A stretch of 64,000 bases of DNA from Azorinus chamasolen (lineage: Eukaryota > Mollusca > Bivalvia > Cardiida > Solecurtidae), in contig OY755242.1 of the NCBI GenBank assembly GCA_963576725.1, positions 63,802,324 to 63,866,323 on the forward strand. The letters run 5' to 3'. Below, piece after piece: positions 1-64,000 of the stretch. Below the pieces are notes generated by a model. The model was not told the DNA's origin. It saw nothing but the letters and a program-made list of their open reading frames with translations, and did no database searches. Position 1 is the stretch's first letter. The number at the start of each line of letters is the position of its first letter. Made by a program: the position numbers and the translations under genes.

Positions 1-149
1 TTATACAAGTACATGTAGTAGTAGAAATTGGATTTTGTAAAATTAAAATTGTTGCTAAAAATGTCCACAACCTGGCCCAAAAGCAGTTTTCTGACAAAAC
101 CCAATGTTGGCTGTGTCCATATACCCAGAAACAGTTTTAGGAATTTAGA

Positions 150-307
150 ATTGATATCTTTTTAGGCAGATGTTTGCTTAATGTGGGGTAAAGGTCACAC
201 GGAAAGCTCCCATATGAGTTTTCTGCATGGCTTTCACTCTGCATTAAGCTGCCACCTGTCATAAAGAATGATAATGATACTTATGTTTGTTCAGTTGGGT
301 TTTACTG
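150..307. repeat. TA-F MITE, degenerate
   Basis: An F palindrome (TTAATG..., GGAAAGCTCC, TTTTCTGCATG..., GCATTAAGC) and the right end TTTTACTG followed by TA 308-309. The left end is not recognisable. Confidence 0.55.
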
Positions 308-309
308 TA

Positions 310-513
310 CAGTACAACCTCTCTATAACGACCACTAAATTACATAAAGTATTTTGTGTTAAAGACAGGTGGATGCTTAAAGCAAGGTGAAAGTAAAACA
401 GAACGCTCCTATAGGAGCGTTCTGTTTTACTTTCACCTTGCTTTAAACAGCCACCTGCTCTTAATGCCAACTAATTAACATAATTTAGTGGTCGTTATAG
501 AGAGGTTTTATTG
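310..513. repeat. TA-P MITE, complete
   Basis: Starts CAGTACAACCTCTCTATAACG, ends with its inverse, and is flanked by TA 308-309 and 514-515. A near-perfect 92-nt palindrome lies at 366-457 with tip GCTCCTATAGGAGC. 204 bp, like the copies at 26667 and 34567. Confidence 0.9.
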
Positions 514-683
514 TATATCCATTATATACTTGTAGTAAAAATGGGTGTTTGACAGATAACTCTTGTTTCTGGACCAAAGTGTGGACATATTTATACATAC
601 AATATATGTATTTATAGTACCAGTATCAGATATTTATGGAAATGAAGGATAATGGGTATATTTTCATAAACCGATTAAAGATA

Positions 684-823
684 CAGTTGGACTTTGATAT
701 ATCACACGTCAAGGGACCATACAAATAACAGAGGCCGAGTCATCTGATGTATAATCTGAACAATATCTCAAGTTCACAGCTTAATGCAGGTTTAAAGTAA
801 TGCTGAAACCTGCTATAGGAGGT
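684..823. repeat. TA-N MITE, left half only
   Basis: Starts CAGTTGGACTTTGATA after TA 682-683 and runs into the TTAATGCAGG arm, then stops at the palindrome tip. The right half is absent. Confidence 0.6.
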
Positions 824-837
824 TTACCTATCAAATG

Positions 838-945
838 ATATAGATAATATTCTACAAACAAACAAACTTATGTCACTATGAAAAATCAGCTAATTAATAT
901 TCATGGTGTAATTACCTCTTTCATGAATATTCATGAAATAATGGA
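838..945 (+). repeat. TTAA-B fragment (right half)
   Basis: B-type sequence ATAGATAATATTCTAC ... CTAATTAATATTCATG ... CATGAATATTCATG without core or terminus. A TA-type right end (GGTTTTACTG, to 1011) follows. Confidence 0.5.
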
Positions 946-1123
946 CTAAATTCTACCAATCTTATATCCCATATTTTGTTTTGAGTGGAGGATTTTACAG
1001 AGGTTTTACTGTAATGCTGATGGGGGACATTCCTTTGCTGTGTCGCTACAAAGTGAGGTCTCTTGTCTGCGCATGCCCTGTGCTATTATTGACCTTTATC
1101 CTTTATTCACGACGAAACTAACA

Positions 1124-1182
1124 TTTGCAAACTGCTGGAATCCAGATGCGTCACATCAGAATCCAAGCTGCTGACACTCAAA
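1124..1182. repeat. E/S-type core, decayed
   Basis: Decayed hairpin: TTTGCAAACTGCTGGAATCC ... CATCAGAATCCAAGCTGCT. Confidence 0.4.
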
Positions 1183-1203
1183 CAATAGTTTCTTAATCCT
1201 TAA

Positions 1204-1423
1204 CGCATTACCTCATAGGCTATTTTTAGATACACCCTCTTTGAATAAATCTCCCCAAAATGAGCATTAACTAGAGAAAATGATTTTTTTTAGAATTTTA
1301 TTGTTTGAAACCATTGTGATAAATAGAGCATTTGCTCCTATAGGAGCAAATGCTCTATTTATCACAATAGTTTCACAGTGACTTTTACAGAGTCGTCAAA
1401 AGTCGTCAGTATGAGGGAATGGG
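1204..1423 (-). repeat. TTAA-C MITE, complete
   Basis: TTAA at 1200-1203 and 1424-1427. Palindrome 1307-1374 (68 nt, one mismatch) with tip GCTCCTATAGGAGC. 220 bp. Confidence 0.9.
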
Positions 1424-1427
1424 TTAA

Positions 1428-1580
1428 GACGCTGAATTTTCAAATAGACTATCTCAAAATTCAAACAGGTCAAGCTTATCGTGATTATTTAGGGATTTTT
1501 TTCCAAAGAAAGTGTAATATGACAAACAGTGCAGACACTGATGATTTGATGCAGTCGGTACCAGATGTAAGTCTGGGTAG
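1428..1580 (-). repeat. TTAA-Q MITE, decayed
   Basis: Resembles the Q element at 53966: GCTGAATTTTCAAATAGACTAT ... AAAGTGTAATATGACAAACAGTGCAGAC. The core right arm is scrambled. Confidence 0.4.
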
Positions 1581-1820
1581 ACATTAAGGTTTCTTATATC
1601 TGGGTAAGGTTTTGTTTTCTAACGCGAACCTGTTTTTTAAACTTGCATTGCTCAAAATAAAACACTTGTAACTGGAGAAGTTGTTTGCCTATGTCCAAAA
1701 TCACATATCTGAGAAGAACCATTTGCTATCTTCCATGTTCTAATGCCCTAAGAGCTGCCAAGAAGCCATCCTACACGCGGTTATTGAGATGAGTCTTCAC
1801 TATTTGCAAAAGTCGAAGTG
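1581..1820. other. No recognised feature
   Basis: No gene, palindrome or known repeat seen. Confidence 0.4.
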
Positions 1821-1821
1821 T

Positions 1822-1965
1822 TTAACCCGTTCCTCTTAACCCATGCTTAACCCTTTCCTCTATGAATATTCATGTATGAAATAATGATGCAATAGATATT
1901 AATAGTTATGATAGCGCTTGGACTTATGAATTTGTAGTCATAGCAGAAACAGAAGTATAGTCCAG
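1822..1965 (-). repeat. Three TTAACCC end stubs, then B half-element
   Basis: TTAACCC occurs three times within about 30 bp (1822, 1837, 1847). Only the third leads into recognisable B sequence (ATGAATATTCATG, 1863 on). Core missing. Confidence 0.5.
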
Positions 1966-2010
1966 CAAAATTCACCTGACGTTTCTACGAAATCCCGATG
2001 GTGACATTCT

Positions 2011-2075
2011 AAGTTCCTACTTCCAAGTTCCAAGTTCCAAGTTTCGACTTCCAACTTTCACCTTCCGGCTTCAAA
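2011..2075. repeat. Minisatellite of CTTCCAAGTT units (left block)
   Basis: Repeats of about 10 bp (ACTTCCAAGTTCCAAGTTCC). The reverse complement recurs at 2592-2812, so the blocks form loose inverted repeats around the J element. Confidence 0.7.
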
Positions 2076-2242
2076 TTGACGTCATATTTTCGCGCCCTTT
2101 ACTTCACGCATGTCTGTTTTACCATGTGGCCGTCTTGTTTCGTAATCAGTCCTTCTTTAAAACGTTTGAAATACAAAAAAGGTCAATAGATCTAGTAATA
2201 TTTGAAACTTATTATGAGCCATACCCATCTTTGAAATGTTAA

Positions 2243-2468
2243 CCCTTCGCTTGCTGAATTTTGAAATACATTTCTCATTCTTTACCCATGCCCTGTTGTA
2301 TAATAACATATATATATCTTCACTATGTACACGTATTTCGCTGTGCAATCACTGCTGTGGAGTGCACTTGTTGCACAATCAACGTGTAAATAGTGCAGAC
2401 CCTGATGAGACAGCTCCTGTCTTCACTATTTACAGGTAGGTATATTGATGTGAATAGCAAGCGAAAGG
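2243..2468 (-). repeat. TTAA-J MITE, core half-deleted
   Basis: TTAA at 2239-2242 and 2469-2472. GTAAATAGTG...CTCCTGT is kept on the left, but the inner right arm is gone before CTTCACTATTTAC. Confidence 0.85.
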
Positions 2469-2591
2469 TTAAAAACAGGCGTAAATCACTAAAAATGGTG
2501 CTTTACAACTGTAACAAACCAAAAATAAAAATTCTGATGCTGCTACATGTATGTGTCACGTGTTACGACTGGGGGCATTGGATGTACTTTT

Positions 2592-2812
2592 TGGAACTTC
2601 CGAACATGGAAGTCGGAACTTGGAACATGGAAGTCGGGACTTGGAAGTCGGAACTTGGAACATGGAAGTTGGAAGTAAGTCGGAACTTGGCACTTGGAAG
2701 TCGGAACGAAGAAGTAGGAACTTGGAACTCGGGCGTAAACAATATGCAATAACTATATAGCAAATTATCTTGGAAGTAAGAACTTGGAAGTCGGAACATG
2801 GAAGTTGGAAAT
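2592..2812. repeat. Minisatellite of GGAACTTGGAAGTC units (right block)
   Basis: Irregular units built from GGAACTTGGAA, GGAAGTCG and ACATGGAAGT, inverted relative to 2011-2075. A 40-bp non-repeat break lies at about 2730-2770. Open frames here are by-products of the repeat. Confidence 0.75.
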
Positions 2813-2869
2813 AAGAATATTTACATTCGCCCTGCAACGTCCTTATATAACCTTATTCTGAAAAGAAAG

Positions 2870-2913
2870 TTGCATAACCTCATGAACACCGGAAGCACGT
2901 CATTCATTTCTTA
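2870..2913 (+). repeat. 44-bp repeat, first of three copies
   Basis: TTGCATAACCTCATGAACAC ... CATTCATTTCTTA. An inverted copy lies at 2943-2986 and a direct copy at 3057-3101. Confidence 0.85.
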
Positions 2914-2942
2914 AATATAAGAAATACAATGGAATATAAATA

Positions 2943-3101
2943 TAAGAAATGAATGACGTGCTTCCGGTGTTCATGAGTTATGCAACGCATAGCTTTACGA
3001 GCAAAGATTCACGTGAAGCCCTTCGGGCTTCACTAACTTTGCTCGTAAAGCTATGCGTTGCATAACCCCATGAACACCGGAAGCACGTCATTCATTTCTT
3101 A
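2943..3101. repeat. 159-bp palindrome with GC-rich hairpin tip
   Basis: Arms of about 70 nt, nearly perfect, made of the 44-bp repeat plus an extra ~20 nt (CGCATAGCTTTACGAGCAAAG). The centre is a 9-bp stem GTGAAGCCC / GGGCTTCAC (3013-3021, 3025-3033) with loop TTC. Sequence unlike the TTAA or TA families. Confidence 0.9.
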
Positions 3102-3329
3102 ATTGTCACCACCGGACTACGCTGGGTTTCTATATATATATATTCGGTAGTCTTCTGTAAATTATTTATACGAGGACAAAAAGTGGTTTGTCTTCAGCTG
3201 AGGCAACTTGCTGTGCCACGTGGTATGAAAACAACGAAAATATCATGTCTCCCATGCATTTTATTGTGTACGATGTACTGGCGATTAGTGATATATAATG
3301 CGTCATCTCACTTGAATTTTGTCGGACTA

Positions 3330-3452
3330 TATCATATCTATATAATATTGTAAGCAAGCAGTGCAGACCCTGATCGGACGGCTCCAATAGGAACCGTCTT
3401 ATCTTGGTCTACTCTGCAAAGGGATAGAAAGGCGTATTTATAGAGTAAAGGG
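3330..3452 (-). repeat. TTAA-B MITE, right part
   Basis: B core at 3352-3417 (GCAGACCCTGATCGGACGGC ... ACCGTCTTATCTTGGTCT) and terminus GTATTTATAGAGTAAAGGG. Left half and flanking TTAA lost. Confidence 0.6.
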
Positions 3453-3579
3453 TTTATAGGTCTCGTCTGTTTGTTTGTTTGTATGTCACCAACTTAAATT
3501 TGGTCATACCTTTTGAGTCAGTACAGATAGAGACTTGATATTTGACTTGATATTTGACATGCATATGTATCTCATAAAG

Positions 3580-3605
3580 CCTCCCATTATGACGGGGTTT
3601 TACTG
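3580..3605. repeat. TA-family right-end stub
   Basis: TTATGACGGGGTTTTACTG followed by TA. Confidence 0.45.
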
Positions 3606-3766
3606 TATATAACAAAGTAATCGTACACATTGCAGACGGTCTATTCTACGCAGGCCAGGCAAAAACCACCAGTCACGTGACAGGTCAGCATATTAGCTAC
3701 ATGTAGACATTAAAAGGAAGATCAAAAACAAGAAAAAAACTATTTTGACAAAAAGTATTAATGTAC

Positions 3767-3815
3767 AGTCACTTTTGGATCCTGATTAGACACCGAGTTA
3801 AATGGCATCCCAACT
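3767..3815. repeat. E/S-type core, decayed
   Basis: TTTTGGATCCTGATTAGACACCGAG ... AACTGC. One arm only. 3606-3766 and 3816-3985 hold nothing else recognised. Confidence 0.35.
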
Positions 3816-3987
3816 GCTTTGTTAACCGCATGTTCGCTATTGGCTATCGCCGTGCTCGATCGTATAATTATATCCGTTCACTTGATAGTAAGACACAATC
3901 ACTGCAGTGCATTAAATATTCTATCTGTGATTTTCTTCTAAATCACTAAGCCATCTGTAAAATTCATAGTGTGGCATTCACTGTATA

Positions 3988-4111
3988 CAACAGAACGCTC
4001 CTATAGGAGCGTTCTGTTTTACTTTCACTTTGCTTTAAGCAACCACCTGCCCCAAAATAAAAAATAAACTTATTAGCACAATTTAGTGGTCGTTATAGAG
4101 ACGTTTTATTG
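3988..4111. repeat. TA-P MITE, 5'-truncated at the hairpin arm
   Basis: Begins inside the palindrome (CAACAGAACGCTCCTATAGG) and runs to the right end GTTTTATTG with TA 4112-4113. The break lies within the hairpin. Confidence 0.8.
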
Positions 4112-4279
4112 TAGTAGCTACAAACCGTATTGCATACTGATTCCTTACTGAACGCATGTTAGGTCGTTTGATAGGGGAAGTAACTCCATGGGTGGTAAAC
4201 AGAAGACACATAAAGGGAAATAACTAATGCAACACGGTAACGACAGAATAATGCTCTTTTTTCGACAAACGCTGTTTAA

Positions 4280-4640
4280 TAATCGAAGAAGGTCATGCGG
4301 AACGCTCCACTGGGAGCCTTTTAATCCTTTCTCTCATATAAACGTTTTTTCACGCATCAGCAAACAGGGTAGACCCATATCAGACGACCCCTATAGGAGC
4401 CGTCTGATCAGGGTCTGCTCTGGTTGCTAATTGAATTCGATAGATTCGTTTTTTTTAGATTCTAAAATGACTACATTGTTCCACCTTCCATATTTTATTA
4501 TAACTATTTTGTTCATGAATACTCGGTATTACTACAGGACCTGTCTGATTTGGGTCTGCCCCTTTTTTGCAAATGCATGAAAATGCGTTTATATGAAGGG
4601 CAGGATTAAGCTGTCGCCTGTCTACACAGATCCATACTTA
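4280..4640. repeat. TA-F MITE split by a TTAA element
   Basis: F arm GGTCATGCGGAACGCTCC at 4290-4307 and the continuation TTAAGCTGTCGCCTGTC after 4606. The interruption lies at the TTAA of the F arm GCATTAAGC. Confidence 0.65.
4325..4605 (+). repeat. Chimeric TTAA-A element with two left ends
   Basis: TTAA at 4321-4324 and 4606-4609. The left 200 bp is ordinary A(+) with its core. The final ~70 bp is the A left end again, inverted (GTCTGATTTGGGTCTGCC ... GCGTTTATATGAAGGGCAGG), in place of the normal right end. Confidence 0.75.
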
Positions 4641-4751
4641 TATCTCTTATTCGTGATCGTTGTATAGGGCTAAAATCACAGTTGTTTACAGTCGTCAAAG
4701 GATATTAGTAATTGCAAGTAGAGAGTACACAGTCATATTGAACAAGTTTAG

Positions 4752-4958
4752 CCATTTCAATCCTGAATTGTCAATGCACCATTCCAAAAATACTTATCAA
4801 CCTTATCGTAAATATTCATGATTTGTTTTTATAGAAAGTGTTACCTGACGAGCAGTGCAGATCCTGATGAGAGGGCTCCTCTAGGAGCCTTCTCATCTGG
4901 GTCTACACTGTTTGCCAAAAACAATAAGTAGTGACTCTTTTCTTGCACTGAAAGGGTT
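4752..4958 (-). repeat. TTAA-Q MITE
   Basis: Core 4850-4916 (AGCAGTGCAGATCCTGATGAG ... CTCATCTGGGTCTACACTGT). Ends CACTGAAAGGG followed by TTAG. Left end indistinct. Confidence 0.7.
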
Positions 4959-5029
4959 AGTTGTATATCTGACAGGCGCGCGCAGAGAAATCGAAAACAA
5001 CATGAAATGGAGAAATGAAGCTCAATAAC

Positions 5030-5157
5030 CACAGTAATCTCGAACTTCGAGGAACTATACAAATTATTTCGAGGTAACGGAAGTTCGAGTTATTCGATTT
5101 CTAATCTGGACAAATTCTCCAGTTCACAGTTTAATGCAGGTCTAAAGCAATACTAAA
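5030..5157. repeat. TA-N MITE, left half
   Basis: ACAGTAATCTCGAACTTCGAGG ... TTCACAGTTTAATGCAGGTCTAAAGC. Broken where the palindrome should turn, directly before a CT microsatellite. Confidence 0.65.
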
Positions 5158-5160
5158 TGC

Positions 5161-5220
5161 TCTTTCTCTCTCCCTCTCTCCCTCTCTCCCCCTCTCTCTC
5201 CCCTCTCTCTCTCTCTCTCT
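5161..5220. repeat. CT/CCCT microsatellite
   Basis: Pure pyrimidine run of CTCTCC and CT units, 60 bp. Confidence 0.95.
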
Positions 5221-5452
5221 GCGTGGATGTTGGGGTGGGGGAGGATCTGTAGGATGTGTGTGTGGCGGGGTAGATTATGTTCATGAATTGTGTCAAGATG
5301 TTGGTGCGTCAATATATACATATGTAGTCATGCACCTTTCCAAATACTTATAACATTTGGATGTTTTAACAAGCCTTTCGCTCAGGCAGTCGTGCCCTGG
5401 AGACAGTGTCCTTATTACTTCCGTTATACGTCAAGCAGTCGCCTGCTTTTAA

Positions 5453-5680
5453 CCCTTTACACCATGAATATTCATGTGAGAAATAATGAGATCATGAATA
5501 TGTATTAGATTATTTTTTTTGATACTGACATACAGTTTTAGCCATAACAGAAATTGTAATATCATATCTATATTACATCATAAGCAAAAAGAACAGAACC
5601 TGATTTTTCAGACGGCTTCCACAGGAGCTGTCTGATCTGGATCTGCTCTGTTTGCAAAAACGTATTTATGGAGTAAAGGG
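5453..5680 (-). repeat. TTAA-B MITE, nearly complete
   Basis: TTAA 5449-5452, starts CCCTTTACACCATGAATATTC, degraded core about 5582-5652, ends GGAGTAAAGGG. The right TTAA has decayed to ATGA. Confidence 0.8.
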
Positions 5681-5704
5681 ATGACGTAATATATGAAGTA
5701 ATGT

Positions 5705-5756
5705 AGGTTTGTGCCGGAGTGCCGTAAAACCCAACTCACTCACTCACTCACTCATT
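5705..5756 (+). repeat. SINE 3' tail with (CACT)n
   Basis: GTGCCGGAGTGCCGTAAAACCC followed by AACTCACTCACTCACTCACT. This form of 3' end with a short tandem tail is typical of molluscan SINEs; the body is missing. Confidence 0.6.
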
Positions 5757-5918
5757 ACGTGACCGTTTTAGATATGCCCCACTGTATCATAATAATTATT
5801 TGAATAGCCTCCCTCCCCATCTTTGAATGAATAGTTCAGATCCGTTATAATTATTTCCACGAGACCGTCAGAGTAATCCCAATAGGAAAAAGACAATTGC
5901 TGTGTAAAGTCTATATAT
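5757..5918. other. No recognised feature
   Basis: No gene or known repeat seen. Confidence 0.4.
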
Positions 5919-5919
5919 C

Positions 5920-6274
5920 GAGCCTATAGGAGCTTTCTACGTGACTTTCACCCTGCAATAAGCTGCCACCTGTCTCCAAGACCGATATTTATACTAAATT
6001 GCACGTCTGGTTTAACCCTTTCCCTCACAGAAACGTGTTTTCACGCATTTGCAAACAGAGTAGACCCAGAACAGGCGGCTCCTAGAGGAGCCATCTGATC
6101 AGTGTCAACTCTGTTTGCTTATAGACTTTGATAGATCTGTTTCTTTACTTCCTAAAATGGCTACAATGTTCTACCTTCCATATTTCATTATTACTGTTTT
6201 GTCCATGAATATTCAGTAGGTATCAAAATTTGAAATAAACATAGAACAGGGAAAGGGTTAAAGAGGTTTTACTG
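5920..6274. repeat. TA-F MITE (right half) hosting an A element
   Basis: F arm GAGCCTATAGGAGCTTTCTAC ... GCAATAAGCTGCCACCTGTC, interrupted at 6016-6257. Resumes TTAAAGAGGTTTTACTG with TA 6275-6276. Confidence 0.8.
6016..6257 (+). repeat. TTAA-A MITE, complete, inside F
   Basis: TTAA 6012-6015 and 6258-6261, both belonging to the host F. CCCTTTCCCTCACAG ... AACAGGGAAAGGG, 242 bp. Confidence 0.9.
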
Positions 6275-6288
6275 TATACCATCAGTTA

Positions 6289-6511
6289 CCCTTTACGTCA
6301 TACCTGCCTTTGCAAACAGAGTATATCTAGATGAGACGGCTCCCGTAGGAGCCGTGTGATCAGGGTCTGTTCTGTTTTATTATAAAATAATATAGATAAG
6401 ATTCTACAGTTCCTGTCACGGCCAAAGATCCATGTCTTCATTTGTCATCAAAGTTATTCTAATTAATATTCTTGATGTCACATTTCTTACATGAATGTTC
6501 ATAGAGTAAGG
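6289..6511 (+). repeat. TTAA-B MITE
   Basis: CCCTTTACGTCATACC, core about 6314-6376, then ATATAGATAAGATTCTACAG ... CATGAATGTTCATAGAGTAAGG. TTAA duplicates eroded. Confidence 0.75.
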
Positions 6512-6514
6512 CGA

Positions 6515-6939
6515 TACTGATCTAAAAAGGAGTGATGGCTTTTCTAAAATGCCGACCTACAGTGATGCCCACAAACAATAACCACGTGACTATAATGCTA
6601 CAATATTTATTAGATTATTGAAATCCATTGGTTGGATACACGAAATCCTCCAGTCAGGTGGTAACACAAAGAGATGGTGATAAACCGGATTACCATCATA
6701 TTGTGTGAACAACTTTATGACATTGGTAGTTCTGAATTGCTTTGCACACTTCCCATGAGGGCCGTGTCGCTACAATGGCTGAGCGGTTAACTTCACAGGT
6801 ATGTTGCTAATAGTGTACGACTAATGTTCTAATATATTGTATCATTGACATTTAGAAAATTAATAAATCTATTTTTTTCCAGATTATCAATTGCTTTTTA
6901 AGAATTTTTTTCTGTCAAACTGAAGACTGAATCATATCT
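6515..6939. other. No recognised feature
   Basis: About 425 bp free of MITEs. A tRNA A-box-like word at about 6776-6790 (TGGCTGAGCGGTTAA) has no B box nearby. Confidence 0.4.
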
Positions 6940-6943
6940 TTAA

Positions 6944-7186
6944 CCCTCCCTTTCCCTTATGTAAGCGCATTTTGACGCATCTGCAGACATAGTAGACCCA
7001 GATCAGACGGCTCCTATAGGAGCCGTCTGATCGAAGTCAGCTCTGTTTGCTTGTGGTGTAATATAGATCTGATTCTATAGCTTCTGTCTGAGCCAAAATG
7101 TCCTCTGTGTGTATATCATTATAAAAACATCTTATTAATATTCATGACGTCATTATTTTCTACATGAATATTCATCAGGGAAAGGG
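6944..7186 (+). repeat. TTAA-B MITE with A-like terminus, complete
   Basis: TTAA 6940-6943 and 7187-7190. Core about 6984-7050 and B-type right body, but ends (GCGCATTTTGACGCATCTGC, CAGGGAAAGGG) as in family A. A/B mosaic, 243 bp. Confidence 0.85.
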
Positions 7187-7220
7187 TTAAAGATGTTGTT
7201 TATTTATTAAAGTTGTTTAA

Positions 7221-7440
7221 CCATTTGAATGCGAGGACCGAGAGTTCTGGCATTTATAAACAGTGTTCACAGAGGAGAGGAACCGTATAATTAGGGTCTG
7301 CACTGTCTGTTATTCAAAATCCTCCCGTAGAATACACGTACATGTACATGTATATTTCGTATACCGTATCACATTGAATGGACTCAATAGTTAAACATTT
7401 ATGGATTACATTGCATTCCTCTTTGACTATTCGGCTGAAA
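7221..7440 (+). repeat. TTAA-R MITE, decayed
   Basis: TTAA 7217-7220, then CCATTTGAATGCGAGGAC, core remnant AAACAGTGTTC ... GGGTCTGCACTGTCTGTTATT, then the R tail GAATGGACTCAATAGTT. Confidence 0.5.
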
Positions 7441-7690
7441 GTCACTTAGCCTCTTATCACTGTGGTTCGAACCCCAGATCGGGCATTTGGAATGTTCATG
7501 TGAGAAAGCCTTCCAATTGTTTTTCGGCGGTTCTACCCGAGTGGTCTGTGAACGGAACAATGCAATTTGTTCCGTAAACGGAATAAAGTCGGTGTGTGTT
7601 GTAGGGGCAAGGGGTCTTCCTCCATCTGTAATAATTAGCTGGGCGTTGTGATATGACTGAAATAGTGTTGAAGCGAAGCGAACCCTGCTA
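7440..7690 (+). repeat. tRNA-derived SINE (Meta-like)
   Basis: B-box-like GGTTCGAACCCC at 7464-7475, the middle CATGTGAGAAAGCCTTCCAA and GGCGGTTCTACCCGAGTGG, a GGGTCTTCCTCCATCTG block and tail GATATGACTGAAATAGTGTTG. This order matches a widespread bivalve SINE type. A second, deleted copy lies at 60930. Confidence 0.7.
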
Positions 7691-7779
7691 CAAACACACT
7701 TGGACTATTCAGTATTCAATATTTAACATCCTTTTGCCATCGAGCGCTAGTGAACGCCTATATTGGATGATATAAAACA

Positions 7780-7945
7780 CAGTAGAACCCCTCTAATACG
7801 ACAACATAAAAATAACCATAGCTGTCTTTATAAGCAGGTGGTTGCTTAATGCAGGCCGAACTTCCGTCCTGCATTAAACTACCACCTGCCTCTGCCACCC
7901 AGAATTATGCCCATCTTTGGTGGTCGCATTAGAAGGTTTTTACTG
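7780..7945. repeat. TA-F MITE with hairpin tip deleted
   Basis: CAGTAGAACCCCTCTAATACG ... CGCATTAGAAGGTTTTTACTG. The TTAATGCAGG arms almost meet, so about 40 nt of palindrome are missing. Confidence 0.8.
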
Positions 7946-7954
7946 CTCTCCTCT

Positions 7955-8170
7955 TTGGGTTGCCTTGATCTTTAGCACGCGAAGTTTAAAACCGTGATAT
8001 GGAATCCCGTATCCCATGTTCTGTTACAGTTTTATCTTGACACCCAGTCCTTGAAATATCCCCATATTCTGAGTGCTTAGCAAGGAAGTCACTAGTAAAT
8101 TTTGGTATGATTCGCCCAGGAATCGAACTCGGTTCTTCTCGCTTCGGCAGCGAGTGCTCTACTGGCTAAA
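7955..8170 (-). repeat. tRNA-derived SINE, second type
   Basis: On the minus strand: A box TAGCCAGTAGAGCACTCG and B box GAGTTCGATTCC at about 8170-8120, ending TGCTAAAGATCAAGGCAACC near 7960. No TSD identified. Confidence 0.65.
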
Positions 8171-8237
8171 ATGTCCAATGTTGTGCTATTTAGCGTTTTG
8201 AAGTGTTACCTTATTATCACCTTATAGAAAGAGGTCT

Positions 8238-8310
8238 TTGAACCATTTACTGCATGAATATTCATGCATGACCCCGCCTATTATGAATATTAATTAGTTT
8301 AATTATTGTA
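8238..8310 (-). repeat. TTAA-B end fragment
   Basis: AACCATTTACTGCATGAATATTCATG ... TATGAATATTAATTAG. Confidence 0.55.
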
Positions 8311-8314
8311 TTAA

Positions 8315-8540
8315 CCCTTTCACCGCCAATGTCGCATAAATGCACCACGATAAATAGTGCAGTCCCAGACCAGACGCCGCATTTTCAAGGCGGTGTCTGA
8401 TCAGGGACTTAACTTATTGTCTTAATGTCTGTATATATGTGCCTTATTCCTATGAAATTTGCATTTATTGATCTCATTTCCTTATTTTACCGACTGATTT
8501 AACAAACTTGGATTGCAGATGACTATTAGTGTTTATACGG
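8315..8540 (+). repeat. TTAA-D MITE, right end lost
   Basis: TTAA 8311-8314, CCCTTTCACCGCCAATGTCGC, core 8352-8420 with tip GCCGC...TTCAAGGCGG, tail ACTTGGATTGCAGATGAC. The right terminus has merged into the duplicated block. Confidence 0.8.
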
Positions 8541-8554
8541 TTTGCTCTAGTTGC

Positions 8555-8782
8555 CAAATGGGGTTATAGAATCAAAAGCTATTTTTAGACCCAACCTCTT
8601 TGAATAAAACTACCGAAAATGAGCATTTATTAGAGAAAAGGAAAACTTATAGAATTGTGTAGTTTTTAAATCAGTGTGGTAAATAGAGTTTTGCTCCTAT
8701 GGAACATTTGCTCTATTTATCGTAATGGTTTAAAATGTATCTTTTACAGAGGGGTCAAAAGGCGATTATATGAGGGAGTGGG
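8555..8782 (-). repeat. TTAA-C MITE (older, in duplicated block)
   Basis: GCTATTTTTAGACCCAACC ..., palindrome about 8668-8740 with several mismatches, ends TATGAGGGAGTGGGTTCA. Confidence 0.75.
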
Positions 8783-8814
8783 TTCATTCGACTACTTTTA
8801 ACATCATCCATTAA

Positions 8815-9027
8815 ATCCCATTCCCTCATATTGACGCCTCTGTAAATGTCACTTTCTGAAATAATTGTGATAAATACAGGCATTTGCTGCATAGGAGCAA
8901 ATGCTCAGTATATCACAATGGTTTCAAAACACCCAATTATAAAATTTTCCATTTCTCTAGTACTTGCTCCTTTTCGGTAGATTTATTCAAAGAGGTAGGA
9001 TCTAAGTATAGCATATGAGGGAATGGG
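8815..9027 (+). repeat. TTAA-C MITE, insertion private to copy 1
   Basis: TTAA 8811-8814 and 9028-9031. The flanks ACATCATCCA / CAGAAGAATCAAATA are contiguous in copy 2, where a single TTGA (10014-10017) stands at the site. 213 bp. Confidence 0.9.
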
Positions 9028-9266
9028 TTAACTTGCAGAAGAATCAAATAGCAGCTTCCTCTATCGTTTCACATGATTTTTTTTGTATCTGTTTGATTTG
9101 TCTGAATACTACCGTGTCAAACGTTTCGTTTATAAAGTATATCATATGTACATGTACTTTTATTTTTGCGTTGCAACATATTCGTAAACAGCCCAATATG
9201 ACCTCTCTTATAGCCACATGTTAATTAATATACATCAATGGAACATAAGCAAACAGTATAGATATA

Positions 9267-9689
9267 CAGAACATGTCTTAAGCGGTCATTCACTTATTGA
9301 AAATAATAGACTGAAAAACCAGGTGGTTTCTTAATGCAGGGCAAAAGTAATACAGAAAGCTCTTATAGGAGCTTTCTGCATTACTTTTGACCTGCATTAT
9401 GTTATCACCTGCCTTACAGTCAAATAATTATACCTCTCTTTGATGGCCGATTAACCCTTTCCCTCATATAAATGTGTTTTCACGCATTTGCAAACTGAGT
9501 AGACTCAGATTGATCAGGGTATGTTCTGTTTGCTAATAGAATTTGATAGATCAGTTTCTTTGCTTTCTAAAATGTCTACAATGTTTCAACTTCCATATTT
9601 CTTTATAGCTATTTTTTAATGAATATTCAGTAGGTATTAAAATTTGGAATTAACACAGAACAGGGAAATGGTTAAGACAGGTTCTACTG
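9267..9689. repeat. TA-F MITE hosting an A element
   Basis: TA 9265-9266 and 9690-9691. Left end CAGAACATGTCTTAAGCGG, palindrome about 9330-9412, and the A element inside the right-end TTAA: GGCCGA|A|GACAGGTTCTACTG. Confidence 0.9.
9455..9671 (+). repeat. TTAA-A MITE, core tip deleted, inside F
   Basis: TTAA 9451-9454 and 9672-9675. CCCTTTCCCTCATATAAATG ... CAGGGAAATGG. The core reads GCAAACTGAGTAGACTCAGAT directly into TGATCAGGG, so the tip is missing. Confidence 0.9.
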
Positions 9690-9692
9690 TAC

Positions 9693-9735
9693 TTGCAAAC
9701 TGAGCAGACCCTGATCAGACAGCTCCAACATGAGA
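9693..9735. repeat. Isolated core arm
   Basis: GCAAACTGAGCAGACCCTGAT CAGACAGCTCC with no opposing arm. Confidence 0.5.
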
Positions 9736-9768
9736 TATAATTATACGATCACGGTCTCTTCTGTTCAC

Positions 9769-10251
9769 ACGGTTTACCCTAGTTGCCTATTGGCCGGATA
9801 ATGAAAATAAAGGTTAATCCATTCCTTCATAGGCTATTTTTAGACACAACCTCTTTGAATAAAACCGAAAACGAGCATTTACTAGAGAAAATGAAAACTT
9901 GTAGAATTGTGTAGTATTGAAACCATCGTGAAATAGAGCATTTGCTTTACAGAGGCGTCGAAAGGCGTCAATATGAGGGAATGTGTTACTTCGACTAATT
10001 TTCACATCATCCATTGATTTTCAGAAGAATCAAATAACATGTTGCTTCATCGTTTCACATGATTCTTTGTATCTATTTGATTATCGCTGTATATCGATGT
10101 TTGCACCGTGTCAAAAGTTTTTGTTTATAAAATATGTCATATGCACTTTTATTTTGCGTTGCAACGTGTTCGTAAACAACACAATATGACCATGTACAGC
10201 GACACCTAAATTGAAAATACATCAATGGAACATAAGCAATCAGTGTAGATA
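9769..10251 (+). repeat. Local segmental duplication, copy 2
   Basis: Partner of 8536-9264. Holds a hairpin-deleted C (9818-9985) and an empty site for the 8815 insertion. The shared non-MITE stretch runs from CATCGTTTCACATGATT to ATCAATGGAACATAAGC. Confidence 0.8.
9818..9985 (-). repeat. TTAA-C MITE, right hairpin arm deleted
   Basis: TTAA 9814-9817. GAAACCATCGTGAAATAGAGCATTTGC runs straight into TTTACAGAGGCG. Same insertion as 8555-8782, but its hairpin has collapsed. Confidence 0.85.
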
Positions 10252-10425
10252 CTGAACAGTAGGCTCCTGAAGAAGCTCAAGTCAGGCTTTGCATTGTTTT
10301 CTGAACTAGTCGATTTCAATAGTTTATGTATTTTTGTTTGCGGTGGCCGTCAACGTGAAAAACGGATAGGTTCAATTTGAAGGAGCTGAACATAATTTCG
10401 GTTGAATTGGAGTAGTTTCCTTGCA

Positions 10426-10611
10426 CAATAGAACCTGTCGTAAATGGTCATTCATTAATTGAACATAAGGGTATCAAAAAGCAGGTGCTTGCTAAATACA
10501 GGGCTAAGGTAATACAGTAAACTTCTGTAAGAGCTTTCGGTATTACCTGCATTAAGCTACTAACTGCCTTAAAGTCCTCTTTTGGATAGCCGCTTCAGAC
10601 AGGTCATACTA
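10426..10611. repeat. TA-F MITE
   Basis: CAATAGAACCTGTCGTAAATGGTC ... GCCGCTTCAGACAGGTCATAC. Degenerate palindrome in the middle. A core remnant lies at about 10253-10310. Confidence 0.7.
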
Positions 10612-10806
10612 TAATTGACATGTATACATTTGTAAAGGAGTCAATGAGGGCAAACTATTCAGCGTCAAGCTCTAAGATCGTCTCATTAAAATGGCAATAT
10701 GCATGTTTTTTCAACCCTTTGCTATAAAGAAAACATCAAAGTATAAATATAGATAGGACAAAGGAGCTAACTGATATGAATCTATTCGTTTTGTAAGGGT
10801 GTTAAA
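10612..10806. other. No recognised feature
   Basis: No gene or known repeat seen. Confidence 0.4.
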
Positions 10807-10808
10807 AT

Positions 10809-11246
10809 AGTAGAACGGGTCATTCATTTATTGAACATAGTAGTCTAAAAAGCAGGTGGATGCTTAACCCTTTCCCTCATATAAACCTGTTTTCACGCAT
10901 TTGCAAACAGAGTAGACCCAGATCAGACGGCTCCTAGAGGAGCCGTCTGATCAGAGTCTGCTCTGTTTGCTGATATAATTTGATAGATCTGTTTCTTTGC
11001 TTTCTAAAATGTGTACAATATTCCACCTTCAATATTTCTTTAAAATTATTTGATTAATGAATACTCAGTAGGTATTGAAATTTGGCCTAAATACAGAACA
11101 GGGAAAGGGTTAATGCAGGTCATAATTAATGCAGAAAGCTCCTATAGGAGCTTTCTGTTTTATGTTTGACCTGCATTAAGCTACCATCTGCCTCACAGTT
11201 AAATAATTATACCTCTTTTTGATGGCCGCTTCAGACATGTTCTACT
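10809..11246. repeat. TA-F MITE hosting an A element
   Basis: F left arm AGCAGGTGGATGCTTAA ends at 10867. F resumes TTAATGCAGGTCATAATTAATGC at 11110. The hairpin closes at GCTCCTATAGGAGC. The insertion target is the TTAA of GCTTAATGCAG. Confidence 0.9.
10868..11109 (+). repeat. TTAA-A MITE, intact reference copy
   Basis: TTAA 10864-10867 and 11110-11113. 242 bp. Core 10903-10970 (68 nt) with tip CTCCTAGAGGAG. Confidence 0.95.
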
Positions 11247-11419
11247 ATATGTAGAATAAAAGACGAGATTCCGTTTGCAGTGCCATTGTGCGAGTTTGGT
11301 ATGCAAACATAATCCAGATTTATTGTAAATGGGTCAAATGTTGTTGTTGGTGGTGTTGTTTTTTCACACATATTAAATATATTATATACTATATATTTAT
11401 AGTTTCTAATTTTGATATA

Positions 11420-11540
11420 CAGTAGGAGCTCGCTAATCCTAACTTTTAATATGAAAAACCCCTGATAATGGTTTAGACTTAGACAGGAGGTTGTTAAATG
11501 AACAGTGAAAACATGCAGAAATCTCCCATTACTTGTATAA
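11420..11540. repeat. TA-family left half, decayed
   Basis: TA then CAGTAGGAGCTCGCTAATCC ... ACATGCAGAAATCTCCC. Nothing recognised at 11250-11415. Confidence 0.45.
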
Positions 11541-11582
11541 GCAAATACATCAGAGCCAGAGTATTATGGAGTAATGGATTAA

Positions 11583-11823
11583 CCACTTCCCTGTTCAATG
11601 TTCGTGTAAGAAATAATGACATCATGAATATTTATTATCTGATATATCTATAATGTAAAATTTTCAAGAATTTTTTTACTTTGAGATAAACTGTAGAAAG
11701 AGATCTATATCATGCCAAAAGCAAACAGAGTAGACCCTGATCAGACGGCTCCAATAGGAACCGTCTGATCTGGGTAAACCCTGTTTACAAATGCAAGAAA
11801 AAACGTTTATATAAAGGAAAGGA
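11583..11823 (-). repeat. TTAA-B MITE
   Basis: TTAA 11579-11582, core 11721-11789 (CAGACGGCTCCAATAGGAACCG), end ATATAAAGGAAAGG with TTAA mutated to TTAC. Confidence 0.85.
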
Positions 11824-11917
11824 TTTACAAAATTCATGAAAATATAAGGGTAACTGTACTGTATTGTGTTCCATATGATCATTATTGAACATCGTTGCTA
11901 TTGCCCAATATTGTAAC

Positions 11918-12083
11918 ATCTCTCCAAATCGGTCATTTAGTGAAGAAAAATAAAATCTTTTTAGGCAGGCGGTTGGTGAAAGGGGGTTTCTGCATAACTT
12001 TCAGCCTGCATTAAGCTACAACATGTCGTACAGATGGACATACATACTAATTTAAACGTCCGGTTTAGAGTGGCATTTCTGTT
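11918..12083. repeat. TA-F MITE, decayed
   Basis: AAATCGGTCATTTAGTGAAG ... GGCAGGCGGTTGG ... CAGCCTGCATTAAGCTACAAC. Confidence 0.5.
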
Positions 12084-12385
12084 AATTACATCGGTTCTCT
12101 TGTCACAATATTCATCATATACAACATGTCCGTATACACAAGAGTCAAAAAGCAGATTTGTTAGAGTACAAAAGACTATTTGACCTTTTTATCGCTTATA
12201 TTGACAAAGTCATTCACGGAGGGGGAAATTATTGAATTTATTAAGAGCAATTTTATCTCCAGATATCCAACTGATTTATACAGGAGTAAATATTAAATAC
12301 TTGCAAAACGATTACAAATGACGGAACCGATAACGCTGTTCCCTATACAAATATTGACGTAGATAAAACTAGATACTTTATAGTA
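12084..12385. other. No recognised feature
   Basis: 300 bp without gene or known repeat. Confidence 0.4.
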
Positions 12386-12465
12386 ATTTAACCCTTATTT
12401 GGCTCTCCGCAACCTGAGTCACTTTGTAAACAGTTTGGATACAGATGAGACGTCGCGTAATTTAA

Positions 12466-13006
12466 CACCTTCCTTTGGTGGCGGTGGTCTAGTGGTAACG
12501 CGCTTGACTATCAGTCCGGAAGTCCGGGGTTCAAATCCCGGTTTCTCCCGGAAATTTCAGAGACGCTTTTCCGTGTCTCCCACCCGCACATCCTCTCCAC
12601 CCAGGGGGTTAAAATGGGTACCTGTGAGGGTCACTCGCCGGTACTGCGGCTGCATGATTGTGCCATATGTTAGCAGTGCTCAATATTGTAGGCCAATGAC
12701 TCAATGACCAGGGGAGTAAATGTACAGTCGGCTGAGCGGTCATTCGGACTGAAAGTAGACTATAACTAGGTACTTTACTTTTTACCTTCCCTCCTAGTGA
12801 CGCCGTTTGACGTCTCTTTGGAAGTCACATTTTGAATGAAACCATTGTGATAAATAGAGCATTTGTTCCATAGGAGTAAATGCTCTATTTATCACAATGG
12901 TTTCAAAACTACACAATTCTGAATTTTTCCCTTTTCTCTAGTAAATGCTCCTTTTTGGTAGATATATTCAAAAGGTAGGGTCTAAAATAGTGTATGAGAG
13001 AATGAG
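12466..13006 (+). repeat. TTAA-C MITE carrying a SINE
   Basis: TTAA 12462-12465 and 13007-13010. CACCTTCC is split from CTCCTAGTGACGCC by the SINE. Palindrome about 12838-12905 intact. Confidence 0.85.
12474..12783 (+). repeat. tRNA-derived SINE, youngest layer
   Basis: Flanked by a 7-bp duplication ACCTTCC (12467-12473, 12784-12790) made from the C terminus. tRNA-like head 12477-12551 with A box TGGTCTAGTGGTAACGC and B box GGTTCAAATCCC, then a body with GGTTAAAATGGGTACC. Not a tRNA gene: the anticodon stem is poor and it carries a 230-bp body. Confidence 0.85.
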
Positions 13007-13098
13007 TTAACTCGGCGTCTCATAAAGATTCAAACGGCTTGACCCTTGGACAGTAGTTTTTTCTAAAGCTTACTCGAATAGGACGTAGTCAATATTAA

Positions 13099-13319
13099 CT
13101 CATTCTCTCCTAGGCTATTTTTAGACACAACCTCTTTGAATAAAACTACCGAAAAGTAGCATTAACTATAGAAAAGGAGAGTTTTAGAACTGTGAAGTAT
13201 TGAAACCATTGTGGTAAATAGAGCATTTGCTCCTATGGAGCAAATGCTCTATTTATCACAATGGTTTCAAAATGTGAATTTTATAGAGGCGCAAAAATGC
13301 GTCACTAGGGGACAATGTG
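13099..13319 (-). repeat. TTAA-C MITE, complete
   Basis: TTAA 13095-13098 and 13320-13323. Palindrome about 13202-13269. 221 bp. Its right TTAA is also the left TTAA of the next element. Confidence 0.9.
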
Positions 13320-13323
13320 TTAA

Positions 13324-13584
13324 CCCTGTCCCCAATGAACAAAGTATGCATGACTTTATCACTTCATGGTTATTCATTTACATGTACTTAGTATTTATAC
13401 TGATTTGTATTGTTTTTCAAAGGAAATGTTAGTTTAGATAAAAACCGTAGAATCAAATCTACATGTATATATAATTCCATAAGCAAACAGAACATCCCTG
13501 ATCAGACAGCACCTACAGGAACTGTCTGATCGGGGTCTACTATGTGTTCAAAGTCATGAAAATGCGTTTATATGAAGTAAAAGG
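13324..13584 (-). repeat. TTAA-B MITE sharing a TTAA with C
   Basis: Starts CCCTGTCCCCAATGAAC after TTAA 13320-13323. Core 13483-13549 (CAGACAGCACCTACAGGAACTGTCTG). Ends GAAGTAAAAGG with TTGA. Confidence 0.8.
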
Positions 13585-13689
13585 TTGAACAGGTCCATAT
13601 TTGAGCAGCTATCATTCTTTCACAGTAGAGGTAAATGTAAGTACATGTATTTAGCATGTCAATCTAATGTTTCTTTGTCCACATTTTCG

Positions 13690-13850
13690 TGCAGTTTATT
13701 TTCACAACGTAAGGTATAATCAGATTGCAACAATTGCAACCGAGATGTCAAACAGTTTGGCACTTCACAAGACGCTGACCTACTTGGCGTCTAATCAGGG
13801 TCTAAGCCGTTTGCAAACATCAAAACACAATTTGGCAGTAGCACTCTAAA
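13690..13850. repeat. E/S-type element, decayed
   Basis: Core 13749-13818: CAAACAGTTTGGCACTTCAC ... GGCGTCTAATCAGGGTCTAA. Termini not found. 13851-14017 holds nothing recognised. Confidence 0.5.
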
Positions 13851-14021
13851 GATTCAAATACTTTATAAAATTGGAAAATAAGTTTGCGTGCTCTTTTATG
13901 GGAATTGTTAAAATATTTTAATTAAATGTTTGCAGGAGTTTTAACTCGTAATTTAGCGGCATGCAGAAAAGCTAATAACAGAAGCAAATGAAAGGGAAAC
14001 ATGTTTTCGTTTATAATTTAA

Positions 14022-14265
14022 CCCTTTCCCTGTTCTATATTTATTTAAAATTTCAATAACTGCTGAATATTCATGGACAACATAGTTATTATGAAATATT
14101 TAAGGTGGAACATTGTAGCAATTTTAGGAACTAAAGAAACAGATTTTTCAAATTCCTCTAGCAAACAGACCAGACCCTGATCAGACGGCTCCTGTAGGAG
14201 CCGTCTGATATGGGTCTTCACTGTTTGAAATTGCGTGAAAAGACGTCAAAATATTAAGGAAATGG
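14022..14265 (-). repeat. TTAA-A MITE, complete
   Basis: TTAA 14018-14021 and 14266-14269. CCCTTTCCCTGTTCTATATT ..., core 14161-14228, 244 bp. Confidence 0.9.
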
Positions 14266-14445
14266 TTAACTTGCACCGATAAGTCACGTATCAAAGCTAT
14301 GCTTTAATAATCCGACATAGCAGTGTGGGCGATGTCGTTATTGCGATTTTATGAAAAACTTTAATTTACTTGAGTACCACATTCATATCCCCGTATCGAC
14401 CAGAATATGAGTTATTAACAAATGTCGATTAATAAGATATCTGAA

Positions 14446-14668
14446 TCCTTTACATCATACATACGCCTTATAATGGTTTTGCAAACAGAGTAGACCCAGG
14501 AGCCGTCTGATCAGGGTCTGTTCTGTTTGCTTTTGATATGCATTGTAATATAAATCTGATTCTATCGTTTTGTTCACGATAAAAAAGCTTTTTGTTCATA
14601 AAACCATTATAAAAGTTCAGTAAATTAATATCCATGACGCCATTATTTCTTACCTGAACATCCGTGCG
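14446..14668 (+). repeat. TTAA-B MITE, core partly deleted
   Basis: Core 14484-14530 reads GCAAACAGAGTAGACCCAGG AGCCGTCTGATCAGGG: the inner left arm is missing while the right is complete. TTAA 14669-14672 at right. Confidence 0.8.
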
Positions 14669-14672
14669 TTAA

Positions 14673-14873
14673 TTCTTTCGCTGCCAAATTTTTATCGTCT
14701 GCAAACATTGTCGTCTGCTACAATTTTCTTTTTCCCCTAAGTTTTGTTTAAAAAAAGTAGTCGTAAGTAACAAACAGATTAGATCTTGATGAGACGCCGA
14801 GTTACTTGGCGTCTCATCTGGATCCAAACTGTTTGTATAAGTAATCACAAATACGACATTCTCAACGAAAAGA
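14673..14873 (-). repeat. TTAA-E MITE
   Basis: TTAA 14669-14672 shared with the B element. TTCTTTCGCTGCC ..., core 14771-14835 with tip GCCGAGTTACTTGGC, ends ACGAAAAGAG. Confidence 0.8.
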
Positions 14874-14880
14874 GTTATTG

Positions 14881-16635
14881 AGATTAATGAACCCTCTACC
14901 TCTTAGATAGGTCCTGTAATTAATGAACCCTCTGCCTCTTAGATAGATCCTGTAATGAGTTAATGAGCTGAATGAACCCTCTACCTCTTAGATATGTCCT
15001 GTAATTAATGAACCCTCTACCTCTTAGATAGGTCCTGTAATGAGTTAATGAGCTTAATGAACCCTCTACCTCTTAGATAAGTCCTGTAATTAATGAACCC
15101 TCTACCTCTTAGATAGGTCCTGTAATGAGTTAATGAGATTAATGAACCCTCTACCTCGTAGATAGGTCCTGTAATGAGTTAATGAGATTAATGAACCCTC
15201 TACCTCATAGATCGATCCTGTAATTAATGAACCCTCTACCTCTTAGATAGGTCCTGTAATGAGTTAATGAGATTAATGAACCCTCTACCTCATAGATCGA
15301 TCCTGTAATTAATGAACCCTCTACCTCTTAGATAGGTCCTGTAATGAGTTAATGAGATTAATGAACCCTCTACCTCATAGATCGATCCTGTAATTAATGA
15401 ACCCTCTACCTCTTAGATAGGTCCTGTAATGAGTTAATGAGATTAATGAACCCTCTACCTCATAGATCGATCCTGTAATTAATGAACCCTCTACCTCATA
15501 GATCGATCCTGTAATTAATGAACCCTCTACCTCTTAGATAGGTCCTGTAATGAGTTAATGAGATTAATGAACCCTCTACCTCATAGATCGATCCTGTAAT
15601 TAATGAACCCTCTACCTCTTAGATAGGTCCTGTAATGAGTTAATGAGATTAATGAACCCTCTACCTCATAGATCGATCCTGTAATTAATGAACCCTCTAC
15701 CTCTTAGATAGGTCCTGTAATGAGTTAATGAGATTAATGAACCCTCTACCTTATAGATAGGTCCTGTAATGAGTTAATGAGATTAATGAACCCTCTACCT
15801 CATAGATCGATCCTGTAATTAATGAACCCTCTACCTCTTAGATAGGTCCTGTAATGAGTTAATGAGATTAATGAACCCTCTACCTCTTAGATAGGTCCTG
15901 TAATGAGTTAATGAGATTAATGAACCCTCTACCTCATAGATCGATCCTGTAATTAATGAACCCTCTACCTCTTAGATAGGTCCTGTAATGAGTTAATGAG
16001 ATTAATGAACCCTCTACCTCTTAGATAGGTCCTGTAATGAGTTAATGAGATTAATGAACCCTCTACCTCATAGATCGATCCTGTAATTAATGAACCCTCT
16101 ACCTCTTAGATAGGTCCTGTAATGAGTTAATGAGATTAATGAACCCTCTACCTCTTAGATAGGTCCTGTAATGAGTTAATGAGATTAATGAACCCTCTAC
16201 CTCATAGATCGATCCTGTAATTAATGAACCCTCTACCTCTTAGATAGGTCCTGTAATGAGTTAATGACATTAATGAACCCTCTACCTCATAGATCGATCC
16301 TGTAATTAATGAACCCTCTACCTCTTAGATAGGTCATGTAATGAGTTAATGAGATTAATGAACCCTCTACCTCATAGATCGATCCTGTAATTAATGAACC
16401 CTCTACCTCTTAGATAGGTCCTGTAATGAGTTAATGAGATTAATGAACCCTCTACCTCATAGATCGATCCTGTAATTAATGAACCCTCTACCTCTTAGAT
16501 AGGTCCTGTAATGAGTTAATGAGATTAATGAACCCTCTACCTCTTAGATAGGTCCTGTAATTAATGAACCCTCTACCTCTTAGATAGGTCCTGTAATTAA
16601 TGAACCCTCTACCTCTTAGATAGGTCCTGTAATGC
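14881..16635 (+). repeat. Satellite with alternating 36- and 49-bp monomers
   Basis: Base monomer TTAATGAACCCTCTACCTC + TTAGATAGGTCCTGTAA (36 bp). Every second monomer adds 13 bp (TGAGTTAATGAGA), giving 49 bp. In the regular part, 36-mers carry CATAGATCGATCC and 49-mers CTTAGATAGGTCC, so the higher-order unit is 85 bp. Runs of consecutive 36-mers at the right end (16545-16635) and irregular order at the left (14881-15110) mark array edges. Confidence 0.95.
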
Positions 16636-16636
16636 C

Positions 16637-16693
16637 TTAGCAAACACCGTAGATCCAGACCAGACGGATCGTGTAGGACCATGCTTCGTTTGC
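16637..16693. repeat. Core remnant at satellite edge
   Basis: AGCAAACACCGTAGATCCAGA ... GCTTCGTTTGC. The satellite appears to have grown inside or beside a palindromic element. Confidence 0.45.
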
Positions 16694-16747
16694 TTATGCA
16701 ATAGTACAGTTTCTACCATGATCGAACATGCTCTTGTACAAATTTAA

Positions 16748-16968
16748 CCCATTTGCCCCCATGATCCCATATATGGGACGTAGGCAAACAATGTAGACTC
16801 TGATCAGACGCCGCATTATGCGGCGTCTGATCAGAGTTAACACTGTTTGCTGATAGGAATTTCAATATTAAACCAAACGAAATTGACAATTTAGGCCAGG
16901 CACCCCTTAGATAAAGAATGGACAAATCCAATATATAATCATGGAAGAATCCATTGGGAGCAAATGGG
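16748..16968 (+). repeat. TTAA-L MITE, complete
   Basis: TTAA 16744-16747 and 16969-16972. CCCATTTGCC ... GCAAATGGG. Core 16784-16850 (67 nt) with tip GCCGCATTATGCGGC. 221 bp. Confidence 0.9.
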
Positions 16969-17007
16969 TTAATTTAAATAATAATCACAGTGTCATTACA
17001 CGGAGGG

Positions 17008-17045
17008 TATCGGCGTCTTATAAGGATCCAAGGATCCAAACTGCT
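17008..17045. repeat. E/S core right-arm remnant
   Basis: ATCGGCGTCTTATAAGGATCC AAGGATCCAAACTGC, with a local duplication of AAGGATCC. Confidence 0.45.
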
Positions 17046-17695
17046 AGTTAGTATTAGTATGAAAAGATGAGAAATATATATGTCTGTGAAGCTGGCTCGG
17101 AGGTCGCCTATCGACTTTCGTCTTCATATATACATGTATAAGGAAACTGCAGGTCGTGCTTGAAATATATACACCCCGGTCTTAGTCTTACAGAGCTCCA
17201 GATAATGGTGCGTACCTATGTTGAACCGCAAATTTCACGCCACCCATTTTTCACACGTGTGAAATTTGCGGCCCCAATTTTCACATAATTTGTGAAAATT
17301 GCGTTTTGTTCCTATACCCCCCTTCAAAGCCCGACGCATTTTTCACATATGTGAAAAATGCGTCGAGACGATGTTCTAAAATATTCACTTCAAAACACGC
17401 GACCCATTTTTCACACGTGAGAATATATTGAAGTGGACAAATGTCTTTGGTCATTTCGGTTATAGACCAAGGTCGCAGGGATCGAAATGCCTGATTTGTA
17501 TTACAATTCAGAAGTTGATTTGGGTGCTTACTCAATATACTTATTTGATTAAAATATAATTATGGGTCACGTGGGAAAAACATATTTGGAGTTCCTTGTT
17601 AATCCTTTAGCGTCCACATATTTAATATGCATTATGATTGTGTCTGCATTTGATGCCCCCGTGTTGGCGCACATCTTGTTGCCGCTGTACATAGT

Positions 17696-18159
17696 GTCGC
17701 CGGCGACCATCTCTGCTGAAACAAATGGAACATATTGTCGACGGCATTAATATGTGCCGAAGTTTTCGGCACATTTTAATGCTGAACTGCACAAATTGTC
17801 GCCGGCGACGGTAATGGTGCTGTTTAAGGGTATTTCTGCCGACAAAATATCGAACGCCTTTAACGACGAACAAATTGACGACAGAGAACATACATATGGA
17901 TGAAACGACAAACAGCCGGACGGATATGTGATCCTGTCAAAACAGTTGACACAATACAGAGCTTTTGATTATCATTGGCACAATTACACTGTTGTATCGT
18001 AAACCACCGACTACTATAATTTTGATTTCCCGACAAACGACAATATGATAGTGGCGTAACCCTTGTGCACGTATTGTCGCCGGTGCTGACAACTTTGGCA
18101 CATACTGTCGCCGGCGACAATATATGCCGCTTGTTTTGACATACATTGTTGCCGGCGAC
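17696..18159. repeat. Cluster of GTCGCCGGCGAC palindromes
   Basis: Perfect 12-mers at 17696, 17798 and 18107, near-perfect ones at 18076 and 18148, often next to GCACA(A/T). CG-rich words stand out in this AT-rich DNA. Inside K. Confidence 0.7.
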
Positions 18160-18368
18160 GATATGTACACCGTCGATAGTTCTTATAGTTTGACATCATT
18201 ATGTTCCTTGTGAAAAGGATTATTTCAGTTACCATACTTCGTCTTTTACCTGTTTTTTTATCTTTACTTTAGCATTGTCGGAAATCGCAGGCCCACCGAA
18301 ATTATTGTGTTTCGCAAACACATCTTGTTTGTGAGAATGCCAAATCTCTTGGGAGAAAAGAATGTGGA

Positions 18369-18436
18369 TGTCAAACAATTTGAATCACAGATCTCACACC
18401 AAGTCACTCGGCATTTGACCTTAAACTGTTTGCAGA
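18369..18436. repeat. E/S-type core, decayed
   Basis: TCAAACAATTTGAATCACAGATC ... GGCATTTGACCTTAAACTGTTTGC. A further fragment (GTGAGACGCCG) lies near 18750. Confidence 0.45.
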
Positions 18437-18842
18437 CGTCATCAAGTCCATAACATCTTAAGGGATATGACTAAAAGTACTATAAAAATAAAAGCAATGC
18501 ATAGATATTAGTTTAATGTTTAATTGTATGGACAATGTGTCACAATGTAAAGTACTAATAAAAATCCAATAGAGCGATCGACTAACGAAGTGACATGCAG
18601 CGACTCTCATTACCTCGAAATCATCTGAACCCTTGATTATATTTTCGAAATTGGCGATGGGCGGTTTTTCAATAAACAATAAGACAACAAATGCACATAT
18701 GCTGTTTTCCTTGTGTAAAATGAATACGGGCATCGAAAGCAGTACGGAACCAAGTGAGACGCCGATTCGATGTAAGCAAGAGTTCGACTTATTCCAGTTC
18801 GAAGTAACGTGAGTCAACTGCACATAATGCATCAAAACTTAA

Positions 18843-19014
18843 CCCTTATCACATTAATATTCGTCAGCCCAAAATCACGGCTACTCATATTTCGAATATC
18901 AACTGATTTGCTCAATTTTAGGAAGCTATTGGCTGGGTATTAAGCAGCAAATGAGACCAAAGTTGGCGTCTCATCTGCAGTAAAGCGGCACGGTCGCACT
19001 TAGCGTGATAAAGG
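18843..19014. repeat. TTAA element with S-like ends
   Basis: TTAA 18839-18842 and 19015-19018. CCCTTATCACATTAA ... TTAGCGTGATAAAGG. Decayed hairpin GCAAATGAGACC / GGCGTCTCATCTGC. Confidence 0.65.
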
Positions 19015-19077
19015 TTAAAATATTATTTTCAAAATACATGTAAAATGAAATCTGCCCACAACGATTATTCAAATGAA

Positions 19078-19180
19078 GAAAAGTAATGCAGAACGTTCAT
19101 GGCTCCCATGTTCTGCAATAGTTCCGACCTGTACCAAGCGGTCACCTGTCTAATAAGGCTCATTTACAGTACTGTGAACG
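19078..19180. repeat. TA-F MITE, decayed
   Basis: AAAAGTAATGCAGAACG ... CCATGTTCTGC ... CGGTCACCTGTC. Confidence 0.5.
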
Positions 19181-19468
19181 TGTTTGTCGTCATGACTACT
19201 TAATCCTGACGAATGCATATTCTCTGCAACAAGTTTGACACAAAATTTGGATGGTTCACCTTTCCTTCAAAGTTTAGTTAGTTCAAACATATTTATTTCC
19301 ACTTTGAATACATGTAACAGTATGATATGACAATAACGGTGATAATATGAAATAGGTCGAAATGGATCGAACCGAAAGCACATATGCTTATTCGGGTTCT
19401 TTTATTTTATATATTCGGTAATTGGATAATTCCTTATATCATAATTTGTGTCACCATATACTACAGTA

Positions 19469-19806
19469 CAGTCGACACTCATTAGCTTGAACTCTTTGCG
19501 AACTTCAATATAAGTTCGACTTAAAAGAACTCCATGATAAATGATGTTTCAACACGCAATGCACGGGTACCGCATTACTTTTTAAAATTTCTTTTTGGTC
19601 AAATACACATGCTTCATTTGCATTGTTGAAAATGAAAACAGAATCCCAAGCAGTTTATATACAGACCAGACGCCGAGTAGCTCTGTATCTGGTCTGGATC
19701 AGAATTGCTTGCAATTCAAATAACAGCTCAATTTGCAGTGACTTTCGTGGATTTCGGCATAAGCAGAAGTTCGACTGACCCAAATTCGAGATAACGAGGG
19801 TCGACT
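19469..19806. repeat. TA-T MITE with an E/S core inside
   Basis: CAGTCGACACTCATTAGC at left after TA; right end ATAACGAGGGTCGACT is its inverse. A core at 19648-19712 (CAGACCAGACGCCGAG ... GGTCTGGATC) is embedded. Confidence 0.65.
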
Positions 19807-20309
19807 CAGGGGATATTACTGTCATAAATATAATTCAGGGACAAAGCTACCCTATCCGATACTAATTCAATGTCCTGATGTCTGTTTAAGATCTCTCGTA
19901 TCAACAATAGCAAAACCATCTATTGACATATATGTGAAAAATGCGGTGGTATTAGTAGGTCTTCAAAAAATGGGGTTAAAGTGCTACCGCATTTATCACA
20001 GCAGGGTTTTGTGAAAAATGGGGCCCCATTTTTCACATATGTGAAAAATGGGGCCGCAAATTTCACGCGTGTGAAAAATGCGTCAACCCATTTTTCACAC
20101 GTGTGAAAAATGGGTGGCGTGAAATTTGCGGTTCAACATACCTATATACTAAAATCGTCATTTCTCCACCAAACCCTATACTGTGACCACTCTTTAGAAT
20201 CGTCTCTTTGAGACGATTCTAAAGAATGGTCATAGTATACGTTCTGGTGGAGAAATAAAGGAGCTGTTCTTGAAAATTGTTTACGTTTACGCATCTATCT
20301 GGACCCTGT

Positions 20310-20640
20310 ATACACAATACATGTAGATAGTGCAGCGGACGCCAAATTGAGCAGAGATATAAGTGACAGTTTAAATGTTAGATTGTTTGCTAGAACAATT
20401 TACATTTTATGTCAGAATAGTGTTCGACGCTACACTTATAACATTTTTTACCTTCTTATATCTGGCAGATTTATGGCAGGTTAATTCTAAACTAAATATA
20501 AGTACCCTCTTCGAAAAGAAATTGCCCTATTTATTACAGTGAAAAAAGAACACCTCGTGGTGCAATAAAATACCTCTAAACCGGACGTTTCGCTCCCCCA
20601 CAACCGAAGTCGTCAGAAAACGGCTAACAGGCTCGCCCCT
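20310..20640. other. No recognised feature
   Basis: About 330 bp without gene or known repeat. Confidence 0.4.
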
Positions 20641-20647
20641 ACCTTGG

Positions 20648-20711
20648 CAAACAGTTGGAAGCAGATGAGATGCCGAGTAACTCGGCATTTCATCAGGATC
20701 CAAACTGTTTG
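20648..20711. repeat. E/S-type core
   Basis: CAAACAGTTGGAAGCAGATG ... CATCAGGATCCAAACTGTTTG with tip GCCGAGTAACTCGGC. Confidence 0.7.
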
Positions 20712-20791
20712 ACACATCGCATCCATGTTAAAGGTGAAATTGAAGGAAAGCCCACACTGAAACTTAGATAGTAGATATACTGTTTATTTTA

Positions 20792-20945
20792 CGCCCTTTG
20801 ACGCCTTTGCAAAACTCATCTGTTTAAACCATTGTGATAAATAGAGTAAATGCTACACAATTCTAAAAGTTTCCTTTTCTCTAGTTAATGCTCCTTTTCG
20901 GTAGATTTATTCAAAGAGTTTGGATCTAAAACTAGCTTATGATGT
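20792..20945 (+). repeat. TTAA-C MITE, hairpin deleted
   Basis: ACGCCTTTGCAAAAC ... AAACCATTGTGATAAATAGAG jumps to TAAATGCTACACAATTC, then the C right body. No TTAA left. Confidence 0.65.
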
Positions 20946-21024
20946 ACTCTTCTCATATTTTCGACAATTTTGCGTAACAAAATAACTTCAGAATCGGAAT
21001 CTGTGTGACTTGGAACTAATTTAA

Positions 21025-21262
21025 CCCTTTCACCGCCGCAGTCGCATAAATGCACCACGACAAATAGTGCAGTCCCAGATCAGACGCCGACTTTTCAAGG
21101 CGGCGTCTGATCAGGGACTTCACTATTTGTCTCAATCTCTATCTCTATATATGTGCTTTATTCCTTTGAAATGTGCATTTAATTATCTCATTTCCTTATT
21201 TTACTGAATGATTAAACAAACTTGGATTGCAGACGACAATTAGACATGTGGGGCCGAAAGGG
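21025..21262 (+). repeat. TTAA-D MITE, complete
   Basis: TTAA 21021-21024 and 21263-21266. Core about 21060-21130. 238 bp. Confidence 0.9.
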
Positions 21263-21372
21263 TTAATAGTAACAAACATGGTTAGGAAATAGTTGTTTGC
21301 ATTGTTAAAAGAGATTTTCTATTACCTTGGAAACCAACGGAAACAAGCCCGCCAAACACCAACTCTGTTTAA

Positions 21373-21420
21373 CCCTTTCGGCACCAAATGTCTAATTGTC
21401 GTCTGTAATCCAAATTAGGG
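21373..21420 (-). repeat. TTAA-D end fragment
   Basis: TTAACCCTTTCGGCACC ... AATTGTCGTCTGTAATCC. Confidence 0.7.
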
Positions 21421-21433
21421 ATTGATTTACATG

Positions 21434-21732
21434 CATAGTTGAACTTCGATATCTCGAACTCCTAGGGACCATACAAATGGCTTCGAGATAACAGAGGTTC
21501 GAGTCATCCGATTTAAAATCTGAACAGCTTAATGCAGGTCTAAAGTATAGCCGAACGCTCCTGTAGAAGCTTTCAACATTACTTTAAACTTGCATTAAGT
21601 TGTCGCACGTGTTTCTACATATGAGTAGTGATACATTTGAGAAAAAATCTGTAAATTTCGGTAGGACCGAACTTTTAGTTCAAGTTATACGAAATTCGAG
21701 TTATCCGATTTCGAGATATCGAAGTTAAAATG
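21434..21732. repeat. TA-N MITE, full length
   Basis: Left CATAGTTGAACTTCGATATC; right CGAGATATCGAAGTTAAAATG. TTCGAGATAACAGAGGTTCG subterminal repeats and a hairpin with TTAATGCAGG / TGCATTAAG arms. 299 bp. Confidence 0.8.
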
Positions 21733-21777
21733 TATACTAAAAGTGGGCAGATTATAACTGCAATGCAGAATGATTAA

Positions 21778-22019
21778 CCCTTCGCTTGCTATTCACGTCA
21801 ATATACCTACCTGTAAATAGTGAAGACCCAGATGAGACAGCTCCTACATGAGCTGTCTCATCAGGGTCTGCACTATTTACAAGTTGATTGTGCAACCAGT
21901 GCACTCCACAGCAGTGATTGCACAGCGAAATACTTGCACACAATGAAGATATATGTAATTATACAACAGGGCATGGGTAAAGAAGGAGAAATGTATTTTA
22001 AAATTCAGCAAGAGAAGGG
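21778..22019 (+). repeat. TTAA-J MITE, complete
   Basis: TTAA 21774-21777. Right TTAA now CTAA. Core 21813-21880 (68 nt). 242 bp. Confidence 0.9.
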
Positions 22020-22044
22020 CTAAGACAGTGTCTCCAATATCTAT

Positions 22045-22200
22045 CTTTACGCCAAGTGTCAATTGAATGCAGGGTGACAATCATGCAGAATATTCTCTTA
22101 AGAGCTTCCTGCATGACTTTCAATCTGCATTAAGCAGTCACCTGCCTAATACGAGTTCAAGTATTCTGTGCTAAAAGTCCAATTTAAAGAGGGTTTACTG
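22045..22200. repeat. TA-F MITE, right part
   Basis: GAATGCAGGGTGACAATCATGC ... CAATCTGCATTAAGCAGTCACC ... AAGAGGGTTTACTG, then TA. Confidence 0.75.
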
Positions 22201-22204
22201 TAAA

Positions 22205-22412
22205 CAGAAAGTCTCGCTAATGCGACCACTTACATGCATTTACATAACAGTCTGTAAATCCATGTGGTTGCCTAAGGCAGGGCAAAAGTAATGCAGACAG
22301 CTCCTATAGGAGCCTCCTGCATAACTTTTGCCCTGCATTAAGCTACCACTTGTTTAACATATCCATAATTATACTTCTATACAGTGGTTGTATTAGTGGG
22401 CCGATATTGCTG
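22205..22412. repeat. TA-F MITE
   Basis: CAGAAAGTCTCGCTAATGCG ..., palindrome about 22263-22352 with tip GCTCCTATAGGAGC, right end GTGGGCCGATATTGCTG. Follows the previous F within 5 bp. Confidence 0.8.
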
Positions 22413-22489
22413 TTTTCATTCAATTTACTTCGAAACTACCTTTAACTACACGAGTACACTATACCTGAAATCATTGCAATGCTACAACT

Positions 22490-22555
22490 AGTTTGTATCC
22501 TGATTAGACGCCGGATAGACCAACGTTTTCTACGGGATCCAAACTGTTTGAAGCA
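22490..22555. repeat. E/S-type core, decayed
   Basis: GTTTGTATCCTGATTAGACGCC ... GGGATCCAAACTGTTTG. Confidence 0.45.
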
Positions 22556-22568
22556 ATTATTTGTTTAA

Positions 22569-22788
22569 CCAATTTGCACACAGTGGATTCTTCCATGTTT
22601 ATATATTGGATTAGTCCATTTTTTATCTAAGGGTGCCTAGCCTAAATTTTCTATTTCGTTTTGTTTTATATTGAAATTCCTGTCAGCAAACAGTGTAGAC
22701 TCCAATCAGACGCCACATCATGCGGCGTCTGACCGGAGTCTAAACTGTTTGCCTACGTCCCATATATCGGATCATGGGAACAAATGGG
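22569..22788 (-). repeat. TTAA-L MITE, complete
   Basis: TTAA 22565-22568 and 22789-22792. Core 22686-22752. 220 bp. Second L copy in the window. Confidence 0.9.
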
Positions 22789-22792
22789 TTAA

Positions 22793-23175
22793 CATAAGGA
22801 AAAGGTAGAAAAGTCTATTTGGAAATATTCGAGAAGATATTTTGGAAAATTGCTTTAAACAATTACTCTCATAGATCGCGGTGCCCTGAGACATCTGTAA
22901 ATTGACTTAATTGCTTTATTGCACATTCGAATCGATCGGTATAAACTACTACTTATATTAAAGCCTTTTGTGCAAACCTTTACCGCTTGGTCATCGATTG
23001 TCTCCCTGTAGATTTACAATTAAGTTAATGGTATTTTACGATTTTTACGATTTCTTTATCTGGTTCTTACCTAAGATAGTCCCTTCGCTGACGGGCACTC
23101 TTTCTACTTGATACATTGACGCCAGCTTCAAGTTTTAGAGTGAATATTTCTTCAATTTCTTTCATACAATAAATA
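22793..23175. other. No recognised feature
   Basis: About 380 bp without MITEs. Confidence 0.4.
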
Positions 23176-23180
23176 TATTT

Positions 23181-23247
23181 GCAAACAGTATGGATCCTGA
23201 TGAGACGCCGAGTTACTCGGCGTCTCACCAGGATTCAAACTGTTTGC
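23181..23247. repeat. E/S-type core
   Basis: GCAAACAGTATGGATCCTGATG ... CACCAGGATTCAAACTGTTTGC with tip CGCCGAGTTACTCGGCG. 67 nt. Confidence 0.75.
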
Positions 23248-23298
23248 GTATAATATCGCAGACACATCTCTATAGCTGTCAAGGGGATAAGAGTTTAA

Positions 23299-23498
23299 TA
23301 CTTGGAATGCTGAATATTGTCACCGACGATCCATCATTAGTAAAGAGCAGGGTCCATCTAATATCCAATGGTATATTTTGCGGGAGGATTTTGAAGGACA
23401 AACAGTGCAGACCCTGACCAGGGTGTTCATTTAGGAACATCTGGTCTGGTTCTACACTGTTTCCAAATACAAGTACAACCGATTCCCGCATTCAGAGT
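23299..23498 (-). repeat. TTAA-R MITE, complete
   Basis: TTAA 23295-23298 and 23499-23502. TGGAATGCTGAATATTG ..., core about 23403-23465. 200 bp. Confidence 0.75.
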
Positions 23499-23655
23499 TT
23501 AAAATGTAAATGACTGTTGACAAATCTTATCAGATTTGGCTTCCGTGAAATCAAAACCAACAAAAAGATGAACAAACACTGTGGGCAATATTGTTTAATA
23601 CCCCACCGGAGCATCTGACCTTAATGTTAAGGCTACCTTAATGGGCTTCTTGTTA

Positions 23656-23851
23656 CCTCTGTCGCTGTCATTGTCGCCCCTGTGATTACATATGCAAACA
23701 GTTTGGGTCCAGATGAGACGCCGAGTAACTTGGCGTCTCATCGGGATCCAAAATGTTTGTTATTGTGGTAATAAAAGGGGAGAAAATTAAACTAACGAAA
23801 ATTGTAGGGTTTCAATAAAATTTACAGATTAAGTATTTGACAATGAAAGAG
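23656..23851 (+). repeat. TTAA-E MITE
   Basis: CTCTGTCGCTGTCATTGTCGCC ..., core 23694-23760, end AATGAAAGAG. Flanks TTAC and TTGA are one substitution from TTAA. Confidence 0.8.
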
Positions 23852-23912
23852 TTGACGACGGCATTTATTTACTAGTTACCAGGGCTACAACGAAACTTAT
23901 TTATATAATTAA

Positions 23913-24053
23913 CCCTTTCCCAGTTCTATATCTATTGCAATTCAATACCTACTGAATATTCATGGATAAAATAGTTATATTGAAATATAGAAGGTGCAAT
24001 ATTGTAGCTATTTTAGAAAGTAAATTTGGAATAAACATAGAACAGGGAAAGGG
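23913..24053. repeat. Chimeric TTAA-A element with two right ends
   Basis: TTAA 23909-23912 and 24054-24057. Starts with the inverted A right half (CCCTTTCCCAGTTCTATATC ... AGAAAGTAAA) and ends with the A right end (TTTGGAATAAACATAGAACAG, GGAAAGGG). The core is absent. Confidence 0.8.
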
Positions 24054-24069
24054 TTAACTCATAGTTTAA

Positions 24070-24298
24070 CCCTTTCCTCCATAGAAAATGCTATTTTTAG
24101 ATCCAACCACTTTGAAATAAATCTACCGAAAAGGAGCATTAACTAGAGAAAGGAAAACTTTTTTAGAATTTTGTAGTTTGAAACCATTGTGATAAATAGA
24201 GCATTTGCTTCTATAGGAATAAAAGCTCTATTTATCACAATGGTTTCATAAAGTGACTTTTACAGATGCGTAGAAAGGCGTATTAATGGAGGAAAGGG
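24070..24298 (-). repeat. TTAA-C MITE, complete
   Basis: TTAA 24066-24069 and 24299-24302. Palindrome about 24180-24247. 229 bp. Confidence 0.9.
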
Positions 24299-24329
24299 TT
24301 AATGGTGGCGTGTGAGAAAAAGAATATTT

Positions 24330-24612
24330 TGCCATGATAAAACTGTTCAATCAGATACGTATCATTCTATAAGCCAAACAGGTGAAAATCCTTATCGGAC
24401 AGCTCCTGCAAGGTATATCATGTTTGCAATTGCACACCGTGTGTATGCATTCTTATATATTTGACCATGACAGAAACTGTGGAAATAAACCTATATTAGT
24501 TCATACGCAAAGAGATCAGATCCTGATCAGAAGGCTCCTATAGGAGCCGCCTGATCTGTGTCTACTCTGTTTGCAATGGCGTTTAAAGGCGTATTTATGG
24601 AGTGAACGGTTC
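24330..24612 (-). repeat. Two overlapping TTAA-B fragments
   Basis: A first left core arm (ATAAGCCAAACAGG ... ACAGCTCCTGC, to about 24413). B body sequence then repeats, with a full core at 24507-24574 and terminus TTTATGGAGTGAACGG. Confidence 0.65.
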
Positions 24613-24614
24613 AG

Positions 24615-24940
24615 GGACACATTGCAATGTTTGCAAGAAATAATTTTAAGAGAGAAAGTTGAATATACATTTAGTTCTATTATGATCTATGCGATAATAG
24701 CATGAACAAATATTTGATCAATTTCGAGTGATCAAATCAATTCATTTTAATCGTTGTATTTTTCGTCGTTGTCTTTAGTGTTAAATAATATTCTGAAGCA
24801 TTTGTTTACTCGTTTTGGTGTCATGAAGAGCGATAATGTCATATGTAAACAATGACCGAGCTTCTTTGAATATCGCTGATTTGTCAGGACTACCATGCAA
24901 TGCATTTACCTAATCAATAATCATATAAGAATGTATTACT
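24615..24940. other. No recognised feature
   Basis: About 325 bp without MITEs. Confidence 0.4.
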
Positions 24941-24944
24941 TTAA

Positions 24945-25187
24945 CCCTTTACTCCATTAATAATTTAATACACATTTATAAGCCTTTGCAAACAGAGAAG
25001 ACCCGGACCAGACGGCTCCTATAGGAGCCGTCTGATCAGGGTCTTCTCTGTTTGCTTATAATATAATATAATTTTGATTCTACAGTTTCATCCATGGCCT
25101 AAAGTTCCTGTGATCATGTGCAATTACAAAAACATAGTCTAATTAATATTCATAGTGCCATTATTTCTTACATGAATATTCATGGAG
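24945..25187 (+). repeat. TTAA-B MITE, complete
   Basis: TTAA 24941-24944 and 25188-25191. CCCTTTACTCCATTAATAAT ..., core 24988-25055 (68 nt). 243 bp. Confidence 0.9.
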
Positions 25188-25224
25188 TTAACATGTCTAC
25201 CCTAATGAATCTTAGTTGGACGAA

Positions 25225-25514
25225 TTTAATAAATGGCATTTGAACAAAAACTGTTTTGTCCATGATGTAAATTGAATGGTCAGATATGTATTGTTTCATA
25301 GGTAAAACATATTTTATTTCTCGTTTTTACAGACATTGGGTTGGGCTACAAGTTCTTCCAACTCAGTTTCACAGTCAGCCCCTGTATTATTCCATAGGCA
25401 AACAGACTCACTCTGACTCTGTTCGCAATGCCCCTTCAGAATCTGGTTGGCTCGGGTCTATTCTGTTTGCAAATATATAAGTACGCATCTCTATCAATCT
25501 ATCAAGTGATTGGG
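25225..25514 (-). repeat. TTAA-B MITE, decayed and rearranged
   Basis: B body AAATGGCATTTGAACAAAAACTG ... and a scrambled core 25396-25477. Ends GATTGGG with TTAA 25515-25518. Confidence 0.5.
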
Positions 25515-25568
25515 TTAACGATCATATGGTAAAGTTCTCTATAACGTCTGATGATGAATAAGTACGGT

Positions 25569-25762
25569 CAGAGCTACACGTAAGGATGCGTACCTAAGTA
25601 CTAAAATCGTCATTTCTCCATCAAACCCTATACTGTGACCACTCTTTAGAATCGTCTCTTCGAGACGATTCTAAAGAGCGGTCAGAGTATAGGGTTTGGT
25701 GGGGGGAATAAAGGAGTTATTCTTGAAAATGTTTTGATTTACACATCTTATCTGGAACTCTG
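25569..25762 (+). repeat. G element, complete
   Basis: CAGAGCTACACGTAAGGATGC ... CACATCTTATCTGGAACTCTG. Palindrome about 25612-25705 with tip CGTCTCTTCGAGACG. 194 bp. Confidence 0.85.
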
Positions 25763-25784
25763 AGTATGGGTCTTTAAGACTTAA

Positions 25785-25984
25785 CTTTTTACTCCATGAA
25801 GATCCATGTAATAAATAGTGTATAGTGGCATTTGAACAAGAACAAGACAAGTTTTGGCCCTGTTATAAATTATAGAAACATATCTATAGTGTTCCATATG
25901 CAAACAGGACAGACTTTGACCAGACGGATGCTACATGAGTCGTCTGATCTGTTTGCAAAGGCGTTAATATGTGCATCTATTTGG
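25785..25984 (-). repeat. TTAA-B MITE, core shortened
   Basis: TTAA 25781-25784 and 25985-25988. Right outer arm lost: GAGTCGTCTGATCTGTTTGC. 200 bp. Confidence 0.85.
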
Positions 25985-26080
25985 TTAATCTGCTAAATAA
26001 ATCCGGCTGATCTTTTTCGGAATATCAATTCAACGAAAAGCTGTATCAAAATTTATCACTGAAGAAAATGATAATAATAA

Positions 26081-26148
26081 CAAACAGCACATACCCTGGT
26101 CAAATGGCTCCCTCAAGAGCCCTTTGATCTGGGTCTACACTGTTTGTA
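26081..26148. repeat. U-type core
   Basis: CAAACAGCACATACCCTGGTC AAATGGCTCC ... GAGCCCTTTGATCTGGGTCTAC ACTGTTTG. Element ends not identified. Confidence 0.65.
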
Positions 26149-26159
26149 TAGACCTTATG

Positions 26160-26440
26160 CACTCGTTTCCCATACAATGTTCATTAAGAGCGAGCTGTTG
26201 CTTGATTCAAGAAGAACGTTAAGTATAATGCCACCGAGCTTTTTCAATGACTTTCGTTTTGTATTATGCTAACATTTATCTAAAGAACCAGAGTTAGATA
26301 ATGCTTTTTCATTGTACAAATTTGATCCGCAGAACAGTGAATAACCATATACACCGCCATGTTGGAACATGGCGTCTGATCAAGGTTTTCTATTGCACCG
26401 ATAGTAGGCAAAATACTGCACGGTCAATCCTTACTACAAC
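26160..26440. other. Mostly unrecognised; one decayed core
   Basis: A D-like remnant at 26330-26385 (GAACAGTGAATAACC ... CATGGCGTCTGATCAAGG). Nothing else seen. Confidence 0.4.
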
Positions 26441-26479
26441 AGACATTCCAAAGAAGTTTTAAAACATGTGGTAGCTTAA

Positions 26480-26600
26480 CCCTTTACTCCATAGATAGTA
26501 TTAGACACGGTATCCGTCTGATCAGGGTCTGCCCTTTTTGCTTATAGACTTATGTATTAGCCGTAAGGTTCTGACATGTCGTTTTTATTTATAGATGACC
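26480..26600 (+). repeat. TTAA-B fragment inserted in F remnant
   Basis: F-like CATGTGGTAGC precedes TTAA 26476-26479. B left end CCCTTTACTCCATAGATAG with a gutted core follows. Confidence 0.55.
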
Positions 26601-26666
26601 CGTAGACTGAGATAATACCACTAGTGTATTAGGTGACCTCAGCATTTCACCGACTATTTCAACTTA

Positions 26667-26870
26667 CAGTAAAACCTCTCTATAACGGCCATTAAATTAA
26701 ATCAAGTATCTTGTGTTAATGGCTGGTGGCTGCTTAAAGCAAGGTGAAAGTAAAATAGAACGCTCCTATAGAAGCGTTTTGTTTTACTTTCACCTTGCTT
26801 TAAGCAGCCACCTGTCCTAAATACCAACTAATTAACACGATTTAGTGGTCGTTATAGAGAGCTTCTACTG
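26667..26870. repeat. TA-P MITE, complete
   Basis: TA 26665-26666 and 26871-26872. CAGTAAAACCTCTCTATAACG ... AGAGCTTCTACTG. Hairpin arms AAAGCAAGGTGAAAGTAAA. 204 bp. Confidence 0.9.
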
Positions 26871-27049
26871 TATACTATTTAATTTAATCACTACAATGTA
26901 TAGGCAATCGGACTACGAGTCTAACCATGCAGCTGCACGAGCTTCACGAGAAATTCGCTCGTCAATTTAAGCAAAACCCTGTTGTATAGAATAGAATAGT
27001 TTGGTAAAAACCAAATATATTAATAAAAACGACAGGTCACCCCTACTTG

Positions 27050-27155
27050 CTGATATATCTGATACAAAAGTCCCTTGTTCATAATACCATTATAAAACGT
27101 CCATCAATTAGTGTTCATCATATCATTATTTTATACATGAATATTCGTGAAGTAA
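27050..27155 (+). repeat. TTAA-B right half
   Basis: ATATATCTGATACAAAAGTCCC ... TACATGAATATTCGTGAAGTAA. Nothing recognised at 26873-27045. Confidence 0.55.
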
Positions 27156-27229
27156 TTGTTTAATTCTGTTGTATTCCAAACGTGAGACGATGAGTGTAGA
27201 CAATGAGACGAGGACTCTCGTATTGTATA

Positions 27230-27670
27230 TCCTGACTAATTCCTACCTGTATTTTAAAAATAGAACTTTTTAGACAGGTGGCTGCTTAATGCAGGGTTAA
27301 AGTCATGCAGAAAGCTTCAAGAGGAGCTTTCTGTATGACTTATATCCTGCATTTAGCTGTCACCTATCTTAACCCTTCCCCTCACATAAACGCCTTTTTC
27401 TCGCATTTGCAAACAGGGTAAATCCAGATCAGACAGATCCTATAGGAGCCGACATATCAGGGTCTGCTCTGTTTGCTAATGGAATTTGATAGGTCTGTTT
27501 CTTTAGTTTCTAAAATGGCTACAATGTTCGTTATAATTGATTTGTCTATGAATATTTAGTAGTTACTAAAATTTGGAATAAATATACAACAGGGAGAGGG
27601 TAAAAGACCGTTAATGATACGTATATGAGTGGCCAGATAAGCGAATGTTTGCATTAGTTATGTTCTACTG
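27230..27670. repeat. TA-F MITE hosting an A element
   Basis: Palindrome with arms CAGGTGGCTGCTTAATGCAGG / CCTGCATTTAGCTGTCACC, then TTAA and the A element. F resumes and ends TATGTTCTACTG, TA 27671-27672. Confidence 0.75.
27373..27600 (+). repeat. TTAA-A MITE inside F
   Basis: TTAA 27369-27372. CCCTTCCCCTCACATAAACG ..., core about 27408-27475, ends AACAGGGAGAGGG. Right TTAA decayed. Confidence 0.8.
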
Positions 27671-27674
27671 TATA

Positions 27675-27879
27675 CAGTAAAACCCCGCCAATGCAACCAC
27701 CTAAAAGAGGTATAATTCTTTGTGCCAGATGCAGGTGGTAGCTTAATGCAGGACAAAAGTAATGCAGAAAGCTCCTAGAGGAGCTTTCTGCATTACTTTT
27801 GTCCTGCATTAAGCAACCACCTGCTTATAAAGATACCCATGTTTAATCATTAAGTGGTCGCATTAGAGTGGTTCTACTG
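27675..27879. repeat. TA-F MITE, intact
   Basis: TA 27673-27674 and 27880-27881. Almost perfect palindrome from CAGGTGGTAGCTTAATGCAGG to CCTGCATTAAGCAACCACCTG with tip CTCCTAGAGGAG. 205 bp. Confidence 0.9.
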
Positions 27880-27895
27880 TATATGTATTCATATA

Positions 27896-28073
27896 CAGTA
27901 GAACATGTCTTAACGTGTCACTTATTTACTGAACATAAGAGAATCATAAAGCAGGCGGTTGGTTGATGTAGGCTAGCTTTCTGCATTACTTTTGACCCAC
28001 ATAGAGTTACCGCCCGTTTTTTTCCGATTCCTGTTCCCATTCAGTATAAGGTCGCTTGACACAGGTTCTACTG
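27896..28073. repeat. TA-F MITE, left hairpin arm shortened
   Basis: TA 27894-27895 and 28074-28075. CAGTAGAACATGTCTTAACG ... CGCTTGACACAGGTTCTACTG. Third F end to end in 27.2-28.1 kb. Confidence 0.85.
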
Positions 28074-28079
28074 TACAAC

Positions 28080-28430
28080 TCTCAGTTAATCCCCGTCATT
28101 TGAATTCATTTCAAACGTTAAAGAATGGCATAGCCCTTAGCACTGAATAGTAGATTAAGTTCTTAATTTTCTATATATACATTTCCCTTCATATAACGTT
28201 GCTATTTTCGTTCCAATGTTTCCAAATCAAATACGGTCATGCGACCTTTTCCACGACCCAAGACTTCTTCAACTATGCTGAAAAAATATTTATTATCTTT
28301 TAGTTATTAATTTGTAGCAGATTTTCTTCCATTTCTTTTCAAAGACATGCCTATAGTGTCAAATTGCTTGGATCTTCGATTCGACACCGATATACATGGC
28401 GTCTGATCTGGCTCTAAACGTTTTGTTACG
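28080..28430. other. Unrecognised, with a decayed E/S core
   Basis: 28350-28430 carries TGTCAAATTGCTTGGATC ... ATGGCGTCTGATCTGGCTCTAA. The rest shows no feature. Confidence 0.4.
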
Positions 28431-28461
28431 GTGAAAACATCCATAGCATGCTGAAAATTAA

Positions 28462-28669
28462 CCCGTTCAACTCTGAAGTTTCAAATGGACTGTTCCAAAA
28501 TTTAAATAGGTCTAGCTTACTGTGAGCATACAGGGATTTGTTTTATAGAATAGTATAGCATTACAAATTGTGCAGACCCTGATGAGAGGATTCCTCTTGG
28601 AGTTCTCTTGTCGATGCCTACACTGTTTGCAAAGGACATTGGTAACGCGTTTGTCCGCGCTGAATGTGT
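28462..28669 (-). repeat. TTAA-Q MITE
   Basis: TTAA 28458-28461. CCCGTTCAACTCTGAAG ..., core about 28563-28630 (TGCAGACCCTGATGAGAGG ... CACTGTTTGCAAAGGACATTGG). Confidence 0.65.
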
Positions 28670-29050
28670 TGGATTTGCAAAGGATGTCAAAACACGTTTT
28701 TTCAGTATTATCACATCGTTATCTAAATGCGTCGGTATCAACTTCGAAGTGTTTCTTATTCAGGTTTTGATCAAATTTATGTGCAGATTCTAACAGCTTA
28801 CAATCGTGGAGGTGCATATATCGTTTCGCCACATGACAAATCACTCCGGGGTATAACCTGCTTCTGCAAATCCGTTAATCCCTTGTTACAAAAGTATACA
28901 GAACAGTTTGTTTAATCCTCTTTGTAGGTGCAAGAACATTTATTCAATAATGATTAATCTTATGGAATATTTGCTGCAAAATTATATTCTTCATAAGATA
29001 TGGTGTCAAACTTACATGAATAAGGTTCTCCTATGCTTCTCCTTAACTTT
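28670..29050. other. No recognised feature
   Basis: About 380 bp without MITEs. Confidence 0.4.
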
Positions 29051-29054
29051 TAAT

Positions 29055-29248
29055 CAGAGCAACAGATAAATGTGCGCACTAAAATACTAAAATCGTCATT
29101 TCTCCACCAAACCCTATGTTGTGACCAATCTTTAGAATCGTCTCAAAGAGACAATTCTGAAGAGTGGTCGCAACATAGGGTTTGGTGGAGAAATAAAGGA
29201 GACTATCTTCAAAAAGTTTTAATCTACGCATCTTATCTAGAGCTCTCC
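29055..29248 (+). repeat. G element
   Basis: CAGAGCAACAGATAAATGTGCG ... ACGCATCTTATCTAGAGCTC. Palindrome about 29100-29198 (CCACCAAACCCTATGTTG / CAACATAGGGTTTGGTGG). Confidence 0.8.
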
Positions 29249-29289
29249 TTACTCTTAGTAGTTCATTCGACTTGTGTACATTAATGTTA

Positions 29290-29497
29290 CAAGTCTGTCT
29301 AGTACGACCTCTCAGAAGAATTTAGAGTTTTAATTTTTGAAACACGTGGGTAGCTTAATACAAGACAAAACTTATGCAGAAAGCCAATATAGGAGATTTC
29401 AGCTTAACTTTGCCCTGCATTAAGCTACAACTTGTTTTCAAAGACTCAAAGACTTTATCAAGAAATTATGTGGTCGCTTTAGCGAGATTTTTCTGTG
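29290..29497. repeat. TA-F MITE, decayed
   Basis: GTACGACCTCTCAGAAG ... GGGTAGCTTAATACAAG ... CCCTGCATTAAGCTACAAC ... CGCTTTAGCGAGATTTTTCTG. Confidence 0.6.
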
Positions 29498-29518
29498 TTG
29501 TTTTTGATTTTCAAAATT

Positions 29519-29562
29519 TATCGTATTTCGATAAGTAAACTTATCGTATTTCGATAAGTAAT
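29519..29562 (+). repeat. Two direct repeats of a small hairpin
   Basis: TTATCGTATTTCGATAAGTAA occurs twice, about 22 bp apart. Each is a hairpin TTATCG / CGATAA. Confidence 0.8.
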
Positions 29563-29631
29563 CAGTTATTTTATTTTAGACCTAATAATAAATGACTGAC
29601 CGCTTAAGACTATATGTAGGTCTACAGTATA

Positions 29632-29810
29632 CAGCACAATGTCGCCAGTTGGATGTTTTAGTAAAGAAAAACTGAGAAATATATAGACAGATGGTTGAGT
29701 AATGTAAAGCGAAAGTCATGCTGAAAGCTTCTAGACGAGTTTTCTGCATGACTTTCACCCTGCATTACCAGTCGAATGTCTTATAGACCGATAATTATAC
29801 TTATTTGAGT
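29632..29810. repeat. TA-F MITE, decayed
   Basis: CAGCACAATGTCGCCAG ... GAAAGTCATGCTGAAAG ... GCATGACTTTCACCCTGC. Ends weak. 29811-30085 has nothing recognised. Confidence 0.55.
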
Positions 29811-30086
29811 ATAATGTACATATTTATTTTGAAATGCAGCGGTGTTCTGTGATTCGAAGTAAAAAAAACCCGGCAAGAATATAATACGTGTATATTGTGG
29901 TTGCATAGTAAGCAATATGTAAGACATTGAATGACAGGAAAGAGTGTAACAAACAATAAGGTGCATATATAACAATCATAATGCTATATGAGATAATATA
30001 ATATGGCAAAATATAAAAAAAATGTATCAGCGTAAAAGACTGTATGACTGACCTCATATGAGCTTATGTATTATTGAACGAGGCTG

Positions 30087-30290
30087 CAGTAGAACCTGTC
30101 TTTAGCGGACATCAAAAAGAGGTTTGATTGTTGATCTGTAAGGCAGGCGGTAGCTTAATGCTGGTCGAAAGTACTGCAGAAAGCTCCTACTGGAGCATTC
30201 TGCATTATTTTCCCCAGTTTTAAGCAGCCACCTGCTTTTTAAGATTCTTGTGATCAATAGATGATTTGTGGGTTAAGGCATATTCTATTG
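30087..30290. repeat. TA-F MITE, full length
   Basis: CAGTAGAACCTGTCTTTAGCG ... GGGTTAAGGCATATTCTATTG, then TA. 204 bp. Confidence 0.85.
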
Positions 30291-30294
30291 TACA

Positions 30295-31045
30295 CCTTTC
30301 AGACGACATGAGGTCTGTTAATGTTATATTAATCTCAGAGTAATGCGGTCAGTGTGATTGTTTTACATAAGCTTATTGTCCGGCACCTGTATCGGGTTGG
30401 CGCCGGTCACTAAACGGGTTCCACTGAGAGTTTTGTTTAACCTGTTAAGATATCGCTATTTAATTTTGACGTAAACCTGTGAAATGATTATACCCGAAAG
30501 TAGTTTAATCCCATTGAATAGAGACTGGCAAATTAATCCAATAGCCACTTCAGGGCTAAATTATTTTGATATAGGAAGCCATGATTTTCTCTTTGGATGG
30601 ATAATTGTTACTGACGTTGGTACGAACTCTTCGAAATAGCTTTTAATTGCTCAATTAATTCTATCAGCGGATATAAAGTGAAAGGAACTAGGTCTAAAGC
30701 ATTACAGGCATCTTATTTCATAACGTCGATAGTCTTTCTATGTATCTGCCATGTACATTGGATAAAAAATCAATCTTGTACTGTGTCGTGAACAAATCAA
30801 TGGAAGGGTGTCAGGTTCCTCACGAAAACCCTAAAGAGATAAACATATTGCTTGTCTGAAAATATAGAGAGTCACCAGTGCAGTTTTGTCAGGTTACCGT
30901 GCATTACGTAACGGGAGCTGGAGTAGAATTTGGGAATAAAGCAATATCTGGTGACAGTCCCAGTTGTACTGTGGTCCTGTTAGCGTTTTACTAAAGGTAA
31001 GATAGATTACATAGCCTCATCCTTTAGTCTTTTGATAAGTCATAC
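30295..31045. other. MITE-poor island with a splice-donor-like site
   Basis: About 750 bp without any MITE or core, unlike its surroundings. Near its end ACTAAAG|GTAAGATAG (GT at 30997) matches a splice donor. Frames upstream are short, so an untranslated exon is possible but unproven. Confidence 0.35.
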
Positions 31046-31049
31046 TATA

Positions 31050-31225
31050 ATTATATTATCCGATATCAAGATAAAATAACAACTGAAAATAGCTTTAAAG
31101 GTATGGCAAATAATACGGAATCAAATCTAAGATTATTTTTATTCAAACAGAGTAGATCCTGATCAGACGGCTCCAATAGGGAGTGTCTGATGTGGGTCTT
31201 TTCTGTTTGCAATGGTATAACAAAC
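31050..31225 (-). repeat. TTAA-B MITE, right terminus lost
   Basis: Core 31143-31210 (ATTCAAACAGAGTAGATCC ... GGGTCTTTTCTGTTTGC). No TTAA. Confidence 0.6.
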
Positions 31226-31310
31226 GGCGCCGCAACTGAATAAAGGACGAAACTGTTTCTGCGGCTGTTTGGTATTTCTGCCAATTTATTTAACATGCTG
31301 ACTTTGGTTC

Positions 31311-31470
31311 TTAACTATTATTATTATTATCATTAGTATTATTATATTATTATTATTATCATTTGTATCGTTATTATTATATTATTATTATTATTATCAC
31401 TATTATTATCTCTATTATTGTTCTTGTTATTATTGTTATTTCTATGGTTATTATTATTATTATCATTTAT
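31311..31470. repeat. ATT microsatellite, interrupted
   Basis: (TTA)n with scattered C and G. About 160 bp. Confidence 0.9.
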
Positions 31471-32065
31471 ACCATATTTATATAGCACTCTTCTCACAAA
31501 GGATATGTGCGTTCAAATGCGCATATGTACCAAATTAAACTTAAGGAGAAGAACAAACAGTAAAATAAGAAATAAAAGGAAAAACACTACACAGGAAAAG
31601 AAGTAGGAGGAAAAGAAGAGATGTGAAATAAGATTAAAAGCAATAATGTTAACAGAGTGATACAGAAAATGAAGCAGAAAAAACAATCGTGCGACGAATA
31701 AGGCCATGGCAGCTATAGGACATGTACTTACTGAAATTAATTGATTTGTACTTACTTTTTTGATATCGCAATAAATACATAAATCATGACTGTGAAAATT
31801 GTTTGCAAGGGGTTAGGTCTTATTTGTTTTGATTTTAGCACTTCAGTGTTCCGGTACTTATAAAAAGCTTCACATTGATAAGGACATGTGTTTGAAGAAC
31901 ACGTAGATCTGCGTCAACGGCAATAAAGTAACTAGTATATACAATCTACGTGACATTGAAATAAACAACAGAGGTGGTAAATTAGGTGAAAATGTTTAGT
32001 AATCAAGGTGTGTGGCAATCGTCCGTTGTTATGTACTAAAGTCAATGGTTTAGGCAACGGTGTGC
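31471..32065. other. Purine-rich stretch and unrecognised sequence
   Basis: 31471-31540 (TATATAGCACTCTTCTCAC, CAAATGCGCATATG) resembles a short molluscan repeat I cannot name. 31545-31690 is strongly A/G-rich. The rest shows no feature. Confidence 0.4.
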
Positions 32066-32071
32066 CATATA

Positions 32072-32230
32072 CAGCAAAACCTGTCTTAATCGGCCATTCA
32101 TTTATTGAACATAGTAGTTGCTTAATGCGGGAGCTTTCTGTATTAACATTGCCCTGCATTAAGCTACTAATTGCCTTACAGATCCATACTTGAACCTCTT
32201 TTTGATGGTCGCTTAAGACAGGTTCTACTA
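32072..32230. repeat. TA-F MITE, hairpin shortened
   Basis: TA 32070-32071. CAGCAAAACCTGTCTTAATCG ... CGCTTAAGACAGGTTCTAC. A further F-arm fragment (CATTAAGCTACCGCCTG) lies at about 32303. Confidence 0.8.
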
Positions 32231-32370
32231 TATATGAGTCAATACGTGCAATAAATGTACATGATAGACGAAGTATCACCGTCATAGTTAATCCTCTACT
32301 CAACATTAAGCTACCGCCTGTATATTAAAACCCCAATATTTCTTTATTTAATGGTTAGTTGTTTTATTAT

Positions 32371-33490
32371 GTCTCCCCCCATATTTATATGGGGGAGACA
32401 TATTGTTTTCGTGACCGTTGTCTGTCTGTCTGTCTGTCCGTCTGTCTGTCCGTCCGTCTGTCCGTCTGTCCGTCACACTTTTTGTCCGGACGATAACTTC
32501 AATATGCCTGATGCCAGTTGATTGAAACTTCATATATGGAAAGAGCATAATGAGAGGAAGTGTCACGCACAAGGTCCATAACTCTGGCTTCACGAATATA
32601 GAAGTTATTGCCCTTTGTAAAAAGATTCACACTTTTTTGTCCGGACTATAACTCCTCTATGGCTCATGTCATTGGATTGAAACTTCATATATGGAAAGAG
32701 CATAATGAGAGGAAGTGTCATGCACAAGGTCCATAACTCTGGCTTCACTAATATAGGAGTTATTGCTCCTTGTAAAAAATCACACTTTTTTGTCCGGACG
32801 ATAACTCCTATATGGCTCATGCCATTGGATTGAAACTTCATATATGGAAAGATCATGATGAGAGAAAGTGTCATGCACAAGGTCCATAACTCTGGCTTCA
32901 CTAATATTTGAGTTATTGTCCTTTGTAAAAAAAATCACATTTTTTTGTCAGGACGATAACTCCTATATGGCACATGCCATTGGAGAGAAACTTCATACAT
33001 GGAAAGATCATAATACGAGAAAGTGTCATGCATAAGATCCTTAACTGGGGCTTCTATAAATTTAGAGTTATTGCCCCTTGTACATTTGTTTAACGCTTTC
33101 TTGTCCGGATGATAACTCCTACATGGCTCTTGCCATCGTATTGAAACTTCATACATGGAGAGAGCATGATGAGAGAAAGTGTCATGAACAAGGGCCATAA
33201 CTCTTGCTTCAATACTTTTGGAGTTATTGCCCTTTGTTACATTTTTGGCCGATCAATAATTCCTGTTCGACTGATGCTATTGGAATGACATTTTATTTAT
33301 GGAAAGGGCATGATGAAAGTAAGTGTCATGTACAAGGGCCATAACTCTGGTATCAATATTTTTTGGAGTTATTAGCTGTTATCATTTTGTTTGGAAAGTG
33401 CATAATGAGAGGAAGTATCAATCATCAGGTCCATAACATTTGTAGTGATTTCCCTTTACGTATTGTTTTTATTAGAGGGGAGACATCCGT
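32371..33490 (+). repeat. Tandem array of about 155-bp monomers with GGGGGAGACA end hairpin
   Basis: Opens with hairpin GTCTCCCCCC / GGGGGAGAC (32371-32399) and a (TCTG)n/(TCCG)n run (32420-32475), then about six monomers starting TTTTGTCCGGACGATAACTCC (32481, 32637, 32790, 32945, 33100, degraded near 33247). Each monomer carries inverted words ATAACTCCTATA / TATAGGAGTTAT. Closes with GAGGGGAGACATCC at 33473. Frames of 80-98 codons on the minus strand just track the period. Confidence 0.85.
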
Positions 33491-33573
33491 TTTTGTGACA
33501 AAAACCTCTAGTTGATTATTAGTAAACCTCCCCCACCCCACCGAAGTAAGGGGGAGAGGCGTTTATTAGAGTG

Positions 33574-33766
33574 CAGAGTTACAAATAAAGATGCATACCC
33601 AAATACTAAAATCGCCATTTCTCCACCAAACCCTATGCTGTGACCACTCTTTAGAATCATATCTTCGAGGTGATTCTAAAGAGCGGTCACAGTATAGGGT
33701 TTGGTGGAGAAATAAAGGAGTTTATCTTGAAAATGTTTAAATTTACACACCTTATCTGGACATCTG
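33574..33766 (+). repeat. G element
   Basis: CAGAGTTACAAATAAAGATGC ... CACACCTTATCTGGACATCTG. Palindrome about 33617-33712. Confidence 0.8.
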
Positions 33767-33927
33767 AGAGAGGGCTCGTTTGATAGGGGTAATACTGTAG
33801 ATCAGATCTTGGCTATCATTCACTTACAGGATCAGACGATCATTTGTCTGACATCTGAAATAAAGATCTAAGGGCTAATTTATTTGCGATATAAAAAGCA
33901 TTTCTGTACAACAGAATACAGATTTAA

Positions 33928-34097
33928 TCCTTTCCCTCGTGAATATTTATGAAGAAGCACTGACATCGTGAAAGTTTATGAGATTGAATTGCGTACAGGG
34001 TTTAATTTATATTCGTAGAATTCATACGCAGACAGAACAGACCCAGACGGCTCCTATAGGAGCTGTCTGATCTCTGTGTACTCTGTTTGCAAATGAG
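33928..34097 (-). repeat. TTAA-B MITE, shortened
   Basis: TTAA 33924-33927 and 34098-34101. Core 34028-34090 with a 5-bp loss on one arm. 170 bp. Confidence 0.8.
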
Positions 34098-34104
34098 TTA
34101 AGCC

Positions 34105-34560
34105 AGTAATAGACTTTCGATAGTTTGCCTTTAGTTTGCTGGTAGAAAATTTCTCAATTGTCACAATTGATTTAACTTGCATTTCTGTTCAAAAACACGA
34201 CCAGACTTTTAAACAGTTCATCGGCGTTTTATCTGGATCTAAACTATTTGAATATAGTATCACCGATCCGCCCACAGCAGGCCAAAGTTTAAAGTCCCGT
34301 AGATATGAAAGACAAGTCATATATTTGTATTATATCATTCAATGTGGTGAAGGCAGAAAGTCACATTTCTCTTTCTGTTCAATGTCACAAAGTCTTATCG
34401 CAATCTGTTATGTAACAATAGTAAGATATTGAATTGCATAATCTCGATCTATTCAGGAAAGGTAGATAATAACAAAATAACCCTTACCCACACTTTGAAA
34501 AAAAATACTGTTTGCTCAAATTTAGATTTAGTGTGTACAAAGTCTGATCTAGTACAATTT
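34105..34560. other. Mostly unrecognised
   Basis: A decayed E/S arm (AAACAGTTCATCGGCG ... TCTGGATCTAAACTATTTG) at about 34208-34250. A 98-codon frame at 34136-34432 overlaps it and looks fortuitous. Confidence 0.4.
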
Positions 34561-34566
34561 GGACTC

Positions 34567-34771
34567 CAGTAAACCCTCTATATAACGGCCACTAAATTAG
34601 ATCAAGTATTTTGTGTTAAAGGCAGGTGGCTGCTTAAAGCAAGGTGAAAGTAAAACAGAACGCTCCTATCGGAGCGTTCTGTTTTACTTTCACCTTGCTT
34701 TAAGCAACCACCTGCCCCAAAATACAAACTAATTAACACAATTTAGCGACCGTTATAGGGAGGTTTTACTG
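34567..34771. repeat. TA-P MITE, complete
   Basis: CAGTAAACCCTCTATATAACG ... GGGAGGTTTTACTG, TA 34772-34773. Near-perfect palindrome with tip CTCCTATCGGAG. 205 bp. Confidence 0.9.
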
Positions 34772-34779
34772 TATTTCCA

Positions 34780-34894
34780 ACTCGAACAAGCTTTTGAGAA
34801 ACTTTTGACCGAGTGTCAAACAGCTGATTTTGCGTCCCATCTGGATCCAAGCTATTTGCGAATGCGAACGAGAGTGCGGCTAGCGGGAGAAGGG
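34780..34894 (-). repeat. TTAA-S MITE, core half-deleted
   Basis: TTTTGACCGAGTGTCAAACAGC then TGATTTTGCGTCCCATCTGGATCC. Ends GCTAGCGGGAGAAGGG, TTAA 34895-34898. Confidence 0.65.
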
Positions 34895-35085
34895 TTAACC
34901 ATTGAAAATATCATTTTTCAGTATATGATATCATAAACGGATATCAGATGATATCTTAGAAATTGAAGGACCTACTGAACGCCACAATGACAGTCCTTAA
35001 CCTGTGTTACAAACTACGAGAGCGGGTGTCCTCTATAAATTTTGATATTAGGATTTAGCATGCTAAAAAATTAATTGCCTGCGTA

Positions 35086-35341
35086 TCCCTTTAATCCATG
35101 CATTGTCATGCTAGAATAATTAAATCATGTATATTAACTAGATTAATTTTTATAACGGCATATGACATGGGCCATTTTAGCTATAGTGAATTTTGACCAT
35201 GGCAGGAGTTGTAGAAACTCTTCCATATTAAGTCATATACAAACTGAGAAGACCTTGATCAGACGGTTCCTATAGGAGCCGTCTGATCTGGGTCTTCTCT
35301 GTTTGCAAAGGCGTAGAAAGGCGTATTTATAGAGTGAAGGG
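35086..35341 (-). repeat. TTAA-B MITE
   Basis: Core 35239-35306 (68 nt). Ends TATAGAGTGAAGGG, TTAA 35342-35345. Left end indistinct. 34899-35085 holds nothing recognised. Confidence 0.75.
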
Positions 35342-35374
35342 TTAAATTCTAATTTGTTGAAGGGTCTATCTATA

Positions 35375-35517
35375 TCCTATTCGTCCAGTCTTTAGAAACT
35401 ACAAACCGAATGTCAAACATTTTGATCCTTAAGAGGTGCCGAGCCACTCGGCCTCTTTTCTGGATCTAGTATGTTCGCAAATGTAAGCCGGGTCACACTT
35501 AGCAGTTTCATGGTTAG
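35375..35517 (-). repeat. TTAA-S MITE, decayed
   Basis: Core 35413-35480: TGTCAAACATTTTGATCC ... GCCGAGCCACTCGGC ... TCTGGATC. No clear termini. Confidence 0.55.
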
Positions 35518-35698
35518 CCAATTCACCGCCAAACACATTTCGTCTGCTATGCTTATCATCTGATTTAGATTTCAAAAGGGGTTATCTTCAAATTTTATTC
35601 AGAAGAATAATCAAAGTGTTATTCAGTGTGGATCCACTAGATCGAAACAGACTGTAGTCTATTTATAATACATATGAATTAATACATCGGTATATTAA

Positions 35699-35939
35699 CC
35701 CTATCTGCGCCAAATTTCTATTTGTCGTCTGCAATCCAATTTTGTTAAATCATTCCGTAAAATAAGGAAACAAGATAAATAATTTCAAAGGAATGAAGCA
35801 CAGATATGGAAATAGAGTTTGAGACAAAAAGTGAAGTCCCTGATCAGAGGGCTCCCATTGATCCCTTTTCAAGGCGGCGTCTGATCTGGGACTGCACTAT
35901 TTGTCATGGTGCATTTGTGCGACATTGGCGGTGAAAGGG
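35699..35939 (-). repeat. TTAA-D MITE with mosaic core, complete
   Basis: TTAA 35695-35698 and 35940-35943. 241 bp. Core 35824-35904: the left arm carries GATCAGAGGGCTCCC (as in R/U) while the right carries the D arm TTTTCAAGGCGGCGTCTGATC, so the tip no longer pairs. Flanked by 20-bp direct repeats TTAATACATCGGTRTATTAA (35679-35698, 35940-35959). Confidence 0.85.
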
Positions 35940-35959
35940 TTAATACATCGGTGTATTAA

Positions 35960-36340
35960 TGTAATAGGTGTTATAAATAGATTAAAGTCTTTTTCGATCT
36001 CGTGTCAATGGATGAGACGCCTATAGTTTATGCTTGTTCTAATTTCGATTTAAATTGCAAATTAGAAGTAACCTCACGCTGAACTGTGAATTTTACACCA
36101 TATTACGTAACAAACAATAATATGCATCATTTTGTTGATCCAGATCGTATGGTGCACAAACTATGCCACAGGTCTTGATCATACCCATTTTTTTTATATA
36201 CAAGTGTACTGTTTATCTCGAGATTTCATAAGGCTCCTTTCTAATTCGATTTTTTCGCAGACGACATTTTTAATTTGCAGCAGACGATATAAGTAAACAA
36301 TCAGAACCTCCGATCGGCAAATAGAGAGATAGTGGGTGTT
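35960..36340. other. No recognised feature
   Basis: Only an E-like word pair GCAGACGACA / GCAGCAGACGA near 36258-36290. Confidence 0.4.
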
Positions 36341-36346
36341 GATTGA

Positions 36347-36544
36347 CTCGTTCGCTGCTTCAGATTGTCGTCTGCAAACTGTCTCGTCTGCTTCAATTAT
36401 ATATTTGAAATGCTATTCTTATTTCCATTAAAACATTATAACAACATCAAACAGTTTGGATCCTGACGAGACGCCGAGTTACTCGGCATTTTATTAATAT
36501 CCAGACTGTTTGTAATCACTGATTTACTATTTGCAGCGAAAGAA
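36347..36544 (-). repeat. TTAA-E MITE
   Basis: TTGA 36343-36346 and TTAA 36545-36548. Core 36448-36512. Ends CAGCGAAAGAA. Mirror orientation to its neighbour. Confidence 0.85.
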
Positions 36545-36548
36545 TTAA

Positions 36549-36751
36549 CTCTTTCGCTGTCGATATTGCATCTGTGATTACTTATACAAACAGCTTGGAT
36601 CCAGATGAGACACCGAGTAACTCGGCTTCTCATCAGGATCCAAACTGCTTGCTACTGTGACTGGTTTTTTACACAAAATGAAGAAAAATAAAAAGTGAAA
36701 ATTGTAGTAGACGACCAAGTTGGCAGACGACAAAAGTTGGTAGCGAAAGAG
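36549..36751 (+). repeat. TTAA-E MITE sharing a TTAA, opposite orientation
   Basis: TTAA 36545-36548 and 36752-36755. CTCTTTCGCTGTCGATATTGC ..., core 36587-36651. 203 bp. Confidence 0.85.
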
Positions 36752-36793
36752 TTAACTCGAAGCATGGCCATGGCGAATTGTTCAGACAATTTT

Positions 36794-36859
36794 CAAACAG
36801 CTTGTATCCAAAACATGACGCCGTTTTACTTGGCGTCTCATCAGGATCATAACTGTATG
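36794..36859. repeat. E/S-type core
   Basis: CAAACAGCTTGTATCC ... GGCGTCTCATCAGGATCATAACTG with arms slightly damaged. Confidence 0.6.
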
Positions 36860-36879
36860 ACACCCTGATGGTAATTTCG

Positions 36880-37175
36880 AAAAAGAAATTGGAGAAAACA
36901 CAATTCTATAATAAAAGCAGATAACCGTTTTCGCACTCGACAAATATTCAGGCGCTTAAGCGTCTAGGAAGGCCCTCAAAGCGCTCACCTGTGTGTGAGA
37001 TTTCCGCACTTCAAACCATTCAGACTGTCGTCAAGTGTTGTAATGTCCTGATAAGACAATGTCGAGAACATTAAACATGGTTTTTGTATCGATGCAACAA
37101 AGTTCGAAGTAGACATTTTCGGGAAGGATAATCAGTTATCGGACTCCCCTCTGTGCTTTGGATGTAAGTTTTACA
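36880..37175. other. No recognised feature
   Basis: About 300 bp. A small palindrome GCGCTTAAGCG sits near 36953. Confidence 0.4.
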
Positions 37176-37179
37176 TTTT

Positions 37180-37318
37180 TAATCTCTTCCCCCTTATGCT
37201 GCTAATAGCGACCTCTCATTTCTTGACCAAACCAACTTGAATTCCGATGAGACGCCGAGTAAATATGGGTCTCATCAGGATTAAAGCTGTTTCATACTCG
37301 ACGAGAAGTTTCTCAAAA
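37180..37318. repeat. S-type element, decayed
   Basis: TTAA 37176-37179 region, then TCTCTTCCCCCTTATGC. Core about 37223-37290 (ACCAACTTGAATTCCGATGAG ... CTCATCAGGATTAAAGCTG). Confidence 0.5.
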
Positions 37319-37324
37319 GGTTAA

Positions 37325-37556
37325 CCCTTTACTCCATGAATATTTATATTTAAAAATTATGACATCGGTGAATATTAATAAGATTATTTTCTATGAACAC
37401 AAGGGCATTTTGGCTCAGGCAGAAATTGTAGAAATAGATCTATATCATACCATAAGCAAACAGAGCAGACCCTGATCAGACGTCTCCTATAGGAACCGTC
37501 TGGTCTGGGTCTACTCTGTTTGCAAAGGTGTTGAAAAACATATTTATGGAGTAAAA
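37325..37556 (-). repeat. TTAA-B MITE
   Basis: TTAA 37321-37324. CCCTTTACTCCATGAATATTT ..., core 37456-37524. Right terminus GTAAAAG decayed. Confidence 0.8.
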
Positions 37557-37559
37557 GAA

Positions 37560-37935
37560 AAAAAGCTCCAGATTAGAGTTTGAGGGGGCAAAATATGCTG
37601 GGCATATTATCGCTTTTTTCTCATTTTTTTATCTTCCTAATTAAAGTTTTATTTACTTCAAAAGAAATAAAAAGAACTAGGATCGCAGTCACTTTTATAC
37701 TGTTCTGGATCCTTACGAGACTTGCAATCACAGGGCGACCGTATGTGGACCTTTCTCAAGTGTAATCTTAAGTTAGATTATAAAAATCTAAAACCTGACT
37801 TTTAGAATCATTTGAGAACTCTTGATGATAACACGAAAAACCATTGAGAACTCTTGATCAATCATATTTGTCAAGGATTGGTTATAAAAGTTCTCCTTGA
37901 ATGCATCAAATTGGAATTAGAATGTGTACTGATAG
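37560..37935. other. No recognised element; one short direct repeat
   Basis: CATTTGAGAACTCTTGAT (about 37809) recurs as CATTGAGAACTCTTGAT (about 37843). Confidence 0.45.
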
Positions 37936-37941
37936 GGTTAA

Positions 37942-38136
37942 ACCTTTCAACCCGCGACACGAAAGCACTGTCATTTGCAAACAGTGTAGACCAAGATCAG
38001 AGGGCTCCTATGGGAGCCCTCTGATCAGGATCTGCACAGTTTGTCATTCAAGATCATATAGCAAATTAAAGTCTTTTATACTGAGTGGACTCTATAGTTT
38101 AACACTGATGGCCTATTCAATTCTGATAATTCAAGG
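37942..38136 (+). repeat. TTAA-R MITE
   Basis: TTAA 37938-37941. ACCTTTCAACCCGCGACAC ..., core 37977-38043 with tip GGGCTCCTATGGGAGCCC. Right flank TTGA. 195 bp. Confidence 0.8.
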
Positions 38137-38140
38137 TTGA

Positions 38141-38425
38141 CAGAGTTTACAGATATGGTGAACTGTTTCATGTATCAATGTGTGTTTGGGGTTTTCCTGT
38201 TTCTTTCAGTTCCCCATGGCATGTTTTTTGTATAATACTTTCGGCTTCCTTAGTATATTTTTGTATGTTTTATTGCATTTCTGCTCTAAACTGATAGAGT
38301 GCCATGCAATTTGGGTCCTTATGCGACGTCCTATCTGAATCCAAACTGCTTGCCCAAATCATTAAACTATGAATCACATTTTTGACAGAAGCTAAGGGTA
38401 CAGGGAATAAATAATACTGATGCTG
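38141..38425. other. Mostly unrecognised
   Basis: E/S arm remnant 38308-38355 (GCAATTTGGGTCC ... TCTGAATCCAAACTGCTTGC). Confidence 0.4.
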
Positions 38426-38427
38426 AG

Positions 38428-38542
38428 CTAGCTTAATGCAGGACGAAAGTAATGCAAATAGGGAATTTTGTAGTACGTTTTCCCTGCATAAAGCAACTCC
38501 TATATAAAGGAATACAGTCGTTGCTTTAGAGAGGTGTTACTG
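38428..38542. repeat. TA-F MITE, 5'-truncated
   Basis: TAGCTTAATGCAGGACGAAAG ... CTTTAGAGAGGTGTTACTG, then TA. Confidence 0.7.
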
Positions 38543-38592
38543 TATGTTGTTTTTCACCACTCCGGTACTCCTGTGTCTTTGAATTTGTTTTA

Positions 38593-38832
38593 ACCCTTCG
38601 CTTGCTATTCACGTCAATATACCTACCTGTAAATAGTGAAGACCCAGATGAGACAGCTCCTGCAGGAGCTGTCTCATCAGAGTCTGCACTATTTACATTT
38701 ACTATTTACACTCCAGAGCAGTGATTGCACAGCGAAATACTTGTACACAGTGAAGATATATGTAATTATACAACATGGCATGGGTAAAAAAGGAGATTTT
38801 AAAGAAGATGTATTTTAAAATTCAGTGAGGAA
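38593..38832 (+). repeat. TTAA-J MITE
   Basis: TTAA 38589-38592. Core 38629-38696, perfect tip GCTCCTGCAGGAGC, followed by a small duplication of ACTATTTACA. Right end eroded. Confidence 0.85.
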
Positions 38833-38861
38833 TAACAGTAAATGTCAGATTCCCCATGCTT

Positions 38862-39060
38862 ATGAACGCTTTGAATGCACTGGCATTTCCAAACAGTGTA
38901 GAACCAGATCAGATGGTTCCTAGAGGAGCACTCTAATCAGGATCTGCACTAGTTGTTATTCGTAACCATCTAGAACGTTTAAGCCTTTCCTATAGTGTGG
39001 ACTCTATAATTATGGGACAATCCGCTCTGATAAAATAGCTTTGTAATGTCGAAGGGCAAT
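38862..39060 (+). repeat. TTAA-R MITE, eroded ends
   Basis: CGCTTTGAATGCACTGGC ..., core about 38889-38955, tail AGTGTGGACTCTATAATTAT. No TTAA. Confidence 0.65.
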
Positions 39061-39275
39061 AAACTAACCAAACTAAGGTGGTTGAGGACCTAAACATAAC
39101 ATGCTTATTTTCATATAAAAAGCGTTATTGAATAAGTATAATTGAACACAAAAGTAGGAAATAACCAGCGTACTGATTTTAATATATGGAAAATAAAAGG
39201 GAACTTTTAAAACCTGCTGAACATGAAGAACACAAACTAATGTGTTTAAGTTTGTTCTTAGATGTTACAGTAAAT
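39061..39275. other. No recognised feature
   Basis: Short inverted word pair ACACAAACTAATGTGTTTAAGTTTG near 39230-39254. Confidence 0.4.
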
Positions 39276-39278
39276 AGA

Positions 39279-39442
39279 CCGAGCAACAGATAAAGGTGCG
39301 TACACAAATATTAAAATCGTCATTTCTCCACCAAACCCTCTTCGAGATGATTATAAAATGTGGTCACAACAAAGGGCTTGATGGAGAAATAAAGACGTTA
39401 TTATTGAAAATGTTTTATTTTACGCATCTATCTGGGCCTCTG
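39279..39442 (+). repeat. G element, hairpin arm deleted
   Basis: GAGCAACAGATAAAGGTGCG. CCACCAAACCCT jumps to CTTCGAGATGATTATAAAATG, so most of the left arm is gone. Ends ATCTGGGCCTCTG. Confidence 0.8.
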
Positions 39443-39725
39443 CATTAGATATTCAAAATGAAAACATTTGAAATAAATTGGCCGAGGTATATTTTTATGA
39501 TGAAACGCTTATTGGCAACAGTTGGTGTTAATAATAAAAACTAAAATTCAAATGACCTATCTGTACTCAACCTATCATTTTCATACTTTCGACCATGAGT
39601 TATCAAACAATCAGGCCAATTGTAGAATGAATTCTTATTTCTCCGAGCCTATATCATATACAAACCTGTGACTCTTGTTATCTCATTTAAGCTTAAGTCA
39701 ATATGATCACGCTGTGTCATAGTTC
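39443..39725. other. No recognised feature
   Basis: No gene or known repeat seen. Confidence 0.4.
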
Positions 39726-39729
39726 TCTG

Positions 39730-40020
39730 CAGTAGAACCTGTCTTAAGCGGTCATAAGCGAAGAGAGCAGACCATGAACAAACGACTCCTACATGAGCTG
39801 TCTGATCTGGATCTACTCTGTTTACAAATGCACGAAAAGGAGTTTATATAAAAGAAAAGGTCAGACGGCTCCTACAGGGCCTGCTCTGTTTGCTAGTGGA
39901 ATTTGAAAGATATGTTTCTTTGCTTTCTAAAATGGTTACAATGTTCCACCTTCCATATTTCATTTTAATTATTTTATCTATAACTATTCAGTAGGAATGA
40001 ATATAGAACAGGGATAGGGT
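39730..40020. repeat. Composite of F left end, B core and A right half
   Basis: CAGTAGAACCTGTCTTAAGCG (39730-39757) runs into a B core (about 39757-39822) and end GTTTATATAAAAGAAAAGG. Then half an A core and the A right body to CAGGGATAGGG. A patchwork with no TTAA junctions. Confidence 0.65.
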
Positions 40021-40075
40021 TTCAAGACGGATTGAGAGTTACACCGTTACGAATGCAGTTCGATACATTAACAAG

Positions 40076-40279
40076 TTACCTAACATAGATATCTTTTTGA
40101 CGCCTTTGCAAACAGAGTATACCTAGATCAGACGACCTGCTCTGTTGGCTACAGTTTCTGGTTCTATAGGGTTTTCCATGTTCAAATATTAACTTGGTGA
40201 TATGTCATTATAACATGGCAGCTTATGAATATCCCCGGTGTCATTATATCTTACATGAGTATTCAGATCAGATAATTGG
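40076..40279 (+). repeat. TTAA-B MITE, core mostly deleted
   Basis: GCAAACAGAGTATACCTAGATC ... GACCTGCTCTGTTGGC at 40108-40156. TTAA 40280-40283 at right. Confidence 0.65.
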
Positions 40280-40378
40280 TTAAGCAGCAAACTGATTTTA
40301 AAGACACTCGTTTGTTTTGTTTTTGAGAGATTGTATTATATTAATTTTATTACGCTTTTCGCAACACGTCTCGGATTT

Positions 40379-40441
40379 GCAAACAGTGTGGATCCAAATG
40401 AGATGCCGAGTAACTCGGCATCTCATTAGGATCCAAACAGT
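40379..40441. repeat. E/S-type core
   Basis: GCAAACAGTGTGGATCCAAATG ... CATTAGGATCCAAACAG with tip GCCGAGTAACTCGGC. Confidence 0.7.
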
Positions 40442-40531
40442 TTTAATATCAGTCAATATATTCTCTAAAGCTTCATCGAATCAGGAAGTCGCAAACATTG
40501 CATCAGGTTCAAATTTGAACAGCTACTTTTT

Positions 40532-40768
40532 ACCCCATGCCCTGTTCTGTGTTTATTCCAAATTTCATGAATTTTCATGGCCAACTAGTTATAATGAAAT
40601 ATAGAAGGTGGACTAATTGTAGCCATTCTAAAAAGTAAAGAAACAGATATATCAAAATCCATTAGCAAACAGAGCAGACCCTGATCAGACGGCTCCTATA
40701 GGAGCCGTCTGATCTGGGTCTACTCTGTTTGCACATGCGTTAAAATGTGTTTATATGAGGGAAATGGT
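40532..40768 (-). repeat. TTAA-A MITE
   Basis: Left CCCATGCCCTGTTCTGTG, core 40665-40732 (68 nt, intact), TTAA 40769-40772. Confidence 0.85.
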
Positions 40769-40772
40769 TTAA

Positions 40773-41060
40773 AGCGAGGGAAATGTTAATAAAAGCGCCC
40801 ATCACGTTTTTCTTTACAATTTAACTAGTTTCATCTTACCGATTAGGATTGAAATGCATAGCAAGTGTGTTTCATTGACTATACATATCCCCTCGAAGAC
40901 GGTCAAAAGAGCAGTTTTTTGTAATTTGTTTGATAAATGCATGCCAAAGAATCTCATAAAACATCTATCATCTCGGCATCAGATAACATTGCGCCTTTAG
41001 ATTACCATCTGTTCGTTTAAATATACAACTTGTAATTCTTTTTGCCATATCATTCTGATA
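40773..41060. other. No recognised feature
   Basis: About 290 bp without MITEs. Confidence 0.4.
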
Positions 41061-41062
41061 TA

Positions 41063-41200
41063 CAGTAAAAACTCGATACTTCGAAATTTTAGTAATGACG
41101 AATTAACTTTTTGGTAGGTAAATGGCTAACTTAATGCAGAGTGAAAGTCATGCAGATAGCTCCTAGAGGATCTTTCTGCATGACTTTCATCCTGCATTAA
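41063..41200. repeat. TA-F2 MITE, left part, interrupted by A
   Basis: TA 41061-41062. CAGTAAAAACTCGATACTTCG ..., hairpin with tip GCTCCTAGAGGATC and arm CCTGCATTAA, where the A element begins. Confidence 0.75.
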
Positions 41201-41433
41201 GCCTTTCCCTTATGTAAGCGCATTTTTACGCATATGCAAACAGAGCAGACCCAGATCAGACGGCTCCTATAGGAGCCGTCTGATCTTGGTCTGCTCTGTT
41301 GGATAATGGAATTTGATAGATCTGTTTCTTAAATGTCTACAATGTTCCACCTTTTATATTTCATTATGATTAATGTGTCCATAAATATTCAGTAGGTATT
41401 GAAACTTCTAATAAACATAGAACATGGAAAGGG
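41201..41433 (+). repeat. TTAA-A MITE inside F2
   Basis: Follows TTAA 41197-41200. GCCTTTCCCTTATGTAAGCG ..., core 41236-41302, ends ACATGGAAAGGG. Right TTAA eroded. Confidence 0.8.
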
Positions 41434-41471
41434 TAAATTCTGAAATGAGGTAAGCAATCATATGCTTTTAA

Positions 41472-41735
41472 CCATTTACCTTGTAGATACGCCTTATTCA
41501 CGTCTTTGCAAACAGAGTAGACTCAGATATAACAACTCTTGTAGGGGCCATCTAATCACAGTATGCCCTGTTCGCTTATGAAATTCGACTCTGTCTGAAT
41601 ATAGTATAATATATATATCTGATTCTACAGCTTCTGTCCGAGCCAAGATGTCCCGTGTTCATGTCATTGTAAAAATATTCTAATTAATATTCATGATACC
41701 ATTATTTCTTACATAGATATGCAACAGGGAAAGGG
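41472..41735 (+). repeat. TTAA-B MITE
   Basis: TTAA 41468-41471 and 41736-41739. Core 41508-41575 with many mismatches. Right end ACAGGGAAAGGG as in A. Confidence 0.8.
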
Positions 41736-41739
41736 TTAA

Positions 41740-41914
41740 AAGGTCATTCAAGAGAGGTCCAGTTATAGGTCTGTAAGACCGATGATAGCTTAATGCAGGT
41801 TAAAAGCAATGCAGAAAGCTCCCTGGAGCTTTCTGATTTACTTTTAACCTGCATTAAGTAACCATATGCTTTTGTATTCAGTAAATGAATGGTAGCTTTG
41901 GAGAGATTCAACTG
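41740..41914. repeat. TA-F MITE, left end displaced
   Basis: Palindrome about 41785-41858 (TTAATGCAGGTTAAAAGC / CTTTTAACCTGCATTAAG), right end GAGATTCAACTG then TA. Begins at the TTAA of the preceding B element. Confidence 0.75.
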
Positions 41915-42122
41915 TAAGCATATTTGTAAATAGATTATCGAGAACTCATTTCCGTTTCTAGATTCCGCCCACCTGTGCAGGCCTTTAAAGAAGACGTTTA
42001 ATAATCTGCTTGTCACTGGACGGATTAGTGTATGCATATGATAAGCTAGTTTTATATTCGCATACCCTTATGTAATTGCTGTTAAGGATTAAGGTGTGGG
42101 AACTGAACATAAACGACTTTTG

Positions 42123-42189
42123 CAAACAGTGAAGACCCTGATCAAAGGGCTCCCGAGGGAGCCCTTTGATCAGGGTCTGCACTGTTTGT
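42123..42189. repeat. U-type core, near perfect
   Basis: GCAAACAGTGAAGACCCTGATC, tip AGGGCTCCCGAGGGAGCCCT, 67 nt. Lacks the usual A/T mismatch. Element ends not identified. Confidence 0.8.
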
Positions 42190-42398
42190 CATAAAAATAA
42201 TTTTCGTCAGTGATAACTTTTGATGCCTTTCTTTGTTTATTTGATATTCAGAAGGGTGTGAGCCAGTTTTTAATTATTCAGCAGATTAAGGGGATAATAT
42301 TGACAATGTCGAAACTTTACCTTCATATTTAAACCATAGGTTTTGTTACTGACAAACAAATACATCTCATGGCATGAATGAGTATGATTCATATATGC
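42190..42398. other. No recognised feature
   Basis: No gene or known repeat seen. 42400-42438 is an F left-end stub. Confidence 0.4.
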
Positions 42399-42440
42399 AA
42401 GTACAATAAAACTTGTTTAAGCGGCCATTATTTAAATAAG

Positions 42441-42599
42441 TATAGCTTATCAAATCCTTCGCTGCTATTTTGCTTACCTATGCAAACAGTTTGGATCCAG
42501 ATGAGACGCCGAGTAAAGTCTTATCAGGATCAATATTGTTTGTTACTGTGACAATGTTTTTTTAAACAAAACTGAAGAGAAATAATGGCAGAGAAATAG
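42441..42599 (+). repeat. TTAA-E MITE, shortened core
   Basis: TCCTTCGCTGCTATTTTGC ..., core 42482-42541 missing part of the right arm (GCCGAGTAAAGTCTTATCAGG), TTAA 42600-42603. Confidence 0.7.
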
Positions 42600-42794
42600 T
42601 TAAAACACATGGTTGCTCATTGCAATGCAAAAATAATACTGTAACTCTTTTGGAATTAAATCTCGCTAATACGACCTCTCGAAAGAAATATATTTCTGGA
42701 TTTTTAAAACAGGAGGTATAATAGCTTAATGCAGGACAAAAGTTATACAGAAAGCTCTATAGAAGCTTTGTGCATTACGTTTGCCCTGCATTAA

Positions 42795-42984
42795 CCCGTT
42801 ACTCCATTAATACGCCTTTCTATGTCTTTGCAAACAGAGTAGACCAAGATACGGGTCTGCTCTGTTTGCTTATGATGCATTACAGACAACATTTTACAGT
42901 TTCTGCCATAGCCAAAACCTCATGTGTCCATGTGCTAGTTAATTATGTAATATAATTTGATAACCATGGGATCATTATTTCAGT
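42795..42984 (+). repeat. TTAA-B MITE, core collapsed, inside F
   Basis: TTAA 42791-42794. CCCGTTACTCCATTAATACG; GCAAACAGAGTAGACCAAGAT jumps to ACGGGTCTGCTCTGTTTGC. Confidence 0.75.
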
Positions 42985-42991
42985 ATCTGGC

Positions 42992-43240
42992 TTTTACACA
43001 CTCCTACATGTATGTATTCTCCTTTTCACGCATTTGCAAACAGAGTAGACCCAGATCATACAGCTCCTATAGGAGCCGTCTGATCAGGGTTTGCACTGTT
43101 TGTAATTAAAATTTGATATATCTGTTTCCTTAGTTTCTAAAATAACTACAACGTTCCACCTTCCATTTCATTATAACTATTTTGTCCATGAATATGCAGT
43201 AGGTATTGAAATTTGGAATAAATATAAAACAGGGAAAGGG
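42992..43240 (+). repeat. TTAA-A MITE
   Basis: Core 43036-43102. Ends AAACAGGGAAAGGG with TTCA. Left end eroded. Confidence 0.75.
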
Positions 43241-43279
43241 TTCATCCATTATGTGGTCTCGTTAGTGAGTCTGTACCGT

Positions 43280-43865
43280 ATTACGTTTGTACTGCAGTGC
43301 CAATTCCTGCCTAACATACCTACAAGTACCCTTGGTCCAAGGGTTTGAGTCTGAGCTTATTATAAAGTAGCTGATTGGCCAGATTGTGAGCAAGATGGGA
43401 AAAGGCGTATATATGCAATAAACGGTTAACAGAAAGCCGAAGCACCCTACAACATGATCGATGCACTGAAAATCGGTCATTCAAAATATTCGTTCTACAT
43501 TTTTGAATTCTATTGACAGTATTTGATATGCAATCTTCTCCATAATATTGTTTTTATCCTCTGGAGATTTGAAGTATCGACCAAATCTTGATTAATGATC
43601 ACCGGCCAGTCATAAGTTAAACATGTGTAATTTATCTAAACTCTCGCCACACGAACTTTCCTATAGCACTAATTTGCAGTGGTTCAGAGTGTCAACAAAC
43701 GCACATATGCCACATTGCAATACTTTCACATGAATTTAACATTAAACAAGAATGTTCGTCAACCTGCTGAAAGGTTGACTAAACTATCGATAGACTGCCA
43801 GTAATACGTTCAGACAGACGGATGGACGACAGAGAAGCTATGTATTCACTTGTTTATATAACAAT
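43280..43865. other. Mostly unrecognised
   Basis: Small hairpin CCCTTGGTCCAAGGG near 43330. A B end stub (GGCGTATATATGCAATAAACGG, TTAA) at about 43400-43428. GACAGACGGATGGACGACAG near 43813 resembles tandem words in molluscan repeats. Confidence 0.4.
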
Positions 43866-43868
43866 ATA

Positions 43869-44052
43869 CAGTATAACCATTCCTAGACGGTCATTCATTT
43901 ATTGAACATGTGAGTTTTAAAAAGCATGGTCGCTTAATGCAGGGCAAAAGTAATACAGATCGGAGCTTTCTGCATTGATTTTGACCCGCATTTAGCTCCC
44001 ACCTACCTTACATACTCAAAATTAGACCTATTTTTGATGACCGATTCTACTG
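43869..44052. repeat. TA-F MITE
   Basis: CAGTATAACCATTCCTAGACGG ... GATGACCGATTCTACTG with TA on both sides. Left hairpin arm shortened. 184 bp. Confidence 0.8.
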
Positions 44053-44059
44053 TAAACTA

Positions 44060-44122
44060 ATATGTTAATCATTATTCATAATCGTTGATGTCTGTTATGA
44101 ATATCCATGGGGTAAAAGGTTC
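44060..44122 (+). repeat. TTAA-B end fragment
   Basis: TGTTAATCATTATTCATAATC ... ATGAATATCCATGGGGTAAAAGG. Confidence 0.5.
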
Positions 44123-44189
44123 ATAAGACATATGGAGAACATATACGCAGGATGCGTTTTCTAAGAAATACATAGTTCGTTCTCATGCG

Positions 44190-44329
44190 TTTGTTAAGTA
44201 TACAAACTTTTTCATTGATTGGCTATTCTATTCTGAAAGTTCAGCGTTAAAAGGGTTAATATCTACCCTTTCATACTGAGTGGTTAAATATAAAAGGTTA
44301 ATGTTTACCCTTTCATACTGAGTGGTTAA
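44190..44329 (+). repeat. R right end followed by tandem end stubs
   Basis: CTATTCTATTCTGAAAGTTCAG ... AAAAGGG TTAA, then two copies of TACCCTTTCATACTGAGTGGTTAA about 48 bp apart. A third decayed copy lies near 44573. Confidence 0.65.
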
Positions 44330-44548
44330 CCATTTCCTCCATAAATTCGCCTTTCTACGCCTCTGTAAAAGTCACTTTTTGAAACCATTGGGATAAATAG
44401 AGCATTTGCTCCATAGGAGCAAATGCTCTATTTATCACAATGGTTTCAGAACTACAAAATTCTAAATTTTTCATTTTCTCTAGTTAATGCTCCTTTTCGG
44501 TAGATTTATTTAAAGAGGTTTGATCTAAATAGCCCATGAAGGAATGGG
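44330..44548 (+). repeat. TTAA-C MITE
   Basis: TTAA 44326-44329. Palindrome 44381-44447 (67 nt, one mismatch), ends GAAGGAATGGG, right flank TTAT. 219 bp. Confidence 0.9.
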
Positions 44549-44639
44549 TTATACATAAACTGTTAAGATTTACCCTTTCATGCTGAATGGTTCAACGTAG
44601 ATGGAGTTCCCGAGGACATATGGTTTTTACTCAGTCTGT

Positions 44640-44843
44640 TTGTTGGTTGGTTGGTTTGTCCCAGCTTCAATGTTGGCGATAATTTTGGCGCCATTGCACA
44701 TACATACTTCAAAGTAAGCATGCATGTGCAACTTATTGAGGCGAACAATTTAGGGGTGACATGTTAAGGTAAAGGTCATACATCAAGGTCAAGGGTCACA
44801 CCTGGGGCATAGTGTTCACTCTGAAAATGCAACGTTGAAAGGG
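44640..44843. other. Molluscan-type repeat fragment, then R end
   Basis: TTTGTTGGTTGGTTGG and AAGGTCATACATCAAGGTC AAGGGTCAC words. 44820-44843 is an R right end (CTGAAAATGCAACGTTGAAAGGG). Confidence 0.5.
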
Positions 44844-44847
44844 TTAA

Positions 44848-44994
44848 TCCTTCCCCAGTTCTATGTTTATTCCAAATTTAAATACCTACTGAATATTCAT
44901 GAAAGGAATAGTTACAACGAAATATTTTAGAAAGTAAAAACACTTATCTTTCAAATTCCATTAGCAAACTGAGCAGATCCTGATCAGACATTGA
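44848..44994 (-). repeat. TTAA-A MITE truncated at the hairpin
   Basis: TTAA 44844-44847. TCCTTCCCCAGTTCTATG ... GCAAACTGAGCAGATCCTGATC AGAC, then unrelated sequence. Confidence 0.75.
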
Positions 44995-44999
44995 AATAA

Positions 45000-45168
45000 T
45001 GTTTGCCCATCTTCATTTCCTGTGAGATTTAGATATATACTCGTAACTCGAGTAACATTCTTGGTGCTGAATTTTCATCCATACCGAGTTCATTCAGATG
45101 TTGAATGACAAGCCGTGTAGTCTCAGATCAGACTGCGCCTGTTTGCAGACGCCAGTACACTGTTTTGT
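45000..45168. other. No clear feature
   Basis: A decayed core at 45108-45146 (CAAGCCGTGTAGTCTCAGATC ... CCTGTTTGC). Confidence 0.35.
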
Positions 45169-45169
45169 T

Positions 45170-45590
45170 ATACTGAAGGATCTGTTTTAAGCAACACTTA
45201 TTTTATGGAACATAGGAGTCATAACAAGCAGATGGTTGCTTCATGCAGGCCAAAAGTAAGACAGAAATCTCCCATAGGAACTTTCTGCATTACTTTTGAC
45301 CTGCATTAAGCTACGACCTGCCTTAGAGACCAATAATTAGACCTCGTTTTGATGTCCGCTGAACTCATTCCCTCCTAGACTATATTTAGACCCAATCTCT
45401 TCGAATAAATTTACCGAAAAGGAGCATTTACTACAGAAAAGGGAACTTTTAGAAATGTTTAAGTTTTGAAACCATTGTGATAAAAAAGGCAGCAAATGCT
45501 CTATTTATCACAATGGTTTAAAAATGACTTTCAAGAAGCGCCAAAATACGTCAGTAGGGGGAGAATGGGTTAAGACTGGTTCTTCTGCAC
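45170..45590. repeat. TA-F MITE hosting a C element
   Basis: ACTGAAGGATCTGTTTTAAGC ..., palindrome about 45230-45311. The C element sits in the right-end TTAA: GTCCGC|C|GACTGGTTCTTCTG. Confidence 0.75.
45364..45569 (-). repeat. TTAA-C MITE, left hairpin arm deleted, inside F
   Basis: TTAA 45570-45573 right, TGAA left. Palindrome 45468-45519 lost GAGCATTTGCTCC on one side. 206 bp. Confidence 0.8.
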
Positions 45591-45720
45591 TCCTTTCTTG
45601 CATTCAATGGATTAACGGACAGTAGATGTAATATATATCAATGTTAATACAAGTACTTCTGTAGTGAAATCAAGTGTAGCCATTTGTGACTGGAACTGAT
45701 TAAGAAACGTCTTAATCCTG

Positions 45721-45900
45721 ACCCTTCTATCCGCTTCATGACTCGCATTTGCAAACCGGTTGGATCCAGATGAGACGTCGAGTAACTCGGCGTCTCATCA
45801 GGATCCAACCTGTTTGACACACGGTCAACAGTTTATCAAAAACTTTATGGAATAGGAAGTTATCAAAATTGCACCCGATCCAAATTTGAGCAGACTTTTT
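45721..45900 (+). repeat. TTAA-S MITE
   Basis: ACCCTTCTATCCGCTTCATG ..., core 45751-45816 with tip GTCGAGTAACTCGGC, tail ACACGGTCAACAGTTTATC. Confidence 0.7.
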
Positions 45901-45904
45901 TTTT

Positions 45905-46250
45905 AAAAGCCGAATAAGGATTCGAATGAGGTGTAATTGCATTGAATGGCGAGGGGTTTTCGTCATGCGATGTAATGTTAGATAAGCTATTGTAGATAGA
46001 AAGTACGTATCACAACAACAGTTACTTATCACGGGTATCTGTCAGAGATTAATCTAAAGGTATGACAACAGTCTAGAATCAAGTGGTGAACAGGTAACAT
46101 TAATAGATAGATAGATTTTATTTCTTTCAGTAACTTATACGTGTAGTCCCTCGTTACACATACGGACACATATGTGTGCATCACATGACAATGATAGAAT
46201 ATACACACATTTCAAACAAGGTTAATTCGGTTATAGGCAAATATGCAATC
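45905..46250. other. Unrecognised; possible LINE/SINE tail
   Basis: ATAGATAGATAGATTTTATTTC near 46104 resembles the tail of a retroelement in reverse, but no body is seen. Confidence 0.35.
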
Positions 46251-46254
46251 ATCT

Positions 46255-46322
46255 TTGCCAACAGTTTGGATTCATATGAGACGCCGAATGTCTCGCCGTC
46301 TCATTGGGATCCAAAATGTTTG
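46255..46322. repeat. E/S-type core
   Basis: TTTGCCAACAGTTTGGATTC ... CATTGGGATCCAAAATGTTTG with a damaged tip. Confidence 0.6.
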
Positions 46323-46375
46323 AGAGTCATTGGCGTGTTTCTTTGAAACGAAAGCTATACGGATCAAATGCTTAA

Positions 46376-46549
46376 CCATTCGCTGTCTCATCAGGGTCTG
46401 CACTATTTACAAATTGATTGTGCAACAAGCGCACTCCGCAGCAGTGATTGCACAGCGAAATACTTGTACACAGTGAAGATATATGTAATTATACAACAGG
46501 GCATGGGTAAAGAAGGAGAAATGTATTTTAAAATTCAGCAAGCGAAGGG
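46376..46549 (+). repeat. TTAA-J MITE, left hairpin arm deleted
   Basis: TTAA 46372-46375 and 46550-46553. CCATTCGCTG joins directly to TCTCATCAGGGTCTGCAC. 174 bp against 242 in the full copy. Confidence 0.9.
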
Positions 46550-46553
46550 TTAA

Positions 46554-47285
46554 AATGAAGTAGACATTTTATACAAACGAACTATTGCTCAGTATTCTGA
46601 ACGAAACCTACGTGAATTAGCAAAGCAATGTCTGTACCTAAAATGGATTAACATACTGATGAATGTCCAACTCTGTAGATCCAGATCAGGCATTGTTCGC
46701 AAGAGGGATGGCTGGCCTTGGTCGACACCATGGTAATATACATGTACGTGGCTTTACACACGTTCAGTATGAGGGCACCGCTTTACCCAATACAACATTA
46801 TTTTAATTTTTCCAAACAGTGTAGGACCTGGTCATTCACTCGCGTTTGAAACGTTATGTTTGATCAGATTCTGCAACGTTCCCCACCCACCAGATACGTG
46901 TTCTGTTTAGCTGACGTGTGTGGTCAACAGTGTAGAATCTGAACACACGCGACGGCTGATCTGGGTCTACACTGTTTCCAAAACGTAAAGGTAGGATTTC
47001 GAATTGAGGGCTCAATTTATATTTTTACCGATGACAAGAAATAGATATGTATAAAATCTTTGATTTGAGGCTTTCTGAAATAACGATACTCACAAAATTA
47101 AGATATGTACTATTTGCTAATGTTTATTTTACAGGTGCACATTAAACGTTTAAAATCCGAATGGGAAAATGGCCTCGTAAAATATTTCTGCTGAATAGAA
47201 ATCAAATGAAATGTTTAACTTCTAACAACAAACCTAAGGTTCGGAATTTTATTCAGTGTTTTACACGACAATTATCCTTTTAGTT
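46554..47285. other. Mostly unrecognised; two decayed cores
   Basis: CCAAACAGTGTAGGACCTGG at 46810 and TCAACAGTGTAGAATCTGAAC ... GATCTGGGTCTACACTGTTTCC at 46924-46980. 46985-47285 shows nothing. Confidence 0.4.
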
Positions 47286-47293
47286 CGAGTTAA

Positions 47294-47440
47294 CCCTTAT
47301 TAGGCCCGATCGCCACCATACCGTCATATGCAAACAGCTTGTAACCAGATGAAACGCCGAGTAACTCGGCGTTTCATCAGTATCCAAACTGTTTGACGCT
47401 CGGGCAATAGCTTCTGAAGATCCTGGATGAACTATATGTC
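47294..47440 (+). repeat. TTAA-S MITE
   Basis: TTAA 47290-47293. CCCTTATTAGGCCCG ..., core 47330-47395 near perfect (tip CGCCGAGTAACTCGGCG). Right end not located. Confidence 0.75.
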
Positions 47441-47561
47441 AATATAAGTACCGTAGATCAGTTTATAAACAGGTCCTTATTTTTTTCGATAGGGTATGAG
47501 CTAATAGGGAAAGGTTTTCTGCAATGTTTATACTCTATTTGTACAATTGTTTGTTCAAATG

Positions 47562-47771
47562 CAGTAAAATTCGTCTACACCGACCATCTAATGTAAGTCT
47601 AACTGTGTGCTTCTAAGACAGATGGTAGTTAAATGTATCATGAAAGTTATGCAAACAGCACCCCCGCAAAAAAGGAGCTCTTTGCATTACTTTCGTCGTG
47701 CGCTAAGCAACCAGCAACTCTTATAGATGCCATGTTTATTTCATTACGTTGTTGCTATAGCCAGATTCTAT
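47562..47771. repeat. TA-F MITE, decayed
   Basis: CAGTAAAATTCGTCTACACCG ... GTTGCTATAGCCAGATTCTATTC. Poor palindrome. Confidence 0.65.
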
Positions 47772-47963
47772 TCTACACCACACATAGTCGTTTGCTGTAT
47801 CGTGTGTCTGGTAACATTGTTTTAATTCGATAACGCAAACACTCCTTCACTGGTGAAAGTGTTGGATCGTAACCTGGATTTAAAGAGATCGAATGGGTAT
47901 GTTTAATCAGAGAAATTGATGTAACTGATAGCAGTTTATTGGGAAAATGTATATTCTCGTATA

Positions 47964-48163
47964 CAGTAAAACCCGTCTTAAGCGACCATTTAATGGATAA
48001 ACGTAGATGTCTTTAAAAGCAGGTGAAAGTTTAATGCAGGACGAAAATTATGAAGAGAGCTCGTGCAGGAACTGCATAACATGCGTCGTGCATTAAGCAC
48101 GCCTGTTTTAAGAGCCAGCGGAAGGTCTCGTTTTGGTGGTCGCATTAGAGATTGGTTTAACTG
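47964..48163. repeat. TA-F MITE
   Basis: TA 47962-47963. CAGTAAAACCCGTCTTAAGCG ... TCGCATTAGAGATTGGTTTAACTG. 200 bp. 47772-47960 unrecognised. Confidence 0.8.
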
Positions 48164-48555
48164 AGTAGTGATCATTAAACAAAGTATCAGATTTCGTTTA
48201 TTACTCGTATTAATCGGTTGAATCAATTTTCGAAATAATTAAACGAAATAAACTTAGAACGCTAAACACGGAAACATCGAGTGGAACGCTTAACTGGGTT
48301 AGGGGTAAATTGAGGAGAACTGTAAATTTAGTAAGTTTCAGTACTGTATGCTACAATGGAAGTTTTCATCTGTCGACAACTCGGGTTTCTTTTTTAACCA
48401 TTTTCCTGCTTATCTCCACGTATATAAATAGCCTGGATAAAGATGAAAAGCTGAGCAACTTAGCGTCTAATCAGGATCCAAGCTATTTGACTGGCAAACG
48501 GTCAATAGTATTTCACACATTTTAACAGCTGTAGCAGACCAGAGTTAGGGTGGAC
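48164..48555. other. Mostly unrecognised
   Basis: Decayed E/S core at 48428-48492 (AGCCTGGATAAAGATG ... CTAATCAGGATCCAAGCTATTTG). Confidence 0.4.
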
Positions 48556-48560
48556 AGTAA

Positions 48561-48798
48561 CCCTTTCGGTGCCAAATTTCTAATTGTCGTCTGCAATCCA
48601 AGTTTGTTAAATCATTCAGTAAAATAAGGAAATGAGATAAATAAATGCAGATTTCACAGGAATAAAGCACATACATAGAAATAGAGATTGAGACAAATAG
48701 TGAAGTCCCTGATCTGACGCCGCACTGAAAAGGCGGCGTCTGATCTGGGACTGCACTATTTGTCGTGGTGCATGTATGCGACTGCGGCGGTGAAAGGG
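48561..48798 (-). repeat. TTAA-D MITE, complete
   Basis: Left GTAA, right TTAA 48799-48802. Core 48692-48763 with tip CGCACTGAAAAGGCGGCG. 238 bp. Confidence 0.9.
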
Positions 48799-48811
48799 TT
48801 AAACCTTCAGC

Positions 48812-48975
48812 CAGAGCTACAAATAACGGCACGTACTCAAATACTAAAATCGTAATTTCTCCACCAAACCCTATGTTGTGACCATTCTTTAAAATCGTCT
48901 CAACATACGGTTTGGCGGAGAAATAAAGAATTTAGTCTTGAAAATGTTTTAATTTACACACTCAGCTTCAGTAGA
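48812..48975 (+). repeat. G element, right hairpin arm deleted
   Basis: CAGAGCTACAAATAACGGC ...; TTTAAAATCGTCTC jumps to AACATACGGTTTGGCGG. Right end unclear. Confidence 0.75.
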
Positions 48976-48989
48976 CTACAGATCATGAC

Positions 48990-49190
48990 ATTCACTGTTG
49001 CATATTCAATGTAAGACGTCACGGACAATTATTACCTGATGGTTTATGATAGCATATGTACACATGTTTGTTTAATATTGGTAGAAATTGTAGAGTCGTG
49101 TCTTTTATAAGTTCATAAAAAACAGTGCAGATCCTGATCAGTCGATTCCTAGAGGAGCCGTTTGATCTCGCTTCTCTCTTATCTGGTTGT
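48990..49190 (-). repeat. TTAA-B MITE, decayed
   Basis: B body TATTCAATGTAAGACGTC ..., core 49118-49185 with several mismatches. Confidence 0.55.
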
Positions 49191-49528
49191 TAATAGCTTA
49201 TCTCCCAATGACGCACAGCGTTTCAAATAATGTCATCCTCAAATAAGGTTTGATACTTTTTCTTTACAAAAATTGTCACAGTGTCAAAACAGTTTGAAAA
49301 TTAATGAGACGTCGATCAAGTTTGCACTTTGTCTGAATTCGAACGATTTGCTAGGTTACTATTAATTCGCAAACAATATTGAAATAGCGACTTTTTCTAT
49401 AGTATTTCGAATCGATATTCATACTATATAAACATAAACCTTTCGGATGTTGCCCTAGGTATAGGACAAGTATAGGTACAAGGAACTTGTATTCATTGGT
49501 CTTATTAATTGGACGCAACAATCTGAGA
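49191..49528. other. Mostly unrecognised
   Basis: E/S remnant at 49283-49350. A short F arm (GAGGTTGCGTAATACAATGC) leads into the next C element. Confidence 0.4.
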
Positions 49529-49582
49529 AAAAAGCAAGAGGTTGCGTAATACAATGCTAAAGTAACGCAGAAAGCTGCTTAA

Positions 49583-49802
49583 CCCATTCCCTCATATTGA
49601 CGACTTTTGACGACTCTGTAAAAGTCACTTTGTGAAACCATTGTGATAAATAGAGCATTTGCTCCTATAGGAGCAAATACTCTATTTATCACAATGGTTT
49701 CAAACTACAGGATTCTAAAACTTTCCTTTTCTCTAGTTAATGATCCTTTTGGTAGATTTATTCAAAGAGGTTGTATCTAAATATAGCCTGTGAGGTAATG
49801 GA
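49583..49802 (+). repeat. TTAA-C MITE between two F pieces
   Basis: TTAA 49579-49582 and 49803-49806. Palindrome about 49637-49703. 220 bp. Confidence 0.9.
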
Positions 49803-49806
49803 TTAA

Positions 49807-49994
49807 ACAACCATTCATGCACTGAACATAGGGGTCTTGTAACAACAGGTGATTGCTTAATGCAGGGTAAAAGTTATGCAGAAAGCTCCTGTAGGAGCTT
49901 TCTGCATTACTTTTCACATGCATTAAGATACAACCTGTTTTACAGCCCCAAAATTAAATCTCTATTTAATGGGCCTTTAAGACAGGTTCTAGGG
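49807..49994. repeat. TA-F MITE, left end displaced
   Basis: Starts at the TTAA in its left end (ACAACCATTCATGCACTG), palindrome about 49857-49926, right end TTTAAGACAGGTTCTAGGG. Confidence 0.75.
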
Positions 49995-50074
49995 TATATC
50001 CTAATTCTGTCGTCTAAGACGGGATTTACTCTTTGGAAAAAATACGATTCCATTTACCCTTACTTATTTTTGAA

Positions 50075-50254
50075 AAAAAAATGATGTCCGTTCAAAATTT
50101 GATCCGATGCAATTTTGTACTACTTCCTACTCGAACAGCCTATTGACCGAGTCACAAACAAATTGGATCCTGATGAGACGCCGAGTTACTCGGCGTCTCA
50201 TCTTGACCCAAGCTGTTTGCAAATGCGAATTATCCCGCGGTTAGCGGGGATAAG
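50075..50254 (-). repeat. TTAA-S MITE
   Basis: AATTTGATCCGATGCAATTTTG ..., core 50154-50220 near perfect (tip CGCCGAGTTACTCGGCG), end GGTTAGCGGGGATAAG. Right flank TATAA. Confidence 0.75.
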
Positions 50255-50508
50255 TATAATGACCAACTGATGTAAAATATTCATAGGGTTTGAAACGTGC
50301 AAACATTTTTGTTGAAAAGGTTATATCGGATTATAATGAAATTTATTAATAACACTTCGCCGCCTGTCCGCTCTTTCATTACGTTTGAAAGCCATTGGGG
50401 TACATTCTATTATCAACCCGGTGTCCACACAAGTCGGTGTAAATAAACAACGTTTGACTTTTCTTTTTAAAATGTGATTTTTGAATAAAGAATCGATACT
50501 TTTACATT
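50255..50508. other. No recognised feature
   Basis: No gene or known repeat seen. Confidence 0.4.
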
Positions 50509-50511
50509 ATA

Positions 50512-50700
50512 CAGTAGCGTCCCGCGCTAATCGGAACACCGAAATAAGTATCGATATATCGACAGGACAAGTGACAGCTTAATGCAGGATGGGAGCCATG
50601 CAGAAAGCTCCCTCTGGAGCTTTCTGTATGGCTCTCATCCTGCAATAAGCAGCCACCTACATTAAAACCTTCCTCATTTCTTCTTTACTAAATTTGGATT
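50512..50700. repeat. TA-F2 MITE, right end weak
   Basis: TA 50510-50511. CAGTAGCGTCCCGCGCTAATC ..., palindrome 50579-50651 with arms TTAATGCAGGATGGGAGCC / GGCTCTCATCCTGCAATAA. Confidence 0.75.
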
Positions 50701-50923
50701 GGCTATATTTTGGTGACAACATCGTCGGTAGGGATATCTCTATAATTAACAACGAAGCGCTGCTTTCCGATGTAGTTATTAAACAGTGGCGTATATCTGA
50801 GTGGTTTATCGATTCTCGTCTTAAACAATGAACGAGGCCATCACTGTTGTATGCTTTTCCTCATTGGAGTTTTATGAAGAATAAGGTGCATGCGTATGTG
50901 TAAATTGTGGTATGTTAATTTAA

Positions 50924-51241
50924 GCATTTTACCTGGTGAATATGCATGTAATAAATAATGAGATCATTAATATTCATTATTTGATTTTTTTATAATGGCG
51001 TATGAATATGGGATGTGTTGACCAGGGCAGTAACTGTAGAATCAGAACTATATAACTCGATAAGCAAATACAGCGGACTTGGCCAGGATCAGTCTGGCTT
51101 TGGTCTACTCTGAATCAGATCTGTGTCATATCAAAAGCAAACAGAGCAGATCCTGATCAGACGGCTCCTATAGGAGCCGTCTGATCTGGGTCTACTCTGT
51201 TTGCAAATGTGTGAAAATGCGTATTTATCAGGTGAAGGGGG
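50924..51241 (-). repeat. TTAA-B MITE with duplicated core region
   Basis: TTAA 50920-50923. A decayed core (51063-51108) precedes an intact one (51137-51204), each led by GAATCAGA(A/T)CT, so about 75 bp is tandemly duplicated. Ends GGTGAAGGGG, TTAC. Confidence 0.75.
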
Positions 51242-51290
51242 TTACATTACAGGTGTTAGTCGGACTTGATTTATTCCACACCTATGTTAA

Positions 51291-51513
51291 TCCTTTAATT
51301 GTTCAATACCCATGTTAAAATAATAATAATGACGTCATGGATATTTTAATTAGATTATTTTTTATAATGGGACATGGACACAATCATATATGACCTTTGC
51401 GGAAACAGTAGAATCAGTTCCATTATAATTCCAAGAGCAAACAGAGCAGACACTGATCAGACGGCCCCTATAGGGGTCTTTTCTGTTTACAAAGGTATTT
51501 TATGAGGGAAATG
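51291..51513 (-). repeat. TTAA-B MITE, right hairpin arm mostly deleted
   Basis: TTAA 51287-51290, right TTGA. CAGACGGCCCCTATAGGGG runs into TCTTTTCTGTTTAC. Confidence 0.8.
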
Positions 51514-51653
51514 GTTGAATGTTCATAGAATGAATTGTTAGAGTGTAGGCTTATTTCTAAATATTGGATTATGCAGAATACGTGCACCTAGATTAGTAAG
51601 TACGCATTGCTGTTATGGGAACCATTCTGATATTTACTTAAATATTTACTTAA

Positions 51654-51873
51654 CCTCTTCCATCATGTGTTCATGCATTTGCAAACAGAGTAGACCCAGA
51701 TCAGACGGCTCCTATAAGATCCGTCTGATCTGGGTCTGCTCTGTTTGCTAACTGGAATACGATAGATCTGTTTCTTTAGTTTCTAAAATGGCTACAATGT
51801 TCCACCTTCTATATTTCATTATAACTATTTTGTCTATGAATATTCAGTACGTAAACACAAAACAGGGAAAGGG
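51654..51873 (+). repeat. TTAA-A MITE
   Basis: TTAA 51650-51653 and 51874-51877. Core 51681-51748 carries GATCTGGGTC on the right, so unlike most copies it has no A/T mismatch. 220 bp. Confidence 0.9.
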
Positions 51874-51877
51874 TTAA

Positions 51878-52168
51878 TGAATAATTATGTGAGCAACAAT
51901 GATTTAATAAATATTGATTAGCTGAAGTTTTATAATGGCATATGATCATTTGACGTTTTGACAATGACAAAAATTGTTGAATTAGATCTATTATATGCCA
52001 TTAGCAAATAGACCCACCGACCCTGCAGGACCCGGGAAGTTTTGGCCACAATAGAAATTGTAGAAGCAAACGGAGCAGACCCTGATCAGACGGTTCCTAC
52101 AGGAGCCGTTTGATCTGGACCTACTCTGTTTGCAAAGGTGTAGAAAGGCGTATTTATGGAGCAGAGGG
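51878..52168 (-). repeat. TTAA-B MITE sharing a TTAA with A; internal duplication
   Basis: TTAA 51874-51877 and 52169-52172. A short duplicated block (TGCCATTAGCAAATAGACCC ... AGTTTTGGCCACAATAG) precedes core 52066-52133. 291 bp. Confidence 0.8.
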
Positions 52169-52295
52169 TTAATAATGAAATCTGCCAACCTAAAGCGTTG
52201 TATGTTGTCTTATATACATGTACGTGGATCATTGTCATTCACCACGTGAAATTGGTAAGAATAAACAGTAACGCTAGATCTCATGTGTATATTAA

Positions 52296-52836
52296 CCTTT
52301 CGTCCGATCGAAACGCTTTTTGACGGTTTAGAACAAAGACCAGACAGTTCCTTTAGAAACCACCTGCTCATTGTCTACACTATTTGTTAATGAAAATATA
52401 GATCTGCTTTCTAGTTTCTGACATGGACAGATATTCATGTTTTCATATACCATTGTAAAACATATTTACAGTTGAACTTCGATATATCGGACTCGGATAA
52501 CTCGAACTTTGGATAACTCGAACTAAAAGGTCTGTCCTTCCAAACTTTACAACACAGAATTTTTCTAGAATGTTTCACAACACATTTCTAGAAACACATG
52601 TGACAGCTTAATGCAGGTCAAAAGTAATGCTGAAAGCTCATACAGGAGTTTTCAGTATTACTTTAGACCTGCATTAAGCTGTGAACTTGTGATATTAGTC
52701 AGATCGGGTGACTCGAACCTCTATTATCTCGAACTAATCTGTATGGTCCCTTGAAGTTCGAGATATCGGAGTTCAACTGTAATTGATATTCACGACGTTA
52801 TATTATTTCTGAAATGAATATTAATCAGGTAAAGGC
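52296..52836 (+). repeat. TTAA-B MITE hosting an N element
   Basis: TTAA 52292-52295, gutted core, AAAACATATTTA|N|TAATTGATATTCACGACG, end AATCAGGTAAAGGC with TTAG. Confidence 0.75.
52469..52779. repeat. TA-N MITE, intact, inside B
   Basis: TA 52467-52468 and 52780-52781. CAGTTGAACTTCGATATATCG ... ATATCGGAGTTCAACTG. Hairpin arms CAGCTTAATGCAGGTCAAAAG / GACCTGCATTAAGCTG. 311 bp. Confidence 0.9.
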
Positions 52837-52840
52837 TTAG

Positions 52841-53125
52841 CACGGAGTTTGTGCGTGAAAGAATCCTGGTATTGTAAAGTGCATTCTTACCCCGTGCACG
52901 CTAGCGTTGATCACCAACCTGTTCGATTCCTTATTACGCAGTATCACCGTGTCCCAAATTGTTAGACACTGTGACATGCGTGTTTGAAGAGAAAATAGAA
53001 TAAAATTTTCCTATCAGAATATCAGAAAATCTGATTTTCAGAATGCTGCAAATGAATTCAGAAGAGAATTACTTTAAGCGTGCCCAGAACGGTTAAAATT
53101 TCGCCTGATTAATCAGTATCGGCGA
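52841..53125. other. No recognised feature
   Basis: About 285 bp. Imperfect TCAGAATATCAGAAAATCTG word near 53014. Confidence 0.4.
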
Positions 53126-53129
53126 TAAC

Positions 53130-53494
53130 CGACAACTAAATAAATAGATATGAATGGATTTAAACGAAGATGGTTGCACAATGCAGGAAAACAAATGATA
53201 TAGAAAGGGAGCTTCCCGATAACTTCAGTTCTGATTGAAGCCACCACTTGCCTCCAAGACCCAGAATTAGACCTCATTTTGTGACCGCATTAACCTTTTA
53301 CTCCATGAATATTTATGTAAGAAATAATGACGTCATCAATATTGACGACTTGAGTTTTTATAATGGAACACGGACTAAGAAAGTTTTGGCCATATCATGA
53401 ACTGTAGAGCCACATCTATATAATGCAATAAGCAAGCAGAGCAGACCCTGATCAGACGGCTCCTATAGGAGGAAAGGGTTAAAGAGGATGTACT
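53130..53494. repeat. TA-F MITE hosting a B element
   Basis: AAACGAAGATGGTTGCACAATGC ... GAAGCCACCACTTGCC ... GACCGCATTAA|B|TTAAAGAGGATGTACTG, TA after 53494. Confidence 0.75.
53294..53478 (-). repeat. TTAA-B MITE lacking its entire right hairpin arm
   Basis: TTAA 53290-53293 and 53479-53482. GACGGCTCCTATAGGAG joins the terminus GAAAGGG directly. 185 bp. Confidence 0.9.
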
Positions 53495-53618
53495 GTATTG
53501 TAAATTGCAATGGCAAATATTTGATCAGTGGGCTATATTTATCACTTTAACTCTGAAAGTGGAACACATATGATTTTAATGAGCATGCATTGAGCGTTAT
53601 GATGGTACTTTAAAAAGC

Positions 53619-53820
53619 TTTATCCCGCTACCCGCGGCCTGACTCGTGCTTGCAAACAGCTTGGACCCAGATGAGACGCCGAGTAACTCGGCGTCTCATC
53701 AGGATCCAAGCTGTTTGACACTCGGTCAAGAGTTTCTCAAACGCTTATCGAAACGGAAGTAGCCAGAATTGCACCAGATGCAAAATTAAGCAGACATATT
53801 TTTTCACTGCGGGGTAGTGG
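53619..53820 (+). repeat. TTAA-S MITE
   Basis: TCCCGCTACCCGCGGCCTG ..., core 53652-53717 (tip CGCCGAGTAACTCGGCG), ends CTGCGGGGTAGTGG, TTAA 53821-53824. Confidence 0.8.
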
Positions 53821-53965
53821 TTAATTGACAAGACGGTAATAAGATACGGATCATTATTTATTCAAATATTTAGTATGACATAACATCTTAAAATGTTTAC
53901 CAATGGATCTCTTTCGGGCATGATATACCCATCTCAAAATTGAATTCTGTACTTATCGGCCTTAG

Positions 53966-54177
53966 CCCTTACATGTACGACGTTGAATTTTCATATGGAC
54001 TATTCCAAAATTTAAACAGGTGAAGCTTACGAAGAATATTTGGGGAGTTTTTCTAAAGAAAAGTGTCACATGACAAACAGTGCAGACCCAGATGAGAGGG
54101 CTCCTTTAGGAGCCCTCTCATCTGGGTCGTCACTGTTTGCAAAGGACATTAGTGACTCGTGTCCCGCACTATAAGGG
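53966..54177 (-). repeat. TTAA-Q MITE, complete, TTAG flanks
   Basis: CCCTTACATGTACGACG ... CGCACTATAAGGG. Core 54073-54140 (68 nt; tip GGGCTCCTTTAGGAGCCC). Flanked by TTAG (53962-53965, 54178-54181), not TTAA. 212 bp. Confidence 0.85.
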
Positions 54178-54214
54178 TTAGCATTTTATGCTGAAAACGT
54201 CTACTCAGACCTGA

Positions 54215-54383
54215 ACTTCTGATTTTTTTTACTAGCTTCCGATTCGTTCAAACTTTTAAGAAACTACTGGCCGAATGCGTCAAGGAGGATGGATCCTGAT
54301 GAGACGCCGAGTTACTCGGCGTCTACTCTGGATCAAAGCTGTTTGCAAGTTCAAATCGAATCGCGCTTTGCACGAGAAAGCTT
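54215..54383 (-). repeat. TTAA-S MITE, decayed
   Basis: GATTCGTTCAAACTTTTAAG ..., core about 54279-54346 (tip CGCCGAGTTACTCGGCG), GCAAGTTCAAATCGAATCGC. Confidence 0.6.
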
Positions 54384-54590
54384 TAATAATTGATTGAAGG
54401 TTTTTTAGAGAGGTGTTTGTCACTTCTCTTTCTGTCTGTTCGCCGTTCTATTGAACCACATATCGGCGTAGAAAGGCATATCGACTTGTCTATCTCCCTT
54501 TATGTCATGGTGGGATATTATTTCAAAGTGGGTTGTCGCATGTATCTGTACAGATTAATGAGCAAGTGATCCGACTCTTTTATAAAGACA
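54384..54590. other. No recognised feature
   Basis: No gene or known repeat seen. Confidence 0.4.
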
Positions 54591-54595
54591 CTTAA

Positions 54596-54827
54596 CCTTT
54601 ACCTTGTCAATCAAGACGTTTGTCACATTTTGTCACATTTTGTCACATTTGCAAACAGTTTGGGTCCAGATGAGACGACGAGTAACTCGGCGTCTCATCA
54701 GGACCCAATATGTTTTTGTTTTCACGCAGTCTATACTTTAAATGAAAAATAAACGAATCGTATAATGTTTATAATATGCTGTAGACAAGAAATTGAGTAG
54801 ACGATAATTCTAATAACAGGAAAAAGA
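54596..54827 (+). repeat. TTAA-E MITE with a 10-bp tandem repeat
   Basis: TTAA 54592-54595. CCTTTACCTTGTC; TTTGTCACAT three times (54620-54650); core 54651-54717; end AGGAAAAAGA with TTGA. Confidence 0.75.
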
Positions 54828-54831
54828 TTGA

Positions 54832-55071
54832 TTCCTTTGAAGTGCATTTCATTAGCGATAACCCATGTTCTTACTGACACAGGTTAGTCAATGGAATAAT
54901 GCAGCTTATAGAGAGTACAGCACTCAAGCCGACAGCATTACAATCAAGATTCTACTGTCACTACGTGTCAAGACAGTGCATGCGAAAAATAGAATTTGCA
55001 TGTTCGTGTGATCTTGGGACGAGTCAAGGTGGAATGCCTGTCAACGTGAGTGTATGCAATTGCGTTTGCCT
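54832..55071. other. No recognised feature
   Basis: No gene or known repeat seen. Confidence 0.4.
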
Positions 55072-55075
55072 TTAA

Positions 55076-55315
55076 CTCTTTACCTGCTGAGTATTCATGT
55101 AAGAATTAATGACATCATGAATATTTATTAGCTGATTTTTACAATGGGATGCGTCCACACGAATATTTGGTGTTTGTGGAAAGTGTAGAATCGGGTATAT
55201 ATTATTTCATAACCAAACAGGACAGACCCAGAACAGACGGTTCCTACAGGAGCCGTCTGATCTGGGTCTACTCTGTTTGCAAATGCATGAAAAGAGGTTT
55301 ATAAAAAGGAAGGGG
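55076..55315 (-). repeat. TTAA-B MITE
   Basis: TTAA 55072-55075. CTCTTTACCTGCTGAGTATTC ..., core 55213-55280, ends AAAGGAAGGGG. Right TTAA lost. Confidence 0.8.
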
Positions 55316-55335
55316 ATAGTTCATTATGTGATTAA

Positions 55336-55589
55336 CCCTTTCCCTCATAACCCTTTCCCTTATAACGTGTTTTCACACATTTGCAAACAGAGTAGACCCA
55401 GATCAGACGGCTCCTAGAGGAGCCGTCTGATCAGGGTATACTCTGTTTGCTAATAGAATTTGATAGATCTGTTTCTTTACTTTCTAAAATGTCTACAATG
55501 TTCCACCTTCCATATTTCTTTATAAGTATTTCGTTAATGAATATTCAGTAGGTACTGAACATTGGCCTAAATACAGAACAGGGAAAGGG
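55336..55589 (+). repeat. TTAA-A MITE with doubled left terminus
   Basis: TTAA 55332-55335. CCCTTTCCCTCATAA is followed at once by CCCTTTCCCTTATAACG. Core 55383-55450. Right flank TTAT. Confidence 0.85.
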
Positions 55590-55593
55590 TTAT

Positions 55594-55876
55594 TGTCATT
55601 GTAAATCTCCATCTAATTAATATTCATGATGTCAAAAAATCTTTCAGGAATATCCAGGGTTATATGGTCATTTAATGCATATATAGGCATTGAACGACCT
55701 TTCAAACAGAGTTTGATCAGGGCCTACTATATTTGTTCATGGAATACTGAATAGATCTGATTCTACAGTCTCTATCATGATTACAACGTCATAAGTGCAC
55801 ACGTCATTATCCAAATCAGCTAATCAATAATCATTACCTCATTGTTTCTTATATGGATATTCATGAAGTAAAAGTT
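55594..55876 (+). repeat. Two TTAA-B pieces
   Basis: A right-half fragment (to about 55665), then a B with a collapsed core (CAAACAGAGTTTGATCAGGGC, 55704-55734) and end ATTCATGAAGTAAAAG. Confidence 0.6.
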
Positions 55877-55960
55877 TATATCTAGAAGAAAGGCAGCTTG
55901 TAAATTGCAGTAAATCTCGATATTTCGAATACTAAAACAAGCATCATCATAGGTATTTAA

Positions 55961-56161
55961 CCCTTTCCTTCATATAAACGTGTTTTCACGCATTTGCCTA
56001 TAGGAGCCGTCTGATCAGGGTCTGCTCTGTTTGCTAATGGAATTTGATAGATCTGTTTATTTACTCTCTAAAATCGATATAATATTCCACCTTCCATATT
56101 TCTTTATAACTAGTTTGGCCACGGATTTGAAATCTGAAATAAACATAGAACAGAGAAAGGG
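55961..56161 (+). repeat. TTAA-A MITE, left hairpin arm deleted
   Basis: TTAA 55957-55960 and 56162-56165. GCATTTGC joins CCTATAGGAGCCGTCTG, so about 35 nt is missing up to the tip. 201 bp. Confidence 0.9.
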
Positions 56162-56165
56162 TTAA

Positions 56166-56386
56166 CACATTGCCCCGTAGTGACGCATTTTTGCGCCTCT
56201 ATAAAATTCACATTATGAAACTATTGTGATAAATATAGCATTTACTCCTTTAGGAGCAAATGCTCTATTTATCACAATGGTTTCAAATTACAAAATTCTA
56301 AAATATTCCTTTTCTCTAGTTAATGCTCCTTTTCGGTAGATTAATTCGAAAAGGTTTGATCTAAAAATAGCCTAGGAGAAAATGAG
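56166..56386 (+). repeat. TTAA-C MITE sharing a TTAA with A
   Basis: TTAA 56162-56165 and 56387-56390. Palindrome about 56217-56284. 221 bp. Confidence 0.9.
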
Positions 56387-56529
56387 TTAAGACAGGTGAC
56401 AGCTTAGTGCAGGATGAAAGTCGTGCAAAAAGCTCCTCTGGGACTTTCATCCTGCAACAAGCAGCAACAATCTGACTAAAAGGCATACATGTTTGATTAC
56501 TAAATGTTCGAAGTATCGAGTTTTTCTGT

Positions 56530-56890
56530 ATGTTCTATGTATTTTATTATACCATCCCATCTTTTGTTCATCATGAGGTGCCACACCTGGATTTGTTTTC
56601 CACGTCATAGGCGAACGCTTTGCCAAAACGTTTTGTTTGCTGCTCTTTCATGTAACTTGTGTCAGGATTATTATTATAATACGGCAAGTATTTCTACTGT
56701 TTGGCACTGGGATTGTACAATTACCTTAAGTAAAATATTTCAAACATCTGAAAGGTTGTTCACTGTGTACATGTAAGTTGTTTTATTATCAATGTATTTG
56801 ACGGGATATAGTCGTTTTAATAACTATGATATACACATGTATTTCAATAATGGTCCATCTTTAAACACCGTTACTGTATTGGAAGTGACA
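56530..56890. other. No recognised feature
   Basis: About 360 bp without MITEs. A 90-codon frame has no recognisable motif. Confidence 0.4.
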
Positions 56891-56892
56891 AT

Positions 56893-57086
56893 CAGAGGAC
56901 CAGATAAGATGCGTAAATAAAACATTTTCAAGAGTAACTTCCTTATTGTTTCACCAAATCCTATGATGTGAACACTCTTTAGAATCCTCCCTCTTCGAGA
57001 CGATTCTAAAGAGTGGTCACAACATAGGGTTTGGTGGGGAAATGGCAATTTAAGTATTTGAGCATGCGCCTTTATCTGTTGCTCTG
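56893..57086 (-). repeat. G element, complete
   Basis: CAGAGGACCAGATAAGATGCG ... GCCTTTATCTGTTGCTCTG. Palindrome about 56945-57042. 194 bp. Confidence 0.85.
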
Positions 57087-57146
57087 AAGTGTGACATCCA
57101 CTGTATGACAAGGTGTTCGTAAAGGCGTTTATATGAAAGTGAGGGT

Positions 57147-57313
57147 TAAAACATTTACAAAAATAACTTCTTTATTGTTTCAGCAATCCCTATGATGTGA
57201 TCACTCTTTAGAATCGTCTCGAAGAGACGATTCTAAAGAGTGGCCACAACATAGGATCTGGTGGAGAAATGGTGATTTAAGTATTTGAATAAGTACCTGT
57301 ATCTGTTGCTCTG
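57147..57313 (-). repeat. G element, 5'-truncated, duplicated neighbour
   Basis: Palindrome GTCTCGAAGAGACGATTC; ends CTGTTGCTCTG. Both G copies are followed by AAGTGTGACA(T/G)CCA, so element and flank were probably duplicated together. Confidence 0.75.
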
Positions 57314-57319
57314 AAGTGT

Positions 57320-57399
57320 GACAGCCAGTGTTCGTATATGTGTTCGTAACATCGAGAAACGGACGTTAATCAACACAATCAATCAATCAATCAATCAGT
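57320..57399 (+). repeat. SINE 3' tail with (AATC)n
   Basis: ACATCGAGAAACGGACGTTAA followed by (CAAT)n. A tail type common in molluscan SINEs. Confidence 0.6.
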
Positions 57400-57452
57400 C
57401 GTAACGTCGTTTTGTTTTCAAGACAAATGGAGAAGAACAGTGTTCCGTATTA

Positions 57453-57770
57453 CAGTAAACTCATGTTAATCCGATTACTCATATACGTGTCATTATCGGT
57501 CTTTAACCCTTTACCCCATGAATATTCATATCAGAAATAATGGATATTAATTAGATTACATTTTATAATGGTTAATCTACAGAACACAAGTTTAGCCACG
57601 ACAGAAACTTTAGATTCAGATCTATATTATTCCATAAGCAAACAGAGCAGACCCTGATCAGACGGGTCCTACAGGAGCATTCTGGTTTGGGTCTTCTTGG
57701 TTTGCACATGCGCAGAAAGGCGTATTTATGGAGCGAATGGTTCAGACAGATGGTACCTCAACGGAGGGGG
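57453..57770. repeat. TA-family element, decayed, hosting a B
   Basis: TA 57451-57452 then CAGTAAACTCATGTTAATCCG, TTAA, B. A short F-like remnant follows B. Confidence 0.55.
57507..57739 (-). repeat. TTAA-B MITE
   Basis: TTAA 57503-57506. CCCTTTACCCCATGAATATTC ..., core 57638-57705, end GGAGCGAATGG with TTCA. Confidence 0.8.
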
Positions 57771-57776
57771 AATTAA

Positions 57777-57989
57777 TCCAGAAACATTTTCATCAGTGTT
57801 TGGCTGTGATCGTATGCGTTTAGTCATATTTCCATACTAGTTGTACAGATGATAAAATAAGTCTATAAGCCATTGACACAGATGGGCTCCATTAATCGTG
57901 CATACTTTGATCAGAGGACCCCAGGAGCCCTCTGGTCTGGGTCAACACTGTTTGTCTATGCCCTGTAAGGGACACTAAGCGCACATGGG
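57777..57989 (-). repeat. TTAA-V MITE, tandem copy 1
   Basis: TTAA 57773-57776 and 57990-57993. CATCAGTGTTTGGCTGTGATC ..., core CTTTGATCAGAGGACCCCAGG AGCCCTCTGGTCTGGG, end GCGCACATGGG. Confidence 0.8.
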
Positions 57990-57993
57990 TTAA

Positions 57994-58182
57994 ATTGCGC
58001 CAGTGTTCGACTGTGATCGTATGCGTTTAGTCGTATTTCCCTACTAGTTGCACATAGGATAAAATTAGTCTATAGACCATTGACCGTGCAAAATCTGATC
58101 AGAGGTCTCCTCCAGGAGGCCTTTAATCTGGGTCTACACTGTTTTCCTATGTCATTTTTAAGGGACACTTGGCACACTTGGG
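57994..58182 (-). repeat. TTAA-V MITE, tandem copy 2
   Basis: TTAA 57990-57993 and 58183-58186. Same orientation as copy 1. Core about 58085-58145. Holds CTACTAGTTGCACA uninterrupted. Confidence 0.85.
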
Positions 58183-58186
58183 TTAA

Positions 58187-58505
58187 TTTCATCACTGTTT
58201 GACCGTTATCGTATAAGTTTATTCATATTTCCCCTACTACAATGAACACTCAATTATTCGAACACTTTAAATACGTAGCCTACCATTATTGATCTTTAAC
58301 ACAGGTGACAGCTTAATGCAGGGATGAAAGTCATGCAGAACACTTCTCAGGAGCTTTCTGCATGACTTCCACCCTGCATTAAGAAGCATCCTGCCTACAA
58401 AGACATAAATTCTTTATTACTAAAATTTCGAAGTATCGAGTTTTTTTATGTAGTTGCACAGAGGGTAAAATATCAAACTATTGATCTACACAGCATTATA
58501 CAGGT
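58187..58505 (-). repeat. TTAA-V MITE, tandem copy 3, split by F2
   Basis: TTTCATCACTGTTTGACCG ... CCCCTACTA|F2|TAGTTGCACAGAGGGTAAA. The right half fades out after about 58505. Confidence 0.8.
58240..58450. repeat. TA-F2 MITE inside V copy 3
   Basis: TA 58238-58239 and 58451-58452. Ends CAATGAACACTCAATTATTCG and ATTTCGAAGTATCGAG. Palindrome about 58311-58383. 211 bp. V copies 1 and 2 show the empty site. Confidence 0.9.
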
Positions 58506-58509
58506 TTTA

Positions 58510-58725
58510 TTGGTGGTAATAGTGAACCTGTAAATAAATCTTTTGTACTATCCTATTTGAGACTGAAAAATGATCCAGTAAAACCCCTCAAATTAAACAA
58601 ACATTGACGGTCTTCGTGTCACAGTACTGTTTGGTTTTCATCTTCGAAAGCACAGTAGCGCAAGCAAGTCTTTCATTTACAAACAATAAAAGTAAACGTA
58701 GCTATGGAATGCAAACAGAAGGGAA
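58510..58725. other. No clear feature
   Basis: A TA-family left-end stub (CAGTAAAACCCCTC) at about 58576. Nothing else seen. Confidence 0.4.
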
Positions 58726-58782
58726 CACGGTATACCCTCTCTTCAACGGCCTGTCGAACAACGTCTAATTTTGCTTCTCTAA

Positions 58783-59006
58783 CTCATTCTCTCCTAGGCT
58801 ATTTTAGACTCAACCTCTTTGACTGTATCTACCGAAAAGGAGCATTAACTAGAGGAAAGGAAAACATTAGAATTTTATAGTTTGAAACCATTGTGATAAA
58901 TAGAGCATTTGCTCCTATAGGAGCAAATGCTCTATTTATCACAATGGTTTCATAAAGTGACTTAGAACTATAGATGTGCAAAAATGCGTCACTAGGGAAT
59001 AATGTG
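58783..59006 (-). repeat. TTAA-C MITE with perfect 68-nt palindrome
   Basis: Left CTAA, right TTAA 59007-59010. Palindrome 58884-58951 has no mismatch; tip GCTCCTATAGGAGC. 224 bp. Confidence 0.95.
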
Positions 59007-59010
59007 TTAA

Positions 59011-59200
59011 CACTATATCTCATGAATATTTATTTAGGGAATAATGACGTCATGACTATTTATTGTCTGAATTTTATCATGGTATTTCATGGTGTTTTTG
59101 GTCATGTTGTAAACTATAGAACCAGATCTATATATTATATCATAATCCGGGTCTTCTCTGTTAGCAAAGGCGTAAAATGGCGTATTTATGGAGTAAAGGG
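59011..59200 (-). repeat. TTAA-B MITE sharing a TTAA with C, hairpin removed
   Basis: TTAA 59007-59010 and 59201-59204. Only the outer right arm (CCGGGTCTTCTCTGTTAGC) of the core remains. 190 bp. Confidence 0.85.
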
Positions 59201-59409
59201 TTAAATATCCACAGCTGCATTCCTTAGGTGGTCCGTTGAAGAGCGGCGCTACTGTATGGCACTCGTGAGTGTTTAGATAGCCAAGACATTAAAAGTTAAA
59301 GATCTTCAAATTAATTTCTTAATCCAGTTTATAGGACAGCGCGGATGAGCTAGAGATGTCTGAGGTAGAGTATTGCATTAGTCTTGTTTTGCATTGAAAT
59401 ATACATTAA

Positions 59410-59597
59410 CTCTTCCGCTGCCAATGTCGCATTTTTTTTTCATTCCTATGCAAACAGTTTGGATCCAGATGAGACGCCGAGTAACTCGGTGTCTCTTCAG
59501 GATCCCAGCTGTTTGTTACTACGAGAACGACTATGTTCCTGAAACATAAATGAAGAATCAACAAAATCAGCAGACGACAGAATTTGGCAGCGAGGTG
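59410..59597 (+). repeat. TTAA-E MITE
   Basis: TTAA 59406-59409. CTCTTCCGCTGCCAATGTCGC ..., core 59450-59516, end TTTGGCAGCGAGG. Right TTAA lost. Confidence 0.8.
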
Positions 59598-59811
59598 CGA
59601 CCACATAATTAATTTAAATAGGAGTCTGTAAAAGCGGATAGATGCTTAATGCAGGACAAACGTAATACAGAAAGCTCCTATAGGGGCTGTCTGTATAACT
59701 TTTGTTCTACATCAGCTTCCACTTTAAAAAAAAGAAAAAAGAAAAAAAAAGATATCTAGAAATTCTAGAATTATACTTCTTATTCATGGTCGTATTAGCG
59801 AGACTATACTG
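59598..59811. repeat. TA-F MITE with an A-rich insertion
   Basis: CGACCACATAATTAATTTAAATAG ..., palindrome with tip GCTCCTATAGGGGC, an A/AAAG run at 59725-59750, palindrome TCTAGAAATTCTAGA, right end GCGAGACTATACTG. Confidence 0.7.
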
Positions 59812-59821
59812 TGCTAACAAC

Positions 59822-60064
59822 CCGTTACCTAATGAATATTCATGCAAGGAATTCATTACATCATGAATATTAATTAGCTGATACTTAATAATAGTTATTG
59901 AACTCAATTAGTTTTTAAACATGGCAGTAACTGAAGAATCAGATCTATATACTTCCATAAGCAAACGGAACATTATCCTGATAAGATGACTCCTACAGGA
60001 AGCAATTGATCTGGTTCTACTCTGTTTAAAAAGGCGCGAAAAAGTGATTGCGTAAGGTAATTGG
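59822..60064 (-). repeat. TTAA-B MITE, decayed core
   Basis: CCCGTTACCTAATGAATATTC ..., core 59959-60030 with many mismatches, end GTAAGGTAATTGG, TTAA 60065-60068. Confidence 0.75.
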
Positions 60065-60169
60065 TTAAAACATTGGTTCTATAAATTTTATCTGTCATAT
60101 TTTACACGCAGCGCTAATTACTCCAGGATCCGCCCTTAAAGCTATAAATGTTATACGTAAGACAGTTAA

Positions 60170-60442
60170 CCATTTCACTGTTCTATATGTAGTCCAGATT
60201 TCAATACCTGCTGAATATTCATAGACAAAGTAGCTAAAATGAAATATTGAAGGTGGATCATTTTAGCCATTTTAGAAAGTATAGAAACAGATCTATCAAA
60301 TTCCAATAACAAAGAGTCAGATATGTTATAATTAGATAAGTAAACAGAGCAGACCCTAATCAGACGGCTCTTACAGGAGTCATCTGATCTGGATCTACTG
60401 TGTTTGCAGATGCTTGAAAAGATGTTTATATGAAGAATAAGG
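60170..60442 (-). repeat. TTAA-A MITE with small internal insertion
   Basis: TTAA 60166-60169 and 60443-60446. CCATTTCACTGTTCTATATG ..., core 60340-60408. 273 bp. Confidence 0.85.
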
Positions 60443-60469
60443 TTAAATATTGAAATGAATAATCGTTAA

Positions 60470-60673
60470 CGCTTTGATTGTGGGACACATATACATTAGC
60501 ATTTGCAAAAAGCGAAGACCCGGATCACAGGGCTTCCGTAGGAACCCTCTGATCAGGGTCTGCACTGTTTGTCATTCTATATACTCTAGAAAATTTAATA
60601 ATTTCGTACTGAGTAGGCTCCATAGTTCATCAGTGATGGGTTATTCCACTCTGAAAATTCAGCGTTGGAAGGG
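60470..60673 (+). repeat. TTAA-R MITE, complete
   Basis: TTAA 60466-60469 and 60674-60677. CGCTTTGATTGTGGGAC ..., core 60505-60572, tail AATTCAGCGTTGGAAGGG. 204 bp. Confidence 0.9.
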
Positions 60674-60677
60674 TTAA

Positions 60678-60893
60678 CCCTGTCGGCGCCAAATTTCTGA
60701 TTGTCGTCTGCCATCCAGTAAGGAAGTAAGATAAATTAATGCAAATTTCAAAGGAATAACGCACATATATAGAAATAGAGTTTGAGACAAATAATGAAGT
60801 CCCTGATCAGACGCCGCCTTGAAAAGGCGGCGTCTGATCTGGAACTGCACTATTTGTCGTGGTGCATTTTTTGCGACATTGGCGGTAAAAGGG
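60678..60893 (-). repeat. TTAA-D MITE sharing a TTAA with R
   Basis: TTAA 60674-60677 and 60894-60897. CCCTGTCGGCGCC ... GGCGGTAAAAGGG. Core 60787-60858 with tip GCCGCCTTGAAAAGGCGGC. 216 bp. Confidence 0.9.
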
Positions 60894-60929
60894 TTAAGCT
60901 TATGACTGAATGTGTATGTATGCATTTCA

Positions 60930-61092
60930 TTAGGATTTTTCATGTGAGGAAACTTTCCAGCTGACTTGCGGTTGGTGAGTTCTGTGCATAAATGTAATTT
61001 AACCCATGGACAGAAAAACATGGTTGTTTTTCCTCTACCTGTAATTAGCTGGTCGTCCTGGTATGACTGAAATACGTAGGTGACTTAAAAAC
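60930..61092 (+). repeat. tRNA-derived SINE, internally deleted
   Basis: CATGTGAGGAAACTTTCCAGC, TTTTTCCTCTACCTGTAATTAGC and GGTATGACTGAAATACG, the same blocks as at 7495-7690. No head. Confidence 0.65.
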
Positions 61093-61160
61093 CATACAAC
61101 CAATCAAAATGCATTGTCATATATAACGACGATTGTATTAGAAAATAAAATGTATTTTAA

Positions 61161-61343
61161 CACATTATCTCCTAGTTTTTGCGCATCTATAGAAGTCACT
61201 TTATGAAACCATTGTGATAAATAGAGCATTTGCTCCTATAGGAGCAAATGCTCTATTTATCACAATTGTTTCAAACTACAAAATTCCTTTTCGGTAGATA
61301 TATTCAAAGAGGTTGGGTCTAAAATAGCCTAGGAGAGAATGAG
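61161..61343 (+). repeat. TTAA-C MITE
   Basis: TTAA 61157-61160 and 61344-61347. Palindrome 61205-61272 (68 nt, one mismatch). 183 bp; right body shortened. Confidence 0.9.
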
Positions 61344-61403
61344 TTAATAGGGACGCGTTTCACGAATTGAACTTATCAATGATCTAAAACACCTTTGTAA
61401 ATA

Positions 61404-61535
61404 CAGTTGGATTTATAAAAATTACTTCAAGATAACAGAAGTTCGAGTCATCCGATTTCGAAACTGGACAGTTTCTCCATTTTACAGCTAAATGCAGGTT
61501 TAAAGTTATGATGAAAGCTCCTATAGGTGCACGTT
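61404..61535. repeat. TA-N MITE, left half
   Basis: TA 61402-61403. CAGTTGGATTTATAAAAATT ... TTCTCCATTTTACAGC ... AAGCTCCTATAGG, cut at the hairpin tip. The fourth N-type half-element ending there or nearby. Confidence 0.75.
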
Positions 61536-61539
61536 TACA

Positions 61540-62625
61540 TAAATTAAAAATAAAACACGTTCATAAGTTTACGATTATATACTTAATTGTAATCATACTT
61601 ATGAAGGCGTAATAGTCTAGATGTTCGCTAATCGGATTAAACCAATTTTAATCATACATTTTATAATCGTTCGAGTAGTTTGTTTGTATCGTTTACAAGT
61701 CTAATAATGGATTTGCCTGTTTAGAAGGATTTAGTTTGACGGAGTGATATGCAAAGTTTGAGACAAATGTATTTTATTTAAATTAGGAACAATTTGTGTG
61801 ATAAGCTCCGACGAAATGTGATGATCAAATTTAAATGGCTAACAGCTTTGATGTTTTTTGAGTAATTGAATAATGATCGATATAACAAATTGTATTCTAG
61901 CACGGAAGTGAAACAGTGCTTTATTTAAACACAATTAAATCTAACCAACGTGAGTATTACTGATAAAAGAACACATCTTGATATTGTGATGAAATGAAAG
62001 ATATTATTTGAACACAACCAACAAAATCCACCTCAGCCGTCTGATTGAAGGTATTTATAAAACGTCTAATACGAATCTTTTAAAATGTTTTTTGTTTAAA
62101 TATTAGTATTTCTACCATAGATATCATAATACATACCATACACACTATATGTAATATGCATTTTTACAGATAAGAGTAACAATACATGTTATGTGTAGAA
62201 CTATACGGTAGGGATAGCGTAACTAATTGAAAAAAAAAATCAACAAATTTTATTAGAAAACAATATAAACATGCATATGTTTCAATTTTGTTTTGAAAGT
62301 GAATCTCTGTACAGATATAATAGAATCTGTCTTAAGAGTATGTCCTTGTTTGGTGATATACGAAGTAAATATATAAGTAAATATTACTATCGTAGACCGT
62401 CTCTGTATAAGTATTACTTAATACGCATAACAAATCAAGTCTGATAAAAGTATCACTCTTTGTGAAAGAAGTTATGTCCTTATGGAATGTTATTTTAAAT
62501 TCCCGACGAATTTCTAGATATAATCTGTTCATCCTCGTTATCTGAATTCCTAGTTCAAACACCGTCGTAAAACCAAACTGGAACTTTTATGATAATAATA
62601 ATAAGCTAGCAGACATATTATTACA
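61540..62625. other. MITE-poor island upstream of the coding exon
   Basis: About 1.1 kb with no palindromic element except an F end stub (AATAGAATCTGTCTTAAG at about 62320). Very AT-rich, poly-A run near 62230. No gene seen; regulatory role possible but not shown. Confidence 0.4.
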
Positions 62626-62628
62626 GTT

Positions 62629-62821
62629 CAGAGCAACAGATAACGATGCGTACACAAATACTAAATCATCCTTCCTCCGCCAAACCTTATGTTGTGACCA
62701 CACTTTAGAATCGCCTCTTAGAGACGATTCTAAAGAGTGATCACAACATAGCACTCGGTGGAGAAATAAAGAAGCTATTCGTGATTTCTTTTTAATTTAC
62801 TCATCTTTTTCTGGACCACTG
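62629..62821 (+). repeat. G element, complete
   Basis: CAGAGCAACAGATAACGATGCG ... CATCTTTTTCTGGACCACTG, TA at right. Palindrome about 62674-62766. 193 bp. Confidence 0.85.
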
Positions 62822-62872
62822 TAATACTGTACAGTAAATTAGTGTTTTGCCTGCTAAGAACGCACTGACTAG

Positions 62873-62925
62873 CATTTGAAAACAGCTTGGATGCAGATGA
62901 GACACAGATCAGAGTTTGAACAGAT
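62873..62925. repeat. E/S-type core, decayed
   Basis: TTGAAAACAGCTTGGATGCAG ATGAGAC, then a damaged right arm. Confidence 0.4.
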
Positions 62926-62949
62926 GTCACTTTCAGGCCAGGGGTTTAA

Positions 62950-63194
62950 CCCTTTCGGCGCCAAATTTCTAATTGTCGTCTGCAATCCAAGTTTGTTAAA
63001 TCATTCAGTAAAATAAGGAAATGAGATAAATAAATGCAAATGTACAAAGGAATAAAGCACATACATGTATATAGAAATAGAGATTGAGACAAAAAGTGAA
63101 GTCCCTGATCAGACGCCGCCTTTTCAAGGCGGCGTCTGATCTGGGACTGCACTATTTGTCGTGGTGCATTTATGCGACATTGGCGGTGAAAGGT
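62950..63194 (-). repeat. TTAA-D MITE, complete, 40 bp before the exon
   Basis: TTAA 62946-62949 and 63195-63198. Core 63089-63159 with tip GCCGCCTTTTCAAGGCGGC. 245 bp. Lies just before the splice acceptor (AG 63232-63233). Confidence 0.9.
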
Positions 63195-63267
63195 TTAATA
63201 CATGCATGATCATTAGTTTTATCTCTTCTCTAGGTGTCAATTGAAGTAAACACTTCCCTATGCTGCC

Positions 63268-63760
63268 ATGGTGCTCGTTAACAGAAACAGTGTCCTCGAC
63301 TATCCAGGACTACGCCCGGACGAGCCTGATCCAGGAACACAGGAAACGGACTTACGCATGCGCGCGATATCATCAGCTATTTTAAAAATGGCTGAACATG
63401 AAAAGACATTTCTATCTCAACAGACACAGGGTACGCTTACACCGCGAGGGGCGTTGACACCTAGGTCAATATGCTCCCCGCGGTCACATATGTGTTCCCC
63501 ACGGCATTTGGGTTCTTCAAGAAGTATAAAAAGGAAGTCAGCTGTAAACGACCAGAATGCGACTTTACTGAACTACACTGTTCCTTTCACCAATAAAAAT
63601 AGTGCAATATCCAATTCCTACGCTAGTCCAAGACAATTTGCCCTATCTGGAAGTCACATGAGCAGAGAGGGCAGTGTTTTACAAACCCCAAAACGAACTG
63701 TGAGACCTATAAATGGGTCATCGATTGCCAGAATAGGATATGATTATGACGAATATGAAG
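63268..63760 (+). CDS. First coding exon of an unrecognised protein (5'-partial gene, continues beyond donor)
   Basis: Seen: a pyrimidine-rich acceptor ends at AG 63232-63233, so the exon spans 63234-63760. The ATG at 63268 has a strong context (gccATGg), and an in-frame TAA at 63247-63249 shows it is the true start, with about 34 nt of 5' UTR in this exon. The frame gives 164 residues plus one base before AAG|GTATGT at 63761; unspliced it would read 14 more codons to a stop at 63802. Residues 26-50 look helical. Residues 55-142 are low-complexity and basic, with six [ST]-P-[RK] motifs (residues 57-60, 63-66, 69-72, 76-79, 119-122, 139-142), suggesting proline-directed phosphorylation of a disordered N-terminus. 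The exon ends in an acidic, Tyr-rich stretch (YDYDEYE). No signal peptide, membrane segment or domain is visible, and I do not recognise the family. Base composition is clearly less AT-rich than the flanks. Confidence 0.8.
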
Positions 63761-64000
63761 GTATGTTACTAAAAAAATGTAATAGTTGGGAATCCGAGGT
63801 GTAAAAAATCGTTTATTTTTCGAGGTCCATGGCATTTTTTAGTAGAAATGTTTGAATACCATAATTGTGTTGCCAGATACTAATCGTTTATGGTTTTGGC
63901 CCATGCCACTTCCAAAACCCTCTTTGAAGGTCAGAAACTAGGTCAAAGGTCAGATGAGTGCAAAAATGTAATAAAATCTCTATATAGTATAACATAGCCG
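63761..64000 (+). other. Start of downstream intron
   Basis: Begins GTATGT. AT-rich with no recognised repeat and no acceptor-exon pair before the window ends. A short stretch near 63925-63955 repeats the word AGGTCA/GGTCAA, common in molluscan repeats. Confidence 0.6.

Follow-up and report, generated by a model that had tools for sequence, protein, structure and literature searches.

Elements and hairpins of the window

The window, which is the whole 64,000-nt stretch of the Azorinus chamasolen genome analysed here (contig OY755242.1, positions 63,802,324-63,866,323, forward strand), carries MITEs and MITE hairpins of families A, C, F and P, whose palindromes close on the tip GCTCCTATAGGAGC or on variants of it. 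The features are as follows.

308-515, + strand: complete P element with TA, CAGTACAACCTCTCTATA ends and a central hairpin; tip GCTCCTATAGGAGC at 405-418
1306-1375, no strand given: C hairpin; exact tip at 1334-1347; the sole end found is the TTAA at 1427
6940-7190, + strand: A1 element with TTAA ends; exact tip at 7010-7023
10864-11113, + strand: complete A1 element (TTAA, CCCTTTCCCTC...AACAGGGAAAGGG, TTAA); tip at 10930-10943, one mismatch
22261-22352, no strand given: F hairpin; exact tip at 22300-22313; element ends not found
24066-24302, - strand: complete C element with TTAA, CCCTTTCC ends; tip at 24207-24220, three mismatches
26665-26872, + strand: complete P element; tip at 26762-26775, one mismatch
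27673-27881, + strand: complete F element with TA + CAGTAAAACCCC ends; tip at 27771-27784 (GCTCCTAGAGGAGC)
34621-34716, no strand given: P hairpin with 46-bp arms, 98% complementary; tip at 34662-34675, one mismatch
40660-40737, no strand given: A hairpin; exact tip at 40692-40705
51164-51177, no strand given: exact tip of the copy initially called B, whose stem is the same as that of A
58883-58952, no strand given: C hairpin with 38-bp arms, 100% complementary; exact tip at 58911-58924

The initial annotation had named five copies as examples of one tip shared by TTAA-type and TA-type MITEs, and all five carry it without a mismatch (P 405-418, C 1334-1347, F 22300-22313, A 40692-40705 and B 51164-51177). 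Its positions were right to within a few bases, although P and C lie outside the range of 10868-59006 that it gave. Both element ends were found for one of the five, P (308-515), the other four being truncated, degraded or missed by the end search. Folded as DNA, the A hairpin (40655-40742) reached -36.4 kcal/mol with a z of -11.8. A 178-aa open reading frame at 63268 matched no Pfam family.

With up to three mismatches the tip occurs 66 times in the window, against a mean of 1.05 and a maximum of 4 in 100 dinucleotide shuffles. The 1.72-Gb genome holds 178,273 exact copies of GCTCCTATAGGAGC and none of its reversed control, as well as 18,448 exact 26-mers of the A1 stem, and tips with at most two mismatches were present in 20 of 20 sampled stretches across 14 contigs. 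We also collected 205 palindromes, detected without their inner 14 nt, from the window and 20 stretches of 10 kb, and found GCTCC-type apices on most A1, A4, F, P and C stems. In the same DNA the half-site GCTCCT-nn occurs 77 times, and 67 of these sites are followed by 13 or more complementary pairs out of 20; the runner-up palindromic half-site, CATGAA, with 18 occurrences and 5-10 of the next 20 pairs, is absent from long palindromes and so provides no second shared tip. The tip stood outside a recognisable arm in just 3 of 225 cases. Thus, the shared-tip observation is confirmed and extends beyond the window.

Families, ends and transposase-bearing relatives

In hairpins located by their stems only, three stems with no relation to one another carry the apex GCTCCTnnAGGAGC, those of A/B and C in MITEs with TTAA and CCC...GGG ends and that of F/P in MITEs with TA and CAGT...ACTG ends. 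This bears out the claim that two superfamilies have the same tip on unrelated stems. Of the six families that the initial annotation named, A, B, C, F and P were recovered, but with fewer separate stems: A and B are one stem, and F and P, matching at 19-21 of 27 sites, are homologous, which leaves three stem lineages.

Where both ends and a duplication were found, in a set that includes eight loci fetched via the tip itself, family A gave TTAA at 25/129 and TA at 1/129 (chance), family C TTAA at 6/23 and no TA, and F/P TA at 16/54 and no TTAA. In majority-consensus alignments the TTAA or TA edges are sharp and delimit elements of about 208-255 bp, which are MITEs in being short and non-coding, with terminal inverted repeats, a fixed duplication and a high copy number. 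A and C have the TTAA on both sides and the CCC...GGG ends of piggyBac MITEs, and F and P the TA duplication and CAGT...ACTG ends of Tc1/mariner-pogo MITEs, the P/F ends being CAGTAAAACCTCTCTATAACGG; among the elements listed, several different TIR interiors precede F-type hairpins.

Among 38 TTAA elements with both ends, located by their ends only, 14 carried the tip; of the rest, 9 had a different hairpin and 15 had none. When elements were classed by ends alone, a tip-bearing hairpin was found at 36/107 TTAA ends and 29/65 TA ends, compared with tip rates, with no hairpin required, of 27% and 22% in random segments of TTAA-matched and TA-matched lengths. The enrichment anticipated in both end classes is therefore clear at TA ends but weak for TTAA ends alone. 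The A superfamily also has wholly different tips (GCCGAGTWACTCGGC, CGCCTTTTCAAGGCG and GCCGCATTATGCGGC) and the tip of E hairpins is CGTCTC; the shared apex is therefore not required.

Among 12 piggyBac loci, each comprising the transposase domain and 1.5 kb per side, 10 lacked the tip at up to two mismatches. It lies outside the TTAA ends in L032, in a stretch missing from the sister copy L033 in L039, and at three mismatches in L041. At one end, AACAGGGAAAGGG, A1 agrees at 20/20 nt with a transposase-bearing piggyBac of this genome. This piggyBac has a PF13843 transposase; its copies are L043+L036, with both ends seen, and L042+L037, with the left end only. The piggyBac superfamily has the TTAA duplication of A and C, but this A1-related element has no tip hairpin of its own, containing only MITE-like pieces in which the tip is deleted. 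Likewise, pogo/Tigger and Tc1-mariner MITEs share the TA and CAGT...ACTG ends of F and P, and pogo-like transposases (PF03184) occur in the genome, but the three pogo-like elements examined lack the tip hairpin; all have CAGTC ends, and none is an autonomous F/P partner with CAGTAAAACC ends. Inheritance of the tip from transposase-bearing elements was therefore rejected, as the five examined, two A1-related piggyBac copies and three pogo-like elements, carry no native tip hairpin.

Clamp, loop and stem

Shuffling pairs within the three stems did not produce the shared apex in any of 400,000 trials. Comparison of subfamilies in A and F+P revealed paired changes at 15/62 stem pairs versus 0/12 clamp pairs (pairs 2-7), a difference that is not significant alone (Fisher p = 0.11); the 14 copies of family C had no paired change in clamp or stem. 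In the F/P stems 10/37 pairs have changed as pairs, and in the F + P copy alignment, where several copies were entered in both directions, 94 of 110 double changes were complementary, with 25.7 doubles expected.

Within the tip, the two nn sites vary far more than the clamp. In family A the 12 clamp sites were changed in 139/1,356 cells versus 88/226 for the nn sites (p = 4e-24), and in family F in 52/468 versus 29/78 (p = 7e-8). In the homogeneous P and C, nn was changed in 7/64 and the rest in 30/384 (p = 0.46); since nn is no more mutable there than the rest, loop hypermutation was rejected for P and C, and the free loop does not mark a hotspot of mutation. A 13-nt C variant that differs in the loop only was found in 9/27 copies.

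Single-sided changes per cell were similar in tip and stem, 0.167 versus 0.183 in A and 0.177 versus 0.196 in F+P, and in family C the clamp changed more than the stem (0.155 versus 0.066). Ongoing selection on copies was accordingly rejected: inserted copies decay neutrally, with no sign of selection after insertion.

Explanations for the shared tip

The occurrence of the same tip on unrelated kinds of MITE suggests that it is useful to the elements. The initial annotation had offered three explanations, of which selection on the tip fits best, if its target is the source element rather than the individual copy; no positive evidence emerged for a process that builds or edits palindromes. Our best reading, a tentative one, is that the DNA hairpin is specific to MITEs and that its apex is under selection in their source elements. 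Its main rival, which we consider possible but doubtful, is exchange without function, whereby gene conversion, or template switching at hairpin tips, carried the tip or some 26 nt of core sequence (CAGAnnGCTCCTnnAGGAGCnnTCTG) from one nested MITE to another, where it hitch-hiked with source elements that were successful. MITEs are indeed nested in other elements of this genome (L046 2615, L039 562), tips have been replaced wholesale within the A superfamily, and A1 and F/P have CAGA/TCTG in common two bases past the tip (4/6 next positions, shuffle p about 0.05). This core is weak evidence, because it is absent from C (0/6) and because E, with its other tip, matches F equally over the six core positions (4/6, p about 0.02). 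Moreover, a passive block would not predict a free loop beside a fixed clamp. Nor was there support for an exchange in which hairpins swap arms at the tip: of 225 tips with up to three mismatches only 4 had arms labelled as belonging to two families, and in all 4 one arm or both were weak (14-15/20), so that none is a convincing A/F/C mixed hairpin or sign of recombination.

Deep common descent, in which a single ancestral hairpin passed by capture between superfamilies long ago and its stems became unrecognisable through paired changes as the tip stayed, appears improbable to us. It draws on the drift of the F/P stems by paired changes (10/37 pairs) and on A1 and P arms that match at 12-13/27 sites (p 0.04-0.06), yet A1 and C, within one superfamily, match at merely 7-8/27 (p 0.40-0.61), survival of the tip through stem saturation would still call for constraint, and no intermediate stems were noticed in a general look through the 205 palindromes. 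Even less probable is a function in RNA, with the apex of a transcript hairpin recognised by RNA-processing or dsRNA-binding proteins in the manner of a pre-microRNA. The hairpins are long and near-perfect, A stems conserve an A.A mismatch (T.T on the other strand) at pair 17 in 92/113 cases, and the available text of one paper reports MITE-derived microRNAs (PMC1784062). Against this, G.T-type and A.C-type mismatches are about equal (A 97/107, F 45/34, P 22/16 and C 6/6, where each family's own mismatch set the orientation of A and F, usable in 92/113 and 21/39), so no G.U excess indicates selection on an RNA strand; Rfam at the gathering score gave no match in the window, and hence no known RNA family that would mark a microRNA precursor; and a trans-acting RNA would give the carrier element no advantage. 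That the tip reflects chance, misclassified copies, or an artefact of the assembly or of adapters is very hard to credit: just about six independent base pairs are in common, but 0/400,000 shuffles, the separate end classes and the copies in 20/20 stretches on 14 contigs contradict it.

PiggyBac-like TTAA and pogo/Tc1-mariner-like TA MITEs both carry an internal hairpin with stems of about 30-45 bp. Under selection on the apex, source elements would keep the pairing of the stem while its sequence is free to change, and would keep the sequence of the apex, a clamp of five to six base pairs, GCTCC(T)/(A)GGAGC, that encloses a small free loop. A factor shared by the two classes, probably a host protein and neither transposase, may then recognise the apex once the DNA hairpin is extruded and could raise the amplification of source elements, for instance if it holds or nicks the hairpin in replication or post-excision repair; the second superfamily would have gained the apex via exchange or convergence. 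That a single putative factor, encoded by the host or by a third element, acts in cis and so selects the same tip across superfamilies with two unrelated transposases is a speculative proposal, which we regard as rather unlikely. Rolling-circle origin hairpins have a conserved loop and a variable stem. The tip MITEs may be likened to them in that the apex is fixed and the stem keeps only its pairing, and under a single factor they would resemble virus replication origins, where a loop is common to different stems; they differ in that the paired clamp is fixed and the loop is free. Searches with three hairpin patterns gave no match in virus contigs, and a hairpin search of bacterial and archaeal contigs gave only one, at the end of a MAG contig.

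The nearest precedent, judging from the accessible part of its description, is that of the Acropora CMITEs, which have TTAA and CCCTTTC-type ends and an interior that varies less from family to family than the TIRs do and does not come from an autonomous piggyBac, its authors suspecting a role in transposition (PMC2872659). The view that nothing of this kind had been described has to accommodate this conserved coral interior. CMITEs belong to one superfamily and are about 100 bp long, as opposed to two superfamilies and 208-255 bp for the tip MITEs, and the words 'hairpin' and 'palindrom' are absent from the accessible text, the likeness being one of description (PMC2872659). A word search for shared MITE interiors returned that paper as its sole relevant match; the string CTCCTATAGGAG was found in four papers that seem unrelated, as far as their available text goes, and twelve stem strings gave no match in the literature.

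Since apex, stem and loop can be changed separately, the idea of selection is directly testable. An old question is why MITEs so greatly outnumber their autonomous partners. A module that is common to the MITEs of two superfamilies, and is not native to the transposase elements examined, points to an amplification signal that would be independent of the transposase.

The hairpin apex and the ends of the elements that carry it

The 14-nt tip GCTCCTATAGGAGC, a GCTCC(T)/(A)GGAGC clamp around a two-nucleotide loop, matched the window 66 times at up to 3 mismatches, against 1.05 expected, and exact copies number 178,273 across the 1.72-Gb genome, against 0 for the reversed control. Each of twenty further 10-kb stretches (one with 4,570 masked bases, another with 200) held at least one copy at up to 2 mismatches. 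In the 264-kb sample comprising the window and these stretches, GCTCCT with a 2-nt loop was the commonest palindromic half-site, occurring 77 times, and in 67 of these the following 20 pairs included 13 or more complementary ones; the runner-up, CATGAA, occurred 18 times, and in 0 of the 18 were more than 10 of the 20 next pairs complementary. The short palindrome built on the latter half-site pairs, CATGAATATTCATG, recurs at 922, 5463, 8253 and 25171 of the window and at 13 places in the sampled stretches, often near a CCCTTT end and without a long surrounding stem. When pair order was shuffled within the stems of the MITE families A, F and C, none of 400,000 trials made pairs 2-7 from the centre identical in all three stems, and 340 trials did so for any two.

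A palindrome scan of the window and the twenty stretches that ignored the inner 14 nt returned 205 palindromes, divided by stem into A1 (49), A2 (26), A4 (22), A3 (11), F (27), P (12), C (20), E (12) and other (26). GCTCC-type apices predominate among the A1, A4, F, P and C palindromes, and most A2, A3 and E palindromes have other apices (GCCGAGTWACTCGGC, CGCCTTTTCAAGGCG or CGTCTC...GAGACG). In a second search, which located hairpins from stem anchors alone, a 14-nt gap was found in 113/150 A, 39/50 F, 18/19 P and 14/27 C hairpins, and the 14-nt apex was GCTCCTnnAGGAGC in all four families; a 13-nt form differing in the loop occurs in 9/27 C hairpins. Since the F and P arms agree at 19-21 of 27 sites they constitute one stem lineage, and, with only 7-8/27 sites identical between A1 and C and 10-11/27 between A1 and F, there are therefore three such lineages. 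Both arms belonged to one family in 197 of 225 tips (A 131, F 49, C 17); 21 had one recognisable arm, 3 had none, and 4 were labelled from two families, none of them a convincing mixture.

Majority-consensus alignments of A1, C and P gave sharp element edges.

Consensus elements
A1 (12 rows): TTAA, CCCTTTCCCTC...AACAGGGAAAGGG, TTAA; about 250 bp, hairpin close to one end
C (11 rows): TTAA, CCCATTCCCTC...GGTAATGGG, TTAA; about 235 bp
P (26 rows, some copies entered in both directions): TA, CAGTAAAACCTCTCTATAACGGCC...ACTG, TA; about 208 bp, hairpin central

Copy by copy, both ends with a TTAA duplication were found at 25/129 A and 6/23 C hairpins, and both ends with a TA duplication at 16/54 F/P hairpins, in a set that includes eight loci fetched by the tip (L001-L008) and in which no complete end pair was found for the other copies. 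The opposite duplication class was seen once in A and 0 times in C and in F/P; the single A copy was rejected as a chance pair of TA motifs flanking a TTAA element.

Hairpins with other tips were also observed. At window centres 45783, 53684, 21094 and 63123, A-superfamily hairpins have the entire tip replaced by GCCGAGTWACTCGGC or CGCCTTTTCAAGGCG. Among A hairpins with the 14-nt tip, pair 17 from the centre is an A.A mismatch in 92/113 and pair 24 is mostly non-Watson-Crick (12% paired); on visual inspection, the same two positions stand out in A3 hairpins that have a different tip. Family E, with an ATTCTAAAGAGTGGTCACAACATAGGG stem and the tip CGTCTC...GAGACG, seems to represent a third superfamily that has a tip of its own.

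E hairpins, in elements with TCAGAG...CTCTGA ends
window 20160-20256
window 29098-29194
window 33617-33713
window 25618-25702

Change in clamp, stem and loop

Individual copies decay freely. Single-sided change per cell was 0.167 at the clamp versus 0.183 in the stem for A, and 0.177 versus 0.196 for F and P together, while in C (14 copies) it was higher at the clamp (0.155 versus 0.066); in P, 5 double changes over 1,190 pair cells included 0 complementary ones. Between source lineages, the stems change as pairs. Scoring a pair as changed when at least 12 of 113 A or 5 of 50 F and P copies had a complementary double change, cut-offs chosen after the table was seen, 15/62 stem pairs had changed (A 5/25, F and P 10/37) versus 0/12 clamp pairs 2-7, a difference not significant alone (Fisher p = 0.11). 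The two loop sites had changed more often than the twelve clamp sites in A (88/226 versus 139/1,356, p = 4e-24) and in F (29/78 versus 52/468, p = 7e-8), both p values overstating the significance because the tests count copies, not events; P and C together showed no difference (7/64 versus 30/384, p = 0.46). Since the excess is found in A and F but not in P and C, the loop is variable between sources rather than hypermutable. Mismatch types in the hairpins revealed no RNA strand preference.

Transposase-bearing elements and neighbouring sequences

One piggyBac family of this genome, represented by L043 with L036 (both ends seen, about 5.4 kb) and L042 with L037 (left end seen), has ends TTAA followed by CCCTTTCCCTGTTC, sharing 20/20 nt with the right end of A1. 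No GCTCC hairpin native to this family was found, only A MITE-like pieces with deleted tips; in L037 (about 950-1170) these are A1-like and their tips are deleted on one side, and resembling palindromes lie in L035 and L036. Among 12 piggyBac loci scanned, two held the tip at up to 2 mismatches, and neither was accepted as native: in L032 it lies outside the TTAA ends, and in L039 in a stretch absent from the sister copy L033. Element ends were determined for a minority of the other ten loci. No autonomous partner of P/F was found, three pogo-like elements having been examined, and none of the three has a native tip.

Pogo-like elements
L044, 223-3269: tip beyond the element border
L045, 409-3090: tip beyond the element border
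L046, 246-3279: A2-like hairpin inside, without the GCTCC tip

Because the piggyBac and pogo-like elements examined, few in number, lack a native tip hairpin, the module looks MITE-specific.

Several other features were recorded. The window contains an inverted-repeat element whose 41-bp arms flank a non-palindromic centre (2879-2977; second copy at L012 8026), a run of several short TTTTCACACGTGTGAAAA-type palindromes (20030-20110) and the sole listed ORF of at least 150 aa (63268-63804), for which no Pfam family was found. A MITE with a related hairpin stands at a contig end in the MAG Spirochaeta sp. LUC14_002_19_P3, which we take to be a clam-gill metagenome product; this hairpin (L029 1-90) is A4-like, is accompanied by a TTAA end and lies at the margin of a spirochaete-binned contig, and it is probably host DNA that became joined to bacterial sequence.

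Proposed recognition of the apex

The nearest description is that of the coral CMITEs, piggyBac-like TTAA MITEs whose interior varies less from family to family than their TIRs do and is not derived from the autonomous element (PMC2872659); the words hairpin and palindrom do not appear in that article, and they are likewise absent from a bivalve transposon survey (PMC10294476). The open-access literature searched yielded no report of a hairpin tip common to different transposon superfamilies.

Some observations weaken the idea that the apex itself is read: hairpins of the A superfamily are successful with other tips as well, hairpin-less TTAA elements are common (15/38 of those with both ends), and the constancy of the clamp is not significant alone. 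Close behind as an explanation comes exchange of the tip without function, with which the CAGA/TCTG beyond the tip common to A1 and F/P would agree (4/6 positions, p ~0.05); however, E, with its other tip, matches F equally well at those positions. Because the clamp is fixed, the loop free, stem pairing kept as its sequence varies, and the same clamp common to two transposase systems, our results suggest a DNA hairpin whose apex would be read by something common to both systems.
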